From positions 1-64,000 of the forward strand of contig NZ_BKBA01000004.1 in the NCBI RefSeq assembly GCF_007992835.1: a stretch of DNA of 64,000 nucleotides, read 5' to 3'. The translations under genes were made by a program, and so were the position numbers. Below, piece by piece: positions 1 to 64,000 of this stretch. Under the pieces are notes generated by a model, which had not been told where the DNA came from, ran no database searches, and saw only the letters and a program-made list of their open reading frames with translations. This DNA is from Knoellia locipacati (lineage in GTDB: Bacteria; Actinomycetota; Actinomycetes; Actinomycetales; Dermatophilaceae). Each line of letters starts with the position of its first letter. The first letter of the stretch is position 1.

Positions 1-19
1 GGCACCCGATGCGGGTGCC
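1..19. terminator. Hairpin of a gene lying left of the window
   Basis: GGCACCCG and CGGGTGCC form an 8-bp perfect stem with a 3-nt loop. No T-run is visible within the window. It probably ends transcription of a gene outside the window. Confidence 0.5.
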
Positions 20-41
20 GTCGCCTCGGTTCTGTCACGCC

Positions 42-70
42 ACCACGGATATCTCGAATTTATCGGTGGT
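42..70. promoter_or_regulatory. Imperfect inverted repeat upstream of the FhuF-like gene
   Basis: ACCACGGATA (42-51) and TATCGGTGGT (61-70) are inverted repeats matching at 9 of 10 positions around an AT-rich 9-nt centre. They end 12 nt before the ATG at 83. The position suits an operator, perhaps iron-responsive, but it does not look like an IdeR/DtxR box. Role inferred. Confidence 0.3.
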
Positions 71-82
71 AGCCACCTTTCC

Positions 83-634
83 ATGCCCCTGACCAGCGCA
101 TTCGCCTATTCCGTTGAATGGTGCAGGAAACTCACGGAACAGAACTCCCGACTGTATGCCGTTCCCGCACCTCCCCAGGTCGCTGCCGCATTCGTCCTCC
201 AACACCTTCTGAGCATTCCTGCACAGGTGTCCGCATTTGCCGCAGCCACCGGTCCGTGGCGCGTCGATCTCGGCACTCTGACGACGCCTCTGCTCTCCGT
301 CGACCTCGCGCCGGGCCTCTATCCCGAGCGGATCGGCTTCCTCGCCGTGGAGCGGGCCGAGGCGGACCTCGAGGTCCGTGTCGGGGCGGCGCGCACGGCA
401 TACGTCCGGCTGGGTCGTGAGATCGCGACTGCCTACGACGTTGACGTGAAGATGTCGAGCCGCCAACGGCTCGGCATGGTCGAGGACCTGTGGGAGATGG
501 CGCTGCGCGAGGCGCGGGCCGCGACCGGTGCGGGCTGGGGACCGACCGTGGAGCGACGGTCGTGCTGCCTCATCTATGCCCTGCCCGGCTGCCACGAGTG
601 CGCCGGTTGCCCGCGGCTCGCCGACCTGACCTGA
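83..634 (+). CDS. FhuF-like (2Fe-2S) ferric-siderophore reductase family protein
   Basis: The 183-residue protein ends with RRSCCLIYALPGCHECAGCP. This matches the C-terminal 2Fe-2S motif of the FhuF family (paired Cys, then Cys-x2-Cys), which holds an unusual iron-sulfur cluster and reduces ferric iron released from siderophores in the cytoplasm. The middle carries the family-type stretch KMSSRQRLGMVEDLW. It is shorter than E. coli FhuF (about 260 residues), as in other actinobacterial members. ATG 83 was chosen because no in-frame ATG, GTG or TTG lies upstream before the window edge; the ribosome-binding site is weak. A palindrome at 42-70 may regulate it. No siderophore transport genes are visible nearby. 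Confidence 0.75.
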   Translation: MPLTSAFAYSVEWCRKLTEQNSRLYAVPAPPQVAAAFVLQHLLSIPAQVSAFAAATGPWRVDLGTLTTPLLSVDLAPGLYPERIGFLAVERAEADLEVRVGAARTAYVRLGREIATAYDVDVKMSSRQRLGMVEDLWEMALREARAATGAGWGPTVERRSCCLIYALPGCHECAGCPRLADLT

Positions 635-638
635 CGGC

Positions 639-893
639 TCAGACGCGGTCGAACCGTCCGCTCGTGACGCGGTAGGTCACGACCGCACCGGCCCGGCCCG
701 GCACCGTCAGGGAGGTCGGGTCGGCCACGGGGACGGGCGGTGGCGCGGGCAGGCGGTGGCCCGTCGCCACTCCGGCGGCCTGGGCTGCTGCTGGCGCGAG
801 GATCGCGGTACCGAGGAAGGCCACCGCGGTGGCCGACGCGACGGCGCCGAGGAGGCGGTGGGAACGGGGCTGGGTGGTCGTCGTGGTGTCCAT
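639..893 (-). CDS. Small exported protein, function unknown
   Basis: About 84 residues starting MDTTTTTQPRSHR. A hydrophobic stretch with small residues then ends in AAAQAAG, typical of a Sec signal peptide with cleavage near residue 40. The mature part is short, Pro-rich and has no recognised domain (ends VTYRVTSGRFDRV). A longer reading from 986 would overlap the stop region of the polymerase gene upstream. The 893 start has AGCAGGG at a plausible distance, so I prefer it. It lies downstream of the ligase/polymerase pair on the same strand. Confidence 0.45.
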   Translation of the reverse strand: MDTTTTTQPRSHRLLGAVASATAVAFLGTAILAPAAAQAAGVATGHRLPAPPPVPVADPTSLTVPGRAGAVVTYRVTSGRFDRV

Positions 894-990
894 GACGAGC
901 ACCCTGCTGGGCCCGCTCATGGACCGGCTGTGCGCGCGTTGTGCCGTCGCCATGAGCCTGCGCAGCCAGGGCTGCGCGGGCCCCACCCGG

Positions 991-1872
991 TCAGAGCAGG
1001 TCGGCGAGGAGGTCGCCGTGCTCCTCGATCCGGTCGGCCATGTCGTCGAACATCACCTGCTCGAACCGCTTCCCGTCGGCCCCGGCCTCGACCTCGTGCC
1101 ACGTGCGCGGCGCCGCGACGCACGGCAGCTCCTTGCCGCGCAGCGAGTACGGGCTGATCGTCGTCTTGGCGGCGACGTTCTGGCTCCAGTCGAGGAAGAT
1201 CTTGCCGGGGCGCAACGACTTGGTCATCTTCCACAGGACGAGGTCCGGGTGCTTCTTCGTCATCTCCTGCGCGAGCTGCTGGGCGAGGTCGCGCACCTGG
1301 TCGCTCGTAAGGTCCCCGCCGAGCGAGGCATAGAGCTGCATCCCCTTGCTGCCCGACGTCACGGGATAGAGCTCGAGCCCGAGCGCCTCGAGCCGTTCGC
1401 GCAGCAGCAGAGCCACCTGCGCACACTCCTCGAGGCCGGCCGGGCTGCCGGGGTCGAGGTCGATGACGAGCCGGTTGGGGTTCTCGCGCTCACCGTCCTC
1501 GGTGACCGTCCACTGAGGCACGTGCACCTCGAGCGAGTTGAGGTTGACGAGGTAGACGAGGTGCGAGACGTCGTCGACCATCGGGTAGGTCACGTCGTCG
1601 ACCTGGACCCTCGGCAGCCACGACGGCGCACCGCTGGGCAGGTTCTTCTCGAAGAAGCTCTGGTCGGCGACGCCGTGCGGCCAGCGCACCCGCGTCACCG
1701 GGCGGGCGGCGATGTGCGGCAGCAGGATCGGCGCGATGCTCACGTAGTAGCTCAGCACCTCGCCCTTGGTCGTCTCGGTCGACGGGTACATGACCTTGCT
1801 GAGGCTCGACAGCTTCATGGTCCGACCACCGACGTCGACCCTCGTGATCTCGGGGACGTATCTCTCAGGCAT
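991..1872 (-). CDS. ligD: LigD-type NHEJ polymerase domain protein (primase-polymerase)
   Basis: This 293-residue protein corresponds to the stand-alone polymerase (POL/AEP) domain of bacterial LigD. That domain adds nucleotides at broken ends during non-homologous end joining. Visible signatures are the N-terminal YP-S-E-TTKGEVL-YY type motif (SSLSKVMYPSTETTKGEVLS), FFEKNLP, the acidic catalytic motif VIDLDPG near residue 143, and YPVTSGSKGMQLY (the ST-G-G-H-like segment, with MQLY here). Its start overlaps the end of the ligase gene by 8 nt, so the two are translationally coupled. With Ku at 8852 they make a full end-joining set. The nuclease module of multidomain LigD is not visible. Confidence 0.88.
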   Translation of the reverse strand: MPERYVPEITRVDVGGRTMKLSSLSKVMYPSTETTKGEVLSYYVSIAPILLPHIAARPVTRVRWPHGVADQSFFEKNLPSGAPSWLPRVQVDDVTYPMVDDVSHLVYLVNLNSLEVHVPQWTVTEDGERENPNRLVIDLDPGSPAGLEECAQVALLLRERLEALGLELYPVTSGSKGMQLYASLGGDLTSDQVRDLAQQLAQEMTKKHPDLVLWKMTKSLRPGKIFLDWSQNVAAKTTISPYSLRGKELPCVAAPRTWHEVEAGADGKRFEQVMFDDMADRIEEHGDLLADLL

Positions 1873-2806
1873 CGGTCACCTCGTGCAGGTCGGCGGGCGT
1901 GAGGTCACTGCGGACCCCGAGGTATGCCGGCTGGCGCAGCTTCCCGGTCGAGCCCCGTCCCAGGGACTGCACCTCGACGACGACGGTCGGCTCGACCCAG
2001 AACGCGCCGGTCGAGTCCTCACGGGGGACGGCGTTGGAGAACGGGGACGCGCTGCGCCCCAGCGGTTCGAGCATCCTGGCGACCCGGGCACCCGCGGTGC
2101 CGGCCAGTCCGGCACCCACGCGACCGGCATACTCCCAGCCTCCGGCACCGTCGGGAGTCCCGACGAGGACGGCACCGAGCCGGTTGGTCGTCCCGACCTC
2201 GGGGCGCCAACCGCCGATGACGACCGACAGCGTCGCGCGGTGCGGGGACTTGCGCCAGTCCGGGGACCGGCGGCCCGCGGCATACGGGCTCGAACGCCTT
2301 TTGCTCACGATGCCCTCGAGGCCCTGGTCACGGGTCGCCTCGAAGAGCTCCTCGCCGTCGTCGTAGGTCGGCGGCACCTGCCACGCGGCGCCGCCGAGCT
2401 CGAGCCGCTCGAGCAGCTCACGCCGGGCCGACCACGGCTGGCTCGTGAGGTCGGACCCGAAGAGCCGCAGCAGGTCGAAGGCCATGAAGGTCACCGGTCG
2501 GGTCGCCGCGAGCTGCGCCGCCCTGCGCGCCGACGACACGTGCATCCGCTCGGCGAGCGCGCCGAAGGACGGGATGCCGCCGTCGAGGGCGACGACCTCG
2601 CCGTCGAGGAGGAGGTCGTCGTAGGTGTCGGCCAGCCCGGCGAGCTCGGGGAAGCTCACCGACACGTCGCGCCCGGTCCGGCTCGACAGGACGAGGCGAC
2701 CGTCGCGCACGTCGGCGAGGACGCGCATGCCGTCCCACTTCACCTCGTGCACCCAGTCGGGCCCGCGGGGGATCCCGTCCGCGACGGAGGCGAGCATCGG
2801 CTGCAT
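1865..2806 (-). CDS. ATP-dependent DNA ligase (LigC/LigD-type)
   Basis: A 313-residue ligase core. The adenylation motif I is EVKWDGMR (Lys is the AMP acceptor), motif III-like FMAFDLL and motif IV EGIVSKRR follow, and motif V is seen as DWRKSPHR. An OB-fold region ends in VEVQSLGRG. It seals nicks and double-strand breaks in end joining together with the polymerase gene it overlaps. I chose the ATG at 2806 (MQPMLA, the usual start for this family) rather than the upstream GTG at 2824. An AGGATGGGCGG stretch precedes it. Whether it counts as LigC or the ligase part of a split LigD cannot be settled here. Confidence 0.88.
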   Translation of the reverse strand: MQPMLASVADGIPRGPDWVHEVKWDGMRVLADVRDGRLVLSSRTGRDVSVSFPELAGLADTYDDLLLDGEVVALDGGIPSFGALAERMHVSSARRAAQLAATRPVTFMAFDLLRLFGSDLTSQPWSARRELLERLELGGAAWQVPPTYDDGEELFEATRDQGLEGIVSKRRSSPYAAGRRSPDWRKSPHRATLSVVIGGWRPEVGTTNRLGAVLVGTPDGAGGWEYAGRVGAGLAGTAGARVARMLEPLGRSASPFSNAVPREDSTGAFWVEPTVVVEVQSLGRGSTGKLRQPAYLGVRSDLTPADLHEVTDA

Positions 2807-2854
2807 CCGCCCATCCTGTCGCACGGGGCGCCGGTGCCCGTGTTCAATACCGGC

Positions 2855-3214
2855 ATGGAGCAGGGGGTGGGCACGGACCGACGCAGCAACCTGCCGTGGG
2901 CCGTCGGGTTCGCCGTCGTCCTGTCGGTCGTGTTCATGCTCGGCTCACGGTTCGGCAACACGGCGTCGGGCACCCTGCGCAGCGTGGGCTGGGCGTCCGT
3001 CGGCACCACCGTGGTGCTCAGCCCGTTCGCGCTCATCTGGCTGGTCGGCGAGCTCCACCTGCGCTTCTCCCCACGGGACCGAGTGCTGCGAGGCGTGGTC
3101 GGCTGGACGCTCGTGCTCGCCGTCATCGCACTCATCGTCTTCGTCGGGCCGGTCGCCCTCTACATCGCGATCGTCAGCTTCCTGCTCTCGAGCGAGGGCG
3201 GCGCACCCACCTGA
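2855..3214 (+). CDS. Small membrane protein, function unknown
   Basis: 119 residues with three clear hydrophobic segments: residues 14-30 (AVGFAVVLSVVFMLGS), about 45-65 (TTVVLSPFALIWLVGEL) and about 82-110 (two closely spaced stretches ending YIAIVSFLL). It is divergent from the ligase gene, with only 48 bp between the starts, so they may share a promoter region. No domain recognised. Confidence 0.5.
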   Translation: MEQGVGTDRRSNLPWAVGFAVVLSVVFMLGSRFGNTASGTLRSVGWASVGTTVVLSPFALIWLVGELHLRFSPRDRVLRGVVGWTLVLAVIALIVFVGPVALYIAIVSFLLSSEGGAPT

Positions 3215-3401
3215 CCGGCCCACAGGGTGACCCCGGCCCCGTCCTCCCAGCGCTCTTGGCAACTCTCGCCATTCCGTTCTGTCGGTGCCACCCCCTAGTT
3301 TGATCCCGGCTCACCACCGGACTGCTCCGGAGGGTGCTGCCACACCGGGGTGGAACATCTCGTGGCCCCCGTCTTCCTGCGCCCTGTCGAAAGGCCCTCT
3401 C

Positions 3402-6400
3402 GTGCTCCGTCCCCCCACAGTGGTGTCGAGAGGAGGTCGTGGCCGTCGCACTGGCGCCGCCGCGGCCCTTCTCGGCCTTGTCGTCGCCCCACTCGCCTCC
3501 GGGTTCTCCACCCCGGCGAGCGCGGTCAGCCCCAACGTCGTCATCTCCGAGGTCTACGGCGCCGGCGGCAACGCCGGAGCGCTCTACAACGCCGACTTCG
3601 TCGAGCTGTCCAACCCCACGTCCAGCCCGGTGAGCCTGGCCGGCAAGTACATCCACTACCGCGCAGCGGCCGGCGGTTCGGGCGGCGCCCCCGTCGCGCT
3701 CACCGGCTCGATCCCCGCGAACGGCAAGTACCTCATCCAGATGAGTGCGACGGGGGCCAACGGGGCCGCCCTCCCCACCCCCGACGCGGCTCCGGCGACC
3801 TTCGCCATGGCGGCGGCGGGCGGACAGGTCTACCTCCTCAGCAGCTCGAGCGCCATCACGACGAGCGGCAACATGGCCGGCGTCGCGGGCATCGTCGACA
3901 TGGTCGGTGTGAGCGGCTCCTCCAGCTTCGAGACGGCGGCCGCCACGGTCGCCGGCACCGCAGCCGTGTCGGTCAACCGCACCGCTGCCGACGCCGACAA
4001 CAACTCGGCCGAGTTCGGCACGGCGGCTCCGACGCCGACGAACGCCGGCCCCGTCGCTCCCGCGACGCTCGAGGCCACGGCGCCGGGCAACAAGACCGGT
4101 CAGGTCGGCTCGCCGGTCACCGGCTTCACCCTGGCGGCCACCGGCGGCACCTCGCCGTACTCGTGGTCGGCCACAGGCCTGCCCGCGGGCGTCACGGTCG
4201 CCCCGAACGGCGCCGTCTCCGGCACGCCGACGACCGCCGGCACCTACGACGTGACCGCGACGGTGACCGACTCGGCCACGCCGACTCCGGCCACGGCCAG
4301 CGCCACCTTCACCTACACGATCGGCGCCGCGGCGACGCTTCGCCCGATCGCCGAGATCCAGGGCACGGGCGCCACCACGCCCTTCGCCGGCCAGGACGTC
4401 CTCACCAACGGCGTCGTGACCGCGAGCTACCCCACCGGCGGGCTCAACGGCTTCTACCTCCAGACGCCCGGAGCCGACACTCCTGACGCCTCCGACGCGA
4501 TCTTCGTCTACGGCGGGACCAGCGGCTTCGCCACCTACCCGGCCGTCGGGGACTCGGTCCAGGTGGCCGGCACGGCCGCCGAGTTCTCCGGCGCCACGCA
4601 GATCGTGGCCTCGTCGGTGACCCCGGTCGCCGCTCTCGGCACCGTGACCCCCAAGACCGTCGTCCCCGGCACGGACTGCGCCCTGCCCGGCGACTCCTGC
4701 CTCACCGGCGCAGCCCTCGACACCGCCCGCGAGGTCGCCGAGGGTGAGCTCTTCCAGCCGACGGCCCCGTGGACCCTCACGGACGTCTACGACGGTGGTC
4801 CGTACTACAACGACGGGACCAACTCCACCGCCAACCGCGGTGAGATGGGCGTCGCCGCCAACAGCTCCGTGCCGCTGGTCTCCCCGACCGAGGTCATCGA
4901 CGCCCAGGCGACGGCCGCCGTCACCGCGCGCAAGAACTACAACGACGCGCACCGGATCATCCTCGACGACGCCTCCAGCCTGACGTTCTCGACGACGCAG
5001 AACTCCACGCAGCCGCTCCCGTGGCTCACCCCGACCCACACGATGCGGGTCGGTGCGGGCGTCACCTTCACCAAGCCCGTCGTCTTCACGTTCGGCTTCA
5101 ACGCGTGGCGGATCCTGCCGCAGGCCCAGGTCGTCGGCGCACCCACCGGCGCCCTCGAGATCGAACAGACCCGGCCCGCGGCCCCGCAGAACGTCGGCGG
5201 CGACCTCAAGCTGGCCACGTTCAACGTGCTCAACTTCTTCCCCACCACCGGCGAGGAGTTCGTCTCCTCCGGGCTCGGCACCTGCACCTACTTCACCGAC
5301 CGGGCCGGCAACCGGATCACCAACAACTCCTGCAACCCCAACGGTCCTCGCGGCGCGGCCAACGAGGCAAACCTCGCCCGTCAGCGGGCCAAGATCGTGG
5401 CGGCCATCAACACCGTCGGCGCCGACATCGTCTCCCTCGAGGAGCTCGAGAACTCGGTGCAGTTCGGCAAGAACCGCGACTTCGCCATCGGTGAGCTCGT
5501 CACCGCGCTCAACGCCGACGCCGGCGCCGGCACGTGGGCCTTCGTGCCCTCCCCCGCCGCGAGCGCCCTGCCGCCGCTCTCCGAGCAGGACGTCATCCGC
5601 ACCGGCTTCATCTACAAGCCGGCCAACGCCGCCCCCGTCGGTGAGTCGGTCGTCCTGGCCGACCAGTCGACGGGCACCGAGGCCTTCGCGGACGCTCGCG
5701 AGCCGCTCGCCCAGGCGTTCAAGAAGGTCGGGAGCGCCAACGCCAACGCCTTCGGCGTGATCGTCAACCACTTCAAGTCCAAGGGCTCGGGCACCCCGGA
5801 CCCCAACGGTCAGGGCAACGCCAACGACCGTCGGGTCCTCCAGGCCAACTCCCTCGTGGCGTTCGCCAACGACTTCCAGACGACCCGTGGCATCACCCGC
5901 ATGTTCCTCGCCGGCGACTTCAACGCCTACAGCGAGGAGGACCCGATCCAGGTCCTCAAGGCAGCGGGCTACACCAACCTCGAGTCCACCAGCGACCCCG
6001 AGGAGGAGAGCTACAACTTCGACGGCCAGATCGGCTCGCTCGACCACGTGCTCGCCAACGCACCCGCCAAGGCGGACGTCAACGCGGTCGACATCTGGGA
6101 CATCAACTCCTACGAGCCGCTCTGGTACGAGTACAGCCGCTACAACACCAACGTCACCGACCTGTACGCCGCCAACCCGTTCCGGTCCTCCGACCACAAC
6201 CCCGAGATCATCGGCATCAACACCGCCCCGGCCACGGGACCGGTCGACATCCAGATCCTGGGCACGAACGACTTCCACGGTCGTCTGCTCAACAACACGG
6301 GTGCACCGTTCCCGAACGAGGCCGGCGCTGCCGTCCTCGCAGGGGCTGTCAAGCAGATGCGGGGCGAGAACGCCAACACCGTGTTCGCGGCCGCAGGTGA

Positions 6401-8735
6401 CCTCATCGGTGCGTCGACGTTCGAGTCCTTCATCCAGAAGGACAAGCCGACCATCGACGCTCTCAACGCGGCAGGCCTCGAGGTCTCGGCGGTGGGCAAC
6501 CACGAGTTCGACCAGGGCTACGACGACCTGCTCAAGCGGGTCATGGCGCCCTACGACGCCACGAACAACCCGTTCGGCGGGGCCGCGTGGAAGTACATCG
6601 GGGCCAACGTCACCAAGGCCGGCGCCCCGGCCAGCGAGCTCCTCGAGCCCAGCTGGGTCAAGGAGATGAACGGCGTCAAGGTCGGCTTCATCGGCGCCGT
6701 CACCGAGCACCTCGACGAGCTGGTCTCCCCGGCCGGCATCCAGGGCGTGCAGATCAGTGACGTCGTCGCCGCCACGAACGCCGAGGCCAACGCCCTCAAG
6801 GCGTCCGGTGTCGACGTCATCGTGCTCCTCGTCCACGAGGGCGCACCGACCACCACCTGCTCCACGATGGACGACGACCCGACCTCGGACTTCGGTTCGG
6901 TCATCACGGGTGTCAACGACAACGTCGACGCGATCATCTCCGGGCACACCCACCTCGCCTACGACTGCTCCTTCCCGGTTGCCGGGTGGGCAGGTCGACC
7001 GGTCACCGAGCGCCCCGTCGTCTCGGCCGGCCAGTACGGCGTGAACCTCAACAAGCTCGTGTTCACCGTGGACAACGGCACGGGTCTGGTCCAGGCCAAG
7101 ACCCAGTCGATCGTGCCCCTCGAGAACAGCGCCGGTGTGGCCCAGTTCCCCGTCGACCCGGCCACCAAGGCCCTCGTCGACGACGCCGTCGCCAAGGCCG
7201 GTCCCCTCGGTGCCGTGCCGCTGGGCAAGCTCGGCGCTCCCTTCAACCGGGGCAAGCTCGCCAACGGGACGACCGAGAACCGCGGCCAGGAGTCGACCTT
7301 GGGCAACCTGGTCGCCGAGGTCCAGCGCTGGGCGACCCCCTCAACCGTGGGTGGCGCGCAGATCGGGTTCATGAACCCCGGTGGTCTCCGGCAGGACATG
7401 GCCGGCACCGGCACGGACTACCCGCGGGTGCTGTCCTACCGACAGGCCGCTGACGTGCAGCCGTTCGCCAACACATTGGTGAACCTGGACCTCACCGGTG
7501 CCCAGATCAAGGCCGCCCTCGAGCAGCAGTGGCAGCCGGCCGGCGCGGCCAGGCCGTTCCTCAAGCTCGGCCTCTCCAAGGGCTTCACCTACACCTACGA
7601 CCCGGATGCCGCACAGGGCTCCCGGATCAAGGACATGTGGCTCGACGGTCAGGCGATCGGTCTCGGCACGACGTATGCCGTCACCGCGAACTCGTTCCTC
7701 GCGGCCGGAGGCGACAACTTCAACGCCTTCTCGCAGGGGACGAACAAGCAGGACACGGGTGTGACCGACCTGCAGGCCATGGTCGACTACATGGCGGAGT
7801 TCGCCGGGGACGACGACCCGCCGCTGGTGCCGGACTACACGCAGCACTCCGTCGGCGTGGACTTCCCCGCCGCCGCGCCGAGCACCTACGCCCCCGGTGA
7901 CCACGTCCGGTTCACCCTCTCGTCGCTGGCGTTCTCCACGGCGCCGGACAAGAAGGACGCTCAGGTCGCGGTGTCGCTGGGCGGGCAGTCCCTCGGGACC
8001 TTCCCGGTCGACAACACCATCGGCACGGCGATCTTCGACGAGTACGGCACGGCGACGGTCGACGTGGTCGTCCCCGCGTCGACGACCCCGGGCACGCAGC
8101 GGCTCGACATCGTCGGGGTGCAGACGGGCACGACGACCTCGGTGCCCTTCACGGTGGTCAAGGCCGGGTCGAGCGTGAGCGCGACCGCGGCCCAGATCAC
8201 CTACGGTGCACCCGGTTCGGTCGTGGCCACGGTGACGCCCTCGGGTGCCACCGGCACGGTGACGGTCTCGCTCGGTGGCACCACGCTCGGCTCGGCGCCC
8301 CTGTCGGACGGGACGGCCAACGTCGCACTGGCCGCGAAGTCGCTCGAGCCCGGCACGCACGTGCTGACCGTCGCCTACTCGGGTGACGCCTCGCACGAGG
8401 GGTCGAGCACGACGGTCAGCGTCACGGTCGTCAAGGCGACGGCCACCGTCACCGTGACGCCCTCGCCGGACAAGCTCCAGAAGAACAAGGACTCGACGAC
8501 CCTCACGATCACCGTGGCGGCCGCGAACGTGACGCCGACGGGCACGGTCACCGTCCTCGTGGACGGCGTGTCGAGGAACGCCACGCTGAACGCCAGCGGG
8601 CGCGCCACGATGGTCCTGGGACCGTTCGGCACGATCGGCACCAAGTCGATCGTCGTGACCTACAACGGTGACGCGCACGTCACCACCGGCACCGGCACCA
8701 CCTCGGTGACGGTGGTCAACGGCAAGGTCAAGTGA
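3402..8735 (+). CDS. Giant secreted ExeM/NucH-like nuclease fused to a 5'-nucleotidase
   Basis: A 1,777-residue exported multidomain enzyme. The order is: signal peptide ending PASA (about 1-40), lamin-tail-like domain (from NVVISEVYGAGG, about 45-200), a putative-Ig domain (about 225-310), an OB-like region, an endonuclease/exonuclease/phosphatase domain (about 600-940; KLATFNVLNF, GDFNAY, SLDHV, SSDHNPE), a metallophosphoesterase 5'-nucleotidase (from ILGTNDFHGRL about 950, with GNHEFDQG), its C-terminal domain (NPGGLR, AAGGDNFNAF), then Ig-like repeats to the end. It could degrade extracellular DNA to nucleotides and then release phosphate and nucleosides. GTG 3402 was chosen: GAAAGG lies 8 nt upstream and it puts the signal peptide at the N-terminus. 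A terminator follows at 8758. Confidence 0.88.
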   Translation: MLRPPTVVSRGGRGRRTGAAAALLGLVVAPLASGFSTPASAVSPNVVISEVYGAGGNAGALYNADFVELSNPTSSPVSLAGKYIHYRAAAGGSGGAPVALTGSIPANGKYLIQMSATGANGAALPTPDAAPATFAMAAAGGQVYLLSSSSAITTSGNMAGVAGIVDMVGVSGSSSFETAAATVAGTAAVSVNRTAADADNNSAEFGTAAPTPTNAGPVAPATLEATAPGNKTGQVGSPVTGFTLAATGGTSPYSWSATGLPAGVTVAPNGAVSGTPTTAGTYDVTATVTDSATPTPATASATFTYTIGAAATLRPIAEIQGTGATTPFAGQDVLTNGVVTASYPTGGLNGFYLQTPGADTPDASDAIFVYGGTSGFATYPAVGDSVQVAGTAAEFSGATQIVASSVTPVAALGTVTPKTVVPGTDCALPGDSCLTGAALDTAREVAEGELFQPTAPWTLTDVYDGGPYYNDGTNSTANRGEMGVAANSSVPLVSPTEVIDAQATAAVTARKNYNDAHRIILDDASSLTFSTTQNSTQPLPWLTPTHTMRVGAGVTFTKPVVFTFGFNAWRILPQAQVVGAPTGALEIEQTRPAAPQNVGGDLKLATFNVLNFFPTTGEEFVSSGLGTCTYFTDRAGNRITNNSCNPNGPRGAANEANLARQRAKIVAAINTVGADIVSLEELENSVQFGKNRDFAIGELVTALNADAGAGTWAFVPSPAASALPPLSEQDVIRTGFIYKPANAAPVGESVVLADQSTGTEAFADAREPLAQAFKKVGSANANAFGVIVNHFKSKGSGTPDPNGQGNANDRRVLQANSLVAFANDFQTTRGITRMFLAGDFNAYSEEDPIQVLKAAGYTNLESTSDPEEESYNFDGQIGSLDHVLANAPAKADVNAVDIWDINSYEPLWYEYSRYNTNVTDLYAANPFRSSDHNPEIIGINTAPATGPVDIQILGTNDFHGRLLNNTGAPFPNEAGAAVLAGAVKQMRGENANTVFAAAGDLIGASTFESFIQKDKPTIDALNAAGLEVSAVGNHEFDQGYDDLLKRVMAPYDATNNPFGGAAWKYIGANVTKAGAPASELLEPSWVKEMNGVKVGFIGAVTEHLDELVSPAGIQGVQISDVVAATNAEANALKASGVDVIVLLVHEGAPTTTCSTMDDDPTSDFGSVITGVNDNVDAIISGHTHLAYDCSFPVAGWAGRPVTERPVVSAGQYGVNLNKLVFTVDNGTGLVQAKTQSIVPLENSAGVAQFPVDPATKALVDDAVAKAGPLGAVPLGKLGAPFNRGKLANGTTENRGQESTLGNLVAEVQRWATPSTVGGAQIGFMNPGGLRQDMAGTGTDYPRVLSYRQAADVQPFANTLVNLDLTGAQIKAALEQQWQPAGAARPFLKLGLSKGFTYTYDPDAAQGSRIKDMWLDGQAIGLGTTYAVTANSFLAAGGDNFNAFSQGTNKQDTGVTDLQAMVDYMAEFAGDDDPPLVPDYTQHSVGVDFPAAAPSTYAPGDHVRFTLSSLAFSTAPDKKDAQVAVSLGGQSLGTFPVDNTIGTAIFDEYGTATVDVVVPASTTPGTQRLDIVGVQTGTTTSVPFTVVKAGSSVSATAAQITYGAPGSVVATVTPSGATGTVTVSLGGTTLGSAPLSDGTANVALAAKSLEPGTHVLTVAYSGDASHEGSSTTVSVTVVKATATVTVTPSPDKLQKNKDSTTLTITVAAANVTPTGTVTVLVDGVSRNATLNASGRATMVLGPFGTIGTKSIVVTYNGDAHVTTGTGTTSVTVVNGKVK

Positions 8736-8757
8736 CGACCAGTCCGCAGCGATGACT

Positions 8758-8787
8758 GAGGGGGTCCGGCGAGAGCCGGGCCCCCTC
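8758..8787 (+). terminator. Terminator hairpin after the secreted nuclease gene
   Basis: GAGGGGGTCCGGC and GCCGGGCCCCCTC form a 13-bp stem with one G-T wobble and a GAGA loop, followed by GGTCGTT. It starts 22 nt after the stop codon. Confidence 0.75.
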
Positions 8788-8851
8788 GGTCGTTGAACGA
8801 GGGTCGGCCGACGCCCGACGAGGTGGCCCGCGTGCGGCATACAGTTGACCC

Positions 8852-9778
8852 ATGCGTGCGATCTGGAAGGGCGCGGTCTCCTTCGGGCTGGTCAATGTGC
8901 CCGTGCGGCTGTACTCGGCGACCGAGAACCACGACGTGCAGTTCCGTCAGGTGCACCGCGAGGACGGCGGCCGCATCAAGTACAAGCGGACCTGCAGCAT
9001 CGACGGCGAGGAGGTCGCGTACGACGACATCGCCAAGGGCTACGAGACCGAGGACGGCGACATGGTCATCCTCACCGACGAGGACTTCGGCGACCTGCCG
9101 AGCAAGTCGTCGAAGGAGATCAACGTCGAGAAGTTCGTCCCCTCGGACCAGATCGACCCGATGCTGCTCGACAAGAGCTACTACCTCGAGCCCGACAAGA
9201 GCGCGACCAAGCCCTACATCCTGCTGCGCGAGGCACTCGAGTCCGAGGGCCGGATGGCCGTCGTCACCGTCTCGATCCGCACCCGGATGACGATGGCGGT
9301 GCTCCGCGTGCGCGACGGCGTCATCGTCATGCAGACGATGCTGTGGCCCGACGAGATCCGCAAGGCCGACTTCGCCCACGTCGAGGAGGCGGGCGAGGCC
9401 ACCGACAAGGAGATGGCGATGGCCAAGCTCCTCATCGAGCAGCTCGCCGGCGACTTCGAGGCCGACGACTACGAGGACGACTACGCGATCGCGCTCCAAG
9501 CCCTCGTCAAGGCCAAGGTCGAGGGTGGCGAGGTCAAGGCCCCGGTCGTCGAGGCCGAGGAGTCCGGCGAGGTCGTCGACCTGCTCGCTGCCCTGGCCAA
9601 GTCGGTCGAGAAGGCCAAGGCCTCCCGCGGCGAGGCCCCGTCGAAGCCCGCCGCCAAGGCGTCCGACGACACACCGGCCAAGAAGACCGCCGCGAAGAAG
9701 ACGACCACGAAGAAGGCCGCGGCCAAGAAGACGACGACCAAGGCGACGGCGAAGAAGGCCACCAAGAAGGCCTCCTGA
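8852..9778 (+). CDS. ku: Ku DNA-end-binding protein of bacterial NHEJ
   Basis: The 308-residue protein starts MRAIWKGAVSFGLVNVPV, the usual bacterial Ku opening. The conserved core continues to about residue 250. Homodimeric Ku rings bind double-strand ends and recruit the LigD polymerase and ligase, encoded here at 991-2806. The C-terminal tail (about residues 265-308) is rich in KK/AA/TT repeats (for example KKTAAKKTTTKKAAAKK), as in actinobacterial Ku with DNA-binding basic tails. The stop lies 4 nt before the nei start, so the two are likely co-transcribed. Confidence 0.93.
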   Translation: MRAIWKGAVSFGLVNVPVRLYSATENHDVQFRQVHREDGGRIKYKRTCSIDGEEVAYDDIAKGYETEDGDMVILTDEDFGDLPSKSSKEINVEKFVPSDQIDPMLLDKSYYLEPDKSATKPYILLREALESEGRMAVVTVSIRTRMTMAVLRVRDGVIVMQTMLWPDEIRKADFAHVEEAGEATDKEMAMAKLLIEQLAGDFEADDYEDDYAIALQALVKAKVEGGEVKAPVVEAEESGEVVDLLAALAKSVEKAKASRGEAPSKPAAKASDDTPAKKTAAKKTTTKKAAAKKTTTKATAKKATKKAS

Positions 9779-9782
9779 CCCC

Positions 9783-10619
9783 ATGCCCGAAGGCCACACC
9801 CTCTACGCCCTTGCCCGCGACCTCGACACCGCCTTCCGCGGCACGTCCCCGGTCGTCTCGAGCCCGCAGGGCAAGTTCGCCGACGGCGCCGCGCTCGTGA
9901 GCGGCACCGAGGTCCTCGGCGCGACGTCGTGGGGCAAGCACCTCTTCGTCGAGTTCGCGGGCGACCGCATCCTCTGGGTGCACCTGGGTCTCATCGGCAC
10001 CTTCACGATCGACACGACGTCGTATGCCGGCGAGATGCCGGTCGTGGGCCAGGTCCGGTGCCGCTTCGCGACCGACGACCACGTCGCCGACCTGCGCGGG
10101 CCCATGGTGTGCGACGTCGTCACTCCCGAGAAGGTCGACGAGATCCTCGGCCGGCTCGGCCCGGACCCGTTGCGCCCCAGCGACGTTCGCTCCGACCCCG
10201 ACCTCGCGTGGAAGCGGATCCAGCGTTCGAGCAAGCCCATCGCCGAGCTGCTCATGGACCAAGCCGTCCTCGCGGGAGTGGGCAACGTCTACCGCTCCGA
10301 GGTGCTGTTCCGGTTGCGGGTCAACCCCTTCCGGCCGGGCAACAAGCTCCAGCGCAAGACGTGGCGGGCCATCTGGGAGGACCTCGTCGCCCTGCTCCCG
10401 CTCGGCGTCGCCACGAGCAAGATCGTCACCGTCCACGACCAGGTCGACGAGGTCGCGCGGCTGCTCGAGGAGGGCGAGGAGGTCCGGCTCACCGAGCGTG
10501 AGTCCTACGTCTACAAGCGACAGGGCGAGGCCTGCCACGTCTGCGGGTCGCGCATCCGGACCCAGGTCGTCGCCGGCCGCAACCTCTTCTGGTGCGGCAA
10601 CTGCCAGCGCCGCGGCTGA
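9783..10619 (+). CDS. nei: Fpg/Nei family DNA glycosylase (endonuclease VIII type)
   Basis: 278 residues beginning MPEGHT. The Pro2 amine and Glu3 are the catalytic groups of the Fpg/Nei family, which removes oxidised bases and cleaves the abasic strand. The helix-two-turn-helix shows MDQAVLAGVGNVYRSE, and a zinc finger (CHVCGSRI ... CGNC) closes the protein. The GHT after Pro-Glu is more Nei-like than Fpg-like (Fpg usually has MPELPE). It sits 4 nt behind ku, linking base-excision repair with end joining. ATG 9783 is forced by the need for Pro2. Confidence 0.9.
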   Translation: MPEGHTLYALARDLDTAFRGTSPVVSSPQGKFADGAALVSGTEVLGATSWGKHLFVEFAGDRILWVHLGLIGTFTIDTTSYAGEMPVVGQVRCRFATDDHVADLRGPMVCDVVTPEKVDEILGRLGPDPLRPSDVRSDPDLAWKRIQRSSKPIAELLMDQAVLAGVGNVYRSEVLFRLRVNPFRPGNKLQRKTWRAIWEDLVALLPLGVATSKIVTVHDQVDEVARLLEEGEEVRLTERESYVYKRQGEACHVCGSRIRTQVVAGRNLFWCGNCQRRG

Positions 10620-10997
10620 ACCGTCCGCGGAGGGCTTGCCCTGAGCGGCAGGCGACGTCACCGTAATTCGGTGGCGCACGGCATACGCCGGTCCGCACAC
10701 TGGTCCACGGACAAGCGAGAGGAAGCAGCCGGAGCGGCGTGCCGCACACCGGTCCTGCGCATCGCCTCTCGTCGATGGATCCACGGGCATGCCCTGTCAA
10801 GGCTTCGGGTTCGACTCCCGCTCTTCCAGACAGGTGGTGCCGGTCGGAGCTCCGGACGCGAGTGCCAGCGGCCCGGGTGGTCAGGGAGACGCCCGCAGCC
10901 CCGCACGACCGTCCGCCGACCGGCGCCATCGCCGCGGCTCCGTCATGTCCGACGCCACACCACCCGTCCCACCGGCGCACCCCGAAGGAGGTTGCCC
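10620..10997. other. 378-bp intergenic region with a tRNA-like 3' end
   Basis: No convincing ORF. It holds one CGGCATAC copy (10679), a perfect small hairpin GCGGC-GT-GCCGC near 10734, and at 10805-10828 a segment resembling the T-arm and acceptor 3' strand of a tRNA (CGGGTTCGACTCCCG followed by CTCTTCCA). Upstream, GGAAG at 10721 could pair with CTTCC, but the rest does not fold into a tRNA. A Shine-Dalgarno GAAGGAGG at 10984-10991 belongs to the next gene. This may be a tRNA relic or attachment-site scar, or chance. Confidence 0.35.
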
Positions 10998-11657
10998 ATG
11001 TTCCCCATCCACGTCTCCGTCCCGGCCCACTGCGCCGCGGTCGAGCTCGTCGACGGCACCCTCACCCGGGTGCTGGAGCCGGGCCGCCACCGTCGGGCGC
11101 GCCGGGCGACGTATGTCGTCGTGGACCTGCGCGAGCAGCTCCTCGCCGTGTCCCCGCAGGAGATCCTCACCGTCGACGGCGTGCAGGTGCGCGTCTCGGC
11201 GGCGGTGCGGTGGACCGTCGCGGACCCGGTCGCGTGGCTCGAGCGCGCGGCCGACCCGGTCGGGCTGGTCTACCTCGGCACCCAGGTCGCGCTGCGTGAC
11301 GCCGTCGCCGGGCTGACGCTCGACACGGTCGCGCAGCGGGGCTCCGGCCTCGACGCCGCCGCCCTCACGGCGGCGGTGGCCTCGGTGGCCCGACCGGTCG
11401 GGGTCGCGGTCACCGAGGTCGTCGTCAAGGACGTCATCGTCCCGCCCGAGGTCCGCGCCGCGACCCTCGAGCTCGCGACGGCCCGCCAGCGCGGCGCCGC
11501 CCAGCTCGAGGCGGCCCGGGCCGAGACGGCAGCGCTGCGGTCGCTCGCCAACGGCGCGAAGCTGCTCGACGAGCACCCTGCGCTCGCGCGGATGCGGCTC
11601 GTCCAGTCGGCGCCGCCGGGCACGCAGCTCGTCCTGCGGGTCGGCGACGACGAGTGA
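10998..11657 (+). CDS. SPFH/band-7 (slipin-like) protein
   Basis: 219 residues of the stomatin/prohibitin/flotillin family. Visible features are an N-terminal beta-rich part (HVSVPAHCAAVELVDG), the conserved SPFH segment VVVDLREQLLAVSPQEILTV, and the late motif VKDVIVPPEVRAA followed by an Ala/Glu/Arg-rich coiled-coil stretch (residues about 150-190). Slipins normally have an N-terminal membrane hairpin; none is obvious here, so this may be a soluble or peripheral short form. GAAGGAGG lies 7 nt before the ATG. The partner usually found with slipins (NfeD) is not next to it. Confidence 0.75.
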   Translation: MFPIHVSVPAHCAAVELVDGTLTRVLEPGRHRRARRATYVVVDLREQLLAVSPQEILTVDGVQVRVSAAVRWTVADPVAWLERAADPVGLVYLGTQVALRDAVAGLTLDTVAQRGSGLDAAALTAAVASVARPVGVAVTEVVVKDVIVPPEVRAATLELATARQRGAAQLEAARAETAALRSLANGAKLLDEHPALARMRLVQSAPPGTQLVLRVGDDE

Positions 11658-11834
11658 GGTCCGGGTCCGCGGGTGGGGTCGCCAGTGCGACCGCACCCGC
11701 GGACCTGCCGGTATGCCGGCCGCCCACCAAGGCGTGGAGTCCCCCCGGCGCCCGACGGTGGGCGGCTTCGGAGCCGACTCCCGGCGCAGTCTCAGGTTCC
11801 GGGGCCATCATGGACGGGAGTGGAAGGACCTCCC

Positions 11835-12662
11835 ATGAGCGAGACGCCTCAGCAGCCCGGCACCCCTGATCCCCACGAGATGCCCCAGAACCCCGGCGGG
11901 GCACCGCAGCCCGGCGCCCCCGAGCACCCGGCCGCGCCACAGAACCCGGCCGCGTCAGCCCCGCACGCTGCGCCGGCACCACAGGCCTGGCCACCGGCGT
12001 CGGCCGGCGCGGCTCCCCCTCAGGCCGTCCCCGGCGCACAGCCAGCCGCTGCGGGTGCGAGCCGTCGTTCCACGTGGAACGACGCCGTCTCGACTCCGGG
12101 TGGCAAGGCTGCCGTCGTCGTGGCCGCGGCCAGCCTCGCGCTGGTCGTCCTGCTCCTCACCGGACTCGCCGCGGTCGGCCTCGGCCGCCACTTCGGCGGC
12201 GACCGTGACCGGGGCGTGTGGACGTCGAGCAACGACCGGGGCATGCCCGGACCCGGCCAGATGGACCCGGGCCACGGCCAGCGCGGCCCCGGCACGCCCG
12301 AGCAGGTGCCGCCCGGACAGGACCGCCGTGGCACCGGCGACCTCCCCGGCATGGGGATGGGCTTGGGCATGGGGGCGGGTGGCGCGCTGCACGGTGAGGC
12401 CGTCATCCCCGGCGAGGGCGGCACCGCCACGCGCGCCGTCCTGTTCCAGCGCGGCCAGGTCACCGCGGTCACGACCGACAAGCTCACCGTGAGGAGCACC
12501 GACGGGTTCTCCGCGACCTACACGATCGGCGCCGACACCCGCGACCGCCTCGCGAGGAAGGTGAGCACCCTCGCCACCGGTGACGAGGTCACCGTCGTCG
12601 CCACCAAGGCCGACGCGACGACGATCCGCATCCTCAGGTCCGGACGGACCGGCGACAGCTGA
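11835..12662 (+). CDS. Pro-rich single-span membrane protein with an extracytoplasmic domain
   Basis: 275 residues. A Pro/Ala/Gln-rich N-terminal cytoplasmic part (about 1-85) is followed by one transmembrane helix (about 97-120, VVVAAASLALVVLLLTGLAA). Next is a Gly/Pro/Met-rich linker (GMPGPGQMDPGHG; GMGMGLGMGAGG), then a small beta-rich C-terminal domain (VTAVTTDKLTVRS, TGDEVTVVATK) resembling DUF5666-type OB domains. GAAGGACC precedes the ATG. The Met/His-rich linker could bind metal, but nothing here proves it. It lies upstream of clpC on the same strand, 215 bp apart. Confidence 0.6.
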   Translation: MSETPQQPGTPDPHEMPQNPGGAPQPGAPEHPAAPQNPAASAPHAAPAPQAWPPASAGAAPPQAVPGAQPAAAGASRRSTWNDAVSTPGGKAAVVVAAASLALVVLLLTGLAAVGLGRHFGGDRDRGVWTSSNDRGMPGPGQMDPGHGQRGPGTPEQVPPGQDRRGTGDLPGMGMGLGMGAGGALHGEAVIPGEGGTATRAVLFQRGQVTAVTTDKLTVRSTDGFSATYTIGADTRDRLARKVSTLATGDEVTVVATKADATTIRILRSGRTGDS

Positions 12663-12793
12663 CCTGCGACGGGCCCGGACGCGTCCGCCGACAGCGAACA
12701 TGAGCGGACCCGGCTCAGGCGTGGAACACCCGGCAGGTGCCCCGCGTTGGACGCCATGACACACCTCGCGGCACTCCCGCTGCTCCCGATTCG

Positions 12794-12819
12794 GTGACGG
12801 TCCATGAAAGGGACGTCAC
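12794..12819. promoter_or_regulatory. clpC: Imperfect palindrome upstream of clpC
   Basis: GTGACGGTCC (12794-12803) and GGACGTCAC (12811-12819) are near-inverted repeats about 60 nt before the clpC start. They could be an operator for a stress regulator of clpC or the weak terminator of the preceding gene. They do not match a ClgR or CIRCE/HAIR element that I can recognise. Confidence 0.25.
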
Positions 12820-12877
12820 GGCATACAGGCAGCGGGGATAGCATCGAGGTGACTCATATCAGTCAGGAGCCAGCACC

Positions 12878-15421
12878 ATGTTCGAACGGTTCACCGACCG
12901 GGCCCGCCGGGTGGTCGTCCTCGCCCAGGAAGAGGCGCGGCTGCTCAACCACAACTACATCGGCACCGAGCACATCCTCCTCGGTCTCATCCACGAGGGT
13001 GAGGGTGTCGCCAGCAAGGCCCTCGAGAGCCTGGGGATCTCTCTGGACGCCGTTCGCGAGCAGGTGCAGGAGATCATCGGCCAGGGCCAGCAGGCCCCGA
13101 CCGGTCACATCCCGTTCACGCCGCGCGCCAAGAAGGTCCTCGAGCTGTCGCTGCGCGAGGCACTCCAGCTCGGGCACAACTACATCGGCACCGAGCACAT
13201 CCTGCTCGGCCTGATCCGCGAGGGTGAGGGCGTCGCCGCCCAGGTCCTCGTCAAGCTCGGCGCCGACCTCGGTCGGGTCCGCCAGCAGGTCATCCAGCTC
13301 ATCTCGGGCTACCAGGGTGGCAAGGAGGGCGCTGCCGCAGGCGTCGGTCAGGGTGGCCCCGCCGAGGGCACCCCCGCCGGCTCGCTCGTGCTCGACCAGT
13401 TCGGTCGCAACCTCACCGTGGCTGCCCGCGAGGGCAAGCTCGACCCGGTCATCGGGCGTGAGAAGGAGATCGAGCGGGTCATGCAGGTGCTGTCCCGCCG
13501 CACCAAGAACAACCCGGTCCTCATCGGTGAGCCCGGCGTCGGCAAGACCGCCGTCGTCGAGGGCCTCGCCCAGGACATCGTGCGCGGAGAGGTCCCCGAG
13601 ACCCTCAAGGACAAGCAGCTCTACACCCTCGACCTCGGCGCGCTCGTCGCCGGCAGCCGCTACCGCGGTGACTTCGAGGAGCGCCTCAAGAAGGTCCTCA
13701 AGGAGATCCGCACCCGCGGCGACATCGTGCTCTTCATCGACGAGATCCACACCCTCGTCGGTGCCGGTGCGGCCGAGGGCGCCATCGACGCCGCGAGCAT
13801 CCTCAAGCCGATGCTCGCCCGCGGTGAGCTCCAGGTCATCGGTGCGACCACCCTCGACGAGTACCGCAAGCACATCGAGAAGGACGCCGCGCTCGAGCGC
13901 CGCTTCCAGCCGATCCAGGTGGCCGAGCCGACGCTGGCCCACGCCATCGAGATCCTCAAGGGCCTGCGTGACCGCTACGAGGCGCACCACCGCGTCTCGA
14001 TCACCGACGGCGCTCTCGTCGCGGCCGCCAACATGGCCGACCGCTACGTCAACGACCGCTTCCTCCCGGACAAGGCGATCGACCTCATCGACGAGGCAGG
14101 CGCCCGGTTGCGCATCCGCCGGATGACCGCACCGCCGGACCTGCGCGAGTTCGACGAGAAGATTCAGGCCGTCGTGCGCGAGAAGGAGTCGGCGATCGAC
14201 GGACAGGACTTCGAGAAGGCCGCGCGCCTGCGCGACGACGAGAAGAACCTGCGCGCCGAGAAGACCCAGCGCGAGAACGAGTGGAAGAGCGGCGACCTCG
14301 ACGTCGTCGCCGAGGTCGACGAGGAGCTCATCGCAGAGGTTCTCGCGGCGAGCACCGGCATCCCGGTCTTCAAGCTCACCGAGGAGGAGTCCTCACGGCT
14401 GCTCCACATGGAGGACGAGCTGCACAAGCGCGTCGTCGGCATGGACGACGCCATCAAGGCGCTGTCGCAGGCCATCCGTCGCACCCGCGCCGGCCTCAAG
14501 GACCCGCGTCGTCCCGGTGGCTCGTTCATCTTCGCCGGTCCGACCGGTGTCGGAAAGACCGAGCTCGCCAAGACGCTCGCCGAGTTCCTCTTCGGCGACG
14601 AGGACAGCCTCATCCAGCTCGACATGTCCGAGTACAGCGAGAAGCACACCGTCTCGCGGCTCTTCGGATCGCCTCCCGGCTACGTCGGCTACGAAGAGGG
14701 CGGCCAGCTCACCGAGAAGGTCCGGCGCAAGCCGTTCTCGGTCGTGCTGTTCGACGAGGTCGAGAAGGCCCACCCCGAGATCTTCAACAGCCTGCTGCAG
14801 GTGCTCGAGGACGGCCGCCTCACCGACTCCCAGGGTCGGATGGTCGACTTCAAGAACACCGTCATCATCATGACGACCAACCTCGGCACGCGTGACATCA
14901 CCAAGGGCGCCCTCGGCTTCACCGCGGGTCCTGACACGCGCAGCAGCTACGACCGGATGAAGAACAAGGTCACGGACGAGCTCAAGCAGCACTTCCGTCC
15001 CGAGTTCCTCAACCGCGTCGACGACACGATCGTCTTCCCGCAGCTCACGCAGGACGAGATCATCCAGATCGTCGACCTCGAGATCGCCAAGCTCGACAAG
15101 CGCCTCAAGGACAAGGACATGGGCATGGAGCTCACGCCCGCGGCCAAGATGCTGCTCGCCAAGCGTGGCTACGACCCCGTGCTCGGTGCGCGACCGCTGC
15201 GTCGCACCATCCAGCGCGAGATCGAGGACGTGCTGTCCGAGAAGATCCTCTTCGGCGAGCTCAAGGCCGGCGAGATCGTCGCGGTCGACGCGACCGGCGA
15301 GGGCAAGGACGACACCTTCACCTTCGAGGGCGCGCAGCACGCTGCCGCCATCGAGGTCCCCGTCGTCACCGCCGGAGCCTCCGCCCCGCCGAGCAGCGGG
15401 TCGGCCGCCTCGGGCGAGTGA
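12878..15421 (+). CDS. clpC: ClpC AAA+ unfoldase (ATPase subunit of Clp protease)
   Basis: 847 residues starting [21 protein letters not shown], the ClpC signature. There are two Clp-N repeats (about 1-145), AAA+ domain 1 with Walker A GEPGVGKT (217-224) and Walker B VLFIDEIH, a UVR-containing middle region ([21 protein letters not shown], about 430-450), and AAA+ domain 2 with GPTGVGKT (554-561) and [13 protein letters not shown]. It unfolds substrates for ClpP; in mycobacteria the homologue is essential. CAGGAG is the ribosome-binding site. A double hairpin follows at 15457-15573. Mycobacteria also keep clpC in the general neighbourhood of mutY/disA/radA, found here 5 kb downstream. Confidence 0.97.
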
Positions 15422-15456
15422 CCCGCCGGGTGCGCTGAGCACCCGACACCACGACG

Positions 15457-15501
15457 AAGGCGGCGTATGCCGGAACGAAAGTTCCCGGCATACGCCGCCT
15501 T
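15457..15501. terminator. Long terminator hairpin with both arms carrying the GTATGCCG octamer
   Basis: A stem of about 20 bp with one bulged base and a GAAA tetraloop. The left arm is AAGGCGGCGTATGCCGG plus AAC; the right arm is GTTC plus CCGGCATACGCCGCCTT. It begins 36 nt after the clpC stop and is followed by TTCG. It is symmetric enough to stop transcription from both sides, between clpC and the convergent DUF305 gene. Confidence 0.8.
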
Positions 15502-15504
15502 TCG

Positions 15505-15573
15505 CGTGCTCAACTCACCAATTCCTCCCCTCCGTCACCGTGGCGGAGGGGAGGAATTGGTGAGTTGAGCACG
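15505..15573. repeat. 30-bp perfect inverted repeat with 9-nt loop
   Basis: The left arm 15505-15534 (starts CGTGCTCAACTCACC, ends CCTCCG) and right arm 15544-15573 (starts CGGAGG, ends GGTGAGTTGAGCACG) are exact reverse complements around TCACCGTGG. It lies 3 nt after the clpC terminator and 40 nt before the DUF305 stop on the other strand. It is much longer than needed for a terminator. It may be a second bidirectional terminator or a mobile palindromic unit. Confidence 0.85.
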
Positions 15574-15613
15574 ACTTCGGGACCGGCCCGACGGGGAGTC
15601 GACCGTGCGGAGG

Positions 15614-16294
15614 TCAGGCGAGGCGGGCGAGCATCTGCTGCATCTGGCTGATCTGCTTGGCCTGGGTGACGTTGATGTCGGCCGCCATCTCCTCGACGAC
15701 CTCCTCGCCGGCGGTCTTGCCGTGCTCGCCGACCATCGTCAGCGCGCCCTTGTGGTGGGCGATCATCAGCGTGAGGAAGAGCCGGTCGGCCTCGACCCCG
15801 CTCGCCTTGGCCAGCTGGTCCATCTGCGCCGGGGTCGCCATGCCGGGCATGCCCGCGTGGTCGTGGTCGCCGAGCCGCGGGTTGGTCGCCTGCGGCGGCA
15901 CCTCCTGCTTGCGCTCCTGGAGCCACGTCGTCATGGTGAGGATCTCGGGCTTCTGCTCGTCGCCGATGCGGGAGGCGAGCGACGTGACCTGCGTGTCCGT
16001 GAGGCGCGGCAGGGCCGTCTCGACCATGACGAGCGCCTGGGAGTGGTGCACGATCATGTCCTGGTAGAAGGTCACGTCGTCCTTGGACACCGTCCTCGGA
16101 GCCACCGTCGCCGCACCGCCGCTGAGCGTCGCGTTGGGCTCTCCGGGGCGTCCCGGCTGGATGACCGGGTCGCTCGATGTCGCGCCCGGAGTGCGCGGCA
16201 CCGGCTGCGCCTCGGGCTCCCCCGAGCAGCCCGCGAGACCGAGCGCGAGGAGGCCGACGAGGGCGACGGCTGACGTGGAGCGGCGAATCAGCAT
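15614..16294 (-). CDS. DUF305 lipoprotein
   Basis: 226 residues. An N-terminal signal (MLIRRSTSAVALVGLLALG) ends in the lipobox LAGC, so Cys becomes lipidated and the protein sits outside the membrane. The DUF305 domain shows two characteristic helices, FYQDMIVHHSQALVMVE and LTLMIAHHKGALTMV, with paired His and Met that could bind metal. DUF305 proteins are often linked to copper handling, but function is not established. The Met/His-rich middle (DHDHAGMPGMA) fits that. ATG 16294 was chosen over GTG 16303; neither has a good ribosome-binding site. It is convergent with clpC. Confidence 0.85.
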   Translation of the reverse strand: MLIRRSTSAVALVGLLALGLAGCSGEPEAQPVPRTPGATSSDPVIQPGRPGEPNATLSGGAATVAPRTVSKDDVTFYQDMIVHHSQALVMVETALPRLTDTQVTSLASRIGDEQKPEILTMTTWLQERKQEVPPQATNPRLGDHDHAGMPGMATPAQMDQLAKASGVEADRLFLTLMIAHHKGALTMVGEHGKTAGEEVVEEMAADINVTQAKQISQMQQMLARLA

Positions 16295-16469
16295 GTGCCG
16301 CACTGTAGTTGGCGATGCTGTCCACCGCGACAGGCCGATCCCGACACAACTCGCCAGTAGGGAGTTCTTACCCTCCCTTTACCCGGACCGTGGAACTTTT
16401 GGACAACGATGACCTGACCGGACACACACCTGGGCGGTCCTTCGCGGCTGGCCCGACGGAGGAGGAACC

Positions 16470-17885
16470 ATGAGACTTTCCCGCACAGTGGGGATCGCGG
16501 CGGTCGCCGCGCTCGCCGCGAGCGGCTGGGGCGTGGCTTCGGCCAGCGCCGCTGACGTCCCACCGGAAGCAGTCGGCAAGTCGGGCGTCGAGCTCGCTCC
16601 CGACCAGGTCGGTCGCAGCGCCAACGTCCAGCACCTGTTCAACACCCCGCACGTCACGCCCGTCGACGGGACCGGCAGCGACATCGCCTTCTCGGGCAAC
16701 AAGGCGTTCGTCGGCAACTACAACGGCTTCGTGATCTACGACGTCACCAACGCCGCCTCCCCCGAGGTCCTGGCGCGGGTGAACTGCCCGGGCTCGCAGA
16801 ACGACATCACCATCTCGGGTGACCTGCTCTACCTGTCGACCGACTCCTCGCGCAGCGACGACTCGTGCTCGTCGACGACGTCGCCGACCACCCTCAAGCA
16901 GTCGTGGGAGGGCATCAAGATCTTCAATGTCTCCAACCCGCGGGTGCCGAAGTACATCAAGTCCGTCGAGACGGCCTGTGGCTCGCACACCAACACGCTC
17001 GTGCCCGGCAAGAAGAGCGACTTCATCTACGTGTCGTCCTACTCGCCGCGTGCGGACTACCCGGACTGCCAGCCGCCGCACGACTCGATCAGCATCATCG
17101 AGGTCCCCAAGAAGGCCCCGACGCAGGCCAAGGTCGTCGCTGAGCCCAACCTCTTCCCCGACGGCGGCAACCCCGGTGGCGTCCAGCCCTCCGGTGACGG
17201 CTACTCGGCCACGACCGGCTGCCACGACATCACGGCGTACCCGTCCAAGAACATCGCCGCCGGTGCCTGCATGGGTGACGGCGTCATCATGGACATCTCC
17301 AACCCGGTCGCGCCGAAGGTCATCGAGAAGGTCCAGGACACGACGAACTTCGCGTTCTGGCACTCGGCCACCTTCAACAACGACGGCACCAAGGTCGTCT
17401 TCACCGACGAGCTCGGTGGCGGCGGTCGCGCGACCTGCAACACGACGGTCGGCCCGAAGCGTGGCGCCAACGCCATCTACGACCTGAGCAAGAGCAACAA
17501 GCTCACCTTCAAGTCGTACTACAAGATCTCGCGCCACCAGAACGACAGCGAGAACTGCGTGGCCCACAACGGCTCGCTCATCCCGGTCAAGGGCCGCGAC
17601 ATCATGGTCCAGTCCTGGTACATGGGTGGCACGTCGATCTGGGACTTCACCGACTCGGCGAACCCGCGTGAGATCGGCTACTTCGAGCGCGGCCCGAACG
17701 GCGGCGTCGGTGGTGGTGGCGGCGGCACCTGGTCGTCGTACTACTACAACGGTCACATCTTCTCCTCCGACCTCGGCAAGGGCTTCGACGTCCTCAAGAT
17801 CACCGAGCCCAGCCTGCAGAAGGCAGCGAAGGTCAAGATGGACGAGCTCAACCCGCAGAGCCAGCCGGTCTACAAGACCCGCTGA
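16470..17885 (+). CDS. Secreted LVIVD-repeat beta-propeller protein
   Basis: 471 residues with a Sec signal peptide (MRLSRTVGIAAVAALAASGWGVASASA, cleavage near residue 27). LVIVD-type repeats follow, such as NGFVIYDVTNAASPEVLARV, IKIFNVSNPRVPKYI, VIMDISNPVAPKVIEKV and TSIWDFTDSANPREIGYF, which fold as propeller blades. A Gly run (GGVGGGGGGTWSSYYYNG) sits near the end. It is probably an extracellular binding or adhesion protein; no enzyme site is visible. GGAGGAGG lies 6 nt before the ATG. A GC-rich terminator follows at 17917. Confidence 0.8.
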   Translation: MRLSRTVGIAAVAALAASGWGVASASAADVPPEAVGKSGVELAPDQVGRSANVQHLFNTPHVTPVDGTGSDIAFSGNKAFVGNYNGFVIYDVTNAASPEVLARVNCPGSQNDITISGDLLYLSTDSSRSDDSCSSTTSPTTLKQSWEGIKIFNVSNPRVPKYIKSVETACGSHTNTLVPGKKSDFIYVSSYSPRADYPDCQPPHDSISIIEVPKKAPTQAKVVAEPNLFPDGGNPGGVQPSGDGYSATTGCHDITAYPSKNIAAGACMGDGVIMDISNPVAPKVIEKVQDTTNFAFWHSATFNNDGTKVVFTDELGGGGRATCNTTVGPKRGANAIYDLSKSNKLTFKSYYKISRHQNDSENCVAHNGSLIPVKGRDIMVQSWYMGGTSIWDFTDSANPREIGYFERGPNGGVGGGGGGTWSSYYYNGHIFSSDLGKGFDVLKITEPSLQKAAKVKMDELNPQSQPVYKTR

Positions 17886-17916
17886 CCACCCACGGAGTCG
17901 CACCACTGCGATTCGG

Positions 17917-17956
17917 GAACCCGGCCGTCCGCGCTTCGTGCGCGGGCGGCCGGTTC
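17917..17956 (+). terminator. Terminator hairpin after the LVIVD-repeat gene
   Basis: GAACCCGGCCGTCCGCGC pairs with GCGCGGGCGGCCGGTTC around TTCGT, a stem of about 16 bp with one bulge and one wobble. It ends 27 nt before the next start codon. Confidence 0.65.
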
Positions 17957-17982
17957 GCGTGCCGGCCGCAATACTGGGTCGT

Positions 17983-18576
17983 ATGCCGTCCACGCCCTCC
18001 GTGCCCTCCTCACCTGCCGCTCCCGCGGCTCCCGCAGCACCTGCAGTCTCAGCTGCAGCCGAGAGCCCGTCGCGGGCGGACGGCATACAGATCCGGCCGG
18101 CACGCACCAAGGACGTCCGGGCGATGCGGGCGCTCGTGGCGCCGCTCGCCGAGCAGCGGGTGCTCCTGCAGAAGGAGGCGGTGGCCTACTACGAGTCGCT
18201 GGGTGACTTCATCGTCGCCGAGCGCGACGGCGAGGTCGTCGGCTGCGGCGCGGTGCACGTGCTCTGGGAGGACCTCGCCGAGATCCGCACCTTGGCGGTG
18301 TCGTCGTCGGTGCTGGGCCAGGGTGTGGGCTCGCGGATCCTGCAGGGGCTCGTCGAGCGCGCGCTCGAGCTGGGGGTGGAGCGGCTGTTCTGCCTGACCT
18401 TCGAGACCGACTTCTTCGCGCGGCACGGGTTCTCCGTGATCGAGGGGCAGGCGGTGGAGCCCGAGGTCTACCTCGAGCTGCTGCGCTCCTACGACGAGGG
18501 TGTCGCCGAGTTCCTCGACCTCGAGCGGGTCAAGCCGAACACGTTGGGCAACACCCGGATGCTGCGCGTCCTCTGA
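17983..18576 (+). CDS. ArgA-like amino-acid N-acetyltransferase (GNAT)
   Basis: 197 residues. An Ala/Pro/Ser-rich N-terminal tail of about 35 residues precedes a GNAT domain: IQIRPARTKDVRAM, IVAERDGEVVGCGAVHVL, and the acetyl-CoA loop VLGQGVGSRIL. It resembles the short stand-alone N-acetylglutamate synthases of actinobacteria (Rv2747 type), which acetylate glutamate to start arginine synthesis. The late segment LFCLTFETDFFARHGFSVIE fits. No arg genes are near. The ATG lies inside a GTATGCCG octamer. It is convergent with the MFS gene, 10 bp apart. Confidence 0.78.
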   Translation: MPSTPSVPSSPAAPAAPAAPAVSAAAESPSRADGIQIRPARTKDVRAMRALVAPLAEQRVLLQKEAVAYYESLGDFIVAERDGEVVGCGAVHVLWEDLAEIRTLAVSSSVLGQGVGSRILQGLVERALELGVERLFCLTFETDFFARHGFSVIEGQAVEPEVYLELLRSYDEGVAEFLDLERVKPNTLGNTRMLRVL

Positions 18577-18586
18577 CCCGCGCCGC

Positions 18587-20125
18587 TCACACGCGCGTGC
18601 GGCGTCGGACCGAGATCGAGAGCAGCAGCACCGCGACGAGCAGACCGCTGATGACGCCGAACCCGAGCTGTGGGACGAGCGGCAGCGCGATGCCGATGCC
18701 GCCACCGAGGACCCAGGCGATCTGCAGCACCGTCTCGGACCACGCGAAGGTCTGGGTGCGGACGTTCTCGGCGACGTCGCGCTGGATGATGGCGTCGGTG
18801 CTCAGCTTGATGACCTGCGAGCAGAGGCCGGCCGCCAGCCCGAGGACCAGGAGCGTCCAGAGCGAGTAGGCGACCGCCGTCGCGAGCGCGGCCGCGACGA
18901 TGAGCAGGAACGCCGCCGCGACGATCCGGTCCGGTGGCAGGCGGCGCAGCGCGTTGCCGACGACGGTGCCGAGGGCGTTGCCGGCGCCGGCGGCCCCGAC
19001 GACGAGGGCAAGGACGAGGGTGCCGCTGTAGCCGGGGATCGGGTGCTCACGCATGAGGAAGGCCATGAAGAGCGTGAGGAAGCCGGTGAGCAGCCGGCCG
19101 CCCATGGCACTGACGAGCGCGGCCCGCACGGTGGCGGGCAGGGCCAGCACCCGGGCCCGCAGCCGATCCCCGACGCGACTTATTGCCCGTTCGGGCCGTC
19201 GCGCGGTAGGTGGTGGATCGGACGAGGGAGCCCGAACGGGCAATGAGTCGACGGTGTCCTCGATGTCCTCCTCGCCCGCCGCCGAGTCGACCCGCGAGGG
19301 CAGGCGGATGGCGAGCACGGTGCCGACGACGTAGATGACGAACGCGAGCCGAAGCGACCACTCGGGGCCGATCCGCGCGACGGCACCGGCGAGCCCGCCG
19401 CCGACGGCCATGCCGGCCACGCCGGCGAGGGCGATGCGCGAGTTGGCGTTGACGAGGGTGAACCCCGGCGGCAGCAGCCGTGGGATGGCGGCCGAGCGGG
19501 TCACGCCGTAGGCCTTGGACGACACGAGGCAGCCGAGCGCCGCCGGGAAGAGCCACGGCGAGTCCGTCGCCACGGCGGTGGCGAGCACCCAGCAGAGGAA
19601 GGCGCGCAGCGCGAGGGTGGTCCCGATCGCCCACCGCCGGCCGTGGCGGAAGCGGTCGAGCAGCGGCCCGATGAACGGCGCGAGCAGGGCGAACGGCGCC
19701 ATCGTCAGGGCGAGGAACTGCGCGACCTGGGCGCGGGCCTCGTCGGTGGGGATGGCGAAGATCGTGCCGGCGAGGCTCACCGTGAGGGCGGCGTCCCCGC
19801 AGATGTTGACGAAGTGCAGCTCGACGAGACGCGCCAGCCCGCTCTCGCCGGCGCCCTTGGAGCGGGCGAAGGCGCGGGCGCGCTGGGCACCGGCGCGCCC
19901 GCCGCGACCGGCGATCCGGGCGCCGCCGACCGTGCCGCGACCCACGACCCGGAAGGCCTTGGTGGCGCCGGCACGCACGCCGTAGGGGTCCGGTGCGACC
20001 CGTCGCCCACCGGGGCCGGAGGCGGAGCTGCGGGGTTCGTCCCGCCCACCCGGGTCGACGGGCTCGAGCGGCTCGGTGGGCTCTCCCGGTCGCAGCGGCC
20101 CGGTCGGCTCGTCGCGCCGGCTCAT
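18587..20125 (-). CDS. MFS transporter
   Basis: 512 residues. A long hydrophilic N-terminal part (about 90 residues, Pro/Glu/Arg/Gly-rich: PTGPLRPGEPTEPLEP) precedes about 12 hydrophobic segments of the major facilitator type, with a DRFRHGRRW loop (loop 2-3 signature). Substrate unknown; it is probably a drug or metabolite exporter. ATG 20125 (MSRRDEP) overlaps the mutY stop by 4 nt, so it is coupled to mutY. The central cytoplasmic loop contains a 21-bp inverted repeat (19176-19250) that adds a hydrophilic stretch between the two six-helix halves. Confidence 0.75.
   Translation of the reverse strand: MSRRDEPTGPLRPGEPTEPLEPVDPGGRDEPRSSASGPGGRRVAPDPYGVRAGATKAFRVVGRGTVGGARIAGRGGRAGAQRARAFARSKGAGESGLARLVELHFVNICGDAALTVSLAGTIFAIPTDEARAQVAQFLALTMAPFALLAPFIGPLLDRFRHGRRWAIGTTLALRAFLCWVLATAVATDSPWLFPAALGCLVSSKAYGVTRSAAIPRLLPPGFTLVNANSRIALAGVAGMAVGGGLAGAVARIGPEWSLRLAFVIYVVGTVLAIRLPSRVDSAAGEEDIEDTVDSLPVRAPSSDPPPTARRPERAISRVGDRLRARVLALPATVRAALVSAMGGRLLTGFLTLFMAFLMREHPIPGYSGTLVLALVVGAAGAGNALGTVVGNALRRLPPDRIVAAAFLLIVAAALATAVAYSLWTLLVLGLAAGLCSQVIKLSTDAIIQRDVAENVRTQTFAWSETVLQIAWVLGGGIGIALPLVPQLGFGVISGLLVAVLLLSISVRRRTRV
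19176..19250. repeat. 21-bp inverted repeat inside the MFS coding sequence
   Basis: The left arm 19176-19196 (CGACTTATTGCCCG then TTCGGGC) and right arm 19230-19250 (GCCCGAACGGGC then AATGAGTCG) are reverse complements at 20 of 21 positions, with 33 nt between them. It keeps the reading frame open and encodes the loop VDSLPVRAPSSDPPPTARRP and the following ERAISRVG between transmembrane halves. It resembles the long hairpins seen between other genes here. Confidence 0.85.
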
Positions 20126-21039
20126 CCCGCCGCCTCCTCGCGACCCGGCAGGGCGTAGTGCTCGGCGCCCACCGGCTCGACCAGCCCGTCCTCCACGAGC
20201 CCGGCGAGGCACCGGTCGACCTGGACCTCGTCACGCCCCGGGGCGAGGGCCTCGCGCCGGACAGGCTCGGTGCTCTCGCGCAGCGCCTGGACGATGATGC
20301 CCCGCACCTGGCGGTCGGTGCCGTGCCACTTCTGACCGCGCCGGGGAGGACCGTCGTATGCCGGTCGCCCCCCGAGCACCCACGCGCACCTCGCGCTCAC
20401 GGGACACTCCTCGCAGCGCGGAGCCCGGGCGGTGCAGACGAGAGCCCCGAGCTCCATCACCGCGACGTTCCACGTGGCGGCGTCCTCGTCGTCGTCGGGC
20501 AGGAGGTCCTCGGCGAGCGCGACCTCGGCCCGGGTCATCGCGGGCGAGGCCTGGGCGAGCCCGGTGACGAGCCGGGCCTGCACCCGGCGCACGTTGGTGT
20601 CGACGACGACCGAGCGGTCCCCGAAGGCGAAGGCGGCGACGGCCGCCGCGGTGTAGTCCCCGATGCCGGGCAGCGCCCGCAGCTCGGTCTGGTCGCGCGG
20701 CACCTCTCCATCATGCCGCTGGGCGATGACGGTCGCGGCCTCGTGCAGCCGCAGGGCGCGCCGCGGGTAGCCGAGCCGGCCCCAGGCCCGCACCACCTCA
20801 CCCGGGGACTCGCGCGCCAGGTCGGCCGGGGTCGGCCACCGGGCCATCCACTCACGCCAGATCGGCTCGACCCGGGCGAGCGGCGTCTGCTGCGACATCA
20901 CCTCGGAGAGCAGCACGCCCCACGGCGAGCACGACGGCTCGCGCCACGGAAGGTCACGGGAGCTGACGGCATACCAGCGCAGGACCTCGTCGTGCAGCGA
21001 CGCGAGGTCGAGAGCCGAGGTGCGGGCACCACTGACCAT
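20122..21039 (-). CDS. mutY: A/G-specific adenine glycosylase MutY
   Basis: 305 residues. The N-terminal glycosylase domain has the catalytic Glu motif SEVMSQQTPLARV (about residues 46-58), helix-hairpin-helix LPGIGDYTAAAVAAFAFG, the catalytic Asp in VVVDTNVRRV, and the 4Fe-4S motif Cys-x6-Cys-x2-Cys-x5-Cys (CTARAPRCEECPVSARC). It removes adenine mispaired with 8-oxoguanine. A short C-terminal winged-helix-like region replaces the NUDIX-like domain of longer MutY proteins. It starts 9 nt after the disA stop and overlaps the MFS start, forming the run disA-mutY-MFS. Confidence 0.93.
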   Translation of the reverse strand: MVSGARTSALDLASLHDEVLRWYAVSSRDLPWREPSCSPWGVLLSEVMSQQTPLARVEPIWREWMARWPTPADLARESPGEVVRAWGRLGYPRRALRLHEAATVIAQRHDGEVPRDQTELRALPGIGDYTAAAVAAFAFGDRSVVVDTNVRRVQARLVTGLAQASPAMTRAEVALAEDLLPDDDEDAATWNVAVMELGALVCTARAPRCEECPVSARCAWVLGGRPAYDGPPRRGQKWHGTDRQVRGIIVQALRESTEPVRREALAPGRDEVQVDRCLAGLVEDGLVEPVGAEHYALPGREEAAG

Positions 21040-21048
21040 GCCCGCGAC

Positions 21049-22131
21049 TCAGACGTAGCGCTCGAGGATGCTGCTCTCCGCCAGCCGGGACAGGCCTTCG
21101 CGGACGAGCCGCGCGCGACCCTCGCCGACGCCCTCGACGCTCATGAGGTCGTCGACCCCGGCGGCAAGGAGCTTCTGGAGGCTCCCGAAGTGCTCGACCA
21201 GGCGGTCGACGATGGCACCCGGCAGACGCGGGACCTTGCTCAGCATGCGGTAGCCGAGCGGGCTCACCGAGGAGTCGAGGGCGTCGCCGACGACGGTGAA
21301 GCCGAGCGACTTGGCGCCCGCGGCCGGGTCGAGCAGCTCGGTCGCGTCGATGGCGGTGAGGTTGGCGATCGCGCGCTCGAGGTCGTGCTCGCCGCGCGAC
21401 TCGTGGAGGTAGTCACGGATGACGAGACCGAGGTCGTCGGACAGCCCACCGGTGAGCTCCTCGAGCTGGAGGCTGAGCAGGCGGCCGTCGGTGCCGAGCT
21501 GAAGGACGTAGTCGCCGATCTCGTCCTTGATCCGGCGCACCATCTCGAGGCGCTGGAGGACGTTGGCGACGTCGCGGACGGTGACGAGGTCCTCGATCTC
21601 GAGCGCCGACAGGGTGCCGGTGACCTCGTCGAGGCGCTGCTTGTAGCGCTCGAGGGTCTGCAGCGCCTGGTTGGCGCGCGACAGGATGGCGCTGGAGTCC
21701 TCGAGGACGAACCGGCTACCGCCGACGTAGAGGGCGACGATGCGCATCGACTGGCTCACCGAGACCACGGGGAAGCCGGTCTGCTTGGCGACGCGCTCGG
21801 CGGTGCGGTGACGCGTGCCGGACTCGCTGGTCTCGATGTTGGCGTCGGGGACGAGCTGGGTGGCGGCACGCAGGATCTTGGTGACGTCGCGGTCGCAGAC
21901 GATGGCGCCGTCCATCTTGGCGAGCTCGCGCAGCCGGGTGGCCGAGAACTCGACGTCGAGCGGGAAGCCGCCCGTGGCGATGGCGTCGACGGTGCGGTCC
22001 GTCCCGAGCACGATGAGCGCGCCGGTGCGGCCGCGCAGGATGCGTTCGAGGCCGTCACGCAGCTCGGTGCCGGGGGCGACGGCAGCGAGTGTCGTCCGCA
22101 TCAGCTCGTCCTCGTGCAGCGGCGTGGCCAC
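21049..22131 (-). CDS. disA: Diadenylate cyclase DisA (c-di-AMP synthase, DNA integrity scanner)
   Basis: 360 residues. The DAC domain (about 10-150) has the DGA motif (AKMDGAIVCDRD) and the RHR motif (SGTRHRTAERVAKQTG) needed to make c-di-AMP from two ATP. A central helical spine and a C-terminal helix-hairpin-helix DNA-binding domain (VEGVGEGRARLVREGL) follow. It monitors branched DNA and signals through c-di-AMP. It lies downstream of radA on the same strand, the usual actinobacterial pairing, 160 bp apart. Confidence 0.96.
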   Translation of the reverse strand: MATPLHEDELMRTTLAAVAPGTELRDGLERILRGRTGALIVLGTDRTVDAIATGGFPLDVEFSATRLRELAKMDGAIVCDRDVTKILRAATQLVPDANIETSESGTRHRTAERVAKQTGFPVVSVSQSMRIVALYVGGSRFVLEDSSAILSRANQALQTLERYKQRLDEVTGTLSALEIEDLVTVRDVANVLQRLEMVRRIKDEIGDYVLQLGTDGRLLSLQLEELTGGLSDDLGLVIRDYLHESRGEHDLERAIANLTAIDATELLDPAAGAKSLGFTVVGDALDSSVSPLGYRMLSKVPRLPGAIVDRLVEHFGSLQKLLAAGVDDLMSVEGVGEGRARLVREGLSRLAESSILERYV

Positions 22132-22291
22132 GTGCTTCCCTCCAGTCGTCGCAGGTCAGGTCTCCCTGACCCGATCGCGAGTCTAACGGCGCGGGGGCGA
22201 ACCCCGGTCGGTCTGTTCGGTCACGGCCGGGTGACGTATGGGCGGGGCGCCACCGGCCGGGGCCGCACGATCCAGGGCTCCCTCGCGGACG

Positions 22292-23677
22292 TCAGCCGAC
22301 CGGCGTGACGGAGAGCTGGACCGCCTCGAGCACGCTCGCCACCTCGATGACCCGCAGGCCGTCGGGGACCGGCCCGCCGCCGACGACACCGGGAGGCACG
22401 ATGGCCGTGGTGAAGCCGAGCCGGGAGGCCTCGGCGAGCCGCCGGTGGGCGCCGGTCACCGGCCGCAGCTCACCGGCGAGCCCGACCTCGCCGAACGCGA
22501 CCGTTCCGGTGGGCAGCGGCTGGTCGTTGATCGCGCTGGCCAGCGCCAGGGTGATCGCGAGGTCGGCGGCGGGCTCGGTGATGCGCACGCCACCCACCGT
22601 CGAGGCGAAGACGTCCTTGCGACCGATCGGCGCCCGGGCCCGGGTGCCGAGCACCGCGAGGATCATGCCGACCCGGGCGGAGTCGAGACCGCTCGTCGCG
22701 CGCCGCGGGTTGGGCACCTCGCTCTGGTCGACGAGCGCCTGCACCTCGGTGACGAGCGGGCGCCGGCCCTCGAGGGTCACGGTGACGCAGGTGCCGGGGA
22801 CGGCGGCGGTGCGGTTGGACAGGAAGAGCGCGCTCGGGTCCGCCAGTCCGGTGATGCCGACGTCGGACAGGTCGAAGCAGCCGACCTCGTCGGTGGGGCC
22901 GTAGCGGTTCTTGACCGCCCGCACGAGGCGCAGCCGGCTGTGCCGGTCGCCCTCGAACTGCACGACGACGTCGACGAGGTGCTCGAGCACGCGCGGACCG
23001 GCGATCGAACCGTCCTTGGTGACGTGGCCGACGAGCAGGGTCGCGATGCCACGGGACTTGGCGGTGGCGATGAGGCTCGCGGCGACCTCGCGCACCTGCG
23101 AGACGTTGCCGGCCGAGCCGTCGACCTCGGCGCTGCTGATCGTCTGGACCGAGTCGATGATGACGAGGTCGGGCTCGACCTGGTCGATCTGCCCGAGGAC
23201 GGTGGCGAGGTCGGTCTCGGACGCGAGGTAGAGGGTGCGCGCCATGGCCTCGATCCGCTCGGCCCGGCTGCGCACCTGCGCTGCCGACTCCTCACCGCTG
23301 ACGTAGAGGACGCGCCGCTCGTGGCCGGGCTCGCCACCACGGGCCGCACGCCCGGCGACGTCGAGCAGCAGCGTGGACTTGCCGATGCCCGGCTCCCCCG
23401 CGACGAGGACGACGGCGCCGGGCACGAGCCCGCCCCCGAGGACCCTGTCGAACTCGGGCACTCCGGTGCCCCGGGCCTCGGCACGGCTCGAGTCGACCTC
23501 GCCGATGGGCACGGCCGGGCGCTCGACGCTCTTGGCCGCGGTCGTGCGGGCCGAGACGGCACCGACCTCGGTCACCGACCCCCAGGCCTGGCACTCGCCG
23601 CAGCGACCGACCCACTTGACCGTGGTCCACCCGCACTCCGTGCACCGGTATGCCGGTCGCGCACCCTTCGCTGCCAT
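22292..23677 (-). CDS. radA: DNA repair protein RadA (Sms)
   Basis: 461 residues. The N-terminal zinc finger has two Cys-x2-Cys pairs (CTEC ... CGEC), the RecA-like ATPase has Walker A GEPGIGKST (about residue 90), and the RadA-specific KNRYGPTDEVG motif is present. A Lon-like C-terminal domain ends the protein (FASTVGGVRITEPAADLAI). It is a helicase that helps branch migration in recombination. ATG 23677 (MAAKGARPAYRCTEC) was preferred to a TTG three codons upstream. It is divergent from the GNAT gene by 91 bp. Confidence 0.95.
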   Translation of the reverse strand: MAAKGARPAYRCTECGWTTVKWVGRCGECQAWGSVTEVGAVSARTTAAKSVERPAVPIGEVDSSRAEARGTGVPEFDRVLGGGLVPGAVVLVAGEPGIGKSTLLLDVAGRAARGGEPGHERRVLYVSGEESAAQVRSRAERIEAMARTLYLASETDLATVLGQIDQVEPDLVIIDSVQTISSAEVDGSAGNVSQVREVAASLIATAKSRGIATLLVGHVTKDGSIAGPRVLEHLVDVVVQFEGDRHSRLRLVRAVKNRYGPTDEVGCFDLSDVGITGLADPSALFLSNRTAAVPGTCVTVTLEGRRPLVTEVQALVDQSEVPNPRRATSGLDSARVGMILAVLGTRARAPIGRKDVFASTVGGVRITEPAADLAITLALASAINDQPLPTGTVAFGEVGLAGELRPVTGAHRRLAEASRLGFTTAIVPPGVVGGGPVPDGLRVIEVASVLEAVQLSVTPVG

Positions 23678-23768
23678 GGCCGCCAACCTAGGCGACGCCT
23701 CCGACAGCGCGCTCCGGCGGACCGTCGACGTCCCTGCCCCGGCGCCGGTCGCCCCCTAGGCTCGCCGC

Positions 23769-24362
23769 ATGCCCGACTTCACCTGGCGCCCCGCCAACGA
23801 GGCACTGGCGCAGGACGTCGAGGCCGTGTTCGCCACCGGTGGCGCGGCGAAGTGTCGCTGCCAGGGGCTCAAGGTGCCGGGCTGGATCTGGCGGGACACC
23901 ACCCAGGCGGAGAGGGACGCCGCCCTCCTCGAGCAGACGGCGTGCGGCACCGCCGGACCGACCTCCGGGCTCCTCGGCTACGTCGACGGGGAGGTGGCCG
24001 GCTGGGTCGCCGTCGAGCCACGCGAGAACTACCCCCGGCTGTGGAGCAGGAAGCAGCCGTGGATGCGGATGGACCCCGAGCTCGAGGGTGTCTGGTCGGT
24101 GACGTGCTTCGTCGTCGGCAAGGACCATCGCCGCTCGGGGCTGATGTACGAGCTCGCGCAGGCCACGGTCGAGTACGGCGAGCGGGTCGGCGCACAGGTT
24201 CTCGAGGGCTACCCGATCGAGCCACCGCCGGGGAAGGCGGTCATCTGGGACGAGGCGTCCGTGGGGCTGCTGCAGGTCTTCGTGGAGGCCGGCTACGAGA
24301 TCGTCGCCTCGCCCACCCTGCGGCGCCGGGTCGTCCGGCGCGAGCTCGCCGGACGCTCCTGA
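23769..24362 (+). CDS. GNAT-family acetyltransferase
   Basis: 197 residues. The GNAT fold is suggested by the central strand VWSVTCFVVGKDHRRSGLMYEL (acetyl-CoA loop region) and the late VGLLQVFVEAGYEIVA. The N-terminal stretch CRCQGLKVPGWIW with clustered Cys is characteristic of this uncharacterised actinobacterial subfamily. Substrate unknown. It is convergent with rplI, with a shared hairpin between them. Confidence 0.75.
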   Translation: MPDFTWRPANEALAQDVEAVFATGGAAKCRCQGLKVPGWIWRDTTQAERDAALLEQTACGTAGPTSGLLGYVDGEVAGWVAVEPRENYPRLWSRKQPWMRMDPELEGVWSVTCFVVGKDHRRSGLMYELAQATVEYGERVGAQVLEGYPIEPPPGKAVIWDEASVGLLQVFVEAGYEIVASPTLRRRVVRRELAGRS

Positions 24363-24401
24363 GCAGTCCGTCGCCGAGCACCGCGCCGACGGGCGGGGAC
24401 A

Positions 24402-24442
24402 CGACTGCGCCCCGGCTCGCGAGGCGAGTCGGGGCGCAGTCG
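24402..24442. terminator. Bidirectional terminator between GNAT gene and rplI
   Basis: CGACTGCGCCCCGGCTCGC and GCGAGTCGGGGCGCAGTCG form a 19-bp stem with one mismatch and a 3-nt loop. It lies between convergent genes. Confidence 0.8.
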
Positions 24443-24459
24443 GTGTGCGTCTGGCTGGG

Positions 24460-24906
24460 TCAGCCGGCGACGACGTTGAGCTCGACCTTGGCCTGCACCT
24501 CGGGGTGCAGACGGACGAGGGCCTGGTGGGCGCCCGTGGTCTTGATCGGGGTCGGGACCTCGATCTTGCGCTTGTCGACGTCGGTGCCGATGGCTGCCTT
24601 GAGCGCCGCGGCGATGTCGGCGGTGGAGACGGCACCGAAGAGACGTCCCTCCTTGCCGGCGTGCGCGGGGACCGTGACGGCCTTGGCCTCGAGGTTGCCC
24701 TTGATCGACTGGGCCTCCTCGAGCGACTTCACGGCGCGGACCTCACGGCCCTTGGCGAGCGAGTCGACCTGCTTCTGTGCGCCCTTGGTCCACCCCGTCG
24801 CGAGACCGCGACGGAAGAGGAAGTTGCGGGCGTAGCCGTCCTTGACGTCGACGACGTCACCGGCGGTGCCGAGGTTGGAGACCTCGTGCGTGAGAATCAC
24901 CTTCAT
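24460..24906 (-). CDS. rplI: 50S ribosomal protein L9
   Basis: 148 residues: [30 protein letters not shown] is the L9 N-terminal rRNA-binding domain, joined by a long helix to a C-terminal domain ([33 protein letters not shown]). It is the last gene of the rpsF-ssb-rpsR-rplI operon on this strand, 34 nt after rpsR, with AAGGAGAGC before the ATG. Confidence 0.97.
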
Positions 24907-24940
24907 TGTTCAGCTCTCCTTGTCGGTGCTGGGTCGCGCG

Positions 24941-25177
24941 TCAGCGGGACGAGCTGGAGTAGGGAAGGAGCGCCATCTCACGGGCGTTCTTGACCGCGTT
25001 GGCGATCAGACGCTGCTCCTGGACGGACACGCCGGTCACCCGACGAGCGCGGATCTTGCCGCGGTCGGAGATGAACTTGCGCAGCAGCGCAGTGTCCTTG
25101 TAGTCGATGTTCTCGACCTTCGCCGCCTTGAGCGGGTTGGCCTTCTTCTTGGGCTTGCGCACAACTGGCTTGGCCAT
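24941..25177 (-). CDS. rpsR: 30S ribosomal protein S18
   Basis: 78 residues with the S18 core [20 protein letters not shown] and [19 protein letters not shown]. The N-terminal basic tail ([15 protein letters not shown]) has no Cys-x2-Cys, so this is a zinc-independent form. It partners S6 (rpsF) in the 30S platform. AGAAGGAGAGC precedes the ATG. Confidence 0.96.
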
Positions 25178-25261
25178 CGTGGTGCTCTCCTTCTGCTGAG
25201 CAGCTCAGCGGATGAGCCCTGGTCTCCCAGGGATGGTGTGGATCTGTGGTGTGTGTGTCTG

Positions 25262-25861
25262 TCAGAAGGGGGGCTCGTCGTAGGCCGGGGCGTTGCCCCA
25301 GCCTCCCTGGCCACCCTGCTGTCCCTGCGAACCCTGCTGCGGTGCCGCCGGAGCGCCGCCGCCCTGCTGGCTCCAGCCGCCGCCCTGGCCGCCCTGCGCG
25401 CCGCCACCCTGAGGTGCCGATCCGCCGGTCGCCCACGGGTCGGACTGACCCGAGCCGCCCTGGTCGCCGCCGAAGCCGCCACCACCGCCGCCACCGCGCG
25501 AGGTCTTGTTGACCTTGGCGGTCGCGTACTTCATCGAGGGGCCGACCTCGTCGACGTCCATCTCGATGACGGTGCGCTTCTCGCCCTCCTTGGTCTCGTA
25601 CGAACGAGACTTCAGACGGCCGGTGACGATGACGCGGGTGCCCCGCTGGAGGGACTCCGCGACGTTCTCCGCCGCGTCACGCCAGACCGAGCACCGCATG
25701 AACAGCGTCTCGCCGTCCTTCCACTCGTTGCTCTGACGGTCGAACGTGCGCGGCGTGGAGGCCACGGTGAAGTTCGCGACGGCAGCGCCGGACGGAGTGA
25801 AACGGAGCTCGGGGTCACCGGTGAGGTTCCCGACGATCGTGATGACGGTCTCGCCTGCCAT
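25262..25861 (-). CDS. ssb: Single-stranded DNA-binding protein
   Basis: 199 residues. The OB fold spans about 1-115 ([39 protein letters not shown]). A Gly/Gln-rich disordered tail ([26 protein letters not shown]) ends in the conserved acidic tip YDEPPF, the docking site for repair and replication partners. It lies between rpsF and rpsR in the usual order. Confidence 0.97.
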
Positions 25862-25965
25862 GGATCAGATCCCCTTTGGTCTGGTGCAGATGCGACGGAT
25901 GAGTGGGTGGTGCTGGGTACGGCTGGTCCAGCGGGCTCGCTGGGGTGGAGTCGTGAGGACGAAGA

Positions 25966-26253
25966 TCAGGCGCCGGGGCGCAGGAGCTTGGTCCGCATGA
26001 TCGACTCGTTGAGGCCGAGCTGACGGTCCAGCTCCTTGGCCGTGGCCGGCTCCGAGGTGAAGTTGACGACGGCGTAGATGCCCTCGGCCTTCTTCTTGAT
26101 CTCGTAGGCCAGACGACGGCGGCCCCAGATGTCGACGTTGTCGACGGTGCCACCGTCCTTGGTGATGACGGTGAGGAACTTGTCGAGCGACGGCTGGACC
26201 GTGCGGTCGTCGAGCTCCGGGTCGAGGATGACCATGAGTTCGTACTGACGCAT
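25966..26253 (-). CDS. rpsF: 30S ribosomal protein S6
   Basis: 95 residues: [20 protein letters not shown] and [23 protein letters not shown] are typical of S6. It is the first gene of the operon with ssb, rpsR and rplI. A strong GAAGGAGG lies 11-18 nt before the ATG. The 138 bp upstream (26254-26391) should hold the operon promoter, but I could not assign -35/-10 boxes with confidence. Confidence 0.96.
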
Positions 26254-26391
26254 GCGTTAACCCGCCTCCTTCGGTCTGAACGGTCACGGTCTCTCCGTGA
26301 CAGGAGGGTATGCATCGCTGCCGACACCAACGTGGAGTTGTCCACAGGGCACACGGCAACTCGCCAAGGGTACCGGCTGCACGGCATACGG

Positions 26392-27624
26392 CTAAATTCG
26401 CTCACCGACCGGCCGGCTGGAGGTCTGCCACGCACGCACGGCGAGCCAGGCGACGGCGGCGACCCGGCCGAGCAGGGCCAGGGCGTACCAGCTCGCGGGC
26501 AGCGACCGGTTGGCGTCCGACAGGCCACCGAGGTAGAGCCAGACGGCGACGAAGTGCACCCCTTCGGCGAGCGCCCAGACGAGGTGGTCGCGCCAGCGCA
26601 GCCCGGCGAGGGCGACGAGCGGGACGAGCCAGAGCGAGGCCTGGACGGGGAAGGACTTGCCGGTCACGAGCACGACCGCGACGAGCACGAGGGCCGCGGC
26701 ACCGACGCGCGGCGGCGTCGGTGCGCCGAGGACGAGCAGCCCTGCGAGCACGACGGCGACGAGCACGCCGACGACCGCCACGGCCGTGAGCACGTCGGCC
26801 GTCCACGGACTGCCGGCGAGGGTCGGGAGGTACCAGACCGAGCCGAGGCCGGCGAGGCTGTCGTCCCACAGTCCCCACGACCGGGTGACGAGGGCCGGTT
26901 CGGTGAGCAGCAGGGGCACCGCGACGAGGGCGACAGCACCCACCGCCCCGAGCGCGACCCGCCCCAGCTCGCGCTCCCTGCCGGTGCGCCAGGCGTGGGC
27001 GGCGAGGACGAGCAGCAGCAGCCCGGGATAGGTGCGCGCCATGAGGCCGGCCCCGAGCAGCGCACCGGCGAGCGCCGGGTGGCGTCTCGACCACGCCCAC
27101 AGCCCACCCGTCGCGAGCGCCACCCCGAGGAGGTCGGGCGAGAGCAGCAGGGTGAGCGCGGCCACGGGGGCAAGGACGACGTGCCGGGGGTCGAGCCGGA
27201 TGCCCCGACCGTCACCGTCGTGGGCCGTGGTGTCGCGCACCCACCACGCCATGAGCACCAGTGCGGCGACGCTGAGCACCGCCCACACGGCGAGGACCCA
27301 GCGCTGCGTGTCGAGCGCCGTGCCGTCGGGTCCGAGCCCGGCGACCAGGGCGACCAGCCCGCCGGTGAGGGGCGGGTGGTCGAGGGGGACCTCCCCCGAG
27401 AGCCACGCGCCGAACCCGCGCCCGGCGTCGGTCGTCTGGGTCGACACGGCGAGGTCGGAGTAGCAGAACCGCCAGAACGGCTCCTGCCCTCCCCACCCCT
27501 GCTCGAGACAGGGGCCCTGCATCCACAGTGACGCGAGCACCGGCAGCGCTGCGAGGAGCGCCACCGGTGCGAACGCGGCCGTGGGTCCACCCGGACCCGC
27601 CCGGTGAGGGGCGGGTGGCCTCAC
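26392..27624 (-). CDS. GT-C fold polyprenyl-phosphate mannosyltransferase-like membrane protein
   Basis: 410 residues, very hydrophobic with roughly ten membrane segments. An early loop has YSDLAVSTQ and EVPLDHPPLTGGLVAL; the D-x-P-P-L region is typical of GT-C glycosyltransferases that use polyprenyl-phosphate sugars (DUF2029/GT87-like). The GTG start at 27624 lies right after the PBP stop codon, so translation is coupled. In mycobacteria the gene after ponA1 (Rv0051) is likewise a multi-span membrane protein of this kind. The sugar and acceptor are unknown. Longer upstream readings overlap the PBP gene and are rejected. Confidence 0.72.
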   Translation of the reverse strand: MRPPAPHRAGPGGPTAAFAPVALLAALPVLASLWMQGPCLEQGWGGQEPFWRFCYSDLAVSTQTTDAGRGFGAWLSGEVPLDHPPLTGGLVALVAGLGPDGTALDTQRWVLAVWAVLSVAALVLMAWWVRDTTAHDGDGRGIRLDPRHVVLAPVAALTLLLSPDLLGVALATGGLWAWSRRHPALAGALLGAGLMARTYPGLLLLVLAAHAWRTGRERELGRVALGAVGAVALVAVPLLLTEPALVTRSWGLWDDSLAGLGSVWYLPTLAGSPWTADVLTAVAVVGVLVAVVLAGLLVLGAPTPPRVGAAALVLVAVVLVTGKSFPVQASLWLVPLVALAGLRWRDHLVWALAEGVHFVAVWLYLGGLSDANRSLPASWYALALLGRVAAVAWLAVRAWQTSSRPVGERI

Positions 27625-27625
27625 C

Positions 27626-29824
27626 TCAGCCGGTTCCCGGGTCGGCCGGCGACGACGTCGGACCGGGCAGGGTCGGGATCGGGACCGTCGGCTTGGGCGT
27701 CTTGGTCTTGGTCGGCTTCGGGGTGTCGCTCGGCTGGGGACTCGGCGGGGCGGTGGTCGACGGAGTCGTCGGCTGCGGGGTGTTGCTCGGCTGGGGAGCC
27801 TGCGTCCGGGACGGCTCGCTCGTCTGCTGCGGCTGCTGGGTCTTCTTGGGTGCCGCGTTCTTGTTGATGTATGCCGGGTCCGGGAACTTGAGCTTCTCCA
27901 TCCCCTCGGTGGCGGCGCGCATGTAGTCGGTCCAGATCCGGACGGGGATCGTGCCACCGGTGATGGCGCCCCACCCGGGGACGTTGTCCATCTGGTTCTC
28001 CTTCTTGATGGACCCGTCGCCCTGGAACATGCCCACCGCGGTGGCCAGCTGCGGGGTGAACCCGTCGAACCACGCGGAGTAGTTGTCGCTCGACGTACCC
28101 GTCTTGCCGGCGGCCTCACGGTTGAGGCGCTCCCCCGCGTAGTCGCCGCTGCCGTTCTTGATGACCTGCTCCATCGAGTACACGACGTCGGAGACGAGGT
28201 CGGCCGGGAAGGCACGCGTCGTCTTGGGCTCGGCCTTGTAGTCGAAGGAGCCGTCGACGGACTTGACCGACTTCACGAAGTACGGCGTGGCCCGCATGCC
28301 CTTGGCGGCGAGGGTGGCGTAGGCGTTGGCCATGTCGATGACCTTGACGCTGTCGCTGCCGAGCACGTTGGCGTAGTTGGGGTTGAGCTTGGTCGTGATG
28401 CCCGCCTGCTTGGCCGCGGCAGCGGTCTTCGCCGGGGTGGCGAGGATGTTGAGCTGGGCGTAGACGGTGTTGACCGAGTTGGCCGTCGCCTCGGGGACGG
28501 TGATCCGGCCGTAGTCGCGGTCGTTGAAGTTGCGCACCCCGCCGCGGCGGTTGAAGTCCGTGGCCCCGCCGGGGTTCGCGAACTCCTCGAAGTACTGCGG
28601 GCTGTTGCCGTCGAAGCTGTTGCGGATGCTGAGGTCACCGCTCTGCAGCGCGGCGATGAGGGTGAAGACCTTGAAGACCGACCCGGCCTGCATCGTCGCG
28701 TCGGTGGCGGTGTTGAACTGGTTCTTGGCGTAGTCCTCACCGCCGTACAGCGCCTGGACGGCGCCGTCACCGGGCTTGATCGAGGCCAGACCGACGTGGA
28801 GGTTCTTGGCGCCCTTGGGGATGCGCTCCTTGATCGCCTCGCCGGCGGCGGTCTGCTTGGCCTTGTCGATCGTCGTGACGATCCGGAGGCCGTCGCTGGA
28901 GATGTCGCCCTCGGAGACCTTGACCTTCTTGATGAGCTCGTCCTTGACGAGCTGCACGAGGTAGCCGTTGGTGCCGCCCACCGATGGCGGCGTGTACTTG
29001 ACGAAGCTCTTGGGGAACGTCGCGGCGGCACGCTGCTGCGGGGTGAGCCAGCCCTCCTTGACCATCGCGTCGAGGATGTAGGACGAGCGGGTCTGGGCGT
29101 TCTTGGTCTGCGAGGGTCCCAGGCGAGGGTCGTAGAACGACGGGCCCCGGATGGCGGAGGCGAGGAAGGCACCCTCGGCCGGGGTGATCTTGGAGACGTC
29201 CTTGCCGAAGTAGGCCTTCGAGGCGGTCTGGATGCCGTAGGCGCCGCGGCCGTAGTAGATCGTGTTGAGGTAGTTCTCGAGGATCTGGTCCTTGGACTGC
29301 TGGCCGTCGATCTTGACCGAGATGAGGATCTCGCGGGCCTTGCGCGACAGGGTGCGGTCCTGGCTGAGGAAGTAGTTCTTGACGTACTGCTGGGTGATCG
29401 TCGAGCCACCCTGCGTCGCCGCGCCACCCTTGACCGCCACCCACACGGCGCGGGCGATGCCGGTCGGCGAGATGCCGTTGTTCTCGTAGAAGTTGCGGTC
29501 CTCGGCGGCGAGGAGCGCGCGCTGCACGTGGATCGGCACCTGCTTGAGCGGCACGGACTCGCGGTTGTAGTCCGAGATCCGGCCGATCTCGTTCTTGCCG
29601 TCGGCGTAGTAGATGACCGAGGTCTGGGCTGTCGCGACCTGGTTGGGTGCGGGCACGTCGGTCATCGCGTAGGCGATGCCGACGCCAACCACGCCGGCGA
29701 CGAAGAGCGCCAGCATCGTGTAGATGATGCGGCGCGGCCACGACCGCTTGCGGCCGCCCTGGGGTCGGCGTGCCTTGTCGCTGCGGCGGCGAGCCTCGGC
29801 GCGCGAACGGGGTGCGGTGCTCAT
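27626..29824 (-). CDS. Class A penicillin-binding protein (PonA-type)
   Basis: 732 residues. A basic cytoplasmic N-terminus and one transmembrane helix (about 33-54) precede a GT51 transglycosylase with catalytic Glu108 (AAEDRNFYENNG) and the TQGGSTITQQYVKNYF motif. A transpeptidase follows with SVFK (Ser382), SVN (in ATANSVNTVY) and KTGTS. A Pro/Thr-rich tail (about 120 residues, TKTKTPKPTVPIPTLPGP) ends it. It polymerises and cross-links peptidoglycan. ATG 29824 gives the expected short cytoplasmic tail; GAAAG precedes it. It is probably co-transcribed with the glycosyltransferase behind it. Confidence 0.95.
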   Translation of the reverse strand: MSTAPRSRAEARRRSDKARRPQGGRKRSWPRRIIYTMLALFVAGVVGVGIAYAMTDVPAPNQVATAQTSVIYYADGKNEIGRISDYNRESVPLKQVPIHVQRALLAAEDRNFYENNGISPTGIARAVWVAVKGGAATQGGSTITQQYVKNYFLSQDRTLSRKAREILISVKIDGQQSKDQILENYLNTIYYGRGAYGIQTASKAYFGKDVSKITPAEGAFLASAIRGPSFYDPRLGPSQTKNAQTRSSYILDAMVKEGWLTPQQRAAATFPKSFVKYTPPSVGGTNGYLVQLVKDELIKKVKVSEGDISSDGLRIVTTIDKAKQTAAGEAIKERIPKGAKNLHVGLASIKPGDGAVQALYGGEDYAKNQFNTATDATMQAGSVFKVFTLIAALQSGDLSIRNSFDGNSPQYFEEFANPGGATDFNRRGGVRNFNDRDYGRITVPEATANSVNTVYAQLNILATPAKTAAAAKQAGITTKLNPNYANVLGSDSVKVIDMANAYATLAAKGMRATPYFVKSVKSVDGSFDYKAEPKTTRAFPADLVSDVVYSMEQVIKNGSGDYAGERLNREAAGKTGTSSDNYSAWFDGFTPQLATAVGMFQGDGSIKKENQMDNVPGWGAITGGTIPVRIWTDYMRAATEGMEKLKFPDPAYINKNAAPKKTQQPQQTSEPSRTQAPQPSNTPQPTTPSTTAPPSPQPSDTPKPTKTKTPKPTVPIPTLPGPTSSPADPGTG

Positions 29825-29987
29825 GAACAACTTTCGGGGCAGACGATGCGGATGCGGGCGCCGACCACCGTGCGGCAGGGCGCGCCTTCCCCAGTATGAC
29901 GCCACGAACCTGAGTACTGCGTTCAGGGAACGTGCTGGTCACGCACGTGAACGACCCCTCACCGTCGGGCAGATCACCTTCTCGATG

Positions 29988-30043
29988 TATCGCAGCGATA
30001 TAACTTCGAGGTACAGTCCCACTGACAAGCTCGAAGTTTGTCA
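29988..30043. promoter_or_regulatory. Cluster of inverted repeats in the padR promoter region
   Basis: TATCGC-A-GCGATA (29988-30000) is a perfect palindrome. AACTTCGAG (30002-30010) and CTCGAAGTT (30030-30038) are perfect 9-nt arms 19 nt apart. TGACAA (30023-30028) and TTGTCA (30038-30043) form another pair. The stretch is AT-rich for this genome and lies 36-91 nt before the padR ATG, so it is probably an autoregulatory operator for PadR. Confidence 0.55.
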
Positions 30044-30078
30044 CCCACGCCACCGCGAGTCGACGAAGGAGGTGCGAC

Positions 30079-30663
30079 ATGAGCAAGCGGTCCGAGCTGC
30101 TCGACTTCGCCCTCCTCGGGCTCCTCCACGAGGGCCCGACCCACGGCTACGAGCTGCGGCGCCGGCTCAACGAGGCCCTCGGCGCGTTCCGGGCCCTGTC
30201 CTACGGCACGCTCTACCCGGCGCTGTCCGGACTGGTCGCGCGCGGCCTCATCGCCCAGTCGACCGGCACCACGTCGCCGGGCCGGGCCACCGGGAGCACC
30301 TCCTCGGGCCGCAACCGGATCGTCTACGAGATCACCGCTGCCGGCAAGGAGTCCTTCGAGGCGGCCGCCCGCCGGATCGACACCGCGGCCTACGAGGACG
30401 ACGGCTTCGGCGTGCGGCTCGCGTTCTTCGCCAGGACCGAGGCCGACGTCCGGCTCCGCATCCTCGAGGGCCGTCGCTCGCGGGTCGAGGAGCAGCTCGA
30501 GACGGTGCGCGCCAACGCCGCCCGCGAGCGCCGCCGCCTCGACTCCTGGACCCAGGCCCTCCAGCGCCACGGCGAGGAGAGCACCGAGCGCGAGGTCCGC
30601 TGGCTCACCGAGCTCATCGACGCCGAGCGCCGCCACCCCACCGACCCGGGCCCCCAGCCCTGA
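30079..30663 (+). CDS. PadR-family transcriptional regulator
   Basis: 194 residues. The winged helix occupies the N-terminus: [28 protein letters not shown] and [18 protein letters not shown] are typical of PadR. The wing is extended by a Gly/Ser/Thr insert ([20 protein letters not shown]). A C-terminal helical dimerisation part (Vir_C-like, [16 protein letters not shown]) follows. GAAGGAGGTG precedes the ATG. It is followed by ino1 on the same strand; mycobacteria also pair a PadR gene (Rv0047c) with ino1 (Rv0046c), so it may control inositol synthesis. Inverted repeats at 29988-30043 are its likely operators. Confidence 0.9.
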
Positions 30664-30745
30664 CCGACCGACCCGGCCACGCGGCATACGACGTCGTGGT
30701 CGGCACGACAGCAGCACCACACCATCACTGAAGGAGAACACCACC

Positions 30746-31837
30746 ATGGGTTCGATTCGCGTCGCCATCGTCGGCGTCGGCAACTGCGCGAGCTCGCTCG
30801 TGCAGGGAGTCGAGTACTACAAGGACGCTGACGCCACCGCGTCGGTGCCCGGCCTCATGCACGTCCGGTTCGGCGAGTACCACGTGAGCGACGTCGAGTT
30901 CGTCGCGGCGTTCGACGTCGACGACAAGAAGATCGGCAAGGACCTCTCCGAGGCCATCAACGCCTCCGAGAACAACACGATCAAGATCGCCGACGTCCCC
31001 ACCACGGGTGTCGAGGTCCAGCGCGGCCACACGCTCGACGGCATCGGCAAGTACTACGCGATGACGATCGACGAGTCCCCCGCCGAGCCGGTCGACATCG
31101 TCCAAGTGCTCAAGGACGCCCAGGTCGACGTGCTCGTGTCCTACCTTCCGGTGGGGTCGGAGCAGGCCGACAAGTTCTACGCGCAGTGCGCCATCGACGC
31201 CGGCGTCGCCTTCGTCAACGCCCTGCCCGTCTTCATCGCCTCCGACCCCGAGTGGGCCAAGAAGTTCGAGGACGCCGGCGTCCCCGTCATCGGTGACGAC
31301 ATCAAGAGCCAGGTCGGCGCCACCATCACGCACCGCGTCATGGCCAAGCTCTTCGAGGACCGCGGCGTCACGCTGGACCGCACGTACCAGCTCAACGTCG
31401 GCGGCAACATGGACTTCAAGAACATGCTCGAGCGCGAGCGCCTCGAGTCCAAGAAGGTCTCCAAGACCCAGGCCGTGACGTCGAACCTCACCGGCGCCCT
31501 CGCCGGTGTCACCGACAGCAAGAACGTCCACATCGGCCCGTCCGACTACGTCGCGTGGCTCGACGACCGCAAGTGGGCCTACGTCCGCCTCGAGGGTCGC
31601 GCGTTCGGCGACGTCCCGCTCAACCTGGAGTACAAGCTCGAGGTCTGGGACTCCCCCAACTCGGCCGGCATCATCATCGACGCCATCCGCGCCGCGAAGA
31701 TCGCCAAGGACCGCGGCATCGGCGGCGCCCTGCTCTCCGCGTCGAGCTACCTCATGAAGTCCCCGCCGGAGCAGCGTCCCGACGACCTCGGTCGCGAGAA
31801 GCTCGAGGCGTTCATCGCGGGCACCGAGGAGCGCTGA
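30746..31837 (+). CDS. ino1: Inositol-3-phosphate synthase
   Basis: 363 residues: the N-terminal Rossmann motif [22 protein letters not shown], then [22 protein letters not shown] and the conserved [12 protein letters not shown] and [17 protein letters not shown]. It converts glucose-6-phosphate to myo-inositol-3-phosphate using NAD, feeding phosphatidylinositol and mycothiol synthesis in actinobacteria. The length fits actinobacterial Ino1 (about 360). GAAGGAG lies 10 nt before the ATG. A 21-bp hairpin follows the stop. Confidence 0.96.
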
Positions 31838-31875
31838 GCCTCACTGCGCTGACGGCTCACGCCGACTGGGCAGGA

Positions 31876-31924
31876 GAAACGGGCACTTCGCCGGGGGATG
31901 GTTCCCCGGCGAAGTGCCCGTTTC
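31876..31924 (+). terminator. Terminator hairpin after ino1, 21-bp perfect stem
   Basis: Left arm GAAACGGGCACTTCGCCGG plus GG, right arm CC plus CCGGCGAAGTGCCCGTTTC, with a 7-nt loop. It begins 38 nt after the ino1 stop and lies between convergent genes, so it may act both ways. Confidence 0.8.
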
Positions 31925-31949
31925 CCACGTCGGGCGGGAAGGGTGCTGC

Positions 31950-32759
31950 TCAGGGGGCGAGCAGGACGATCGCGTTGGTCGTCGACGTGCAGCGCACCGG
32001 CTCGCCGCCGTCGCACGACAGCGAGTACCACTTCTTCGTCACCGGGCTGTAGGCCCGCAGGCTGGTCGCCGCCTCGGGGTTGCCTGCCTTGCGGTAGGCG
32101 TCGCGGACGGCCGCCGCGAACTCGCACGACGTGCGCTCACTGCCGGCGTATGCCGTGGCGACCGAGTCGCTCCCGCTCGTCGAGCAGCGTCGTGCCCCAG
32201 CCGGAACCGACGTCGACGCGGACGGCGCCACCTGCGGCGAGGCGCTCCCCGAGGCCGACGTCTTCGGGGCGGGTGAGGCGTCACCGGCCTCCTCCGACGC
32301 CGACGAGCTCGAGGATGCGGCCGTGGTGGGCGCCGGGTCGTCGGAGCCGACGAGTCGGGTCAGGGCGAAGGTGCCGATGATCGTGAGGACGGCGAACGTC
32401 GCGACCATCGCGAGGATGCTGTTGCGCGAGTGCTTCGGGCCGTCGTCGTGTCCGTCGTGTCCGTCGTGACCGACGTTCCCGGCGTGGTCGACGTGCTCGT
32501 GGTGTCCGGCGTGTCCGGGGTGCCCGGTCGGACCGGACGGCTCGCCGGGCAGGACGGCTGCGGGGGCCGCCGCCACCGAGGGGTCGACGCGCGGGAGCTC
32601 ACGGGTCTGGCTCAGGTCTTCGGGCTGCTGCTCCTGCGGCCGCACGGCCGGCAGGTCGGTGCCGACGCCGAGGACCGAACCGAGCTCGACCCGGGCGCCG
32701 CACTGCGAGCAGAAGGCGGAGTCGACCGGCAGGTCGGCTCCACAGGATCGGCAGTGCAT
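31950..32759 (-). CDS. Zinc-ribbon membrane protein with a His-rich segment
   Basis: 269 residues. The N-terminal zinc ribbon is MHCRSCGADLPVDSAFCSQCG. A low-complexity part contains HPGHAGHHEHVDHAG and HDGHDGHDDG (about residues 79-107), then one transmembrane helix (about 116-136, ILAMVATFAVLTIIGTFAL), a Ser/Ala/Pro linker, and an extracytoplasmic C-terminal domain of about 75 residues with four Cys. The His repeat may bind Zn, Ni or Cu; this is inference. GAAGGACG precedes the ATG at 32759. It is divergent from the biotinyl protein gene (267 bp between starts). Function unknown. Confidence 0.65.
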   Translation of the reverse strand: MHCRSCGADLPVDSAFCSQCGARVELGSVLGVGTDLPAVRPQEQQPEDLSQTRELPRVDPSVAAAPAAVLPGEPSGPTGHPGHAGHHEHVDHAGNVGHDGHDGHDDGPKHSRNSILAMVATFAVLTIIGTFALTRLVGSDDPAPTTAASSSSSASEEAGDASPAPKTSASGSASPQVAPSASTSVPAGARRCSTSGSDSVATAYAGSERTSCEFAAAVRDAYRKAGNPEAATSLRAYSPVTKKWYSLSCDGGEPVRCTSTTNAIVLLAP

Positions 32760-33026
32760 GGGGGCGTCCTTCGTACAGGGGGCAGTGCAGGGGCGGCGCC
32801 GGGGCGCCACGACATCGGGTCCCGGACGGCCTGGCCGGCGTGGCCGGCCCGACGGGACACGCGGTCGCGCGGCCTCCGGGGGGTGGATCGACTTTCCACG
32901 GTAACGCGGAACCCGTCGTGGGCACGAACCGCGCAACGTCCCGTGGACGGGGCGGACGGCATACCGGCGGGTCGTCCCCTGCGGGGCACGCGGGGTTACC
33001 CGTGCGTAGTGGATACGGTCTCCGGT

Positions 33027-33242
33027 ATGCCGCACCACGTCGTCTCCGACCTCGTCGCCAACGTCCTCAGCATCGCCGTCCAGGTGGGCGACACCGTCGA
33101 GGTGGGCGCCGAGATCGCGCTCCTCGAGTCGATGAAGATGGAGATCCCCGTCCTCACCGAGGAGGCCGGCACCGTGAGCGAGGTCAAGGTCGAGGTCGGC
33201 GACGTCGTCCAGGAGGGCGACATCCTCGCGATCATCGAGTGA
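33027..33242 (+). CDS. Small biotinyl-attachment protein (TB7.3-like)
   Basis: A 71-residue stand-alone biotinyl/lipoyl domain. The biotin acceptor Lys is in LLESMKMEIPV, followed by the second half VSEVKVEVGDVVQEGDILAIIE. Length and sequence match the mycobacterial biotinylated protein TB7.3 (Rv3221c), a carrier-like protein of uncertain partner. The ATG lies inside a GTATGCCG octamer and has a poor ribosome-binding site. No carboxylase subunit is adjacent. A terminator hairpin follows at once. Confidence 0.9.
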   Translation: MPHHVVSDLVANVLSIAVQVGDTVEVGAEIALLESMKMEIPVLTEEAGTVSEVKVEVGDVVQEGDILAIIE

Positions 33243-33243
33243 C

Positions 33244-33271
33244 CGGTCCGGGCGGGGGGCCGCCCGGACCG
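33244..33271. terminator. Bidirectional terminator hairpin
   Basis: CGGTCCGGGCGG and CCGCCCGGACCG form a 12-bp perfect stem with a GGGG loop, 1 nt after the biotinyl protein stop and 4 nt before the stop of the convergent giant gene. Confidence 0.75.
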
Positions 33272-33275
33272 TGCG

Positions 33276-36200
33276 TCACCAGCGGGTGTGCAGCGTGAAC
33301 GCCGCGCCCGGACCGTTGAAGGTGATGGCGAGGTCGGTGCCGTACTTGTCGACGTAGTAGGTGCCGTTCCACGACCCGTTGCCGCCGCCGCCCACGTTGA
33401 GCGGCGTCGCGCTGGTGAAGTTGCCACCGACCGAGCTGTGGTTGAACGTCACGGTGTAGGACCCCGGCGTGAAACCGGTGACCGAGAAGGCCACGCACGG
33501 CTGGCCGCTCGGGCCCGAGCAGCCCTTCTTGGCGTGCACGTTGGTAAGGTTCCTCGGCTGGGCCTCGGTGCTCGTGCGGACACCGGGAGACGGGTCGCTC
33601 CACCCGGCGTCGCTGTGGGCGCGGACCCGCAGGCCGTGGGCCTCGGACCAGCCGAACGACTGGGTGTGGCTCTCACGGTTGTCGGGGGCGCGCCAGCCAC
33701 CACCGTCGATGCTGATCTGCACCTGGTCGATCGGCCGGCCGTTGGTGCGCAGGCTCCAGCGCCACGTGATGTTCTGGTTGTTGGCCGACGCCGAGACGTT
33801 GTTGGGGGTGAGGGTCGGGCCGAACGGCTGGACCGAGCCGCTCGTCGCCTCGCTCGAGCTCCGCCCCCCGGTGTTGACCGTGCGGACCTTGACCGTGAGC
33901 GGGTTGATTCCCATGTTGGGCAGCGTGAACGTCACGGTCGAGCCGGGCGCACAGCCGCAGGCATGGCTGCCGGACTTGCCGCCGCCACGCCACTGGATCG
34001 ACTGGAAGGCACCGGCGCGCGGCTGGCCCACCGTGACGTGGACGACGACGGACTTGTCGGCACGTGGCGTCTCGGCAGTCACGCTCGGGTTGCTCGGGAC
34101 GCCGACGGACGTGTAGGTCCACGGGTTGCCCTTGGGTGACTCGAGGTCGGCGCCGTTGGTGGCGGTGACCGTGTAGCCGTAGCGCCGGCCGTCGTAGGGG
34201 ATGGTGTCGGCGAGGGTGCGTGTCTGTGCGCCGACCCGGCCGATCTGGGTCCAGCCACCCCCGTCCACGTTGCGGTAGACGGTGTAGTGCTTGAGCGGAG
34301 GCCCGTTGGGGTTGGTCTGCTGGTTCCACGAGACGGTGATCGACTCGGAGTCGAAGCCCGCGCCCGGCCCACGGGTGGCGCCGTTGACACCGGTCACCGC
34401 GGGAGGGGTGCCCGCGGACTGCATCTGGACAGCAGGCCCGAACGGGCCCGCGCCCGCGCCGTTCCAGGCCTGGACCGAGACGGAGTAGGGCGAGTTGTTG
34501 TCGAGCCCGGACACCGGTGAGCTCGTGGCGTTGCCCCCGGCCTGGACGGTGCGCGCGCTCGCGCCCCCGCCGGTCGGGACGAGCCGGACGACGTACTTGG
34601 TGATCGCCGACCCCTTGTTGGGCGCCGGGCTCCAGCCGACGTCGAGCCTGCCGTCACCGAACGAGATCATGCGGACGCCCGACGTCGCCTCGGGCTTGGT
34701 GTCGGGGCGCACGACGTTGCTCGCTCGGCTCGGCGGGCTGTCGCCGATCGCGTTGGTCGCGACGACGGTGAACGTGTAGTCCTTGCCGTTGGTCAGGCCG
34801 GTGATGGTGCACGGTGAGGCGGTGCAGCGCACCGGGCTCGCACCGCCACGCACGGTGTAGTGCGAGATCGTCACACCGCCGTCATAGCTCGGCGCGACCC
34901 ACGAGACCCGGGCCTGGCCACCGGCGATCCGGTCGGCGACCGCGCTGACGTTGGCGGGGGCCACGGGCTTGCCCCGCATCGTCACGGTGACGCGCCCGGT
35001 GGCGGTGCGGTCGGGGCCGTCGGAGACGAGCAGCGAGATCGTCGCCGTCGGGCTGGGCTGCTGGGTCGCCCTCAGGGTGAGCGTGCACCCGCTGCGCGAC
35101 ACCTCGATGCCGGTGCCGCTCTCGAGGGCGGCGGCCTGGATGGAGCACGACGGCTTCTCGAGCGGGGAGTCGAGGTAGCGGCTCACGTCGACCGACTCGG
35201 ACTCGCCCTCGTTGAGGCCGTCGACCGAGATCGGCCGCATGCGGGGTGGGCCGAGGACGGCGGCGGGGTCGGCGCCGTTCGCGCCGGCGCCGGCTGCGGC
35301 GCCCGCGGCGTTGCCGTCCGCGTCACGACCCAGGACGCGCACCGGGAACTTCACGGGCGGCATACCGGGAGAGGTGACGGTGACCGACCCGGTGCCGCTC
35401 GGCGCCCGCTCACCGGCACGCAGCGTGACGAGGCGTCCGCCGCTCTGCGCCTGCTCGAGGTCGGCGCCCTTGGCCTGCGGCTCCCACTTCGCCTCGAACT
35501 TCACCTCGTCGAGGTTCATGCCGATCGGCAGCCAGGCCCGGCAGTAGGTCGGGATGTCGACCTCGCGCGCACGGCCACCGGCGGCGAGGACGAGGGGCGC
35601 GTCGGGGCAGCGCAGGAGCGGGACCTTGGGACCGACCTGGACCGGGATCGACACGTATGCCGTCCGCACGTCCTTGTCGTCGGCGCTCTCCTGGTCGCTC
35701 ACCTCGAGCATGAGGGCCCCGGGACCGATGTAGCCGCCGCCGGAGGTCAGCTCGACCGCGTCCTTGCCGTCGGCCGACGCCTCGAGCGACTTCGCCGGTG
35801 AGGCCGAGACGGTCGCGGCGGCGGTGATGCTCACGGCCTTGCCGCGCGGGGACTTCACGTGGTCGGCGATCTTGACGGTCTTGGTCGAGTCCTGGCCGAT
35901 CTCGATGAGCGTGCCCTCGACGACGAACGGCACACCGTTGTCACCGGCGGGGACGTAGATGAGCGCGAGCGCCCGGGCCTTGTCCTCGTCCTCGATGACG
36001 TAGGGCACCGTCTGCGGGTGGTCGAGCAGCGTGACCCGGACCTTGCCGTTCTCGATCCTGCCCTGCGGCGAGAGGACCTCGACGATCTTGAGGGTCGCGG
36101 GGTCGGAGTCGATGTCGGTGTCGTTGGCGAGGACGTCGACCAGCGAGGTCGTCTCGCCGGGTGTGGCGCGGGCGACGTCGTCCTGCGCGATCGGCGGGTT

Positions 36201-39200
36201 GATGTAGCCCTTGACCCCGCGCACGAGGACGGTCGTGCGGGACGGGTCGAAGATGCCGTTGTCGATGCCGTAGACGTACTGGTGCGTCGGGGCGTCCGGC
36301 TCGGGGACGACCGTCGAGACGGTGTTCTCGTCCTCGTCGACCTTCCACTTGCTCTGGACGTCGCCGGGGTTGAGGTCCTTGTAGTCCATCCGCACCGCGT
36401 CGCCGCGGGCGATGAGGTCGTTGCGCAGGACGTGGGCGGTGACCCGCTTGCCGGGAGCCGCGACGACCTCGTCCTCGACGGCGACCGGGGGCTGGGGGTC
36501 GCCGGGGCTGACGACGCCGACGCGCACGAACGCCTGGCTCGTCGCGCCGAAGCGGTCCTGCACCTCGTAGCGGATGAGCTCGGTGCCGGCGGCGTTGGGA
36601 TAGCCCTCGTAGCGGATCGTCGACGGGCCGACCGAGACGACGCGGCCGAAGGTGAGGTCGAGGGCGTCGGCGTCCTTGCCGACGATCCCGCGCATCGTCA
36701 CGGTGTCGCCGTCAGGGTCGACACCGGTCGAGGGGATCGTCAGGGTGACCGACTCCCCCGACGTCACCGAGCCCGAGAAGCTGCGGGCGATGGGGGCCTG
36801 GTTGGGTGTCGCCCGTGTCGGCAGGGGGTTGACCGTGACGGTGAGACGGCCGGTCTTGGCCCGGTCGGGAGCACCCTCGGCGTAGGCGGCGTACTCGATG
36901 ACGACGTCCTTGGGCGCGGTGAGCCCGGTGAACTCGGGGACGTAGCGGATGAGGTTGCCGGAGGCGAATGCCCGGTCCTCGCCGCCGCCGATGACCTTGA
37001 CGCTCGCCGGGTCGAGGACGAGCGGTATGCCGTCCGCCATCGTGTCGTTGTCGAGGACCGCGACCGACACGGCGTCGGCCTCGCGGACGGTGTCGCGGTC
37101 GTCCTCGACGGTCGGTGCGGCACCGGCGACGGGTGGGCGCTGGACGACGTTGATCCGTCCGGTGGTGCGCTTGGTGCCGTCGCTGATCGTGTACTCGACC
37201 GTGCCCTGGCGACTGCCCTCACCGCTGATCGGCGAGGGCTCGAGCGCCTCGATCCGCACCCAGCGGCCCTGGTAGATCGTCGGTCGCAGCCAGGCGTTGT
37301 CGGCGTCCACCTTGGCACTCTGGGTGACGACGACGTCGGCCCGCGGGCTGTAGTCGTTGGCGAGGACGTCGACCATCGTCGGCGCCTGGTCGCGCAGGGT
37401 CGCTCCGTCCGGGACCGCGACCGGAGGGGCCTCGGGGTCGGCCGGCTGGACGACGTCGATGCGGATGCGGCCGGGAGTGACGGTCCCACCGGACTGCGCG
37501 GCATACGCGAGCTCGGTCGTCCCGAGCCCGTTGGGGGTGACGGTGACGACGCCCGTCGTGAGGTTGGTGTCGACGTCGAGGGGACCGGAGGGCGCGACCT
37601 CGCCGGCGAGGCGCAGGCGGGCGTCCGGGTCGCCGGGGTCGGCGCCGGGGATGTCGTTGCCGAGCGGCTCGAGCTGCACCGGCTTGCCGAGGACGGCGCG
37701 CACGACGTCGGGCTGGGTCTTGGGGGCGACGGCGTTGGGCTGCGCGAGGTCGAGGACGGTGAGGTTGACCTCGCCCTTGGTGCTCTGGCGGCCGTCGTTG
37801 ATCGCGTAGGGCACCGACGCCGGGCCGGGCTTGACCGGTGCGGTGATGCCGATGCGGTTCTGGCCGTCGATGACGGTGCTCGGGTCGGCGGCGTCGACCG
37901 TGAGCGGGTCGCTCTCGCCGTCGCGCCAGTCCCCGAGGACCGATGCCGCGACCCGGCCACCCGAGACGACAGGGTAGACGGTCTTGGCGAGGTCGGCCTG
38001 GCCCTCGCGCAGCTTGGGCGGCGTGTTGATCTCGTCGCCGACGACCGTGAGGACGATCTTGGCCGAGGCGCGCTCCTTGGCCTTGCCGTTGCTCACCTTG
38101 TAGGAGAACGTGATCGTCGAGGACGACGGGTTGAGCGGCACGTTGACGTCGACCGTCTGCCCGTCGCTCGACACGGTCGCGGTGACGTCGGGTGCGCTCG
38201 GCGCGGTGAGGTCCTTGGGGTCGATCGCGAGGATCGAGCCCTTGGCGTCGGTGTCGTTGTCGAGCGGGTGGATCTTGCTCGTGCGCCCGGCGCGCACCCG
38301 GAGGTTGTCGGGCATCGCCTTGGGCGGCTGGCTCACCTGGTTGTCGTCGACGACGTTCTGGTCCTTCTTGTCGTTGTCGTCGTCCTTCTTGGTGGGCGGG
38401 ATGAGCGCGTCCCAGTTGTCGATCTTCTGCTTGGTGGAGTCGAGGTCCCAGACGTCGCCGGTGTCGAGCTGGTTGAGCACGACGTTGCCGCGGTTGACCC
38501 GGAACGCCACGCCGTCGCGGACGACGGCCTTGCCGACGCCCCCGAGCGAGCCCGCGCCGACCGCGTCGCTGCGACCGCAGTTGGCGCCGTAGAAGACATT
38601 GCCGGTCTCGGCCCAGGCGGCGTGCAGGCAGCCACGCAGGACGACGGGGCGCGTGACGAGCGGGGGCTCGACCGCGCGGTTGACCTGGTCGCGGACCTCG
38701 ACACCGCCGACGCCCTCGCCGCCGTCGAGGCGGATCGGCTTCGCGGCCACGGAGTTGGCGAGGACGACCGAGTCGGACTCCGGGCCCGGTTGCTGGAGTG
38801 CGGCGTAGGCCGTCCCGCCACCGAGCGTCGCGCCGGCACTGATCGGCTCGTCACGTCCCTCCACGTGGAGCTCGTCCTTGCTCGCGTCGTAGAGCACCCA
38901 GGTGCTGCCGACGGCCGTGACGTCGAGCAGGGGTGCGCGCACGCTCGTCGTCACGGTGACCGGCTTGGCCATGGTGTCGTCGCGAGGGGCGATGGTGACG
39001 ACCCGACCGGTCGCGCCCGAGGCGGCGATGACGGTGCCGCTCGTGTCGACGGCGATCGAGGCGTTGCCCCCGATCGTCGCCAGCGGCTTGGCTGTGGTCG
39101 TGATGTCCTGGAGCGACTCGATGCCGCCCTTGGCGTCGACGCGCTGCGCCCAGACCTTGCCGGTCTTGGGGTCGACCGTGGCGATGGTGCCGCCACGCAG

Positions 39201-39617
39201 GTCGACGGTGGCGGGCACGAACTGACCGGGGCGTCCGGACAGCGGCGCCGGGGCGGCCGCGCCCGAGTCCCCCGACGTCGCCGTCCGGACGTCGATGGGC
39301 AGGAGGGTGTTGCCGGTGGCGACGCCGACGACCGCGGCGCCGTCCTGGAGGATGTCGACCTTGGACCCGTCCGCGAGCGCGGTCGAGACACCGGCGTCGA
39401 GCTGGCGGGCCTGGGTGTTGAGTCGCCCGAACTTCGCCTGCGCGGACGACGAGACCCACACCCCGCCGTCGCCCACCTCCGCCTCGTGGACCGTGGACCC
39501 GCGACTGGTCACCGCGGCATACGCGAGCATCGAGGCAGCGATCGCGACGACACCCAGCGAGGCGACCCCGCGGCGTCCCCGCGTCGCTCCGGCAACTCGA
39601 CGTGTCGTGCGCTTCAT
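33276..39617 (-). CDS. Giant Ig-like/FN3 repeat surface protein 1
   Basis: 2,113 residues. A short basic N-terminus and one hydrophobic helix (GVASLGVVAIAASMLAYAAV) form a signal anchor. About 400 residues of beta-propeller-like sequence follow (RGGTIATVDPKTGKVWAQRV), then an acidic/Lys linker (TKKDDDNDKKDQNVVDDNQ). Many Ig-like modules come next with the hallmarks HPLDNDTD, VLANDYS, VLDNDTM and VLANDTD. At least three FN3 domains (for example VSWVAPSYDGGVTISHYTV) and a Cys-containing C-terminus end it. It is a paralogue of the next upstream gene, 112 bp away. ATG 39617 has GAGGTCAGG upstream. Probably an extended envelope protein or adhesin; exact role unknown. Confidence 0.75.
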   Translation of the reverse strand: MKRTTRRVAGATRGRRGVASLGVVAIAASMLAYAAVTSRGSTVHEAEVGDGGVWVSSSAQAKFGRLNTQARQLDAGVSTALADGSKVDILQDGAAVVGVATGNTLLPIDVRTATSGDSGAAAPAPLSGRPGQFVPATVDLRGGTIATVDPKTGKVWAQRVDAKGGIESLQDITTTAKPLATIGGNASIAVDTSGTVIAASGATGRVVTIAPRDDTMAKPVTVTTSVRAPLLDVTAVGSTWVLYDASKDELHVEGRDEPISAGATLGGGTAYAALQQPGPESDSVVLANSVAAKPIRLDGGEGVGGVEVRDQVNRAVEPPLVTRPVVLRGCLHAAWAETGNVFYGANCGRSDAVGAGSLGGVGKAVVRDGVAFRVNRGNVVLNQLDTGDVWDLDSTKQKIDNWDALIPPTKKDDDNDKKDQNVVDDNQVSQPPKAMPDNLRVRAGRTSKIHPLDNDTDAKGSILAIDPKDLTAPSAPDVTATVSSDGQTVDVNVPLNPSSSTITFSYKVSNGKAKERASAKIVLTVVGDEINTPPKLREGQADLAKTVYPVVSGGRVAASVLGDWRDGESDPLTVDAADPSTVIDGQNRIGITAPVKPGPASVPYAINDGRQSTKGEVNLTVLDLAQPNAVAPKTQPDVVRAVLGKPVQLEPLGNDIPGADPGDPDARLRLAGEVAPSGPLDVDTNLTTGVVTVTPNGLGTTELAYAAQSGGTVTPGRIRIDVVQPADPEAPPVAVPDGATLRDQAPTMVDVLANDYSPRADVVVTQSAKVDADNAWLRPTIYQGRWVRIEALEPSPISGEGSRQGTVEYTISDGTKRTTGRINVVQRPPVAGAAPTVEDDRDTVREADAVSVAVLDNDTMADGIPLVLDPASVKVIGGGEDRAFASGNLIRYVPEFTGLTAPKDVVIEYAAYAEGAPDRAKTGRLTVTVNPLPTRATPNQAPIARSFSGSVTSGESVTLTIPSTGVDPDGDTVTMRGIVGKDADALDLTFGRVVSVGPSTIRYEGYPNAAGTELIRYEVQDRFGATSQAFVRVGVVSPGDPQPPVAVEDEVVAAPGKRVTAHVLRNDLIARGDAVRMDYKDLNPGDVQSKWKVDEDENTVSTVVPEPDAPTHQYVYGIDNGIFDPSRTTVLVRGVKGYINPPIAQDDVARATPGETTSLVDVLANDTDIDSDPATLKIVEVLSPQGRIENGKVRVTLLDHPQTVPYVIEDEDKARALALIYVPAGDNGVPFVVEGTLIEIGQDSTKTVKIADHVKSPRGKAVSITAAATVSASPAKSLEASADGKDAVELTSGGGYIGPGALMLEVSDQESADDKDVRTAYVSIPVQVGPKVPLLRCPDAPLVLAAGGRAREVDIPTYCRAWLPIGMNLDEVKFEAKWEPQAKGADLEQAQSGGRLVTLRAGERAPSGTGSVTVTSPGMPPVKFPVRVLGRDADGNAAGAAAGAGANGADPAAVLGPPRMRPISVDGLNEGESESVDVSRYLDSPLEKPSCSIQAAALESGTGIEVSRSGCTLTLRATQQPSPTATISLLVSDGPDRTATGRVTVTMRGKPVAPANVSAVADRIAGGQARVSWVAPSYDGGVTISHYTVRGGASPVRCTASPCTITGLTNGKDYTFTVVATNAIGDSPPSRASNVVRPDTKPEATSGVRMISFGDGRLDVGWSPAPNKGSAITKYVVRLVPTGGGASARTVQAGGNATSSPVSGLDNNSPYSVSVQAWNGAGAGPFGPAVQMQSAGTPPAVTGVNGATRGPGAGFDSESITVSWNQQTNPNGPPLKHYTVYRNVDGGGWTQIGRVGAQTRTLADTIPYDGRRYGYTVTATNGADLESPKGNPWTYTSVGVPSNPSVTAETPRADKSVVVHVTVGQPRAGAFQSIQWRGGGKSGSHACGCAPGSTVTFTLPNMGINPLTVKVRTVNTGGRSSSEATSGSVQPFGPTLTPNNVSASANNQNITWRWSLRTNGRPIDQVQISIDGGGWRAPDNRESHTQSFGWSEAHGLRVRAHSDAGWSDPSPGVRTSTEAQPRNLTNVHAKKGCSGPSGQPCVAFSVTGFTPGSYTVTFNHSSVGGNFTSATPLNVGGGGNGSWNGTYYVDKYGTDLAITFNGPGAAFTLHTRW

Positions 39618-39729
39618 GACCTGACCTCGCTCAGCCGCAGGGGTGAGTGTCCCCGCGCGCAGGTTCGAAGCCTCCCACGCGCGGCGCCGGATGAGGATGG
39701 GGAGCACTCCCCCGCGGATCGAGCCATGG

Positions 39730-42700
39730 CTACCACCCCGTGGGGTCCGAGGACTTGGTCTGGCCGTTCACGGTCACGACGATGCGGATCCGCTTGTTGC
39801 TGTCCTTGGCGTAGATGCACCATCCCTCGACCGTCCCGTTGCCGGTGCTCGTGAACGAGTACGGACCGAGGGAGGGCCCTCCGTCCTCGCAGGTGTAGGA
39901 ACCCCTGCCCGCGGGGAAGTTGGAGTAGTCGAACCTCACTCGCGGACAGCCCGGGGAGTAGCGGCACGACCCCGTCCCACCGGGATCGACGTAGTTCGCG
40001 CCGTAGCGGAGGTTCGTCACCTGGGGCTGCGGCGGGTCGTCGGTGCGACGGGTCATGTCGAGAATCGGCGAGCCACCGGCCTCGGAGAAGGCCTGGATCC
40101 GGATCGTGAGGTTCTGCGAGAAGTTGCCGCGTGCCGAGATGGACGTGATCGGCCCGCCGTCGTGGGACGCGTCCCCGGTCACCCGGACCCGGGTGATGGG
40201 GCGTCCGTCGGTGGGCAGCGTCCAGTTCCAGGTCACTGACTGCCCCGAGGTCGACCCGCCGTTGGGGTTGGGACGCGGGGTCGGACCGTAGGGCTGGACC
40301 TGGTTGCTGTTGCCCGACTGCTGCGAGTCGCGGGTGCCGTTGTTCGTGTGGACGGAGAACACCTTGTTGCGCGTACTCAGCACTGAGGTGGTGAAGGTGA
40401 CGCTGCCGTTGGCGGGGCAGCTCCCACACGAGTAGGTCCCGCTCTCGCCGTCGGAGGACCGCCACGTCACCGACGTGAAGCCGGTGGCACGCGGCTGTCC
40501 GAGCCTGACGGTGAGCCGGGCGCGCTTGTCGTCGGTGGGCGTGGCCGCGCTGACCGACGGCGTGGACGGCATACCGATCGACGTGAACGACTGGACGGCG
40601 CTGTCGGGCGAGGTGAGGTCGGCGCCGTTGGTGGCCGTGACGACGTACTCGTAGCGGCGACCGTCGTAGACGACCTGGTCGGTGGTGCGGGTCGAGCCGG
40701 CGGGCACGGTCTTGAGCTCTGCCCACGCACCGCCGCCCACCCGACGCTTGATCGTGTAGTTCTTGAGCGGCGGGCCGTTGGGGCTCGTCGTGTTCCACGT
40801 CAGGGTGATGGCCGCGAGGTCCTTGTTGGCGCCGGGGCCGTCGGCGTTGGCCGCGAACCCGGTCGGAGCCGGCGGCGTGCCCGCGGACTGCATCGTCGTG
40901 TCGGCGCCGAAGGGACCCGGGCCGGCCTCGTTGTAGGCCTGCGCGGCGACGGCGTACTCGCTCATGTTGTTGAGCCCGCTCACCGAGGTCGTGACCGTCG
41001 CCGTCGCCGAACCGGGTGCCGGCACCTCGGCGGTGCGCGTGGCGCCGCCGCTCGTGGGCACGAGCCGCACGAGGTACTTCGAGACGGGCGAGCCCTTGTT
41101 CTCGGGCGGCGACCACGTGAGGTTGAGGATCCCGTCGCCACGGCTGGCCATCGACACGGCCGTCACCGGACCCGGCTTGGTGTCGGGCCGCGCGGCGTTG
41201 CTGGGGCCACCCGGGTCGCCCTCGCCGACGATGTTGGTCGCCGTGACGGTGAAGAAGTAGTCCTTGCCGTTGGTGAGGCCCTCGATGGTGCACGGCGAGG
41301 CGCTGCAGTCCTGGGTGCCCGTGGAGCCACCCGTCCACTTCGCGGTGTAGGTGCGGATCGGCGCGCCACCGTCGTAGCCCGGGGCGGACCAGCTGACCCG
41401 GGCGCGGCCACCCGCGTCGCGGTCGGCCTGCGCCGAGACGGACGTGGGCGGGTCGGGCCGGCCGAGCATCGTCACGCTCACGGCGCCGGTGGCCAGGCGG
41501 CCGGGGGCGTCGGACACGCTGATCGAGATGCGGCCGGTGGGGCTCGGCCGGGGTCCCGCGGCCACGGTGATCGAGCAGCCGCTGCGGGTGACGGTGAGGC
41601 TGGTCCCGCTGCTCACGGCCGCCGAGTCGACCGAGCACTTCGCGTCCTGCAGCGGCGAGTCGAGGTAGGAGCGGATGTCGACCTGCTGGCTCTCACCCTC
41701 CTGGAGACCGTTGATGCTGATCGGCCGGAGGCGGGGCGGGGGCATGTTGGCCAGCGGGTCGGTCACGCCGGCCTGCTGCTGGCTCGGGTCACCGACGACG
41801 GTGACGTTGACCTTGGCGGTGACGTCGGACCCGCGGGTGCCGACGGTGAGCACGCCCTTGCCCGAGCGGGCGTTCGAGCCGGCGCTCAGGGTGACGACGC
41901 GCTCGCCCTCGCCGCTGCGCTCGAGACGGACGTCCTGTGGCTCGGTCTCCCACGAGGAGGTGAAGGTGACCTCGTCCATCGTCATTCCGATGGGCAGCCA
42001 GGCGCGGCAGAGGGTCGGGAGGTCGAGCTCACGCGGCAGCCCACCGCCCAGGACGGTGACGGCGGACGTGGGGCACCGCAGCAGCGGTGTCCTCGGCCCG
42101 ATCTGGACCGGGACCGAGACGTATGCCGTGTGGACGTCCTTCTGGTCGTCACTCATCTGGTCGGTCACCTCGAACATCACCGAGGCCGGACCGACGTAGC
42201 CGCCGGAGGACGTCAGGGTGAGGTTGCCGTCGGAGTCGGCGGTCATCGCGAGGTTGCTGCTCGGGGCGGTCGAGATCGTGCTCGCCGACGTGATGCCCAG
42301 GGTGTTGCCCTGCGGCGACTTCACGTAGTCGCCGAGCGGGACGGTCCTGGTGGCGTCCTTGCCCATCTCGATGAGCGAGCCCTCGACGACGAACGGTGTG
42401 CCACCGGCGCCGCGGGGCACGTGGATGACGGCCATCGCGCGGGCGCCGTCCTCGTCCTCGATGACGTAGGGGACGGTGTGGGGGTAGGCGAGGATGTCGA
42501 CGCTCACCTTGTTGCCGGTGATGCGGCCGTGCGGTGAGAGCACCTCGATGACCTTGAGCGTCGCCGGGTCGGAGTCGATGTCGGTGTCGTTGACGAGGAC
42601 GTCGACCGTCGTCGCAGCCTCGCCGCCCTTGGGCTTGGCGACGTCGTCGTTGGCGACCGGCGGGTTGATCCAGCCCTTCTGGCCGCGCACGAGCAGGCTG

Positions 42701-45700
42701 GCGCGCGAGGGGTCGAAGAGCCCGTTGCTGATGCCGTAGGTGAAGTCGTGGACGGGGGCGCCCTCCTCGGGCGCCTTCGTCGAGACGGTCTCGTCGTCGA
42801 GGTCGACCTTCCACTGCGACTTCTCGGACGAGGGGTTGAGGTCCTCGTACTGGATCTCGACGGAGTCGCCGCGGGCGATGAGGTCGTTGGCGGTGATCGG
42901 CACGGTGACGGTCTTGCCCGGGGCGGCGGTGACGGTGTCGTCGATCGCGACCGGCGGCTGGGGGTCGCCCGGCGCGACGACGCCGACGCGGACGAAGGCC
43001 CGGCTCACGCCACCAAAGCGGTCGACGACCTCGTAGTTGATGACCTCGGTGCCCGACGCCGTCGGGAACGACTCGTAGCGGATCGTCGACGGGCCGGTGG
43101 AGACGACACGGCCGTAGGTGAGGTTGACGGGGCCGCCGTTGGTGCCGACGACACCCGTGACGCCGACCGTGTCGCCGTCGGGGTCGACGCCCGTGGTCGG
43201 CACGGTGATCGTCAGGGGGTCACCGGCGGTGACCGACGACGAGAAGCTGCGCGCGACCGGGACCTGGTTGGGGCGGGCAGCGCTCGGCAGCGGCGTGACC
43301 CGGATGGCGATGCGACCGGTCTGGGCGCGCTCCGGCATACCTTCGGGATAGGCGGCGTACTCAACCGTGACGAGCTGCTCGGCCTTGAGACCCGAGGCCC
43401 ACGGCACGAAGCGCACGACGTTGCCCGACGCGAAGGCGGTCTGCTGCACGCCCTTGCCGAGCACCTTGACGGTCGTGGGGTCGATGCGCAGCGGGATGCC
43501 GTCGGCCATGGTGTCGTTGTCGAGCACCGGGACGGCGACGGCGTCACCCTCGCGGACGACGGCCGTGTCGTCCTCGACGACGGGGTCGAGGTCGAGTGCC
43601 GGCTTCTGGGTCACCGTGACCTCGCCGGTGGCGCGCTTGGAGCCGTCGCTCACCGTGTAGCGGATCGTCCCGCGCCGGGTCGAGTCCGCGGCGGCGCCGG
43701 CAGGTTCGAGCGCCACGACACGGATCCAGCGACCCTGGTAGATCGAGGCCTGGAGCCACGAGTCCTCGCTCGTCGCAGCCGAGGCTCCCTGGGTGACGAG
43801 GACGTCGGCCCGCGGGCTGTAGTCGTTGGCGAGCGGGTCCACGAGGGTCGGCGACTGGTCGCGCAGGGTCGCGGTGTCCCCCACCGCGACCGGCGGGGCG
43901 TCGGGATCGGCCGCCTCGATGACGTCGACCCGGATGCGCCCCGGAGCGACACCGCCACCGACCTGGGCGGCATACGAGAGCTCGAAGGTCCCGGCACCGG
44001 ACGGGGTCACGGTGACGACACCGGTGTCGATGTTGGTGTCGACGGTGAGCGCGCCGGTGGCGCGGACCTCGCCCGCGAGGTGCATCTTGTCGTCGGGGTC
44101 GCTCGGGTCGGCGCCGGCGATGTCGTTGCCGAGCGGCTCGATCTGGAGCGACTTGCCGACGACGCCGCGGATGACGTCGGGCTGGGTCACGGGCGGGCGC
44201 GCCCGGGTCTCGGTGAGCGCGATGACCTCGACGGGGACCGCGCCCTTGGTGCGGCCGCCGCGTCCGTCGTCGGCGACGTACTCGATGCTCGTCTTGCCCG
44301 CCTCCGGCGAGGCGAGGTAGGCCAGCCGACCCTGCCCGTCGATGCTCAGCCGCTCCCCCTCGACCGTGGCGAGGACGGGGTCGGACTCGGGGTCGCGCCA
44401 GTCGGCGATGACCGGCACCGCGAGCCGCTTCCCGGCTAGGACGGGGTATGCCGTCTTGGCCAGCTTGGCCTGCCCCTCACGCAGGAACGGGGCGTTGTTG
44501 GTGTCCTCGGAGGCAATGCTCACCTTGACCGCCGCACGCGACTTCGCCTTGACCTTGCCGTTGCCGACGAGATAGGTGAACTGGAACGGCGTCTCCTTGC
44601 CGGCGGGCACGGTGACGTCGATGCTCTGGCCGTCGGCGGACACCGAGGCCCGCACGTCGGGGTCGGACACGGCGCTGACGTCGCGCGGGTCGATCGCGAG
44701 GACGGAGCCCGCGGCGTCGGTGTCGTTGTCGAGGACGTGGAGCTTGCTCGTGCGGCCCGCGCGGACGGTGAGGTTGTCCGGCTTGGCCGTCGGCGGCTGC
44801 TGCGCGACCTGGTCGTCGACGACGTTCTTGTCCTTCTTCTTGCTGTCCTCGTCGCGCTCCGGCGGCGGGATGAGCGCGTCCCAGTTGTCGATCTTCTGCT
44901 TGTCGCGCTGGACGTCCCAGGCGGAGCCGTTGTCGAGGTCGTTGAGGACGATGACGCCGCGGTTGACCCGGAACGCGACACCGTCACGCAGCGGGGTCTC
45001 GCTGATGTTGTCGATGGTGCCGGTCGGGACGGGCTCCTCGCGGCCGCAGTTGGCGCCGTAGAACACCTTGCCCACCTCGGACCAGGCACCGTGGACGCAG
45101 CCGCGCAGGACGACGGGGTGGGCCGGCAGGGGCACGGCGCCGCTGCGGTTGACCTGGTCGGCGATCTCGATGCCGCCGGTCGGCGCGCTGCCGTCGAGCC
45201 GGACCATGCGCAGGCCGTTGCCGCCCGCGATCGCGACGGCGTCGGCCGACGGTCCGGGGAGCTGCACCGCGGCATACGCGGGCGTGCCCTCGCTCTCGGC
45301 GAAGCCGGCGGCGACGCCCTCGGTGCGTCCCTTGCTGTGGAGCCGGTCGCGCTGTGCGTCGTAGACCGCCCACGCCGAGCCGAGGGTGGTGACCTGGAGC
45401 TGGTTGCCCTTGGCGCCGCTGTCCTCGGTGACCGGCTTGGTGAAGGCCTTGCCGCCGGGGCGGATCGTCGTCACGGTGCCCTTGGTACCCGAGGCGACGT
45501 GGATCGCGCCGTCGTCACCGACGGCGAGGACGGCGTCGCCGCCGACCGTCGCGACCGGCTTGGCAGCGGCGCCGAGGCCACTGAGGGACTCGACCCCGGC
45601 TCGGGGGTCGACCCGCTGGGCCCAGACCTTGCCGGACCTGGGGTCGACGGAGGCGAGGGTGCCACCGCGCAGGTCGACGAGGGTCGGTGAGATGCGGCCG

Positions 45701-46116
45701 GGCTCGCGGGTCGGGGATCCGGGTGCTGCCGCGGTCTCCTCACGGAACTGCGCCGTCCGCACGTCGATGGGCTGGAGCTGCGAGGTCCCCCTGGACCACG
45801 CGACCACGGCGCTGCCGTCCTGGAGGATGTCGATCCCGGAGCCGGGAGCGGCGTCGGAGGCGACACCGGCGTCGAGCTGCGAGATCGTCTTGTTGAGGCG
45901 GCCGAACTTGGCCTGCACGTCGGAGGTGATCCAGACCCCGCCGTCGCCGACGTCGGCCTCGTGGACGGTCGCGCCCTGCGAGGTCACCGCGGCGTAGCCC
46001 AGCGTCGACGCCGCGAGGATGACGACCGTCGTCGACGCGATGCGTCCCTTGTTGCGCCCATGCCGGAGCGACCGGCTCACGGGCTTCGACTGCTGACGAC
46101 GGCGGAACGGGTTCAC
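39730..46116 (-). CDS. Giant Ig-like/FN3 repeat surface protein 2
   Basis: 2,128 residues with the same plan as its downstream paralogue: signal anchor (about 27-47, ASTTVVILAASTLGYAAV), propeller-like region (RGGTLASVDPRSGKVWAQRV), linker DEDSKKKDKNVVDD, then Ig-like modules (HVLDNDTD, LANDYS, VLDNDTM, VLVNDTDIDSDP), FN3 domains (WSAPGYDGGAPIRTY, WSPPENKGSPVSKY, NGPPLKNYTIKR) and a Cys-rich end (GSCRYSPGCP; CEDGGPS; GWCIYA). The GTG start at 46116 overlaps the stop of the transglutaminase-like gene by 4 nt, so the two are coupled. The conserved KQKIDNWDALIPP stretch in both paralogues is a good family marker. Confidence 0.75.
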   Translation of the reverse strand: MNPFRRRQQSKPVSRSLRHGRNKGRIASTTVVILAASTLGYAAVTSQGATVHEADVGDGGVWITSDVQAKFGRLNKTISQLDAGVASDAAPGSGIDILQDGSAVVAWSRGTSQLQPIDVRTAQFREETAAAPGSPTREPGRISPTLVDLRGGTLASVDPRSGKVWAQRVDPRAGVESLSGLGAAAKPVATVGGDAVLAVGDDGAIHVASGTKGTVTTIRPGGKAFTKPVTEDSGAKGNQLQVTTLGSAWAVYDAQRDRLHSKGRTEGVAAGFAESEGTPAYAAVQLPGPSADAVAIAGGNGLRMVRLDGSAPTGGIEIADQVNRSGAVPLPAHPVVLRGCVHGAWSEVGKVFYGANCGREEPVPTGTIDNISETPLRDGVAFRVNRGVIVLNDLDNGSAWDVQRDKQKIDNWDALIPPPERDEDSKKKDKNVVDDQVAQQPPTAKPDNLTVRAGRTSKLHVLDNDTDAAGSVLAIDPRDVSAVSDPDVRASVSADGQSIDVTVPAGKETPFQFTYLVGNGKVKAKSRAAVKVSIASEDTNNAPFLREGQAKLAKTAYPVLAGKRLAVPVIADWRDPESDPVLATVEGERLSIDGQGRLAYLASPEAGKTSIEYVADDGRGGRTKGAVPVEVIALTETRARPPVTQPDVIRGVVGKSLQIEPLGNDIAGADPSDPDDKMHLAGEVRATGALTVDTNIDTGVVTVTPSGAGTFELSYAAQVGGGVAPGRIRVDVIEAADPDAPPVAVGDTATLRDQSPTLVDPLANDYSPRADVLVTQGASAATSEDSWLQASIYQGRWIRVVALEPAGAAADSTRRGTIRYTVSDGSKRATGEVTVTQKPALDLDPVVEDDTAVVREGDAVAVPVLDNDTMADGIPLRIDPTTVKVLGKGVQQTAFASGNVVRFVPWASGLKAEQLVTVEYAAYPEGMPERAQTGRIAIRVTPLPSAARPNQVPVARSFSSSVTAGDPLTITVPTTGVDPDGDTVGVTGVVGTNGGPVNLTYGRVVSTGPSTIRYESFPTASGTEVINYEVVDRFGGVSRAFVRVGVVAPGDPQPPVAIDDTVTAAPGKTVTVPITANDLIARGDSVEIQYEDLNPSSEKSQWKVDLDDETVSTKAPEEGAPVHDFTYGISNGLFDPSRASLLVRGQKGWINPPVANDDVAKPKGGEAATTVDVLVNDTDIDSDPATLKVIEVLSPHGRITGNKVSVDILAYPHTVPYVIEDEDGARAMAVIHVPRGAGGTPFVVEGSLIEMGKDATRTVPLGDYVKSPQGNTLGITSASTISTAPSSNLAMTADSDGNLTLTSSGGYVGPASVMFEVTDQMSDDQKDVHTAYVSVPVQIGPRTPLLRCPTSAVTVLGGGLPRELDLPTLCRAWLPIGMTMDEVTFTSSWETEPQDVRLERSGEGERVVTLSAGSNARSGKGVLTVGTRGSDVTAKVNVTVVGDPSQQQAGVTDPLANMPPPRLRPISINGLQEGESQQVDIRSYLDSPLQDAKCSVDSAAVSSGTSLTVTRSGCSITVAAGPRPSPTGRISISVSDAPGRLATGAVSVTMLGRPDPPTSVSAQADRDAGGRARVSWSAPGYDGGAPIRTYTAKWTGGSTGTQDCSASPCTIEGLTNGKDYFFTVTATNIVGEGDPGGPSNAARPDTKPGPVTAVSMASRGDGILNLTWSPPENKGSPVSKYLVRLVPTSGGATRTAEVPAPGSATATVTTSVSGLNNMSEYAVAAQAYNEAGPGPFGADTTMQSAGTPPAPTGFAANADGPGANKDLAAITLTWNTTSPNGPPLKNYTIKRRVGGGAWAELKTVPAGSTRTTDQVVYDGRRYEYVVTATNGADLTSPDSAVQSFTSIGMPSTPSVSAATPTDDKRARLTVRLGQPRATGFTSVTWRSSDGESGTYSCGSCPANGSVTFTTSVLSTRNKVFSVHTNNGTRDSQQSGNSNQVQPYGPTPRPNPNGGSTSGQSVTWNWTLPTDGRPITRVRVTGDASHDGGPITSISARGNFSQNLTIRIQAFSEAGGSPILDMTRRTDDPPQPQVTNLRYGANYVDPGGTGSCRYSPGCPRVRFDYSNFPAGRGSYTCEDGGPSLGPYSFTSTGNGTVEGWCIYAKDSNKRIRIVVTVNGQTKSSDPTGW

Positions 46117-48524
46117 GCAGGTCCTTCGGCTCCGCGCACGCGGCGCAGGGATGGCAGGGTCGGGAACGTGCGGCCTCCCGTGCGCGGGCGGCGGTCACGC
46201 TCGAGCAGGGGGCGGATGTTGAGGTCGGACCGTATCCGGCGCCACCGTGAGACGGCGCCGCGCAGCTGGCGTCGCACGTCGTCGGCCTCGTCGAGAAGGG
46301 TCGTCGCGACCTCGGGCTCGGGGTCGCCCGGGCCGAAGACGGCGGCGTTGGCACCCACGGCGATGGGCTCCGCGGTCACCGACTCGGGGAAGTCTCGGGC
46401 CTGCTCGAGCCGGGTCGCACCCCGCGGGACCGCGACGCCGAGGCTGCGGGCGTCGCTGACGAGGTCTCGCCAGACCCAGGCCGCGCGGGACGCGGTCGGA
46501 CCGGTCGTGGCGTGCCGTCGGCGACGACGGGCCTTGAGCCAGCGGATCACGGCGAGGGCGGCGAAGAACAGCAGGACCGGCAGGAGCAGGCCGAGCACGA
46601 GGATCTTGAGCCAGAGCGGCCACGCACCGATGTCGAGCGGGTTGCGCTTCTTCTTCTTGATGTCGGTGGCGTTCTGCGCCTGGTCCGGTCCCTGGAGCAC
46701 CGAGGGCGGGTTGACGCCGGCCGGGGGCGGCACCTGGGCGCCGACCTTCTGCTCCTCGGACTTGAGCTGCTGCTCGTTGGGCTTCTTGTTGCGGTCGGGC
46801 AGGAAGGTGGAGGGCAGCAGCGCGTGCCACGTGCCGTTGTCAACCTGGACCTCGACCCAGGCGTGCACGTCCTTGCCCTTGACGACGCCGTCGGGCTCGG
46901 GGACGGCGCCCATGACGACGCGGGTCGGGATGCCGAGCCGGTTGCCGGCCAGGGCCAGGGTCGAGGCGTACTGCTCGTCGTTGCCCGCGAGCTGGGTGGA
47001 GCCGACGAAGCGGCTCAGCCGGGCCAGGCCGTGGCCGGGGAGGTAGACCTTCTCGTAGGAGTTGGCGGTGCCGCCGTCGGTGTAGGCGCCGTCGGAGGTC
47101 ATCGTCTTGGCGATGGCGACGAACTTCTCCCACGGGCTGCCGGCCTGGCCGCTCCAGGCGTCGAGCTTGGCGTCGAGGAAGCTCGTGTCCTCGGCGACCT
47201 GTCCACCGCTCTTGACCGACAGCTCCTTGGGGAGCGTCGTCGACCAGTTCTTGTCGAGGACCGCGTCGAACGAGTAGGTGTCACCCGGCTGGAGCGAGGC
47301 GGGCACCACGGCCGTCTCGGTCGCGGTGTTGAGCCACAGCGCGTCGGCGAGGTCGTTGCCGCGGGCCCCGTCGAAGCGGACACCGGTGGCGGACCCGGCG
47401 ACCGGGAGCCAGACGCCTTCGTACCCACCGTCGGGCACGGTGACCGTCGCGGTCACCCGGTCACCGGAGATCCGGGGGGCGATGCGCGAGCCGACCTGCT
47501 GGAACGGCGTGCCGTCCATCGCGCGGTCGGCGGCGCCCCAGACGAGGCCGTCGTAGTTGTCGAGGGTGGCGAAGCGGACGGGCGTGCCCTCGGGCAGACC
47601 CGTGACCTTGAGGACCTCGGCGTCGTAGAGCTTGGCCGAGTTGGGCTCGGTGTAGCGGCGGAACCCGGACAGCGGGCTCGAGAACTGGGCCACGTCATAG
47701 GGCGGGGTGAGCTGGTCGCGCACCACGGTGCGGGCCGAGCTCGCGTCGGCGCCGGGGAGGATCTGGCCGAGGAACGTCCCGGCGAGGGCGGCGACGACGA
47801 TGAGCACGATGCCCGTGACCAGGCGGGCCTGACGACCGGCGCCGTTCTGGAGCGCCGCGCGGGTCCGGCCGGCACGCACGACGAGCCAGAGGATGAGGAC
47901 GAGCGCGAAGAGCACGCCCTGGACGAACTTGGCCGCGGGCTGCTGGGTGCCGAGGGCGATGCTGCCGACGAGCAGGACGACGGGGGCCACGGCCGCACCG
48001 CCGACGCTGCGGAACCGGCGGCCGATGCCGTAGGTCGCGGCCGCGCCGAACAGGCCGGTGACCCAGGGCAGGGCCACGAGCGGGCCGCGGGCGTCGACCG
48101 GCGGGAGCAGCGTGAGCCACTCCTTCCAGCCGGTCACCGGGGCGACCGCGAGGTCGACGAAGGTCTGCAGGCTGGGGATGAACCCGGCGATGAGGTCGCC
48201 GCGCACGGCCACCGGGCCGCCGAGGACGAAGTGGATCGCCACGAGGACGAGCACGGTGGCGAGCAGCGGCCACGACCGGACCACCGCGACGTGGGCGACG
48301 AGAGTTCCGACGACGACGCCGACGGTCGCCGCGGCGATCCACTCCCACCCGATGAAGCCGGTGCGGAAGCCGACGAGGGCGATCGCGACGAGCGCGAGCG
48401 CGAAGGCGAGGTCGACGAGGGCGTCGCGCGACGGCATACCGAAGAGGGAGGGCCCCGACGAGGGCTTGCGGGCGGGGCGCTCCTTGGCGCGCGAGCGGCG
48501 GCTCGCCGTGGCGTCGGTGCTCAT
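46113..48524 (-). CDS. TgpA/DUF3488-type membrane protein with an inactive-looking transglutaminase domain
   Basis: 803 residues: about seven N-terminal membrane helices (about 35-250), an extracytoplasmic transglutaminase-fold domain (about 420-600), another transmembrane helix (about 645-665, ILVLGLLLPVLLFFAALAVI) and a cytoplasmic tail of about 130 residues. In active relatives the core reads G-x-Cys-E-x-F-A. Here it is AGNDEQYAS, with Asp516 where Cys is expected; His554 (VHAWVEV) remains, and the usual DPT Asp site reads LLPS. So transamidase or protease chemistry is unlikely. It overlaps DUF58 upstream and giant protein 2 downstream by 4 nt each, as in MoxR-DUF58-transglutaminase operons. 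Confidence 0.82.
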   Translation of the reverse strand: MSTDATASRRSRAKERPARKPSSGPSLFGMPSRDALVDLAFALALVAIALVGFRTGFIGWEWIAAATVGVVVGTLVAHVAVVRSWPLLATVLVLVAIHFVLGGPVAVRGDLIAGFIPSLQTFVDLAVAPVTGWKEWLTLLPPVDARGPLVALPWVTGLFGAAATYGIGRRFRSVGGAAVAPVVLLVGSIALGTQQPAAKFVQGVLFALVLILWLVVRAGRTRAALQNGAGRQARLVTGIVLIVVAALAGTFLGQILPGADASSARTVVRDQLTPPYDVAQFSSPLSGFRRYTEPNSAKLYDAEVLKVTGLPEGTPVRFATLDNYDGLVWGAADRAMDGTPFQQVGSRIAPRISGDRVTATVTVPDGGYEGVWLPVAGSATGVRFDGARGNDLADALWLNTATETAVVPASLQPGDTYSFDAVLDKNWSTTLPKELSVKSGGQVAEDTSFLDAKLDAWSGQAGSPWEKFVAIAKTMTSDGAYTDGGTANSYEKVYLPGHGLARLSRFVGSTQLAGNDEQYASTLALAGNRLGIPTRVVMGAVPEPDGVVKGKDVHAWVEVQVDNGTWHALLPSTFLPDRNKKPNEQQLKSEEQKVGAQVPPPAGVNPPSVLQGPDQAQNATDIKKKKRNPLDIGAWPLWLKILVLGLLLPVLLFFAALAVIRWLKARRRRRHATTGPTASRAAWVWRDLVSDARSLGVAVPRGATRLEQARDFPESVTAEPIAVGANAAVFGPGDPEPEVATTLLDEADDVRRQLRGAVSRWRRIRSDLNIRPLLERDRRPRTGGRTFPTLPSLRRVRGAEGPA

Positions 48525-50203
48525 GCGAGGACTCCGCTGAAGAGGACGCGGCGCAGGTCGGCGAGCTCGCGCACGGTGAGGATGGTGAGGCCGCCGGCGT
48601 GCCGGACACCGACCTGGGCGTCGGGGTCGATGACGAGGGCGACCCTGATGACCTCGACCTCGAACTGGGCGAGCGCGCGCTGGACCTGGATGAAGGGGCG
48701 GTGCGAGCCGGTGACGAGGATCGCGACGCTCGCGTCGGGGGCGAGGGCCGCCGCGTCACCCGCGGAGCCGAAGATGTCGACCGGACCCACGGAGGCGCGG
48801 GCGAAGGTGTCGAGGGTCAGCGGCGCGGTCGCGCGCGAGATCTGCTGGTCGTGGCAGACGATCGTCGTGTCCTGCTCGTCCATGATCGAGCGCACCGCGA
48901 GCGAGGCGGCGCACGAGATCGCGAGCTCGACCGCGGCGTCCTCACCGGTGTAGACCTCGGGCGTCGTGTCGACGACGACCGCGACGTGGGAGCGACGGGT
49001 GTCGAGGAACTGGCGGACGAGCAGCCGGTCGTGCTTGGCACTCGAACGCCAGTGGATGTAGCGGCGGTCGTCACCGGGCTGGTACTCGCGCAGGGCGTGG
49101 AAGGCGAGGTCGGACATCGACAGGTCGGGCGTGACCTGGCCCTCGAGGTCACGCAGGAGCCCGGCGCCGAGCGGCTCGAGCGAGGTCGTCATCGGGTGGA
49201 CGAAGAGCTCGGTCTGCTCGGTCCACTCCATCGTGCGGCGCACGAGCCCGAGGGGGTCGCCGTGCACCGTCGTCGCGGGACCGACCTGGATGACACCCCG
49301 GCGCTCGGTCGGCACGACGAAGAGCTCCTCGTGCGACTTGCCCGAGCCGAGGGACGGCAGCGTGAAGCGCGCGGCCGACCGGCCGACGGGCAGCTCGACG
49401 AGCAGGGGCAGCATGCCCCGGCCCGAGAGGTTGCGGACCTCGATCCGGCCGGTCGCCGGGTCACCGACCGTGACGCGGGTGGGGTCGACGTCTGTGCGGA
49501 TCTCGACCTTGGCGTGGCCGATCGCGAGCGCGACGCACGCGAGGAACAGCACGAGGCAGGCAACGGCGATCATCGAGAGCTCGGCCCAGCCGTAGCGGCT
49601 CGCGAGGAACCAGGCCACGAGCCCGAGCACGAGGACGGTCCAGCCGAGCGGGGAGACCCACGCGAGGGTGTTGGCCACGGGGCGCCACACCGGTGCGGCG
49701 CGGTCGGCCAGCGGCTTGATCCGCTCGCCGGTGAGGTCGAGGAGGCGGGCGCCACCCTGGGTGATCGCCGCCGGGATCTGCACGCGGGGCAGCGTGATCG
49801 TCGGGAGCTCGGGGCGCAGCCGGGTGGAGCGGCCACCGGTGGAGGCCGGCGGGTCGTTGCGTCGCACGGCCTGGGTGTCGACCTCGGGCTGGCGCAGGCC
49901 GAGGAGCGAACGCCAGCGCGAACCGCCCGTGGCGGTGGCGCCCGAGGCCTGCCGACGGCTCGGCTGGTCCTGCGCGGGGCGGACCTTGAGCGACGACCGG
50001 GAGACGGTGGCCTCGGGCTCGTCCTGCTGCGGCGCCGCCGAGCGCGAGCGGGTGCGCTCCGGGACGGGGGTTGCTGGTGCGGCGGGGGGTGCTGGGGTTG
50101 CTGGCGCGGCAGGTGCCGCGGGGGTCGGCGGGGTCGACGACGACGGCCCGCGCAGGTCGGACCGCCTCACCGTCGCCTCGTCGGGCTCCACCGGGTCGGA
50201 CAT
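48521..50203 (-). CDS. DUF58 family protein (MoxR partner) with N-terminal Thr motifs
   Basis: 560 residues. A disordered Pro/Ala-rich N-terminus (about 1-120) holds two related motifs, DEATVRRSDL (Thr11) and PEATVSRSSL (Thr66). Two membrane helices (about 180-225) follow, then a beta-rich region and the DUF58 signature LREYQPGDDRRYIHWRSSA leading into a von Willebrand A-like fold (HVAVVVDTTPEVYTGED). DUF58 proteins work with MoxR ATPases. The Thr motifs look like FHA-binding phosphosites; this is inference. The gene starts 2 nt after the MoxR stop. Confidence 0.85.
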   Translation of the reverse strand: MSDPVEPDEATVRRSDLRGPSSSTPPTPAAPAAPATPAPPAAPATPVPERTRSRSAAPQQDEPEATVSRSSLKVRPAQDQPSRRQASGATATGGSRWRSLLGLRQPEVDTQAVRRNDPPASTGGRSTRLRPELPTITLPRVQIPAAITQGGARLLDLTGERIKPLADRAAPVWRPVANTLAWVSPLGWTVLVLGLVAWFLASRYGWAELSMIAVACLVLFLACVALAIGHAKVEIRTDVDPTRVTVGDPATGRIEVRNLSGRGMLPLLVELPVGRSAARFTLPSLGSGKSHEELFVVPTERRGVIQVGPATTVHGDPLGLVRRTMEWTEQTELFVHPMTTSLEPLGAGLLRDLEGQVTPDLSMSDLAFHALREYQPGDDRRYIHWRSSAKHDRLLVRQFLDTRRSHVAVVVDTTPEVYTGEDAAVELAISCAASLAVRSIMDEQDTTIVCHDQQISRATAPLTLDTFARASVGPVDIFGSAGDAAALAPDASVAILVTGSHRPFIQVQRALAQFEVEVIRVALVIDPDAQVGVRHAGGLTILTVRELADLRRVLFSGVLA

Positions 50204-50205
50204 CG

Positions 50206-51174
50206 TCAGGCGACGCGCTCGGTCGGCGGGGCGACCTCACCCAGGATCTGGTCGATCACCTGGTTGACGGTGATGCCGGCGAACTGGGCCTCGGCCGTGA
50301 CGAGCAGGCGGTGGTTGAGCACCGGCTGGGCGAGCAGCTTGATGTCGTCGGGGATGACGTGGGTGCGGCCCTGCCCGATGGCCCAGGTCTTGGCGCAGCG
50401 GACGAACGCGAGGCAGCCGCGCACGGACAGACCGAGCCGGACGCTCACGTGGCGACGGGTCTCCTCGGCGAGGCGCGAGACGTAGTCGAGGATGGCGTCG
50501 TCGACGTGCACCTCGTCCGCGAGCTCGGCCATGTCGAGGATGACCTGCGAGGTGACGACCGGCTCGAGGGCCTTGGTGCGGTCACGCGTCTTGGCGTCGC
50601 GCAGCACGCGCACGGTGGCGTCGTGGTCGGGGTAGCCGAGCGTGGTCTTCATGAGGAAGCGGTCGAGCTGCGCCTCGGGGAGGCGGTAGGTACCGGCCTG
50701 CTCGATGGGGTTCTGGGTGGCGATGACCATGAACGGGTCGCCGACCTCGTGACGCACGCCGTCGACGGTGACCTTGGCCTCCTCCATGACCTCGAGGAGG
50801 GCCGACTGCGTCTTGGGTGACGCGCGGTTGATCTCGTCGGCGAGGACGATGGTCGCGAAGATCGGCCCCTGGTGGAACTCGAACTTCTTGCTGTTCGGGT
50901 CGTAGATCGTCACGCCGGTCACGTCGCTGGGCAGCAGGTCCGGCGTGAACTGGATGCGGCTGTTGGTGCCGTGGACGGTGCTCGAGAGCGCGCGCGCTAG
51001 CTGGGTCTTGCCGGTGCCGGGGAAGTCCTCGAGGAGGAGGTGCCCCTCGGACAGCATGCAGGTCAGGGCCAGTCGGATGACGTGCTCCTTGCCGAGCACG
51101 GCCTTGTCGACGTTGCTCACCATCGCCTCGAAGGTCTTGGTGAACCACGCGGCCTGGTCATGGGTGACCGTCAT
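50206..51174 (-). CDS. MoxR-family AAA+ ATPase
   Basis: 322 residues. Walker A is DFPGTGKTQLARAL (about residues 55-65), Walker B is IVLADEINRASPKTQSALLEVMEE, sensor 1 is FMVIATQNPIEQAGTYRLPEAQ, and a lid domain follows (VRGCLAFVRCAKTWA). MoxR ATPases act as chaperones that mature or insert cofactors in vWA-type partners. It is first in the run MoxR-DUF58-transglutaminase-giant proteins, all closely spaced. Its promoter should lie in 51175-51507. Confidence 0.93.
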   Translation of the reverse strand: MTVTHDQAAWFTKTFEAMVSNVDKAVLGKEHVIRLALTCMLSEGHLLLEDFPGTGKTQLARALSSTVHGTNSRIQFTPDLLPSDVTGVTIYDPNSKKFEFHQGPIFATIVLADEINRASPKTQSALLEVMEEAKVTVDGVRHEVGDPFMVIATQNPIEQAGTYRLPEAQLDRFLMKTTLGYPDHDATVRVLRDAKTRDRTKALEPVVTSQVILDMAELADEVHVDDAILDYVSRLAEETRRHVSVRLGLSVRGCLAFVRCAKTWAIGQGRTHVIPDDIKLLAQPVLNHRLLVTAEAQFAGITVNQVIDQILGEVAPPTERVA

Positions 51175-51507
51175 GGGTCAGGGTCCTCTCATCGCTGGGA
51201 CGGGGTCGACCCCTCCGGCCCGCGGAACCCTGCGCGATCCCCGACCCGATGACGTCACCCCCCGTGGGTGCCAGGCACAGCGAGACTGCGTGACGTGTCA
51301 CAAATCTCCGCGTATGCCGTGTCGCACCCTACCGTCTGAAAGTGGCCTCACCCTAGGTGTCCATACCCACTCTTGACTTACCGAGCAGTAGTTGAACCCT
51401 CCATTTCCACGCCCCACGTGCGACTGATTGCCCCACCGGGACACCTCTCAGGTCGACGTCTTGCCCTGTCAGGACATGTCGTCGCCACGCTGCAGGCGAC
51501 GGTGAGG
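51175..51507. promoter_or_regulatory. 333-bp region upstream of the MoxR operon
   Basis: No ORF is supported. It holds the palindrome GTGACGTGTCAC (51290-51301), one GTATGCCG (51312), TAGGGT-like -10 candidates on the minus strand near 51328-51356, a 23-bp inverted-repeat copy (51421-51443, see the mobile element entry), and a GTCGCC/GGCGAC hairpin near 51482-51500 that may end the DUF559 gene. The palindrome resembles CRP half-sites but has the wrong spacing (4 rather than 6). Confidence 0.4.
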
Positions 51508-52556
51508 TCACCAGACCTTCCGGGTGAACTCCTGGGCCACCATGCGCCGCCATGTCGCGATCTCCGCCTCGACGCCGCACTCATCCAATCTGCGCCTGCA
51601 GCAGGAGCACCTGAGGATGGCGTCGACGGATCTGGGCGGACCCGCGGAGCGCTGGAAGCGAGTGTGGATCTCTCCTCCGTCGATGGCCTCTCGGGGAGTC
51701 CACCGCACCACAGCCAGTCCGAGGTCGGTGAACCCACGCTGCCGCTCCTCCTCGGCGAGCAGACGCCGTCCCACCTGCTGCTCCGATGCGCCGTCCTCGA
51801 GGTACTTGGCCACCCCGTCAGCCTCGCCGACGACACCCTCGCGGCTCCACAACACGTCGCACCTGCCGATGTGACGGCCCGCCGGGGTGAGGATGTCGAC
51901 CTGGGGCACGCCGATGGGAAGTCCCCATCGATGGGTGGCCCAGGCCGATGCGGACTCCAGCCAGTTCTCGCGTCGGCCGTCCACAAGCAGGAGGACGTGT
52001 TCGATGCCGCGACACCGGGCCACCTCCGCTGGTGGGACCTCATCGTCCACAGCTCCTCACGGGTGACGAGACCGGCTCGCAGCGCGCCGTCGGCGATCGC
52101 CAGAGCGTCGCGGGGGTGAAGCTCGCGGGCGCAGTCGATGACGGTCCGGGCCACGACGAACTCCGGAACCCCGGCGGAGATCCGCACGTGTTCGTAGGGC
52201 GTCGCTCCTCGATGGAACTGCCGCCAGGTGTCCGACCTGCTGGTCCGCAGGTCGTCGAGCACCGTCATGGCGACGTGCTGCGGAGGGTGGGTCGGGTGTG
52301 GCAGCCCCAGAAGGGCAGCAGCACTCGAATGACTCACGATGGCGTCCTTCGTCAGCCGGACGGCGGCTTCGGCCTTCATCCGGTGCTGCTCCCAGGCGGA
52401 GTGGGACTCCCAGGACGAGCGGACGGCATACAGGCGTTCGGCAACACGCACGAGCGTGCCGGAGGCCGCGGCGCGGCTCATCGCGCGGGCCGACAGTCCG
52501 GCTGCAACCACATCGGCGCGGACGAAGGGCTGAGGAAGCTCGTCGAAGGGAACCAT
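51508..52556 (-). pseudogene. Frameshifted AbiEi-like wHTH + DUF559 (Vsr-like nuclease fold) gene
   Basis: The start at 52556 (MVPFDELPQPFVRADVVAAG) gives a winged-helix AbiEi_4-like N-terminus and a conserved middle up to QRRWPGVAAS. The continuation, GIEHVLLLVDGRRENWLES and the PD-(D/E)xK-like core RCDVLWSREGVVGEADGVAKY, lies in another frame ending at 51508. One lost base near 52006-52012 (a GCGCGGC stretch) explains the switch: restoring one base reads GVAR-IEHVLLLVDGRREN. Catalytic-type residues (E in WLES, D in CDVLW, E in GEADG, K in AKY) remain. This family is not a proven antitoxin. A sequencing error is an alternative. Confidence 0.75.
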
Positions 52557-52654
52557 CGTCGAAGGCTGCGGGGTTCGAACAGCCCATGAACAGGACGACC
52601 GGCGCACATGTGGATGACCGAGGCATCACAGCCGACCTGTGGACGGTCCGAGAG

Positions 52655-52744
52655 CTGTCCCAGTGGAGCAATCAGTCGGAATGGCCTGTCCCAGTGGAGC
52701 AATCAGTCGGGTCACCGCGCTGTCCCAGTGGAGCAATCAGTCGG
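52655..52744. repeat. Three direct copies of a 25-bp repeat
   Basis: Identical 25-nt copies (begin CTGTCCCAGTGG, end GCAATCAGTCGG) at 52655-52679, 52686-52710 and 52720-52744, separated by 6 and 9 nt. An inverted, slightly diverged copy is at 51421. They lie about 100-190 bp upstream of the DUF559 start and just before the terminator of the M6 protease gene. Confidence 0.95.
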
Positions 52745-52749
52745 GAACG

Positions 52750-52787
52750 CATCGGGCCCGCATCCCCTGAGGGATGCGGGCCCGATG
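52750..52787 (-). terminator. Terminator hairpin of the M6 protease gene
   Basis: CATCGGGCCCGCATCCC and GGGATGCGGGCCCGATG form a 17-bp perfect stem with a CTGA loop, 19 nt beyond the protease stop on the minus strand. Confidence 0.8.
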
Positions 52788-52805
52788 GTCAGGCGCTGGT
52801 TCGGG

Positions 52806-55670
52806 TCACTTCTTGGGAGCGGTGATCCGGATCAGGGCGGCCATGTTGCCGCGGTCCGCCTTCTGGATGGAGACGCCGGTGCCGTAGCCGACCCCGTCGG
52901 TGGCGGGGTTGCCGTCACCGAGCACGGTCGCCGCGCCGATGTCCTCGCCGTAGTACTGCGGCAGGGCCGCACCACGCTGGTCGACGACACGGACGCTGTA
53001 GGGCTGGTTGTGGACCGACGGCACCACCGTGGACGCGTCGGCGTCACGGTAGAAGAGGTCGCCGTTGTCACGGACCTCGAAGCCGGGGTACCAACCCTTG
53101 TTGTCGGTGAAGGAGCTCACCGCGGACTGCTTGCCGAAGGTGTTGCAGGCCTCGCCGGTGAAGTCGGCCTTCGTCGAGCACTCGTTGAACGGGTAGGTCC
53201 CGAACAGGTTGAACGCGGCGTTGGACGACTGCGGGCGGGACGGCAGGTTCTTCAGCGTGCTCGGGTCGAGCGCCGCGTTCGCACCGCTGCGACGCAGCGG
53301 GTCGAAGTGGCTGTCGACGATGAGCAGGCCACCCTTGGCACCCTCACTCGGGAGCGACGTGAGGTTGTTGAGCACGTGGTTGGCGTTGCCGTACGACGTG
53401 TCGCGGTACCAGATGAGCGCACCGGGAGCGTTGTACTTGATCTTCTCGACCTTCCACGCGCCGTCGCCACCGAGCTTCTGGTAGGTGGTGTCGTAGGCGT
53501 ACTGCAGACCCTTGTCGAACCCGTCGAAGTTGCGCCACTCGACGAGGTAGTACTGGGCGTAGTCGTGCTTGCCCGGGTCGAGGACCCAGCCGGCACCGGT
53601 GCTGTCGGTGTAGGTGCCGACCGTGGCGGTCCAGCCGTTGTTGGCCTCGGCGTCGTCGGACCAGACGGTCGTGGCGCCGTTGGTGAGCGCCAGGTCGTCG
53701 AGGAACCAGCCGGTGTCCTCGAACGCCGCGTCCGTGGCGTAGAGGAAGCGGACCTTGACGGTCTGACCGGCGAACGGCGTGAGGTTGGCGTAGTAGTGCT
53801 TCCAACCCGCGATGGTGCCGGTGACGCCGTACTTCTTGTTGCCGAAGTCCTTCATGCGGCCGTTGGGGTCCGAGTAGCCGTCGGGCGTCGTGACCTCCGC
53901 GCCGGCCTCGTCGAAGAGCTTCTGCTCGGTCCACGTGGTGCCACCGTCGGTCGAGACCTCGAAGAAGCCGTAGTCCCAGTCCTTCTCGATGGAGCCGGTG
54001 TTCCAGGACCAGAACTTGGCGTCGGTGGCGCCGGCGGGGACCGCGACGTCACGCGAGAGCGTGTTCTTGGCCCACGACTGGTCGGCGCTGGAGAACCACA
54101 TCTTGGAACCGCTGTGCGGCTCGGCCAGCGTGACCGTCTTGCCGGGCAGGTTGATCTTCACGCCGTCGGAGGTGCCCCGCGGGGTGCGGCTCGTCTGTCC
54201 GAGACGGACCGAGCGGGCCTTGTCACCGGGGTTGACCACGAGCGGGTCGGCCCAGCCGAGGACCCACTTGTCCCAGATGCCCATGTGCGTCGGCATCGAC
54301 TGGAAGATCGGGCCCGAGTGCGAGCCGGAGCTCATGAGGTCCCAGAAGTCGACGTCGCTGTCGCCACCGCTCGCGGTGTCGTAGAGGTCCGGCAGACCGA
54401 GGTCGTGGCCGTACTCGTGGGCGAACACGCCGACACCCGAGTCCTCGGGCTGGACGATGTAGTTGGACAGACGCAGGTTCGTGCCGGGCACGGGTGCGCC
54501 ACCGGCGACGTCGGACGAGTGCGCCCAGATGGCGTACGGGCCCTCGGCGCCGCCACCACCGGACTTGTCCTCACCGGCGTGGACGAGGACGACGTGGTCG
54601 ATGATGCCGTCGGGCTCGAGGACGTTGCCGTCACCGTCGCGGTCGCCCTGGTCCTCGAGGTCGTAGTCGGCCCAAGGGAAGTTCGGCTGCGCCTTGGCGA
54701 GAGCCGCCACGGCGTCGATCGGGAGCTGGCCCGCACCGAGCGGGTTGTCCGGGTGACCCTGCATGTCCTGGATGGCGCCGTAGGTCCAGACGCCCTTGTC
54801 GTCGAGGTAGCAGCGCGTGGCGCCGTAGTAGGCCTCGGAGTGCGGGACGGTGATCCACGGGGTGGCCGAGCCGCCGACCGTGTAGGCGCCCTTGGACATC
54901 TCCTCGTACATGTTCTTCATCGTGTAGCCGGAGATGTCGATGCCGGCCTTGCCGTCGGGGCCCTTGAGGTCGGGGCGGACGCGCTGGGTGATGCCCGTCT
55001 TGGTGTAGAGCATCGTGTTGTAGTGGGCGGACGAGAAGTCCTTGACCCACATCGAGTTGTTGTCCTTGAGCTTGCTCAGGGCCGGGTTCGGGATGTTGTT
55101 GTGCTTCGGGCCGTTCTGGACGTTGCCCTTGACGCAGCCCTCGGCGCTGAAGCCGTCCGGCACCATGACGTTGGAGAAGTCGTCGTTGGCCTTGTCGTTG
55201 AACTCGACGAGGATCGTGAGGAGGCGGGCCTCCTGCATCGTCTTGGCCTGCTTGAACTTCTTGTAGCCGGCGGCCTTGAGCTGCTTGGGGCTCCTGCCGG
55301 TCCGGATCGACTCGGCCTCGGCCTTGGCGAGCTGGCGGGCGGCGACCGGGTTGCCCTGGCTGTGCTTGCGGTCGACCTGCTTGGCCTTGATGAGGGCCTT
55401 CTGCTGCTGGTCGGCCGTGACCTTGGAGACGACCTTGCCGTTCTTCTTCACGGCCTTGTCGCTCGAGTACGCGGACTCCATGCGCGGAGCCACGTAGTTG
55501 ATGTACCCCGCCGTGGACGGTGCACTGTCGACGCCGGATGACGCCGGGGCGGTGCTCGGCGCTGCTGCGACGGAGCTGGACCCCATGGTCAGTCCGGTCG
55601 CCGCCAACGCCAGCGCGGGGACGGCCGCGATGTAACGCCGCCTTCCGCGCAGGGATGTGCGAGCTGTCAT
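52806..55670 (-). CDS. Secreted M6-family metalloprotease (immune inhibitor A-like)
   Basis: 954 residues with a signal peptide (RRRYIAAVPALALAATGLTM, cleavage after about residue 37), an N-terminal pro-region, and a peptidase domain with the zinc motif HEYGHDLGLPD (about residue 440) and downstream DLMSSGSHSG, where Met is the Met-turn. LLTILVEFND marks the M6 domain start. MAM/jelly-roll-like C-terminal domains follow (TVKVRFLYATDAAFEDTGWF). It degrades extracellular proteins. GGAGGAGAG precedes ATG 55670. The gene splits the FHA/kinase cassette from the MoxR operon and has its own terminator. Confidence 0.88.
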   Translation of the reverse strand: MTARTSLRGRRRYIAAVPALALAATGLTMGSSSVAAAPSTAPASSGVDSAPSTAGYINYVAPRMESAYSSDKAVKKNGKVVSKVTADQQQKALIKAKQVDRKHSQGNPVAARQLAKAEAESIRTGRSPKQLKAAGYKKFKQAKTMQEARLLTILVEFNDKANDDFSNVMVPDGFSAEGCVKGNVQNGPKHNNIPNPALSKLKDNNSMWVKDFSSAHYNTMLYTKTGITQRVRPDLKGPDGKAGIDISGYTMKNMYEEMSKGAYTVGGSATPWITVPHSEAYYGATRCYLDDKGVWTYGAIQDMQGHPDNPLGAGQLPIDAVAALAKAQPNFPWADYDLEDQGDRDGDGNVLEPDGIIDHVVLVHAGEDKSGGGGAEGPYAIWAHSSDVAGGAPVPGTNLRLSNYIVQPEDSGVGVFAHEYGHDLGLPDLYDTASGGDSDVDFWDLMSSGSHSGPIFQSMPTHMGIWDKWVLGWADPLVVNPGDKARSVRLGQTSRTPRGTSDGVKINLPGKTVTLAEPHSGSKMWFSSADQSWAKNTLSRDVAVPAGATDAKFWSWNTGSIEKDWDYGFFEVSTDGGTTWTEQKLFDEAGAEVTTPDGYSDPNGRMKDFGNKKYGVTGTIAGWKHYYANLTPFAGQTVKVRFLYATDAAFEDTGWFLDDLALTNGATTVWSDDAEANNGWTATVGTYTDSTGAGWVLDPGKHDYAQYYLVEWRNFDGFDKGLQYAYDTTYQKLGGDGAWKVEKIKYNAPGALIWYRDTSYGNANHVLNNLTSLPSEGAKGGLLIVDSHFDPLRRSGANAALDPSTLKNLPSRPQSSNAAFNLFGTYPFNECSTKADFTGEACNTFGKQSAVSSFTDNKGWYPGFEVRDNGDLFYRDADASTVVPSVHNQPYSVRVVDQRGAALPQYYGEDIGAATVLGDGNPATDGVGYGTGVSIQKADRGNMAALIRITAPKK

Positions 55671-55835
55671 GTCTCTCCTCCAGGAACCAAGCCGAGGGCT
55701 CGGACGTTCGCGCGGCATTGCACGAACTTCTGTGCATCCTGCCGTCCCGGGGGGACCCTTGGGAAGAGTCATGCGTCAGACGGTCAGAATTGGCCCCTGA
55801 CCTCACCCTTTGGGGTGATGAGGGGTGGCCCGTCG

Positions 55836-56528
55836 CTAGTCGAGGAGGACGAGGTCCTTCTCGGTGACCATGCGCGTCGACAGGGCGTGCTCGACGAGCC
55901 GCGCCTTGCGGTTGCTCGCGAGCTTGCCGGGCCCACCGTGCAGGCCCCGGGTGCCCGCGTCGGCGAGCTTCTGGCAGACGTTGTCGAGCTTGCGGTTGAA
56001 CTTGGTCGTCGTCCACCCCAGCCGCTGCGCCGCCTGGGCGGAGGACGGGATCTGGCCCTGGCCGGCATACGTCGTGCGCAGGAAGCTCTCGCAGAGAGCG
56101 ACCACGAGCAGCTTCTGGTCCGGGGTCATCGAGACGCGGCCGACGGTCGTCTCACCCGGGGAGTCCTCGGGCTCGGGCTCGGGCTCGGTGACGATCGAGG
56201 TGAAGGTCGCGTCGTCGACGGTGATGTCGAAGTCGTAGGTCGTCGGCCCCGCCGTGAACCACACGGTGAACGCCTCGAGCGCGAGCGGGATGCGGGCACC
56301 CGGCGAGAGCCACGCCTGGAACAGCCCCTTGCGGTCGCCGACCGTCGCCGTGAGCGTCGAGCCGACGTTGGTGAGCCACCAGAGGTCGTGCTCGCGGTGC
56401 ACCTGGAGGAAGACCCGGTGCAGGTAGGGGTTGTCGTCGATCTCGACGTCGGCCACCCGGCCGATCGTCAGCGGGGCGTCCTCGTTCGCCGTGAACTCCT
56501 CGCCGCAGAACTCCACCGTCACCGACAT
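55836..56528 (-). CDS. FHA-like protein with C-terminal winged-helix domain
   Basis: 230 residues. The N-terminal FHA-like beta-sandwich (about 1-108; PLTIGRVADVEIDDNPYLHRVF) keeps the GR but lacks the usual S-x-x-H and NG residues, so phospho-Thr binding is doubtful. An acidic linker follows (TEPEPEPED), then GETTVGRVSM (Thr128), a possible kinase site resembling the N-terminal Thr motif of GarA-type proteins. A C-terminal helix-turn-helix (about 135-230; AAQRLGWTTTKFNRKLDNV) ends it. It starts 4 nt after the kinase stop. Possibly a kinase-controlled switch or regulator; inferred. Confidence 0.72.
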   Translation of the reverse strand: MSVTVEFCGEEFTANEDAPLTIGRVADVEIDDNPYLHRVFLQVHREHDLWWLTNVGSTLTATVGDRKGLFQAWLSPGARIPLALEAFTVWFTAGPTTYDFDITVDDATFTSIVTEPEPEPEDSPGETTVGRVSMTPDQKLLVVALCESFLRTTYAGQGQIPSSAQAAQRLGWTTTKFNRKLDNVCQKLADAGTRGLHGGPGKLASNRKARLVEHALSTRMVTEKDLVLLD

Positions 56529-56532
56529 GCGG

Positions 56533-58020
56533 TCATCCTCCCTGGACGCACTTGATGGGCGAGTAGGGCGAGGTCGTCCCGGCGGCCCTCGCGACCGCGA
56601 CCTGCGCGCAGACCAGCTCGCCCGGCTTGGCGCTCACCTTGAACGGCATCACCTTGACCGACTTCACGACCGCCTCCGGGATCGCTGCCTCGCTCGACGC
56701 GATCCGCATCGGGAAGAAGTCGCCCTTGCGGACCCCGGCGTACTGCCACGAGAACACGACGCCTCCGGCGATGCCCTGGCCGTCGATCTGCGGCTGCTCG
56801 GCCATGTCGACGATCGAGCCGCCGCCACCCGTCGTCACCGAGGCGGACGGCGCGTCGGTCGAGGCCTCGGTCGGCTCGTCACCACCCCGGAAGCCGATCG
56901 CCCACACGAGCGCACCGACGAGCGCCACGAGCAGAACGCCCACGCCGGCCAGCAGCGCACCGCCGCTGATCGTCGTCGGCTGCGGGCCGTCGTCGGTCTC
57001 GGTGGCCGGGCGTTGCGCGGTGCTCGCCGGGGCCGGGGACTGGGTCTGCGCCGAGGTGACCTTGGGGGCGCGCACGCTCGTGCGGTCGGGGTCGGCCTCC
57101 TCGGGCGCGGCCCTGCCGGTGCTGTCGGCGACCGTCGTGTGGCCCGACTCGTCGAGGACGACGATTGGCGTGCGGGCGAAGCGCTGCTCCTGCTCGATCG
57201 CCTGCAGACCGCGCGCGAAGTCGATCGCGGTCTGGGGGCGGGCGTCGGGCTTCTTGGCCATGGCGTGGCCGAGCAGCCGCTCGAGGCTGATCGGGACGTC
57301 CGCGCGTCCGGTCTGCGGGACCGGCGTCGCCCGGATGCGGGGCATGAGCGCGTATGCCGAGTTGTCGCCTCCCGGCTGCTCGAACGGCGAGCGCCCGACC
57401 AGGAGGTGCCAGAGGGTGGCCGCGAGCGAGTAGACGTCGCTGCGCGCGTCACCGTTGCTCTGGCCGTAGAGCACCTCGGGCGGCGACCAGGGGACGGAGA
57501 CACCCACGTCCTCGTCGTGCTCCTCCTGCCCGACCGCACGACCGGCGATGCCGAAGTCGGTGAGGCCGGGTGCGCCGTACTGGCTCACGAGGACGTTGGC
57601 CGGCTTGATGTCGCGGTGCACGATGCCCGCGCGGTGCGCGGTCTCGACGGCGGAAGCCAGCTGTATGCCGGTCCGCAGCACCTCCTCGACGCTGAGCCGC
57701 TCGCGCTTGGCGCGGGTCGCGAGGTTGGGCGGCGGGTAGTACTTCATCACCAGGTAGGCGCCGCCGTCGGCGAGCTGCTCGCTGCGGAAGACCTGGACGA
57801 TGTAGGGGTGGTCCGCGAGCTGGGCCATGGTGTCGGCCTCCTCGACGAACTGCCGCAGGATCGCCGGGGTCAGGCCCTCGCGCTTGAGGACCTTGACCGC
57901 GACCGGCATCCGCGGCTGCTGCTGCTCGTAGAGGAAGACGTCGGCGTAGCCGCCGGAACCCAGGGGTTGGCGGTAGACCAGCCCGGGGATCTCCGGGGCC
58001 GTGACGGGTGGTCGGGTCAC
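56533..58020 (-). CDS. Membrane Ser/Thr protein kinase
   Basis: 495 residues. The Hanks-type kinase domain (about 10-275) has Gly loop LGSGGYADVFLY, Lys in PVAVKVLKREG, catalytic HRDIKPANVLVSQ, DFGIAG, and SPPEVLYG. A juxtamembrane linker (PDRTSVRAPKVTSA), one transmembrane helix (about 375-395, GGALLAGVGVLLVALVGALVWAI) and a small extracytoplasmic domain (about 90 residues, two Cys) follow. The GTG start at 58020 overlaps the FHA gene stop by 4 nt. It lies between two FHA proteins and close to PP2C, a compact phospho-signalling set. PASTA repeats are absent, so it is not PknB. Confidence 0.93.
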   Translation of the reverse strand: MTRPPVTAPEIPGLVYRQPLGSGGYADVFLYEQQQPRMPVAVKVLKREGLTPAILRQFVEEADTMAQLADHPYIVQVFRSEQLADGGAYLVMKYYPPPNLATRAKRERLSVEEVLRTGIQLASAVETAHRAGIVHRDIKPANVLVSQYGAPGLTDFGIAGRAVGQEEHDEDVGVSVPWSPPEVLYGQSNGDARSDVYSLAATLWHLLVGRSPFEQPGGDNSAYALMPRIRATPVPQTGRADVPISLERLLGHAMAKKPDARPQTAIDFARGLQAIEQEQRFARTPIVVLDESGHTTVADSTGRAAPEEADPDRTSVRAPKVTSAQTQSPAPASTAQRPATETDDGPQPTTISGGALLAGVGVLLVALVGALVWAIGFRGGDEPTEASTDAPSASVTTGGGGSIVDMAEQPQIDGQGIAGGVVFSWQYAGVRKGDFFPMRIASSEAAIPEAVVKSVKVMPFKVSAKPGELVCAQVAVARAAGTTSPYSPIKCVQGG

Positions 58021-59576
58021 TCCGCGACCTCGTAGGTGAGGGAGACCTCGTCGGCGAGGGTGACGACCGCTCCCGGCTCGATGCCGAAGTCCTCGGTGGG
58101 ACGCAGCCGGACGGGTTCCTGCCCCGGCAGGGTCACCGTGGTGCCGTTGGTCGAGCCGAGGTCGCGCACGAGCACGTGCCAGCCCTCGAGGATGACCTCG
58201 GCGTGGTTGCGCGAGATGTCGTTGTCCTTGGAGGCCAGACGCACGAGGTGGGGACGGCTGCTCGGGGGCAGGTCCGAGTTCACCTTGGGCGAGCGTCCGA
58301 GGAGGATGCCCCGGTCGAGGGAAACGAGCCCGCCCGTCGAGACCCGGAAGACACCGAGCTGGGGTCGCGGCGTCTGGAACGGCTGCTGCGTCGGGATGTC
58401 TCGGCCGCACACCCGGCAGCTGCTCGCGTGGGGGGACGAGTGGTGACCCGCCGGGCAGATGACGGCGAGGACGATCGGGCTGTCGGCAGGACCGTCGGTG
58501 GCCGGGTTGAGCGAGCTGCGGTCCATCGTGACGTCGGGCACCGGGGGGAGGTTCGCGGCCTGTGCCTCGGGCTCGGGTTCGGCGACCGGGACCGGCATCG
58601 CCTCGGTGGCGGGCATGCCGCCACCGGCAGGTGGGGCGGGTGCGGGCCCGTCCTCGAAGGACGGCGGCGAGGGCGGCGGACCGGTGAGACCCCAGTTGTC
58701 GGGACCCGTGGGGCCGTCGGCCGCGTCGGGCACCGGGGCTGCCGGTGGCTCGGCCGCGATGGCCGGCTCGGGGGCCGGTGGGGCGGCCGCTGCCGGAGCC
58801 GCCTGCGCGGGTGCCGGTGTCGCGGGGCGGTCGCCGTCGGGCAGCGTGCGCCACGGCACGCTGTCGATGAGGACCTTCTTCTCGGCCTTGGGCTGCGGCT
58901 CGGGGGCGACGCGCTCGGCGGGAGCGGCCCCGGCGTACTCCTCGGACGGGGGCAGGGTGAGGTCGGCGGGCGGAGGCGCCGGGGGTGCCAGGGCCGCGGG
59001 CGAGAGCTGGCTCTCCGCGGACGGCTCGTCGACGGCGGACGGCTCGTCGACGGCGGACGGCTCGTCGACGGCAGGCTCGTCCGGAGGGTCGGCCTGCGCC
59101 GGAGCCTCGGGATCCTCGGCGGCCTCGGGAAGGTCGTCGACCTCGGGCGCCGGCACACGCTCGGGCTCGGGGACGGACGCAACAGCAGCAGCAGCGGGTC
59201 GTCCCAGACGCCTGGGTCGCTTCCAGCCGCCCCGGCCACCGGGCCCGGCCAGCTCGAGAGCGGCCGCGGCGAGATCCAGGTCGCGCCACGGCATACGACC
59301 GTCTGCGGTGACCTCGTCACCGTCGGCGCGCACGACGGCGGAACCCCGCACGACGACGCGCGCCTGCTGTCCGGACGTGTCCGCGAGCGCGAAGTCCGGG
59401 AGCGCCCGCAGCCCGTCGCGCGACAGCGCCTCGAGGACCTCGACGAGGCCCGTCTCGAGCGGACCGCGCAGGTCCTCGGCCATCGCCGCCGAGCCCTGGA
59501 CGACCAGGTGACGGTCGCCTGCTGACAACGCGACCCAGCCCGCGGGGGTCTGGGTCGTGACCTCGGTGCTGCTCAC
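58017..59576 (-). CDS. FHA-domain protein with zinc-ribbon-like segment
   Basis: 519 residues: an uncharacterised N-terminal domain (about 1-100), a long Pro/Glu/Ala-rich region with a threefold DEPSAV repeat, a Cys/His segment (CPAGHHSSPHASSCRVCG) that may bind zinc, and a C-terminal FHA domain with the full phospho-Thr set: ILLGRSP, DISRNHAEV and LGSTNGT. It probably docks a phosphorylated partner of the neighbouring kinase. It lies 11 nt downstream of PP2C and overlaps the kinase gene. Confidence 0.88.
   Translation of the reverse strand: MSSTEVTTQTPAGWVALSAGDRHLVVQGSAAMAEDLRGPLETGLVEVLEALSRDGLRALPDFALADTSGQQARVVVRGSAVVRADGDEVTADGRMPWRDLDLAAAALELAGPGGRGGWKRPRRLGRPAAAAVASVPEPERVPAPEVDDLPEAAEDPEAPAQADPPDEPAVDEPSAVDEPSAVDEPSAESQLSPAALAPPAPPPADLTLPPSEEYAGAAPAERVAPEPQPKAEKKVLIDSVPWRTLPDGDRPATPAPAQAAPAAAAPPAPEPAIAAEPPAAPVPDAADGPTGPDNWGLTGPPPSPPSFEDGPAPAPPAGGGMPATEAMPVPVAEPEPEAQAANLPPVPDVTMDRSSLNPATDGPADSPIVLAVICPAGHHSSPHASSCRVCGRDIPTQQPFQTPRPQLGVFRVSTGGLVSLDRGILLGRSPKVNSDLPPSSRPHLVRLASKDNDISRNHAEVILEGWHVLVRDLGSTNGTTVTLPGQEPVRLRPTEDFGIEPGAVVTLADEVSLTYEVAE
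59017..59070. repeat. Three tandem 18-bp units in the FHA gene
   Basis: The unit GCGGACGGCTCGTCGACG is repeated exactly at 59017, 59035 and 59053. It encodes the DEPSAV-type repeat of the linker on the minus strand. In-frame copy-number change would alter linker length. Confidence 0.9.
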
Positions 59577-59587
59577 GGTGTCGGTCC

Positions 59588-60403
59588 TCAGGTCGGCATC
59601 AGGGTGTGGCGCGGGGCGGTGTCGGCCTCGTCCGAGTCGTCGTCGTCCGAGTCGAAGGCAACGACGACGACACTGATGTTGTCACGCCCACCCGCGTCGA
59701 GAGCAGCCTGACACAGAGCGTCCGCAACCTGCTGGGGGTCGTCGTACTTCTGCAGCGCGACCATGATCGTGCGGTCGTCGACCTCGTTGGACAGCCCGTC
59801 GCTGCACAGGACGAAGCGCTCGCCCGGGTGCGGGGGGAAGACCCAGACGTCGGCGTTGGGGCCCGGGTCGGTGCCGAGCGACCGGGTGATGATGTTGCGC
59901 AGCGGGTGCCGCAGCGCCTCCTCGGCGGTGATGAGACCGGCATCGACCATCTCGCGCACCTCGGAGTGGTCCTGCGTCACCATGCTCATCCGGTTGCCGA
60001 GGTAGCGGTAGACCCGCGAGTCGCCGACGTTGAAGACGATCCAGTGGTCCGCGCCGCCGGCGTCGACGACGGTGAGGCCGGCGACGGTCGTGCCCATTCC
60101 GGTCTGCTCGGGGTTGTGGGCGGCGGACTCGAGGATCTGCGCGTTGGTGCGGCGCAGCAGGGCGACGACGTCCTCGGACCGGACCTGCGCCCTCGTGTTG
60201 AGCTCGCCGAGCACCCGGACGGCGATGCCGCTCGCGACCTCGCCCGCGGCGTGACCACCCATGCCGTCGGCGATCGCGTAGACGCGACCCTCGGCGATGA
60301 GGCTGTCCTCGTTGTGGTTGCGGACGCGGCCGACGTGCGTCGCCGCGCCCGAGCGGATGCGGACGTCCGGCCCGGTGAGCGCGGCGTAGTGCGCGGCGCT
60401 CAC
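59588..60403 (-). CDS. PP2C-type Ser/Thr phosphatase
   Basis: 271 residues covering a single PP2C domain: RNHNEDSLIAEG, VYAIADGMGGHAAGEVAS (metal-binding Asp/Gly), TGMGTTVAGL, NVGDSRVYRY, VLCSDGLSNEV and GGRDNISVVVV. It reverses phosphorylation by the neighbouring kinase. No transmembrane segment is seen, unlike PstP. The GTG start at 60403 overlaps the upstream gene stop by 4 nt. Confidence 0.93.
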   Translation of the reverse strand: MSAAHYAALTGPDVRIRSGAATHVGRVRNHNEDSLIAEGRVYAIADGMGGHAAGEVASGIAVRVLGELNTRAQVRSEDVVALLRRTNAQILESAAHNPEQTGMGTTVAGLTVVDAGGADHWIVFNVGDSRVYRYLGNRMSMVTQDHSEVREMVDAGLITAEEALRHPLRNIITRSLGTDPGPNADVWVFPPHPGERFVLCSDGLSNEVDDRTIMVALQKYDDPQQVADALCQAALDAGGRDNISVVVVAFDSDDDDSDEADTAPRHTLMPT

Positions 60404-60879
60404 GCGCCACCACCCATCGGGTCGAGCTGCACCGTCTCGAGGATCGACTGGACGTCCTCGTAGTCCTGCTCGGAGTCGGGGCCCGCGATGCGACCGGTGA
60501 GCCGCACGAGCTGGGTGACGTCGCCGGCCGGGACCGCGGTGACGAGGTGCACGAGGTAGACCGGCTCGCCGTCCTCGATCCACGAGACGTTGAGACCGGT
60601 CCAGTCGCGCTCGCCGATCTCGACGGTGAACGTCTCCTCGGCCTCACCCTCCTCGTGCCCGTCGGCCTGGCTCGCGAGGTCGTCGACGAGGTCGTCGGTG
60701 CTCGCCCCGCGCGTCGTGTGGACGTATGCCGTGAGCTCGGGAGCGAGGTCCCCTCCCCTGCCGTGGACGGCGCGCAGGAGGGCGTCGCCACCGGGCTCGG
60801 CGACCCAGCCGTCGGGCAGGGTCAGCTCGATGCGCGGGAGTGCCGGGCTCAGAGCGCTGGGATGGCCCACCGTGGGCAT
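60400..60879 (-). CDS. Small protein resembling the LpqN-like domain
   Basis: 159 residues. The pattern (RIELTLPDGWVAEPG, LTAYVHTTRGAS, YLVHLVTAVPAGDVTQLVRLTGR) resembles LpqN/DUF1795-type folds, although no signal peptide is seen. ATG 60879 (MPTVGHPS) follows GGAGGTGG. It overlaps PP2C by 4 nt and probably belongs to the same operon. Function unknown. Confidence 0.55.
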   Translation of the reverse strand: MPTVGHPSALSPALPRIELTLPDGWVAEPGGDALLRAVHGRGGDLAPELTAYVHTTRGASTDDLVDDLASQADGHEEGEAEETFTVEIGERDWTGLNVSWIEDGEPVYLVHLVTAVPAGDVTQLVRLTGRIAGPDSEQDYEDVQSILETVQLDPMGGGA

Positions 60880-61018
60880 CGGGCCACCTCCGTGAGGGTT
60901 GGTGGAGAGCCCGGGTCGGGGCGCTCTGCAAGGACCGAACAACCCTATCCCCGTGCTGCACCGGTCGCGATGGGGAGTTCTCCCCTTCGGTCCCCGCCCG
61001 ATCGGACGATCGCCGGGG

Positions 61019-61489
61019 TCAGGGCCCCGAGGATCCTCCACCCGAGTCCTGGCGATTGGACCAACCCAACAACTCTCGAGCTTCGCCGCCGAGGTCGGGA
61101 TCGACTCCGAGATCCTTCAGCTCACCCCCGATGGCGAGCAGCAGATCGTCCGCACCGAGGGGTACGGCGAGGTAGGCGCCACGGCGCGACTCGAACGACA
61201 CCTCTCGGATCATGTCGGCCAGTGGGTAGGCCGACACGCGCCGCACATAGGCCAGTTTCAGGACCTGTCGGCGACGACCGCTGACGTAGATGAGGGCGTG
61301 GTCCTTCAACATCCATCGCTGCGAGTCCGCTCGGCGATGAACTGCCCTCGCCGCGAGGGCACCCAGCGCCGCGCCGACGGGCAGAACCCATGGAGTGAGC
61401 TGCCAGGCCAAGACAGCAGTGAGCACCAGCGCACCGAGCCCGACCGCAAGCTCCCGGTTCCTGTGGTCGTTGTACTGCGCGGCGGGCAT
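61019..61489 (-). CDS. Small membrane protein with PH-like domain
   Basis: 156 residues: two close hydrophobic segments (about 12-45, LAVGLGALVLTAVLAWQL and WVLPVGAALGALAARAV), then a beta-rich domain (DHALIYVSGRRRQVLKLAYVRRVSAY, GAYLAVPLGADDLLLAIG) with the look of a bacterial PH domain. It precedes the phosphatase/kinase run on the same strand with 139 bp between. Function unknown. Confidence 0.6.
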   Translation of the reverse strand: MPAAQYNDHRNRELAVGLGALVLTAVLAWQLTPWVLPVGAALGALAARAVHRRADSQRWMLKDHALIYVSGRRRQVLKLAYVRRVSAYPLADMIREVSFESRRGAYLAVPLGADDLLLAIGGELKDLGVDPDLGGEARELLGWSNRQDSGGGSSGP

Positions 61490-61496
61490 GAGCGCA

Positions 61497-61548
61497 GCCT
61501 AGGTCCCGCAGAACGAGTGCTCTAACCCGCGTTCTGCGGGACCTAGGC
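61497..61548 (-). terminator. Long hairpin after the CCA-adding enzyme gene, 19-bp perfect stem
   Basis: GCCTAGGTCCCGCAGAACG and CGTTCTGCGGGACCTAGGC pair perfectly around a 14-nt loop. It lies 20 nt beyond the gene stop and 8 nt before the next start on the minus strand. Confidence 0.75.
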
Positions 61549-61567
61549 GGGCGTGATCGGGCCGTGG

Positions 61568-63013
61568 CTACGTCGACTCGGGCTGCTCGGACCACCAGCG
61601 CAGAAGGTGCTCGGTGGCGGCCTCCTTGCCCAGGGGCCCCTCGTCGAGCCGCACCGCGAGGAGGTACTTGTAGGCACGGCCGAGCACGGGTCCGGGGCTG
61701 ATCCCCAGCACTGCCGCGATCTCGTTGCCGTCGAGCTCGGGCCGCACGGCGCCGAGCTCCTCGGCCTCGAGGAGCCTGTCGATCCGGGCCTCGAGCTCGT
61801 CGTAGGTGCGCGAGAGCCGCTGGGCCTTGCGGACGTTGCGGGTGGTGCAGTCGGCCCGGGTCAGGCGGTGCAGCCGCTGGAGCAGCGGCCCGGCGTCGGT
61901 GACGTAGCGGCGCACGGCGGAGTCGGTCCACTGTCCGTCGCCGTAGCCGTGGAAGCGGAGGTGCAGCTCGACGAGACGCGCCACCGCCTTGACGGTGTCC
62001 TTGTCGAAGCGCAGCGCCTTGAGCCGTTTGGCCGTCATCTTGGCGCCGACGACCTCGTGGTGGTGGAAGCTCACACCCCCGCCGGCCTCGAAGCGTCGGG
62101 TCGGGGGCTTGCCGATGTCGTGGAGCAGCGCGGCGAGCCGCAGCCAGAGGTCGGGCCCGGGCACCGACTCCTCGGGGCCGTCGACCGGACCCTCGAGGGC
62201 GATCGCCTGGTCGAGGACGATGAGCGAGTGGACGTAGACGTCCTTGTGGCGGTGGTGCTCGTCCACCTCGAGCTGGAGGGCCGGGAGCTCGGGCAGCACA
62301 TGAGAGGCCAGGCCGCTCTCGGCGAGCAGCTCGAGACCGGGCCGGGGCCGCGGCGCCATGAGCAGCTTGACGAGCTCGTCGCGCACCCGCTCGGCCGAGA
62401 CGATCCCGATGGTGGAGGCCATCTCCTGCATCGCGGCATACACCTCGGGAGCCGGGACGAGACCGAGCTGCGCAACGAAGCGGACCGCCCGCATCATCCG
62501 CAGCGGGTCGTCGCCGAAGCTCACCTCGGGGGTCGAGGGGGTGCGCAGCAGCCCGGCCTGCAGGTCGTCGAGCCCACCGTGGGGGTCGACGAACTCGAGC
62601 GAGGGCAGGCGCAGGGCCATGGCGTTGACGGTGAAGTCACGACGGACGAGGTCGTCCTCGAGGGACTCGCCGAACGCGACGACGGGCTTGCGGGTCACCC
62701 CGTCGTAGGCGTCGGCCCGGTACGTCGTCACCTCGACGGTGGTCTCGCTGCCGCCCTCACGCCGCACGGCGCCGATGGTCCCGAACTCGCGGCCCATGTC
62801 CCAGGTGGAGCTGCCCCAGGAGCGCAGGATCGCCTCGGTCTCGTCGGGCGAGGCGCTCGTCGTGAAGTCGAGGTCCGGCGGCGTCCGGTCGAGGAAGGCG
62901 TCGCGGACCGGCCCGCCGACGAGTGCGAGCTCGTGGCCCGCCTGCGTGAAGCGGGTGCCGAGGTCGGTGAGCAGCGGCAGCACCGGCGCGAGACGAGCGA
63001 CGGCCTGCTTCAT
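61568..63013 (-). CDS. CCA-adding tRNA nucleotidyltransferase with HD domain
   Basis: 481 residues from ATG 63013. The class II nucleotidyltransferase head has LVGGPVRDAFLDRTPPDLDFTT (catalytic DLD), DDLVRRDFTVNAMAL, then DPLRMMRAVRFVAQLGL and an HD domain (LAALLHDIGKPPTRR; FHHHEVVGA). It adds or repairs the CCA tail of tRNA. GTG 63043 would add ten residues (VSPSPPPAAL) and is possible; neither start has a clear ribosome-binding site. A strong hairpin follows. Confidence 0.92.
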   Translation of the reverse strand: MKQAVARLAPVLPLLTDLGTRFTQAGHELALVGGPVRDAFLDRTPPDLDFTTSASPDETEAILRSWGSSTWDMGREFGTIGAVRREGGSETTVEVTTYRADAYDGVTRKPVVAFGESLEDDLVRRDFTVNAMALRLPSLEFVDPHGGLDDLQAGLLRTPSTPEVSFGDDPLRMMRAVRFVAQLGLVPAPEVYAAMQEMASTIGIVSAERVRDELVKLLMAPRPRPGLELLAESGLASHVLPELPALQLEVDEHHRHKDVYVHSLIVLDQAIALEGPVDGPEESVPGPDLWLRLAALLHDIGKPPTRRFEAGGGVSFHHHEVVGAKMTAKRLKALRFDKDTVKAVARLVELHLRFHGYGDGQWTDSAVRRYVTDAGPLLQRLHRLTRADCTTRNVRKAQRLSRTYDELEARIDRLLEAEELGAVRPELDGNEIAAVLGISPGPVLGRAYKYLLAVRLDEGPLGKEAATEHLLRWWSEQPEST

Positions 63014-63101
63014 GAGAGCGGCGGGGGGCGGAGAGGGTGACACGAGGAACAAGAGTAGGTGTCGCCGCGGCGGGCCCCCGCCCGCCGTGGTGCGCTGGCC
63101 C

Positions 63102-64000
63102 CTACTTCCGCAGCGGGTCGAAGGCCGTGAGCAGGGCCCGGTCGCCGGCGCTGGAGGTGCCGGTCATCGCCCCGGCGAGGAGCTTGCCGGTGAGCGGTCC
63201 GAGCGCGACGCCCCACATGCCGTGGCCGCCGGCGACGAAGACCCGGTCCGAGCGGCTCGCTCCCACGAGCGGCAGCCCGTCCGTGGTGCACGGGCGCGAG
63301 CCGACCCACTCGTCGTGGCGCTCCGACCAGTCGACACCGGTGAACATCGGGGTGGCGGCGTCGACGATGGCCTGGACCCGGCGCGGGTCGAGCGGGTCGT
63401 CGGGGCTGCGGAACTCCATCATCCCGGCGACCCGCAGGCCCTCCTCGGGCTTGCCGAGCGGCGTGCACGCGACCCGCTGCGTCGGGAAGTAGACCGGTCC
63501 TGTGGGCACCTGGTCAGGGTGAACCGTGAAGCTGTAGCCGCGTCCGGCCTGGACGAGCTTGCGTATGCCGTGTGCTCGCGCGAGCCCTCCGACCCAGCTG
63601 CCGTTCGCGAGGACGACCGAGTCGGCGACGACGGACTCGCCGTTCTCGAGCGTGACGCGGACCTCGGGGCCCCGCTGGCTGACGTCGGTGACGCGGGCGC
63701 CGGTGGCGATCTCGCCGCCACGGGCGGTGACGGCGTCCGCGAGCGCGTGCACGAACCGGCCCGGGTTGAGGTAGCGCTGGCCGTTGAGGCGCACGCCGTG
63801 CGTCACGGCGTCGCCGAGCGAGGGCGCGAGGGTGTGCAGGTCGTCGCGGTCGAGCAGCTCGAAGTCGGTGAGGCCACCGGTCGCGGCGACGTGGCGGAAC
63901 TCCTCGACGAGCACGGAGCGGTCGGCCTCGCTCACGAACCCGGCAAGGAAGGGCTCGGCGTCGAGGGTGGGCTCCTCCACCCGGCCGGTGCCCTCGTGCC
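63102..64000 (-). CDS. FAD-dependent D-amino-acid dehydrogenase-like protein (DadA family), N-terminus cut by the window edge
   Basis: About 299 residues are visible and the reading frame stays open to the window end. The substrate-binding and C-terminal FAD parts are present: NGQRYLNPGRFVHALADAV, GRGYSFTVHPDQVPTGPVYF, GSRPCTTDGLPLVGAS and VFVAGGHGMWGVALGPLTGKLL. It oxidises D-amino acids to keto acids. The N-terminal FAD GxGxxG motif would lie outside. The ATG at 63980 is internal, not the start. Confidence 0.85.
   Translation of the reverse strand, partial: HEGTGRVEEPTLDAEPFLAGFVSEADRSVLVEEFRHVAATGGLTDFELLDRDDLHTLAPSLGDAVTHGVRLNGQRYLNPGRFVHALADAVTARGGEIATGARVTDVSQRGPEVRVTLENGESVVADSVVLANGSWVGGLARAHGIRKLVQAGRGYSFTVHPDQVPTGPVYFPTQRVACTPLGKPEEGLRVAGMMEFRSPDDPLDPRRVQAIVDAATPMFTGVDWSERHDEWVGSRPCTTDGLPLVGASRSDRVFVAGGHGMWGVALGPLTGKLLAGAMTGTSSAGDRALLTAFDPLRK

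What the first reader, a model, noticed from the sequence alone, without database searches (positions are those of the whole stretch)
396..63570. Octamer GTATGCCG/CGGCATAC is about 20-fold over-represented
I find at least 44 copies in 64 kb, both orientations about equal (20 versus 24), in genes and intergenic DNA. At about 71 percent GC roughly 2 are expected. The word uses TAT, ATA and GCA codons that this genome otherwise avoids, so it cannot be a codon-bias effect. It is absent from clpC, the ribosomal protein operon and ino1, and frequent in the giant repeat-protein genes (about 12 in 13 kb). The lack of strand bias argues against a polar segregation signal such as KOPS. It resembles a HIP1-like or uptake-signal-like element, or a site tied to methylation or restriction.
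Basis: partly seen in the sequence, partly recalled or inferred. Interest (0 to 1): 0.82.

Follow-up and report, generated by a model that had tools for sequence, protein, structure and literature searches.

The report
Genome-wide one-way DNA signpost in Knoellia
One eight-letter DNA word is repeated about 2,500 times in this bacterium, evenly spaced on each strand and kept by its relatives, so it is probably a "this is our DNA" mark read in one direction during DNA uptake or repair; what reads it is not known.

Summary
GTATGCCG occurs 45 times in the window (0.15 expected, order-3 model) and 2,535 times in the genome (1,266 and 1,269 per strand; reversed-word control 99). The genome is a Knoellia (Dermatophilaceae). 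All 8 congeners searched and 108 of 186 family genomes carry at least 100 copies per Mb; none of 290 genomes sampled elsewhere in the class does. The octamer is the core of a longer one-sided signal with a weaker 3' flank to +33. Orthologous copies are conserved about twice as often as neighbouring 8-mers. Other genera carry dialects (GTATGNCG; CGTATGCCGCTGGGCT). Same-strand copies avoid each other up to about 1.5 kb; opposite-strand copies ignore each other. This holds in two species, and none of 138 control 8-mers comes near; it points to a reader working in one direction or on one strand. Best reading: a self-DNA signal of the uptake-signal kind, unreported in Actinomycetota as far as my searches show. 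Main rival: a Chi-like signal for AdnAB. RecBCD-Chi, KOPS, HIP1 and mobile-repeat readings are disfavoured. The reader protein was not found: ComEA, ComEC, DprA, Tad-like pilus genes and AdnAB also occur in genomes without the motif.

The parts
154..161 (+). GTATGCCG site
396..403 (-). GTATGCCG site
1922..1929 (+). site inside gene 1865-2806 (LigD-like by my reading)
2125..2132 (-). site inside gene 1865-2806
2278..2285 (-). site inside gene 1865-2806
7673..7680 (+). site inside gene 3420-8735
8835..8842 (-). intergenic site
10022..10029 (+). site inside gene 9783-10619
10679..10686 (-). intergenic site
11711..11718 (+). intergenic site with near-consensus 3' flank
12819..12826 (-). intergenic site
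15465..15493 (.). two inverted sites (15465 +, 15486 -) forming a hairpin downstream of clpC, terminator-like
17981..17988 (+). intergenic site
18081..18088 (-). intergenic site
20356..20363 (+). site in gene 20122-21039 (MutY-like by my reading)
20967..20974 (-). site in gene 20122-21039; conserved in 6 of 6 aligned congeners, not in G020
23648..23655 (+). intergenic site; conserved in 7 of 7 aligned congeners, not in G020
26382..26389 (-). intergenic site
27869..27876 (+). site inside gene 27626-29824
30682..30689 (-). intergenic site upstream of ino1
32148..32155 (+). site inside gene 31950-32759
32957..32964 (-). intergenic site
33025..33032 (+). site at the start of a small gene
35358..35365 (-). 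site in giant gene 33276-39530; conserved in 6 of 6 aligned congeners
35655..35662 (+). site in giant gene 33276-39530
37025..37032 (+). site in giant gene 33276-39530
37499..37506 (-). site in giant gene 33276-39530
39515..39522 (-). site in giant gene 33276-39530
40567..40574 (-). site in giant gene 39730-46116
42121..42128 (+). site in giant gene 39730-46116
43333..43340 (-). site in giant gene 39730-46116
43968..43975 (-). site in giant gene 39730-46116; conserved in 6 of 6 aligned congeners
44446..44453 (+). site in giant gene 39730-46116; conserved in 6 of 6 aligned congeners
45270..45277 (-). site in giant gene 39730-46116
48432..48439 (-). site in gene 46113-48524; conserved in 6 of 6 aligned congeners, not in G015
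51312..51319 (+). intergenic site
52424..52431 (-). site scored intergenic by my gene caller
56063..56070 (-). site inside gene 55836-56528
57352..57359 (+). site inside gene 56533-58020
57663..57670 (+). site inside gene 56533-58020
59289..59296 (-). site inside gene 58017-59576
60724..60731 (+). site inside gene 60400-60879
62434..62441 (-). site inside gene 61568-63013
63563..63570 (+). site inside gene 63102-64361 (runs past the window)

Best explanation
GTATGCCG is the core of a genome-wide self-DNA recognition signal of the uptake-signal kind, used by much of the Dermatophilaceae. A reader protein (not identified) recognises the exact octamer plus a weaker 3' flank reaching +33. The likeliest setting is natural transformation through Tad-like pili, ComEA, ComEC and DprA. 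There the signal would favour import or integration of kin DNA, and would spread and be maintained because marked fragments are integrated more often. To explain why the strands are independent, I infer that it is read on the incoming single strand or by a one-directional machine. Shown here: excess, even polar spacing, flank, dialects, conservation, family limits, presence of the genes. Inferred: that uptake is the process, that reading is on single-stranded DNA or one-way, and that drive maintains the sites.
For: Excess: 325 copies against 1.5 expected in 450 kb; the 24 one-mismatch words total 246 against 189, so there are few decayed copies. Both strands equal, 1,266 and 1,269. Intergenic share 86 of 325 while about 13% of the sequence is intergenic. 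Convergent hairpin pairs within 30 bp: 10 against 1.7 expected. Same-strand spacing averages 2.76 kb with CV 0.67 against 0.985 (sd 0.055) for random placement. Long one-sided 3' flank, strongest in intergenic sites and present in coding sites against a codon-phase-matched background; the flank model trained on this genome's intergenic sites scores sites above random positions in G003 (p about 6e-55), and weaker flank goes with closer same-strand neighbours (Spearman 0.12, p 0.04 in G000; 0.14, p 0.01 in G003). Orthologous sites are intact in 50-75% of cases against 24-37% for nearby 8-mers in the six congeners with at least 16 aligned sites. Dialects share the core. ComEC in 25 of 25 and 27 of 27 genomes, DprA in 20 of 20, ComEA in 20 of 20 loci, T2SSF (Tad-like) genes in 41 of 41. 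Published uptake signals share the density, strand balance, reported even spacing, hairpin pairs, extended form and dialects (PMC2238722, PMC7811141, PMC2397512, PMC3630211: passages only).
Against: The transformation genes are present in genomes without the motif too; no gene or residue tracking the motif was found. Orientation has no significant effect on H. influenzae uptake (PMC1939737, passages), so strand-specific repulsion is not predicted by a plain uptake model. [quoted passage not shown] Competence in Knoellia is undocumented to my knowledge, and no uptake specificity is known to me in single-membrane bacteria. The repulsion is weak in G011 and absent in G019 (66 sites).
Confidence: 0.48

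Rival explanations
1. Chi-like recombination signal: AdnAB (or another helicase-nuclease), entering at a broken DNA end, reads the motif in one orientation and switches from degrading to resecting. Each direction of travel needs its own evenly spaced sites.
For: Same-strand repulsion with strand independence is what a polar translocating reader predicts. This genome has two adjacent helicase-nuclease genes whose best PDB matches are chains A and B of 6ppj/6ppr/6ppu/7sjr/9np6, named there DNA helicase or UvrD/REP helicase; that these entries are mycobacterial AdnAB is recalled. RecC is absent from this genome. [quoted passage not shown]
Against: The nuclease domain is found in 25 of 25 genomes, motif or not, as an adjacent pair in 24 (in the draft G001 on two contigs). 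No AdnA or AdnB alignment column separates 12 motif-bearing (one of them weakly, G024) from 8 motif-free genomes (0 columns). A 200-fold excess is far above Chi in E. coli (761 copies against about 71-85 expected, PMC2238722, passages). A flank to +33 is long for Chi. No regional strand skew was seen.
Confidence: 0.25
2. Some other one-directional reader (for example a lineage-specific defence or genome-maintenance translocase) uses the motif as a self mark; it is dispensable and has been lost several times.
For: Near-total loss inside genera: G131 50 copies against 394-1,901 in its 30 congeners, G046 (89% complete) 37 against 1,251-1,660 in 4, G105 19 against 1,062 and 3,681. The genes tested do not explain it.
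Confidence: 0.17
3. HIP1-like or methylation/restriction-linked word.
For: Very frequent, dispersed and lineage-specific like HIP1 (recalled).
Against: Not palindromic; flank reaches +33; same-strand-only repulsion is not expected from an enzyme that acts at each site separately; restriction sites are usually avoided rather than enriched (recalled). Methylation itself was not tested.
Confidence: 0.05
4. Segregation (KOPS-like), terminator, promoter or mobile-element repeat.
For: Some inverted pairs lie where terminators would be.
Against: Strands are about equal in every contig and region sampled; 130 sense, 103 antisense, only 86 of 325 intergenic; only 10 convergent pairs within 30 bp among 325 sites; no repeat body beyond the graded flank in this genome.
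Confidence: 0.05

Closest known systems
Uptake signal sequence (USS) of Haemophilus influenzae / Pasteurellaceae
   Same: Short exact core plus longer weak flank (29 bp form), about 1 per kb, equal on both strands, reported as evenly spaced, hairpin pairs at gene ends, sharp drop between perfect and one-mismatch words (passages).
   Different: Different sequence and phylum; single-membrane host; here spacing is even within each strand and independent between strands (whether USS behaves so was not testable here); uptake never tested here; USS uptake does not depend on orientation.
DNA uptake sequence (DUS) of Neisseriaceae, read by ComP
   Same: Dialects by clade with a conserved core, intergenic placement, inverted pairs as terminators (passages). 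The 12-mer ATGCCGTCTGAA shares ATGCCGT with the commonest form here, which may be chance.
   Different: The essential DUS core is CTG, not present here; ComP was not searched for; no PilT over the family cut-off in 25 genomes.
Chi (E. coli GCTGGTGG, RecBCD; AddAB)
   Same: Non-palindromic octamer read in one orientation; exact match needed (recalled).
   Different: Excess about 10-fold in E. coli against 200-fold here; strand-skewed there (recalled), balanced here; this genome lacks RecC.
HIP1 of cyanobacteria
   Same: Very frequent dispersed octamer (recalled).
   Different: HIP1 is palindromic (recalled), so it has no polarity; this word has a polar flank and polar spacing.

Membership tests
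DNA uptake signal (USS/DUS) | Strong excess of an exact short word, balanced between strands, about 1 per kb | tested here: met
   2,535 copies, 1,266/1,269, 0.7 per kb
DNA uptake signal (USS/DUS) | Extended weaker consensus around the core | tested here: met
DNA uptake signal (USS/DUS) | Inverted pairs in terminator-like hairpins | tested here: met
   10 convergent pairs under 30 bp against 1.7 expected (3 divergent against 1.7); transcription termination not tested
DNA uptake signal (USS/DUS) | Clade-wise dialects sharing a core | tested here: met
   G011 and G023
DNA uptake signal (USS/DUS) | Transformation machinery present | tested here: met
   present in motif-free genomes too, so not diagnostic
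DNA uptake signal (USS/DUS) | Presence of the motif tracks a receptor or competence gene | tested here: not met
   none of the tested genes tracks it; the true receptor may not be among them
DNA uptake signal (USS/DUS) | Fragments carrying the word are preferentially taken up | not testable with these tools
   needs a transformation assay
Chi site | Read in one orientation by a translocating enzyme | tested here: inconclusive
Chi site | RecBCD present as cognate enzyme | tested here: not met
   no RecC match in the own genome (found in 5 of 25)
Chi site | AddAB present as cognate enzyme | not tested
   AddAB was not searched by name; an AdnAB-type pair is present but its Chi response is unknown
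Chi site | Motif alters resection or stimulates recombination | not testable with these tools
   needs biochemistry
KOPS / AIMS | Strand skew toward the terminus | tested here: not met
   balanced in the contigs and regions sampled; origin and terminus were not located
HIP1 | Palindromic GCGATCGC word (recalled) | tested here: not met
   the word differs and is not its own reverse complement

The most novel reading that the evidence does not exclude
A strand-polar self-DNA signal in Actinomycetota that is read on single-stranded DNA or by a one-way motor, with each strand keeping its own evenly spaced set: either the first Chi-type signal for AdnAB-bearing bacteria, or an uptake signal recognised after strand separation, a step where no uptake specificity is known to me.
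Probability: 0.5. Interest if true: 0.9.

Novelty: new variant of a known kind. Interest (0 to 1): 0.8.

Why it matters
Experimentally known uptake signals are, as far as I know, confined to Pasteurellaceae and Neisseriaceae. A family-wide signal in Gram-positive actinobacteria would be an independent origin, with 31 genera holding a high-copy member, at least two dialects and three clear within-genus losses as natural experiments. If it is Chi-like instead, it gives a concrete sequence with which to answer whether AdnAB obeys a Chi, which two papers state is unknown or unclear. Either way the polar spacing is a measurable property that could be checked in Haemophilus and Neisseria and would sharpen models of how such signals evolve.

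Tried and rejected
An apparent 46-kb run of same-strand sites on contig C2 was an artefact of the shortened listing. RecBCD-Chi: RecC is absent from the own genome and found in 4 of 8 motif-free genomes but only 1 of the other 17 (G019). AdnAB as reader by covariation: no separating columns. ComEC, ComEA and a neighbouring DegV-like protein (name from my reading): 1, 0 and 1 separating columns, no better than label permutations (means 0.19, 0, 0.18). PilT: none over cut-off in 25. Truncated ComEC match in motif-free G131: its contig ends 140 bases after the match, so it is an assembly edge and says nothing. The excess of CCGTTGCC in two Nocardioides loci is mostly a low-complexity repeat cluster. 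GGATGCCG in motif-free G009 (44 against 11.6) was looked at and left as weak.

Limits. My gene calls come from a simple codon-score script, so sense/antisense/intergenic counts carry some error. The random positions used for the flank score were not matched for codon phase, so its p values overstate the case; the phase-matched profile is. The conservation table covers the 30 window sites between 9 and 52 kb, where they aligned: G006 (2 of 6), G003 (3 of 4), G015 (1 of 3), G020 (0 of 5) and G019 (0 of 1) had few aligned sites and are outside the 50-75% range quoted. In the AdnAB tree and columns the incomplete G014, G017 and G021 sequences were kept, and weak G024 was counted as motif-bearing. 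The 290-genome background was read by eye from the listing.
Full report
What is there. The window holds 45 exact GTATGCCG sites, 21 on + and 24 on -. Base composition predicts 2.2 and an order-3 model with the sites masked predicts 0.15. It is the most over-represented 8-mer by that measure. The whole genome (3.59 Mb, 19 contigs) has 2,535, split 1,266 and 1,269, against 99 for the reversed word. In a 450-kb sample (window plus 386 kb) there are 325 sites where 1.5 are expected, while the 24 one-mismatch words total 246 against 189 expected. The signal is close to all-or-nothing.

Whose genome. The ino1 neighbours are Knoellia, Janibacter, Pedococcus and other Dermatophilaceae/Intrasporangiaceae. 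The congener G006 has ino1 at 2848-3936 of a 341,590-base contig, the same place and contig length as Knoellia subterranea KCTC 19937 (L021), so the genus is Knoellia. The 8 other genomes of the genus that were searched have 1,971-3,277 copies.

How widely. Of 186 family genomes (the own one included), 108 have at least 100 copies per Mb, 13 have 40-100 and 65 fewer than 40; 31 of 53 genera have a high member (tallied). Outside the family, 14 genomes of the order (2-102 copies) and 290 genomes of the class (maximum about 51 per Mb read by eye) are at background. Among 80 named loci of 7-21 kb, five are clearly positive: Knoellia subterranea, two Pedococcus, an uncultured Tetrasphaera and an unnamed MAG (L029). 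Three Janibacter, Phycicoccus flavus and Dermacoccus have 0 or 1 copy. One outlier, a MAG labelled Nocardioidaceae (L094), has 4 in 10.7 kb and was not followed up; a few mycobacterial and Ornithinimicrobium loci have 2-3. A tree of AdnA+AdnB from 20 genomes places motif-free lineages among motif-bearing ones (for example G009 beside Knoellia and G020, G018 beside G011 and G012), and the deep lineage G019 has 3,071 copies. The simplest reading is one old origin with several losses, each followed by almost complete erasure; repeated gain is not excluded. Losses within a genus are visible in G131, G046 and G105.

Anatomy. Around the octamer the sequence is not random. In 68 intergenic sites outside hairpins the 3' side shows T/G at +8, C at +10, G at +11, C at +12, +14 (76%) and +16, T at +18, and C at +33 (59%, T 3%), counting the first G as 0. 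Several of these, +8, +14, +18 and +33 among them, stand out in coding sites too against a codon-phase-matched background. A flank score built only from these intergenic sites is higher at sites than at random positions in G003 (n = 362, p about 6e-55), G015 (n = 105), G019 (n = 62), Pedococcus (n = 27) and L029 (n = 17), but not in G011 (n = 66) or G020 (n = 6); the random positions were not phase-matched, so these p values are too good. G011 has a dialect in which the sixth base is free: GTATGNCG with C 66, G 40, A 38, T 19 copies in 100 kb, against 5-8 expected each. G023 has a longer word, CGTATGCCGCTGGGCT or close to it, seen in most of its 30 listed sites. Four motif-free genomes showed no comparable replacement word in 81-100 kb each; the strongest was GGATGCCG in G009, 44 against 11.6.

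Placement. In 450 kb, 130 sites are sense, 103 antisense, 86 intergenic and 6 at gene edges; about 13% of the sequence is intergenic. In genes two frames dominate (Tyr-Ala in sense, Ala-Tyr in antisense; 187 of 233 coding sites), as expected if protein function limits where a site can sit. Ten convergent pairs closer than 30 bp make hairpins, such as 15465-15493 after clpC.

Polar spacing. Consecutive sites alternate strands more than chance (219 opposite, 100 same). Pair counts show why. Same-strand pairs 40 bp to 1.5 kb apart are scarce (74 against about 168 in this genome, 104 against about 181 in G003), while opposite-strand pairs in that range are not (168 against about 169; 205 against about 181). 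Among 139 words of this genome sample with 200-500 copies, the motif included, the motif is lowest for same-strand pairs (0.45 of expectation; the next lowest 0.87; the set averages 1.14) and ordinary for opposite-strand pairs (0.98). G015 and a pool of three other Knoellia show the same trend; G019 (66 sites) does not and G011 only weakly. So two nearby sites are redundant only if they point the same way. A reader indifferent to orientation, such as an ordinary double-strand DNA binder, a methylase or a simple surface receptor, does not predict this. A one-way motor, or a reader of one strand, does.

Conservation. For six congeners at about 79-85% identity with 16-26 aligned sites each, 50-75% of sites are intact against 24-37% of 8-mers in the same alignments. 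Many lost coding sites are one or two changes away.

What it most likely is. The sum of density, excess, strand balance, even spacing, core plus flank, hairpin pairs and dialects matches published uptake signals: Haemophilus USS are described as equally divided between strands and significantly evenly spaced, with a 29-bp extended form (PMC2238722, passages; PMC7811141, passages), though another paper calls the spacing less even than a compaction role would need (PMC1939737, passages); Neisseria DUS have dialects with a shared core and inverted pairs (PMC3630211, PMC2397512, passages). The genome has ComEC, ComEA, DprA and Tad-like pilus genes; Micrococcus luteus transforms with ComEA/ComEC homologues and Flp/Tad pili (PMC6370729, passages). 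But these genes are equally present without the motif, and plain uptake does not predict polar spacing. I therefore add the inference that reading happens on the incoming single strand. In that case a + site helps only when the + strand enters, so sites on the two strands do not make each other redundant.

Main rival. A Chi-like signal predicts the polar spacing directly. The genome has an AdnAB-type pair and no RecC, and the literature states that Chi control of AdnAB is unknown or unclear. Against it stand the size of the excess, the flank length, the loss of the motif in lineages that keep AdnAB, and the lack of any separating residue.

Prior knowledge. Searches for the octamer in full text (643 papers hold the letters; the 20 listed are unrelated by title), for uptake sequences with Actinobacteria or Micrococcus terms and for Knoellia with motif terms (15 of 3,525 listed) showed no report of this motif in the listings I saw. 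The library holds open-licence papers only, so this is no proof of absence. PMC2346458 was read in part (first of three parts).

Noticed in passing
G011 (L110-L114): Dialect GTATGNCG: sixth base free, 163 copies in 100 kb.
   Followed up: partly
G023 (L120-L124): Long dispersed word close to CGTATGCCGCTGGGCT in most of 30 listed TATGCCG sites in 100 kb, both strands.
   Followed up: partly
   Followed up: partly
G014, G017, G018, G019, G021: RecBCD-type RecC is patchy in the family and mostly in motif-free genomes (4 of the 5).
   Followed up: no
L094 (MAG labelled Nocardioidaceae): 4 motif copies in 10.7 kb, reversed control 0, outside the family by its label; may be mislabelled or an independent case.
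   Followed up: no
window 33276-46116: Two adjacent genes of about 2,100 residues each, similar at their starts; function not identified.
   Followed up: no
window 991-2806 and 8852-9778: LigD-like and Ku-like genes (names from my reading of the first residues), so end joining is likely encoded here.
   Followed up: no
G009 (L135-L139): GGATGCCG 44 against 11.6 expected in a motif-free genus beside Knoellia; weak, may be codon use.
   Followed up: partly
motif versus Neisseria DUS12: The commonest form ATGCCGT shares seven letters with the Neisseria DUS ATGCCGTCTGAA; probably chance.
   Followed up: no
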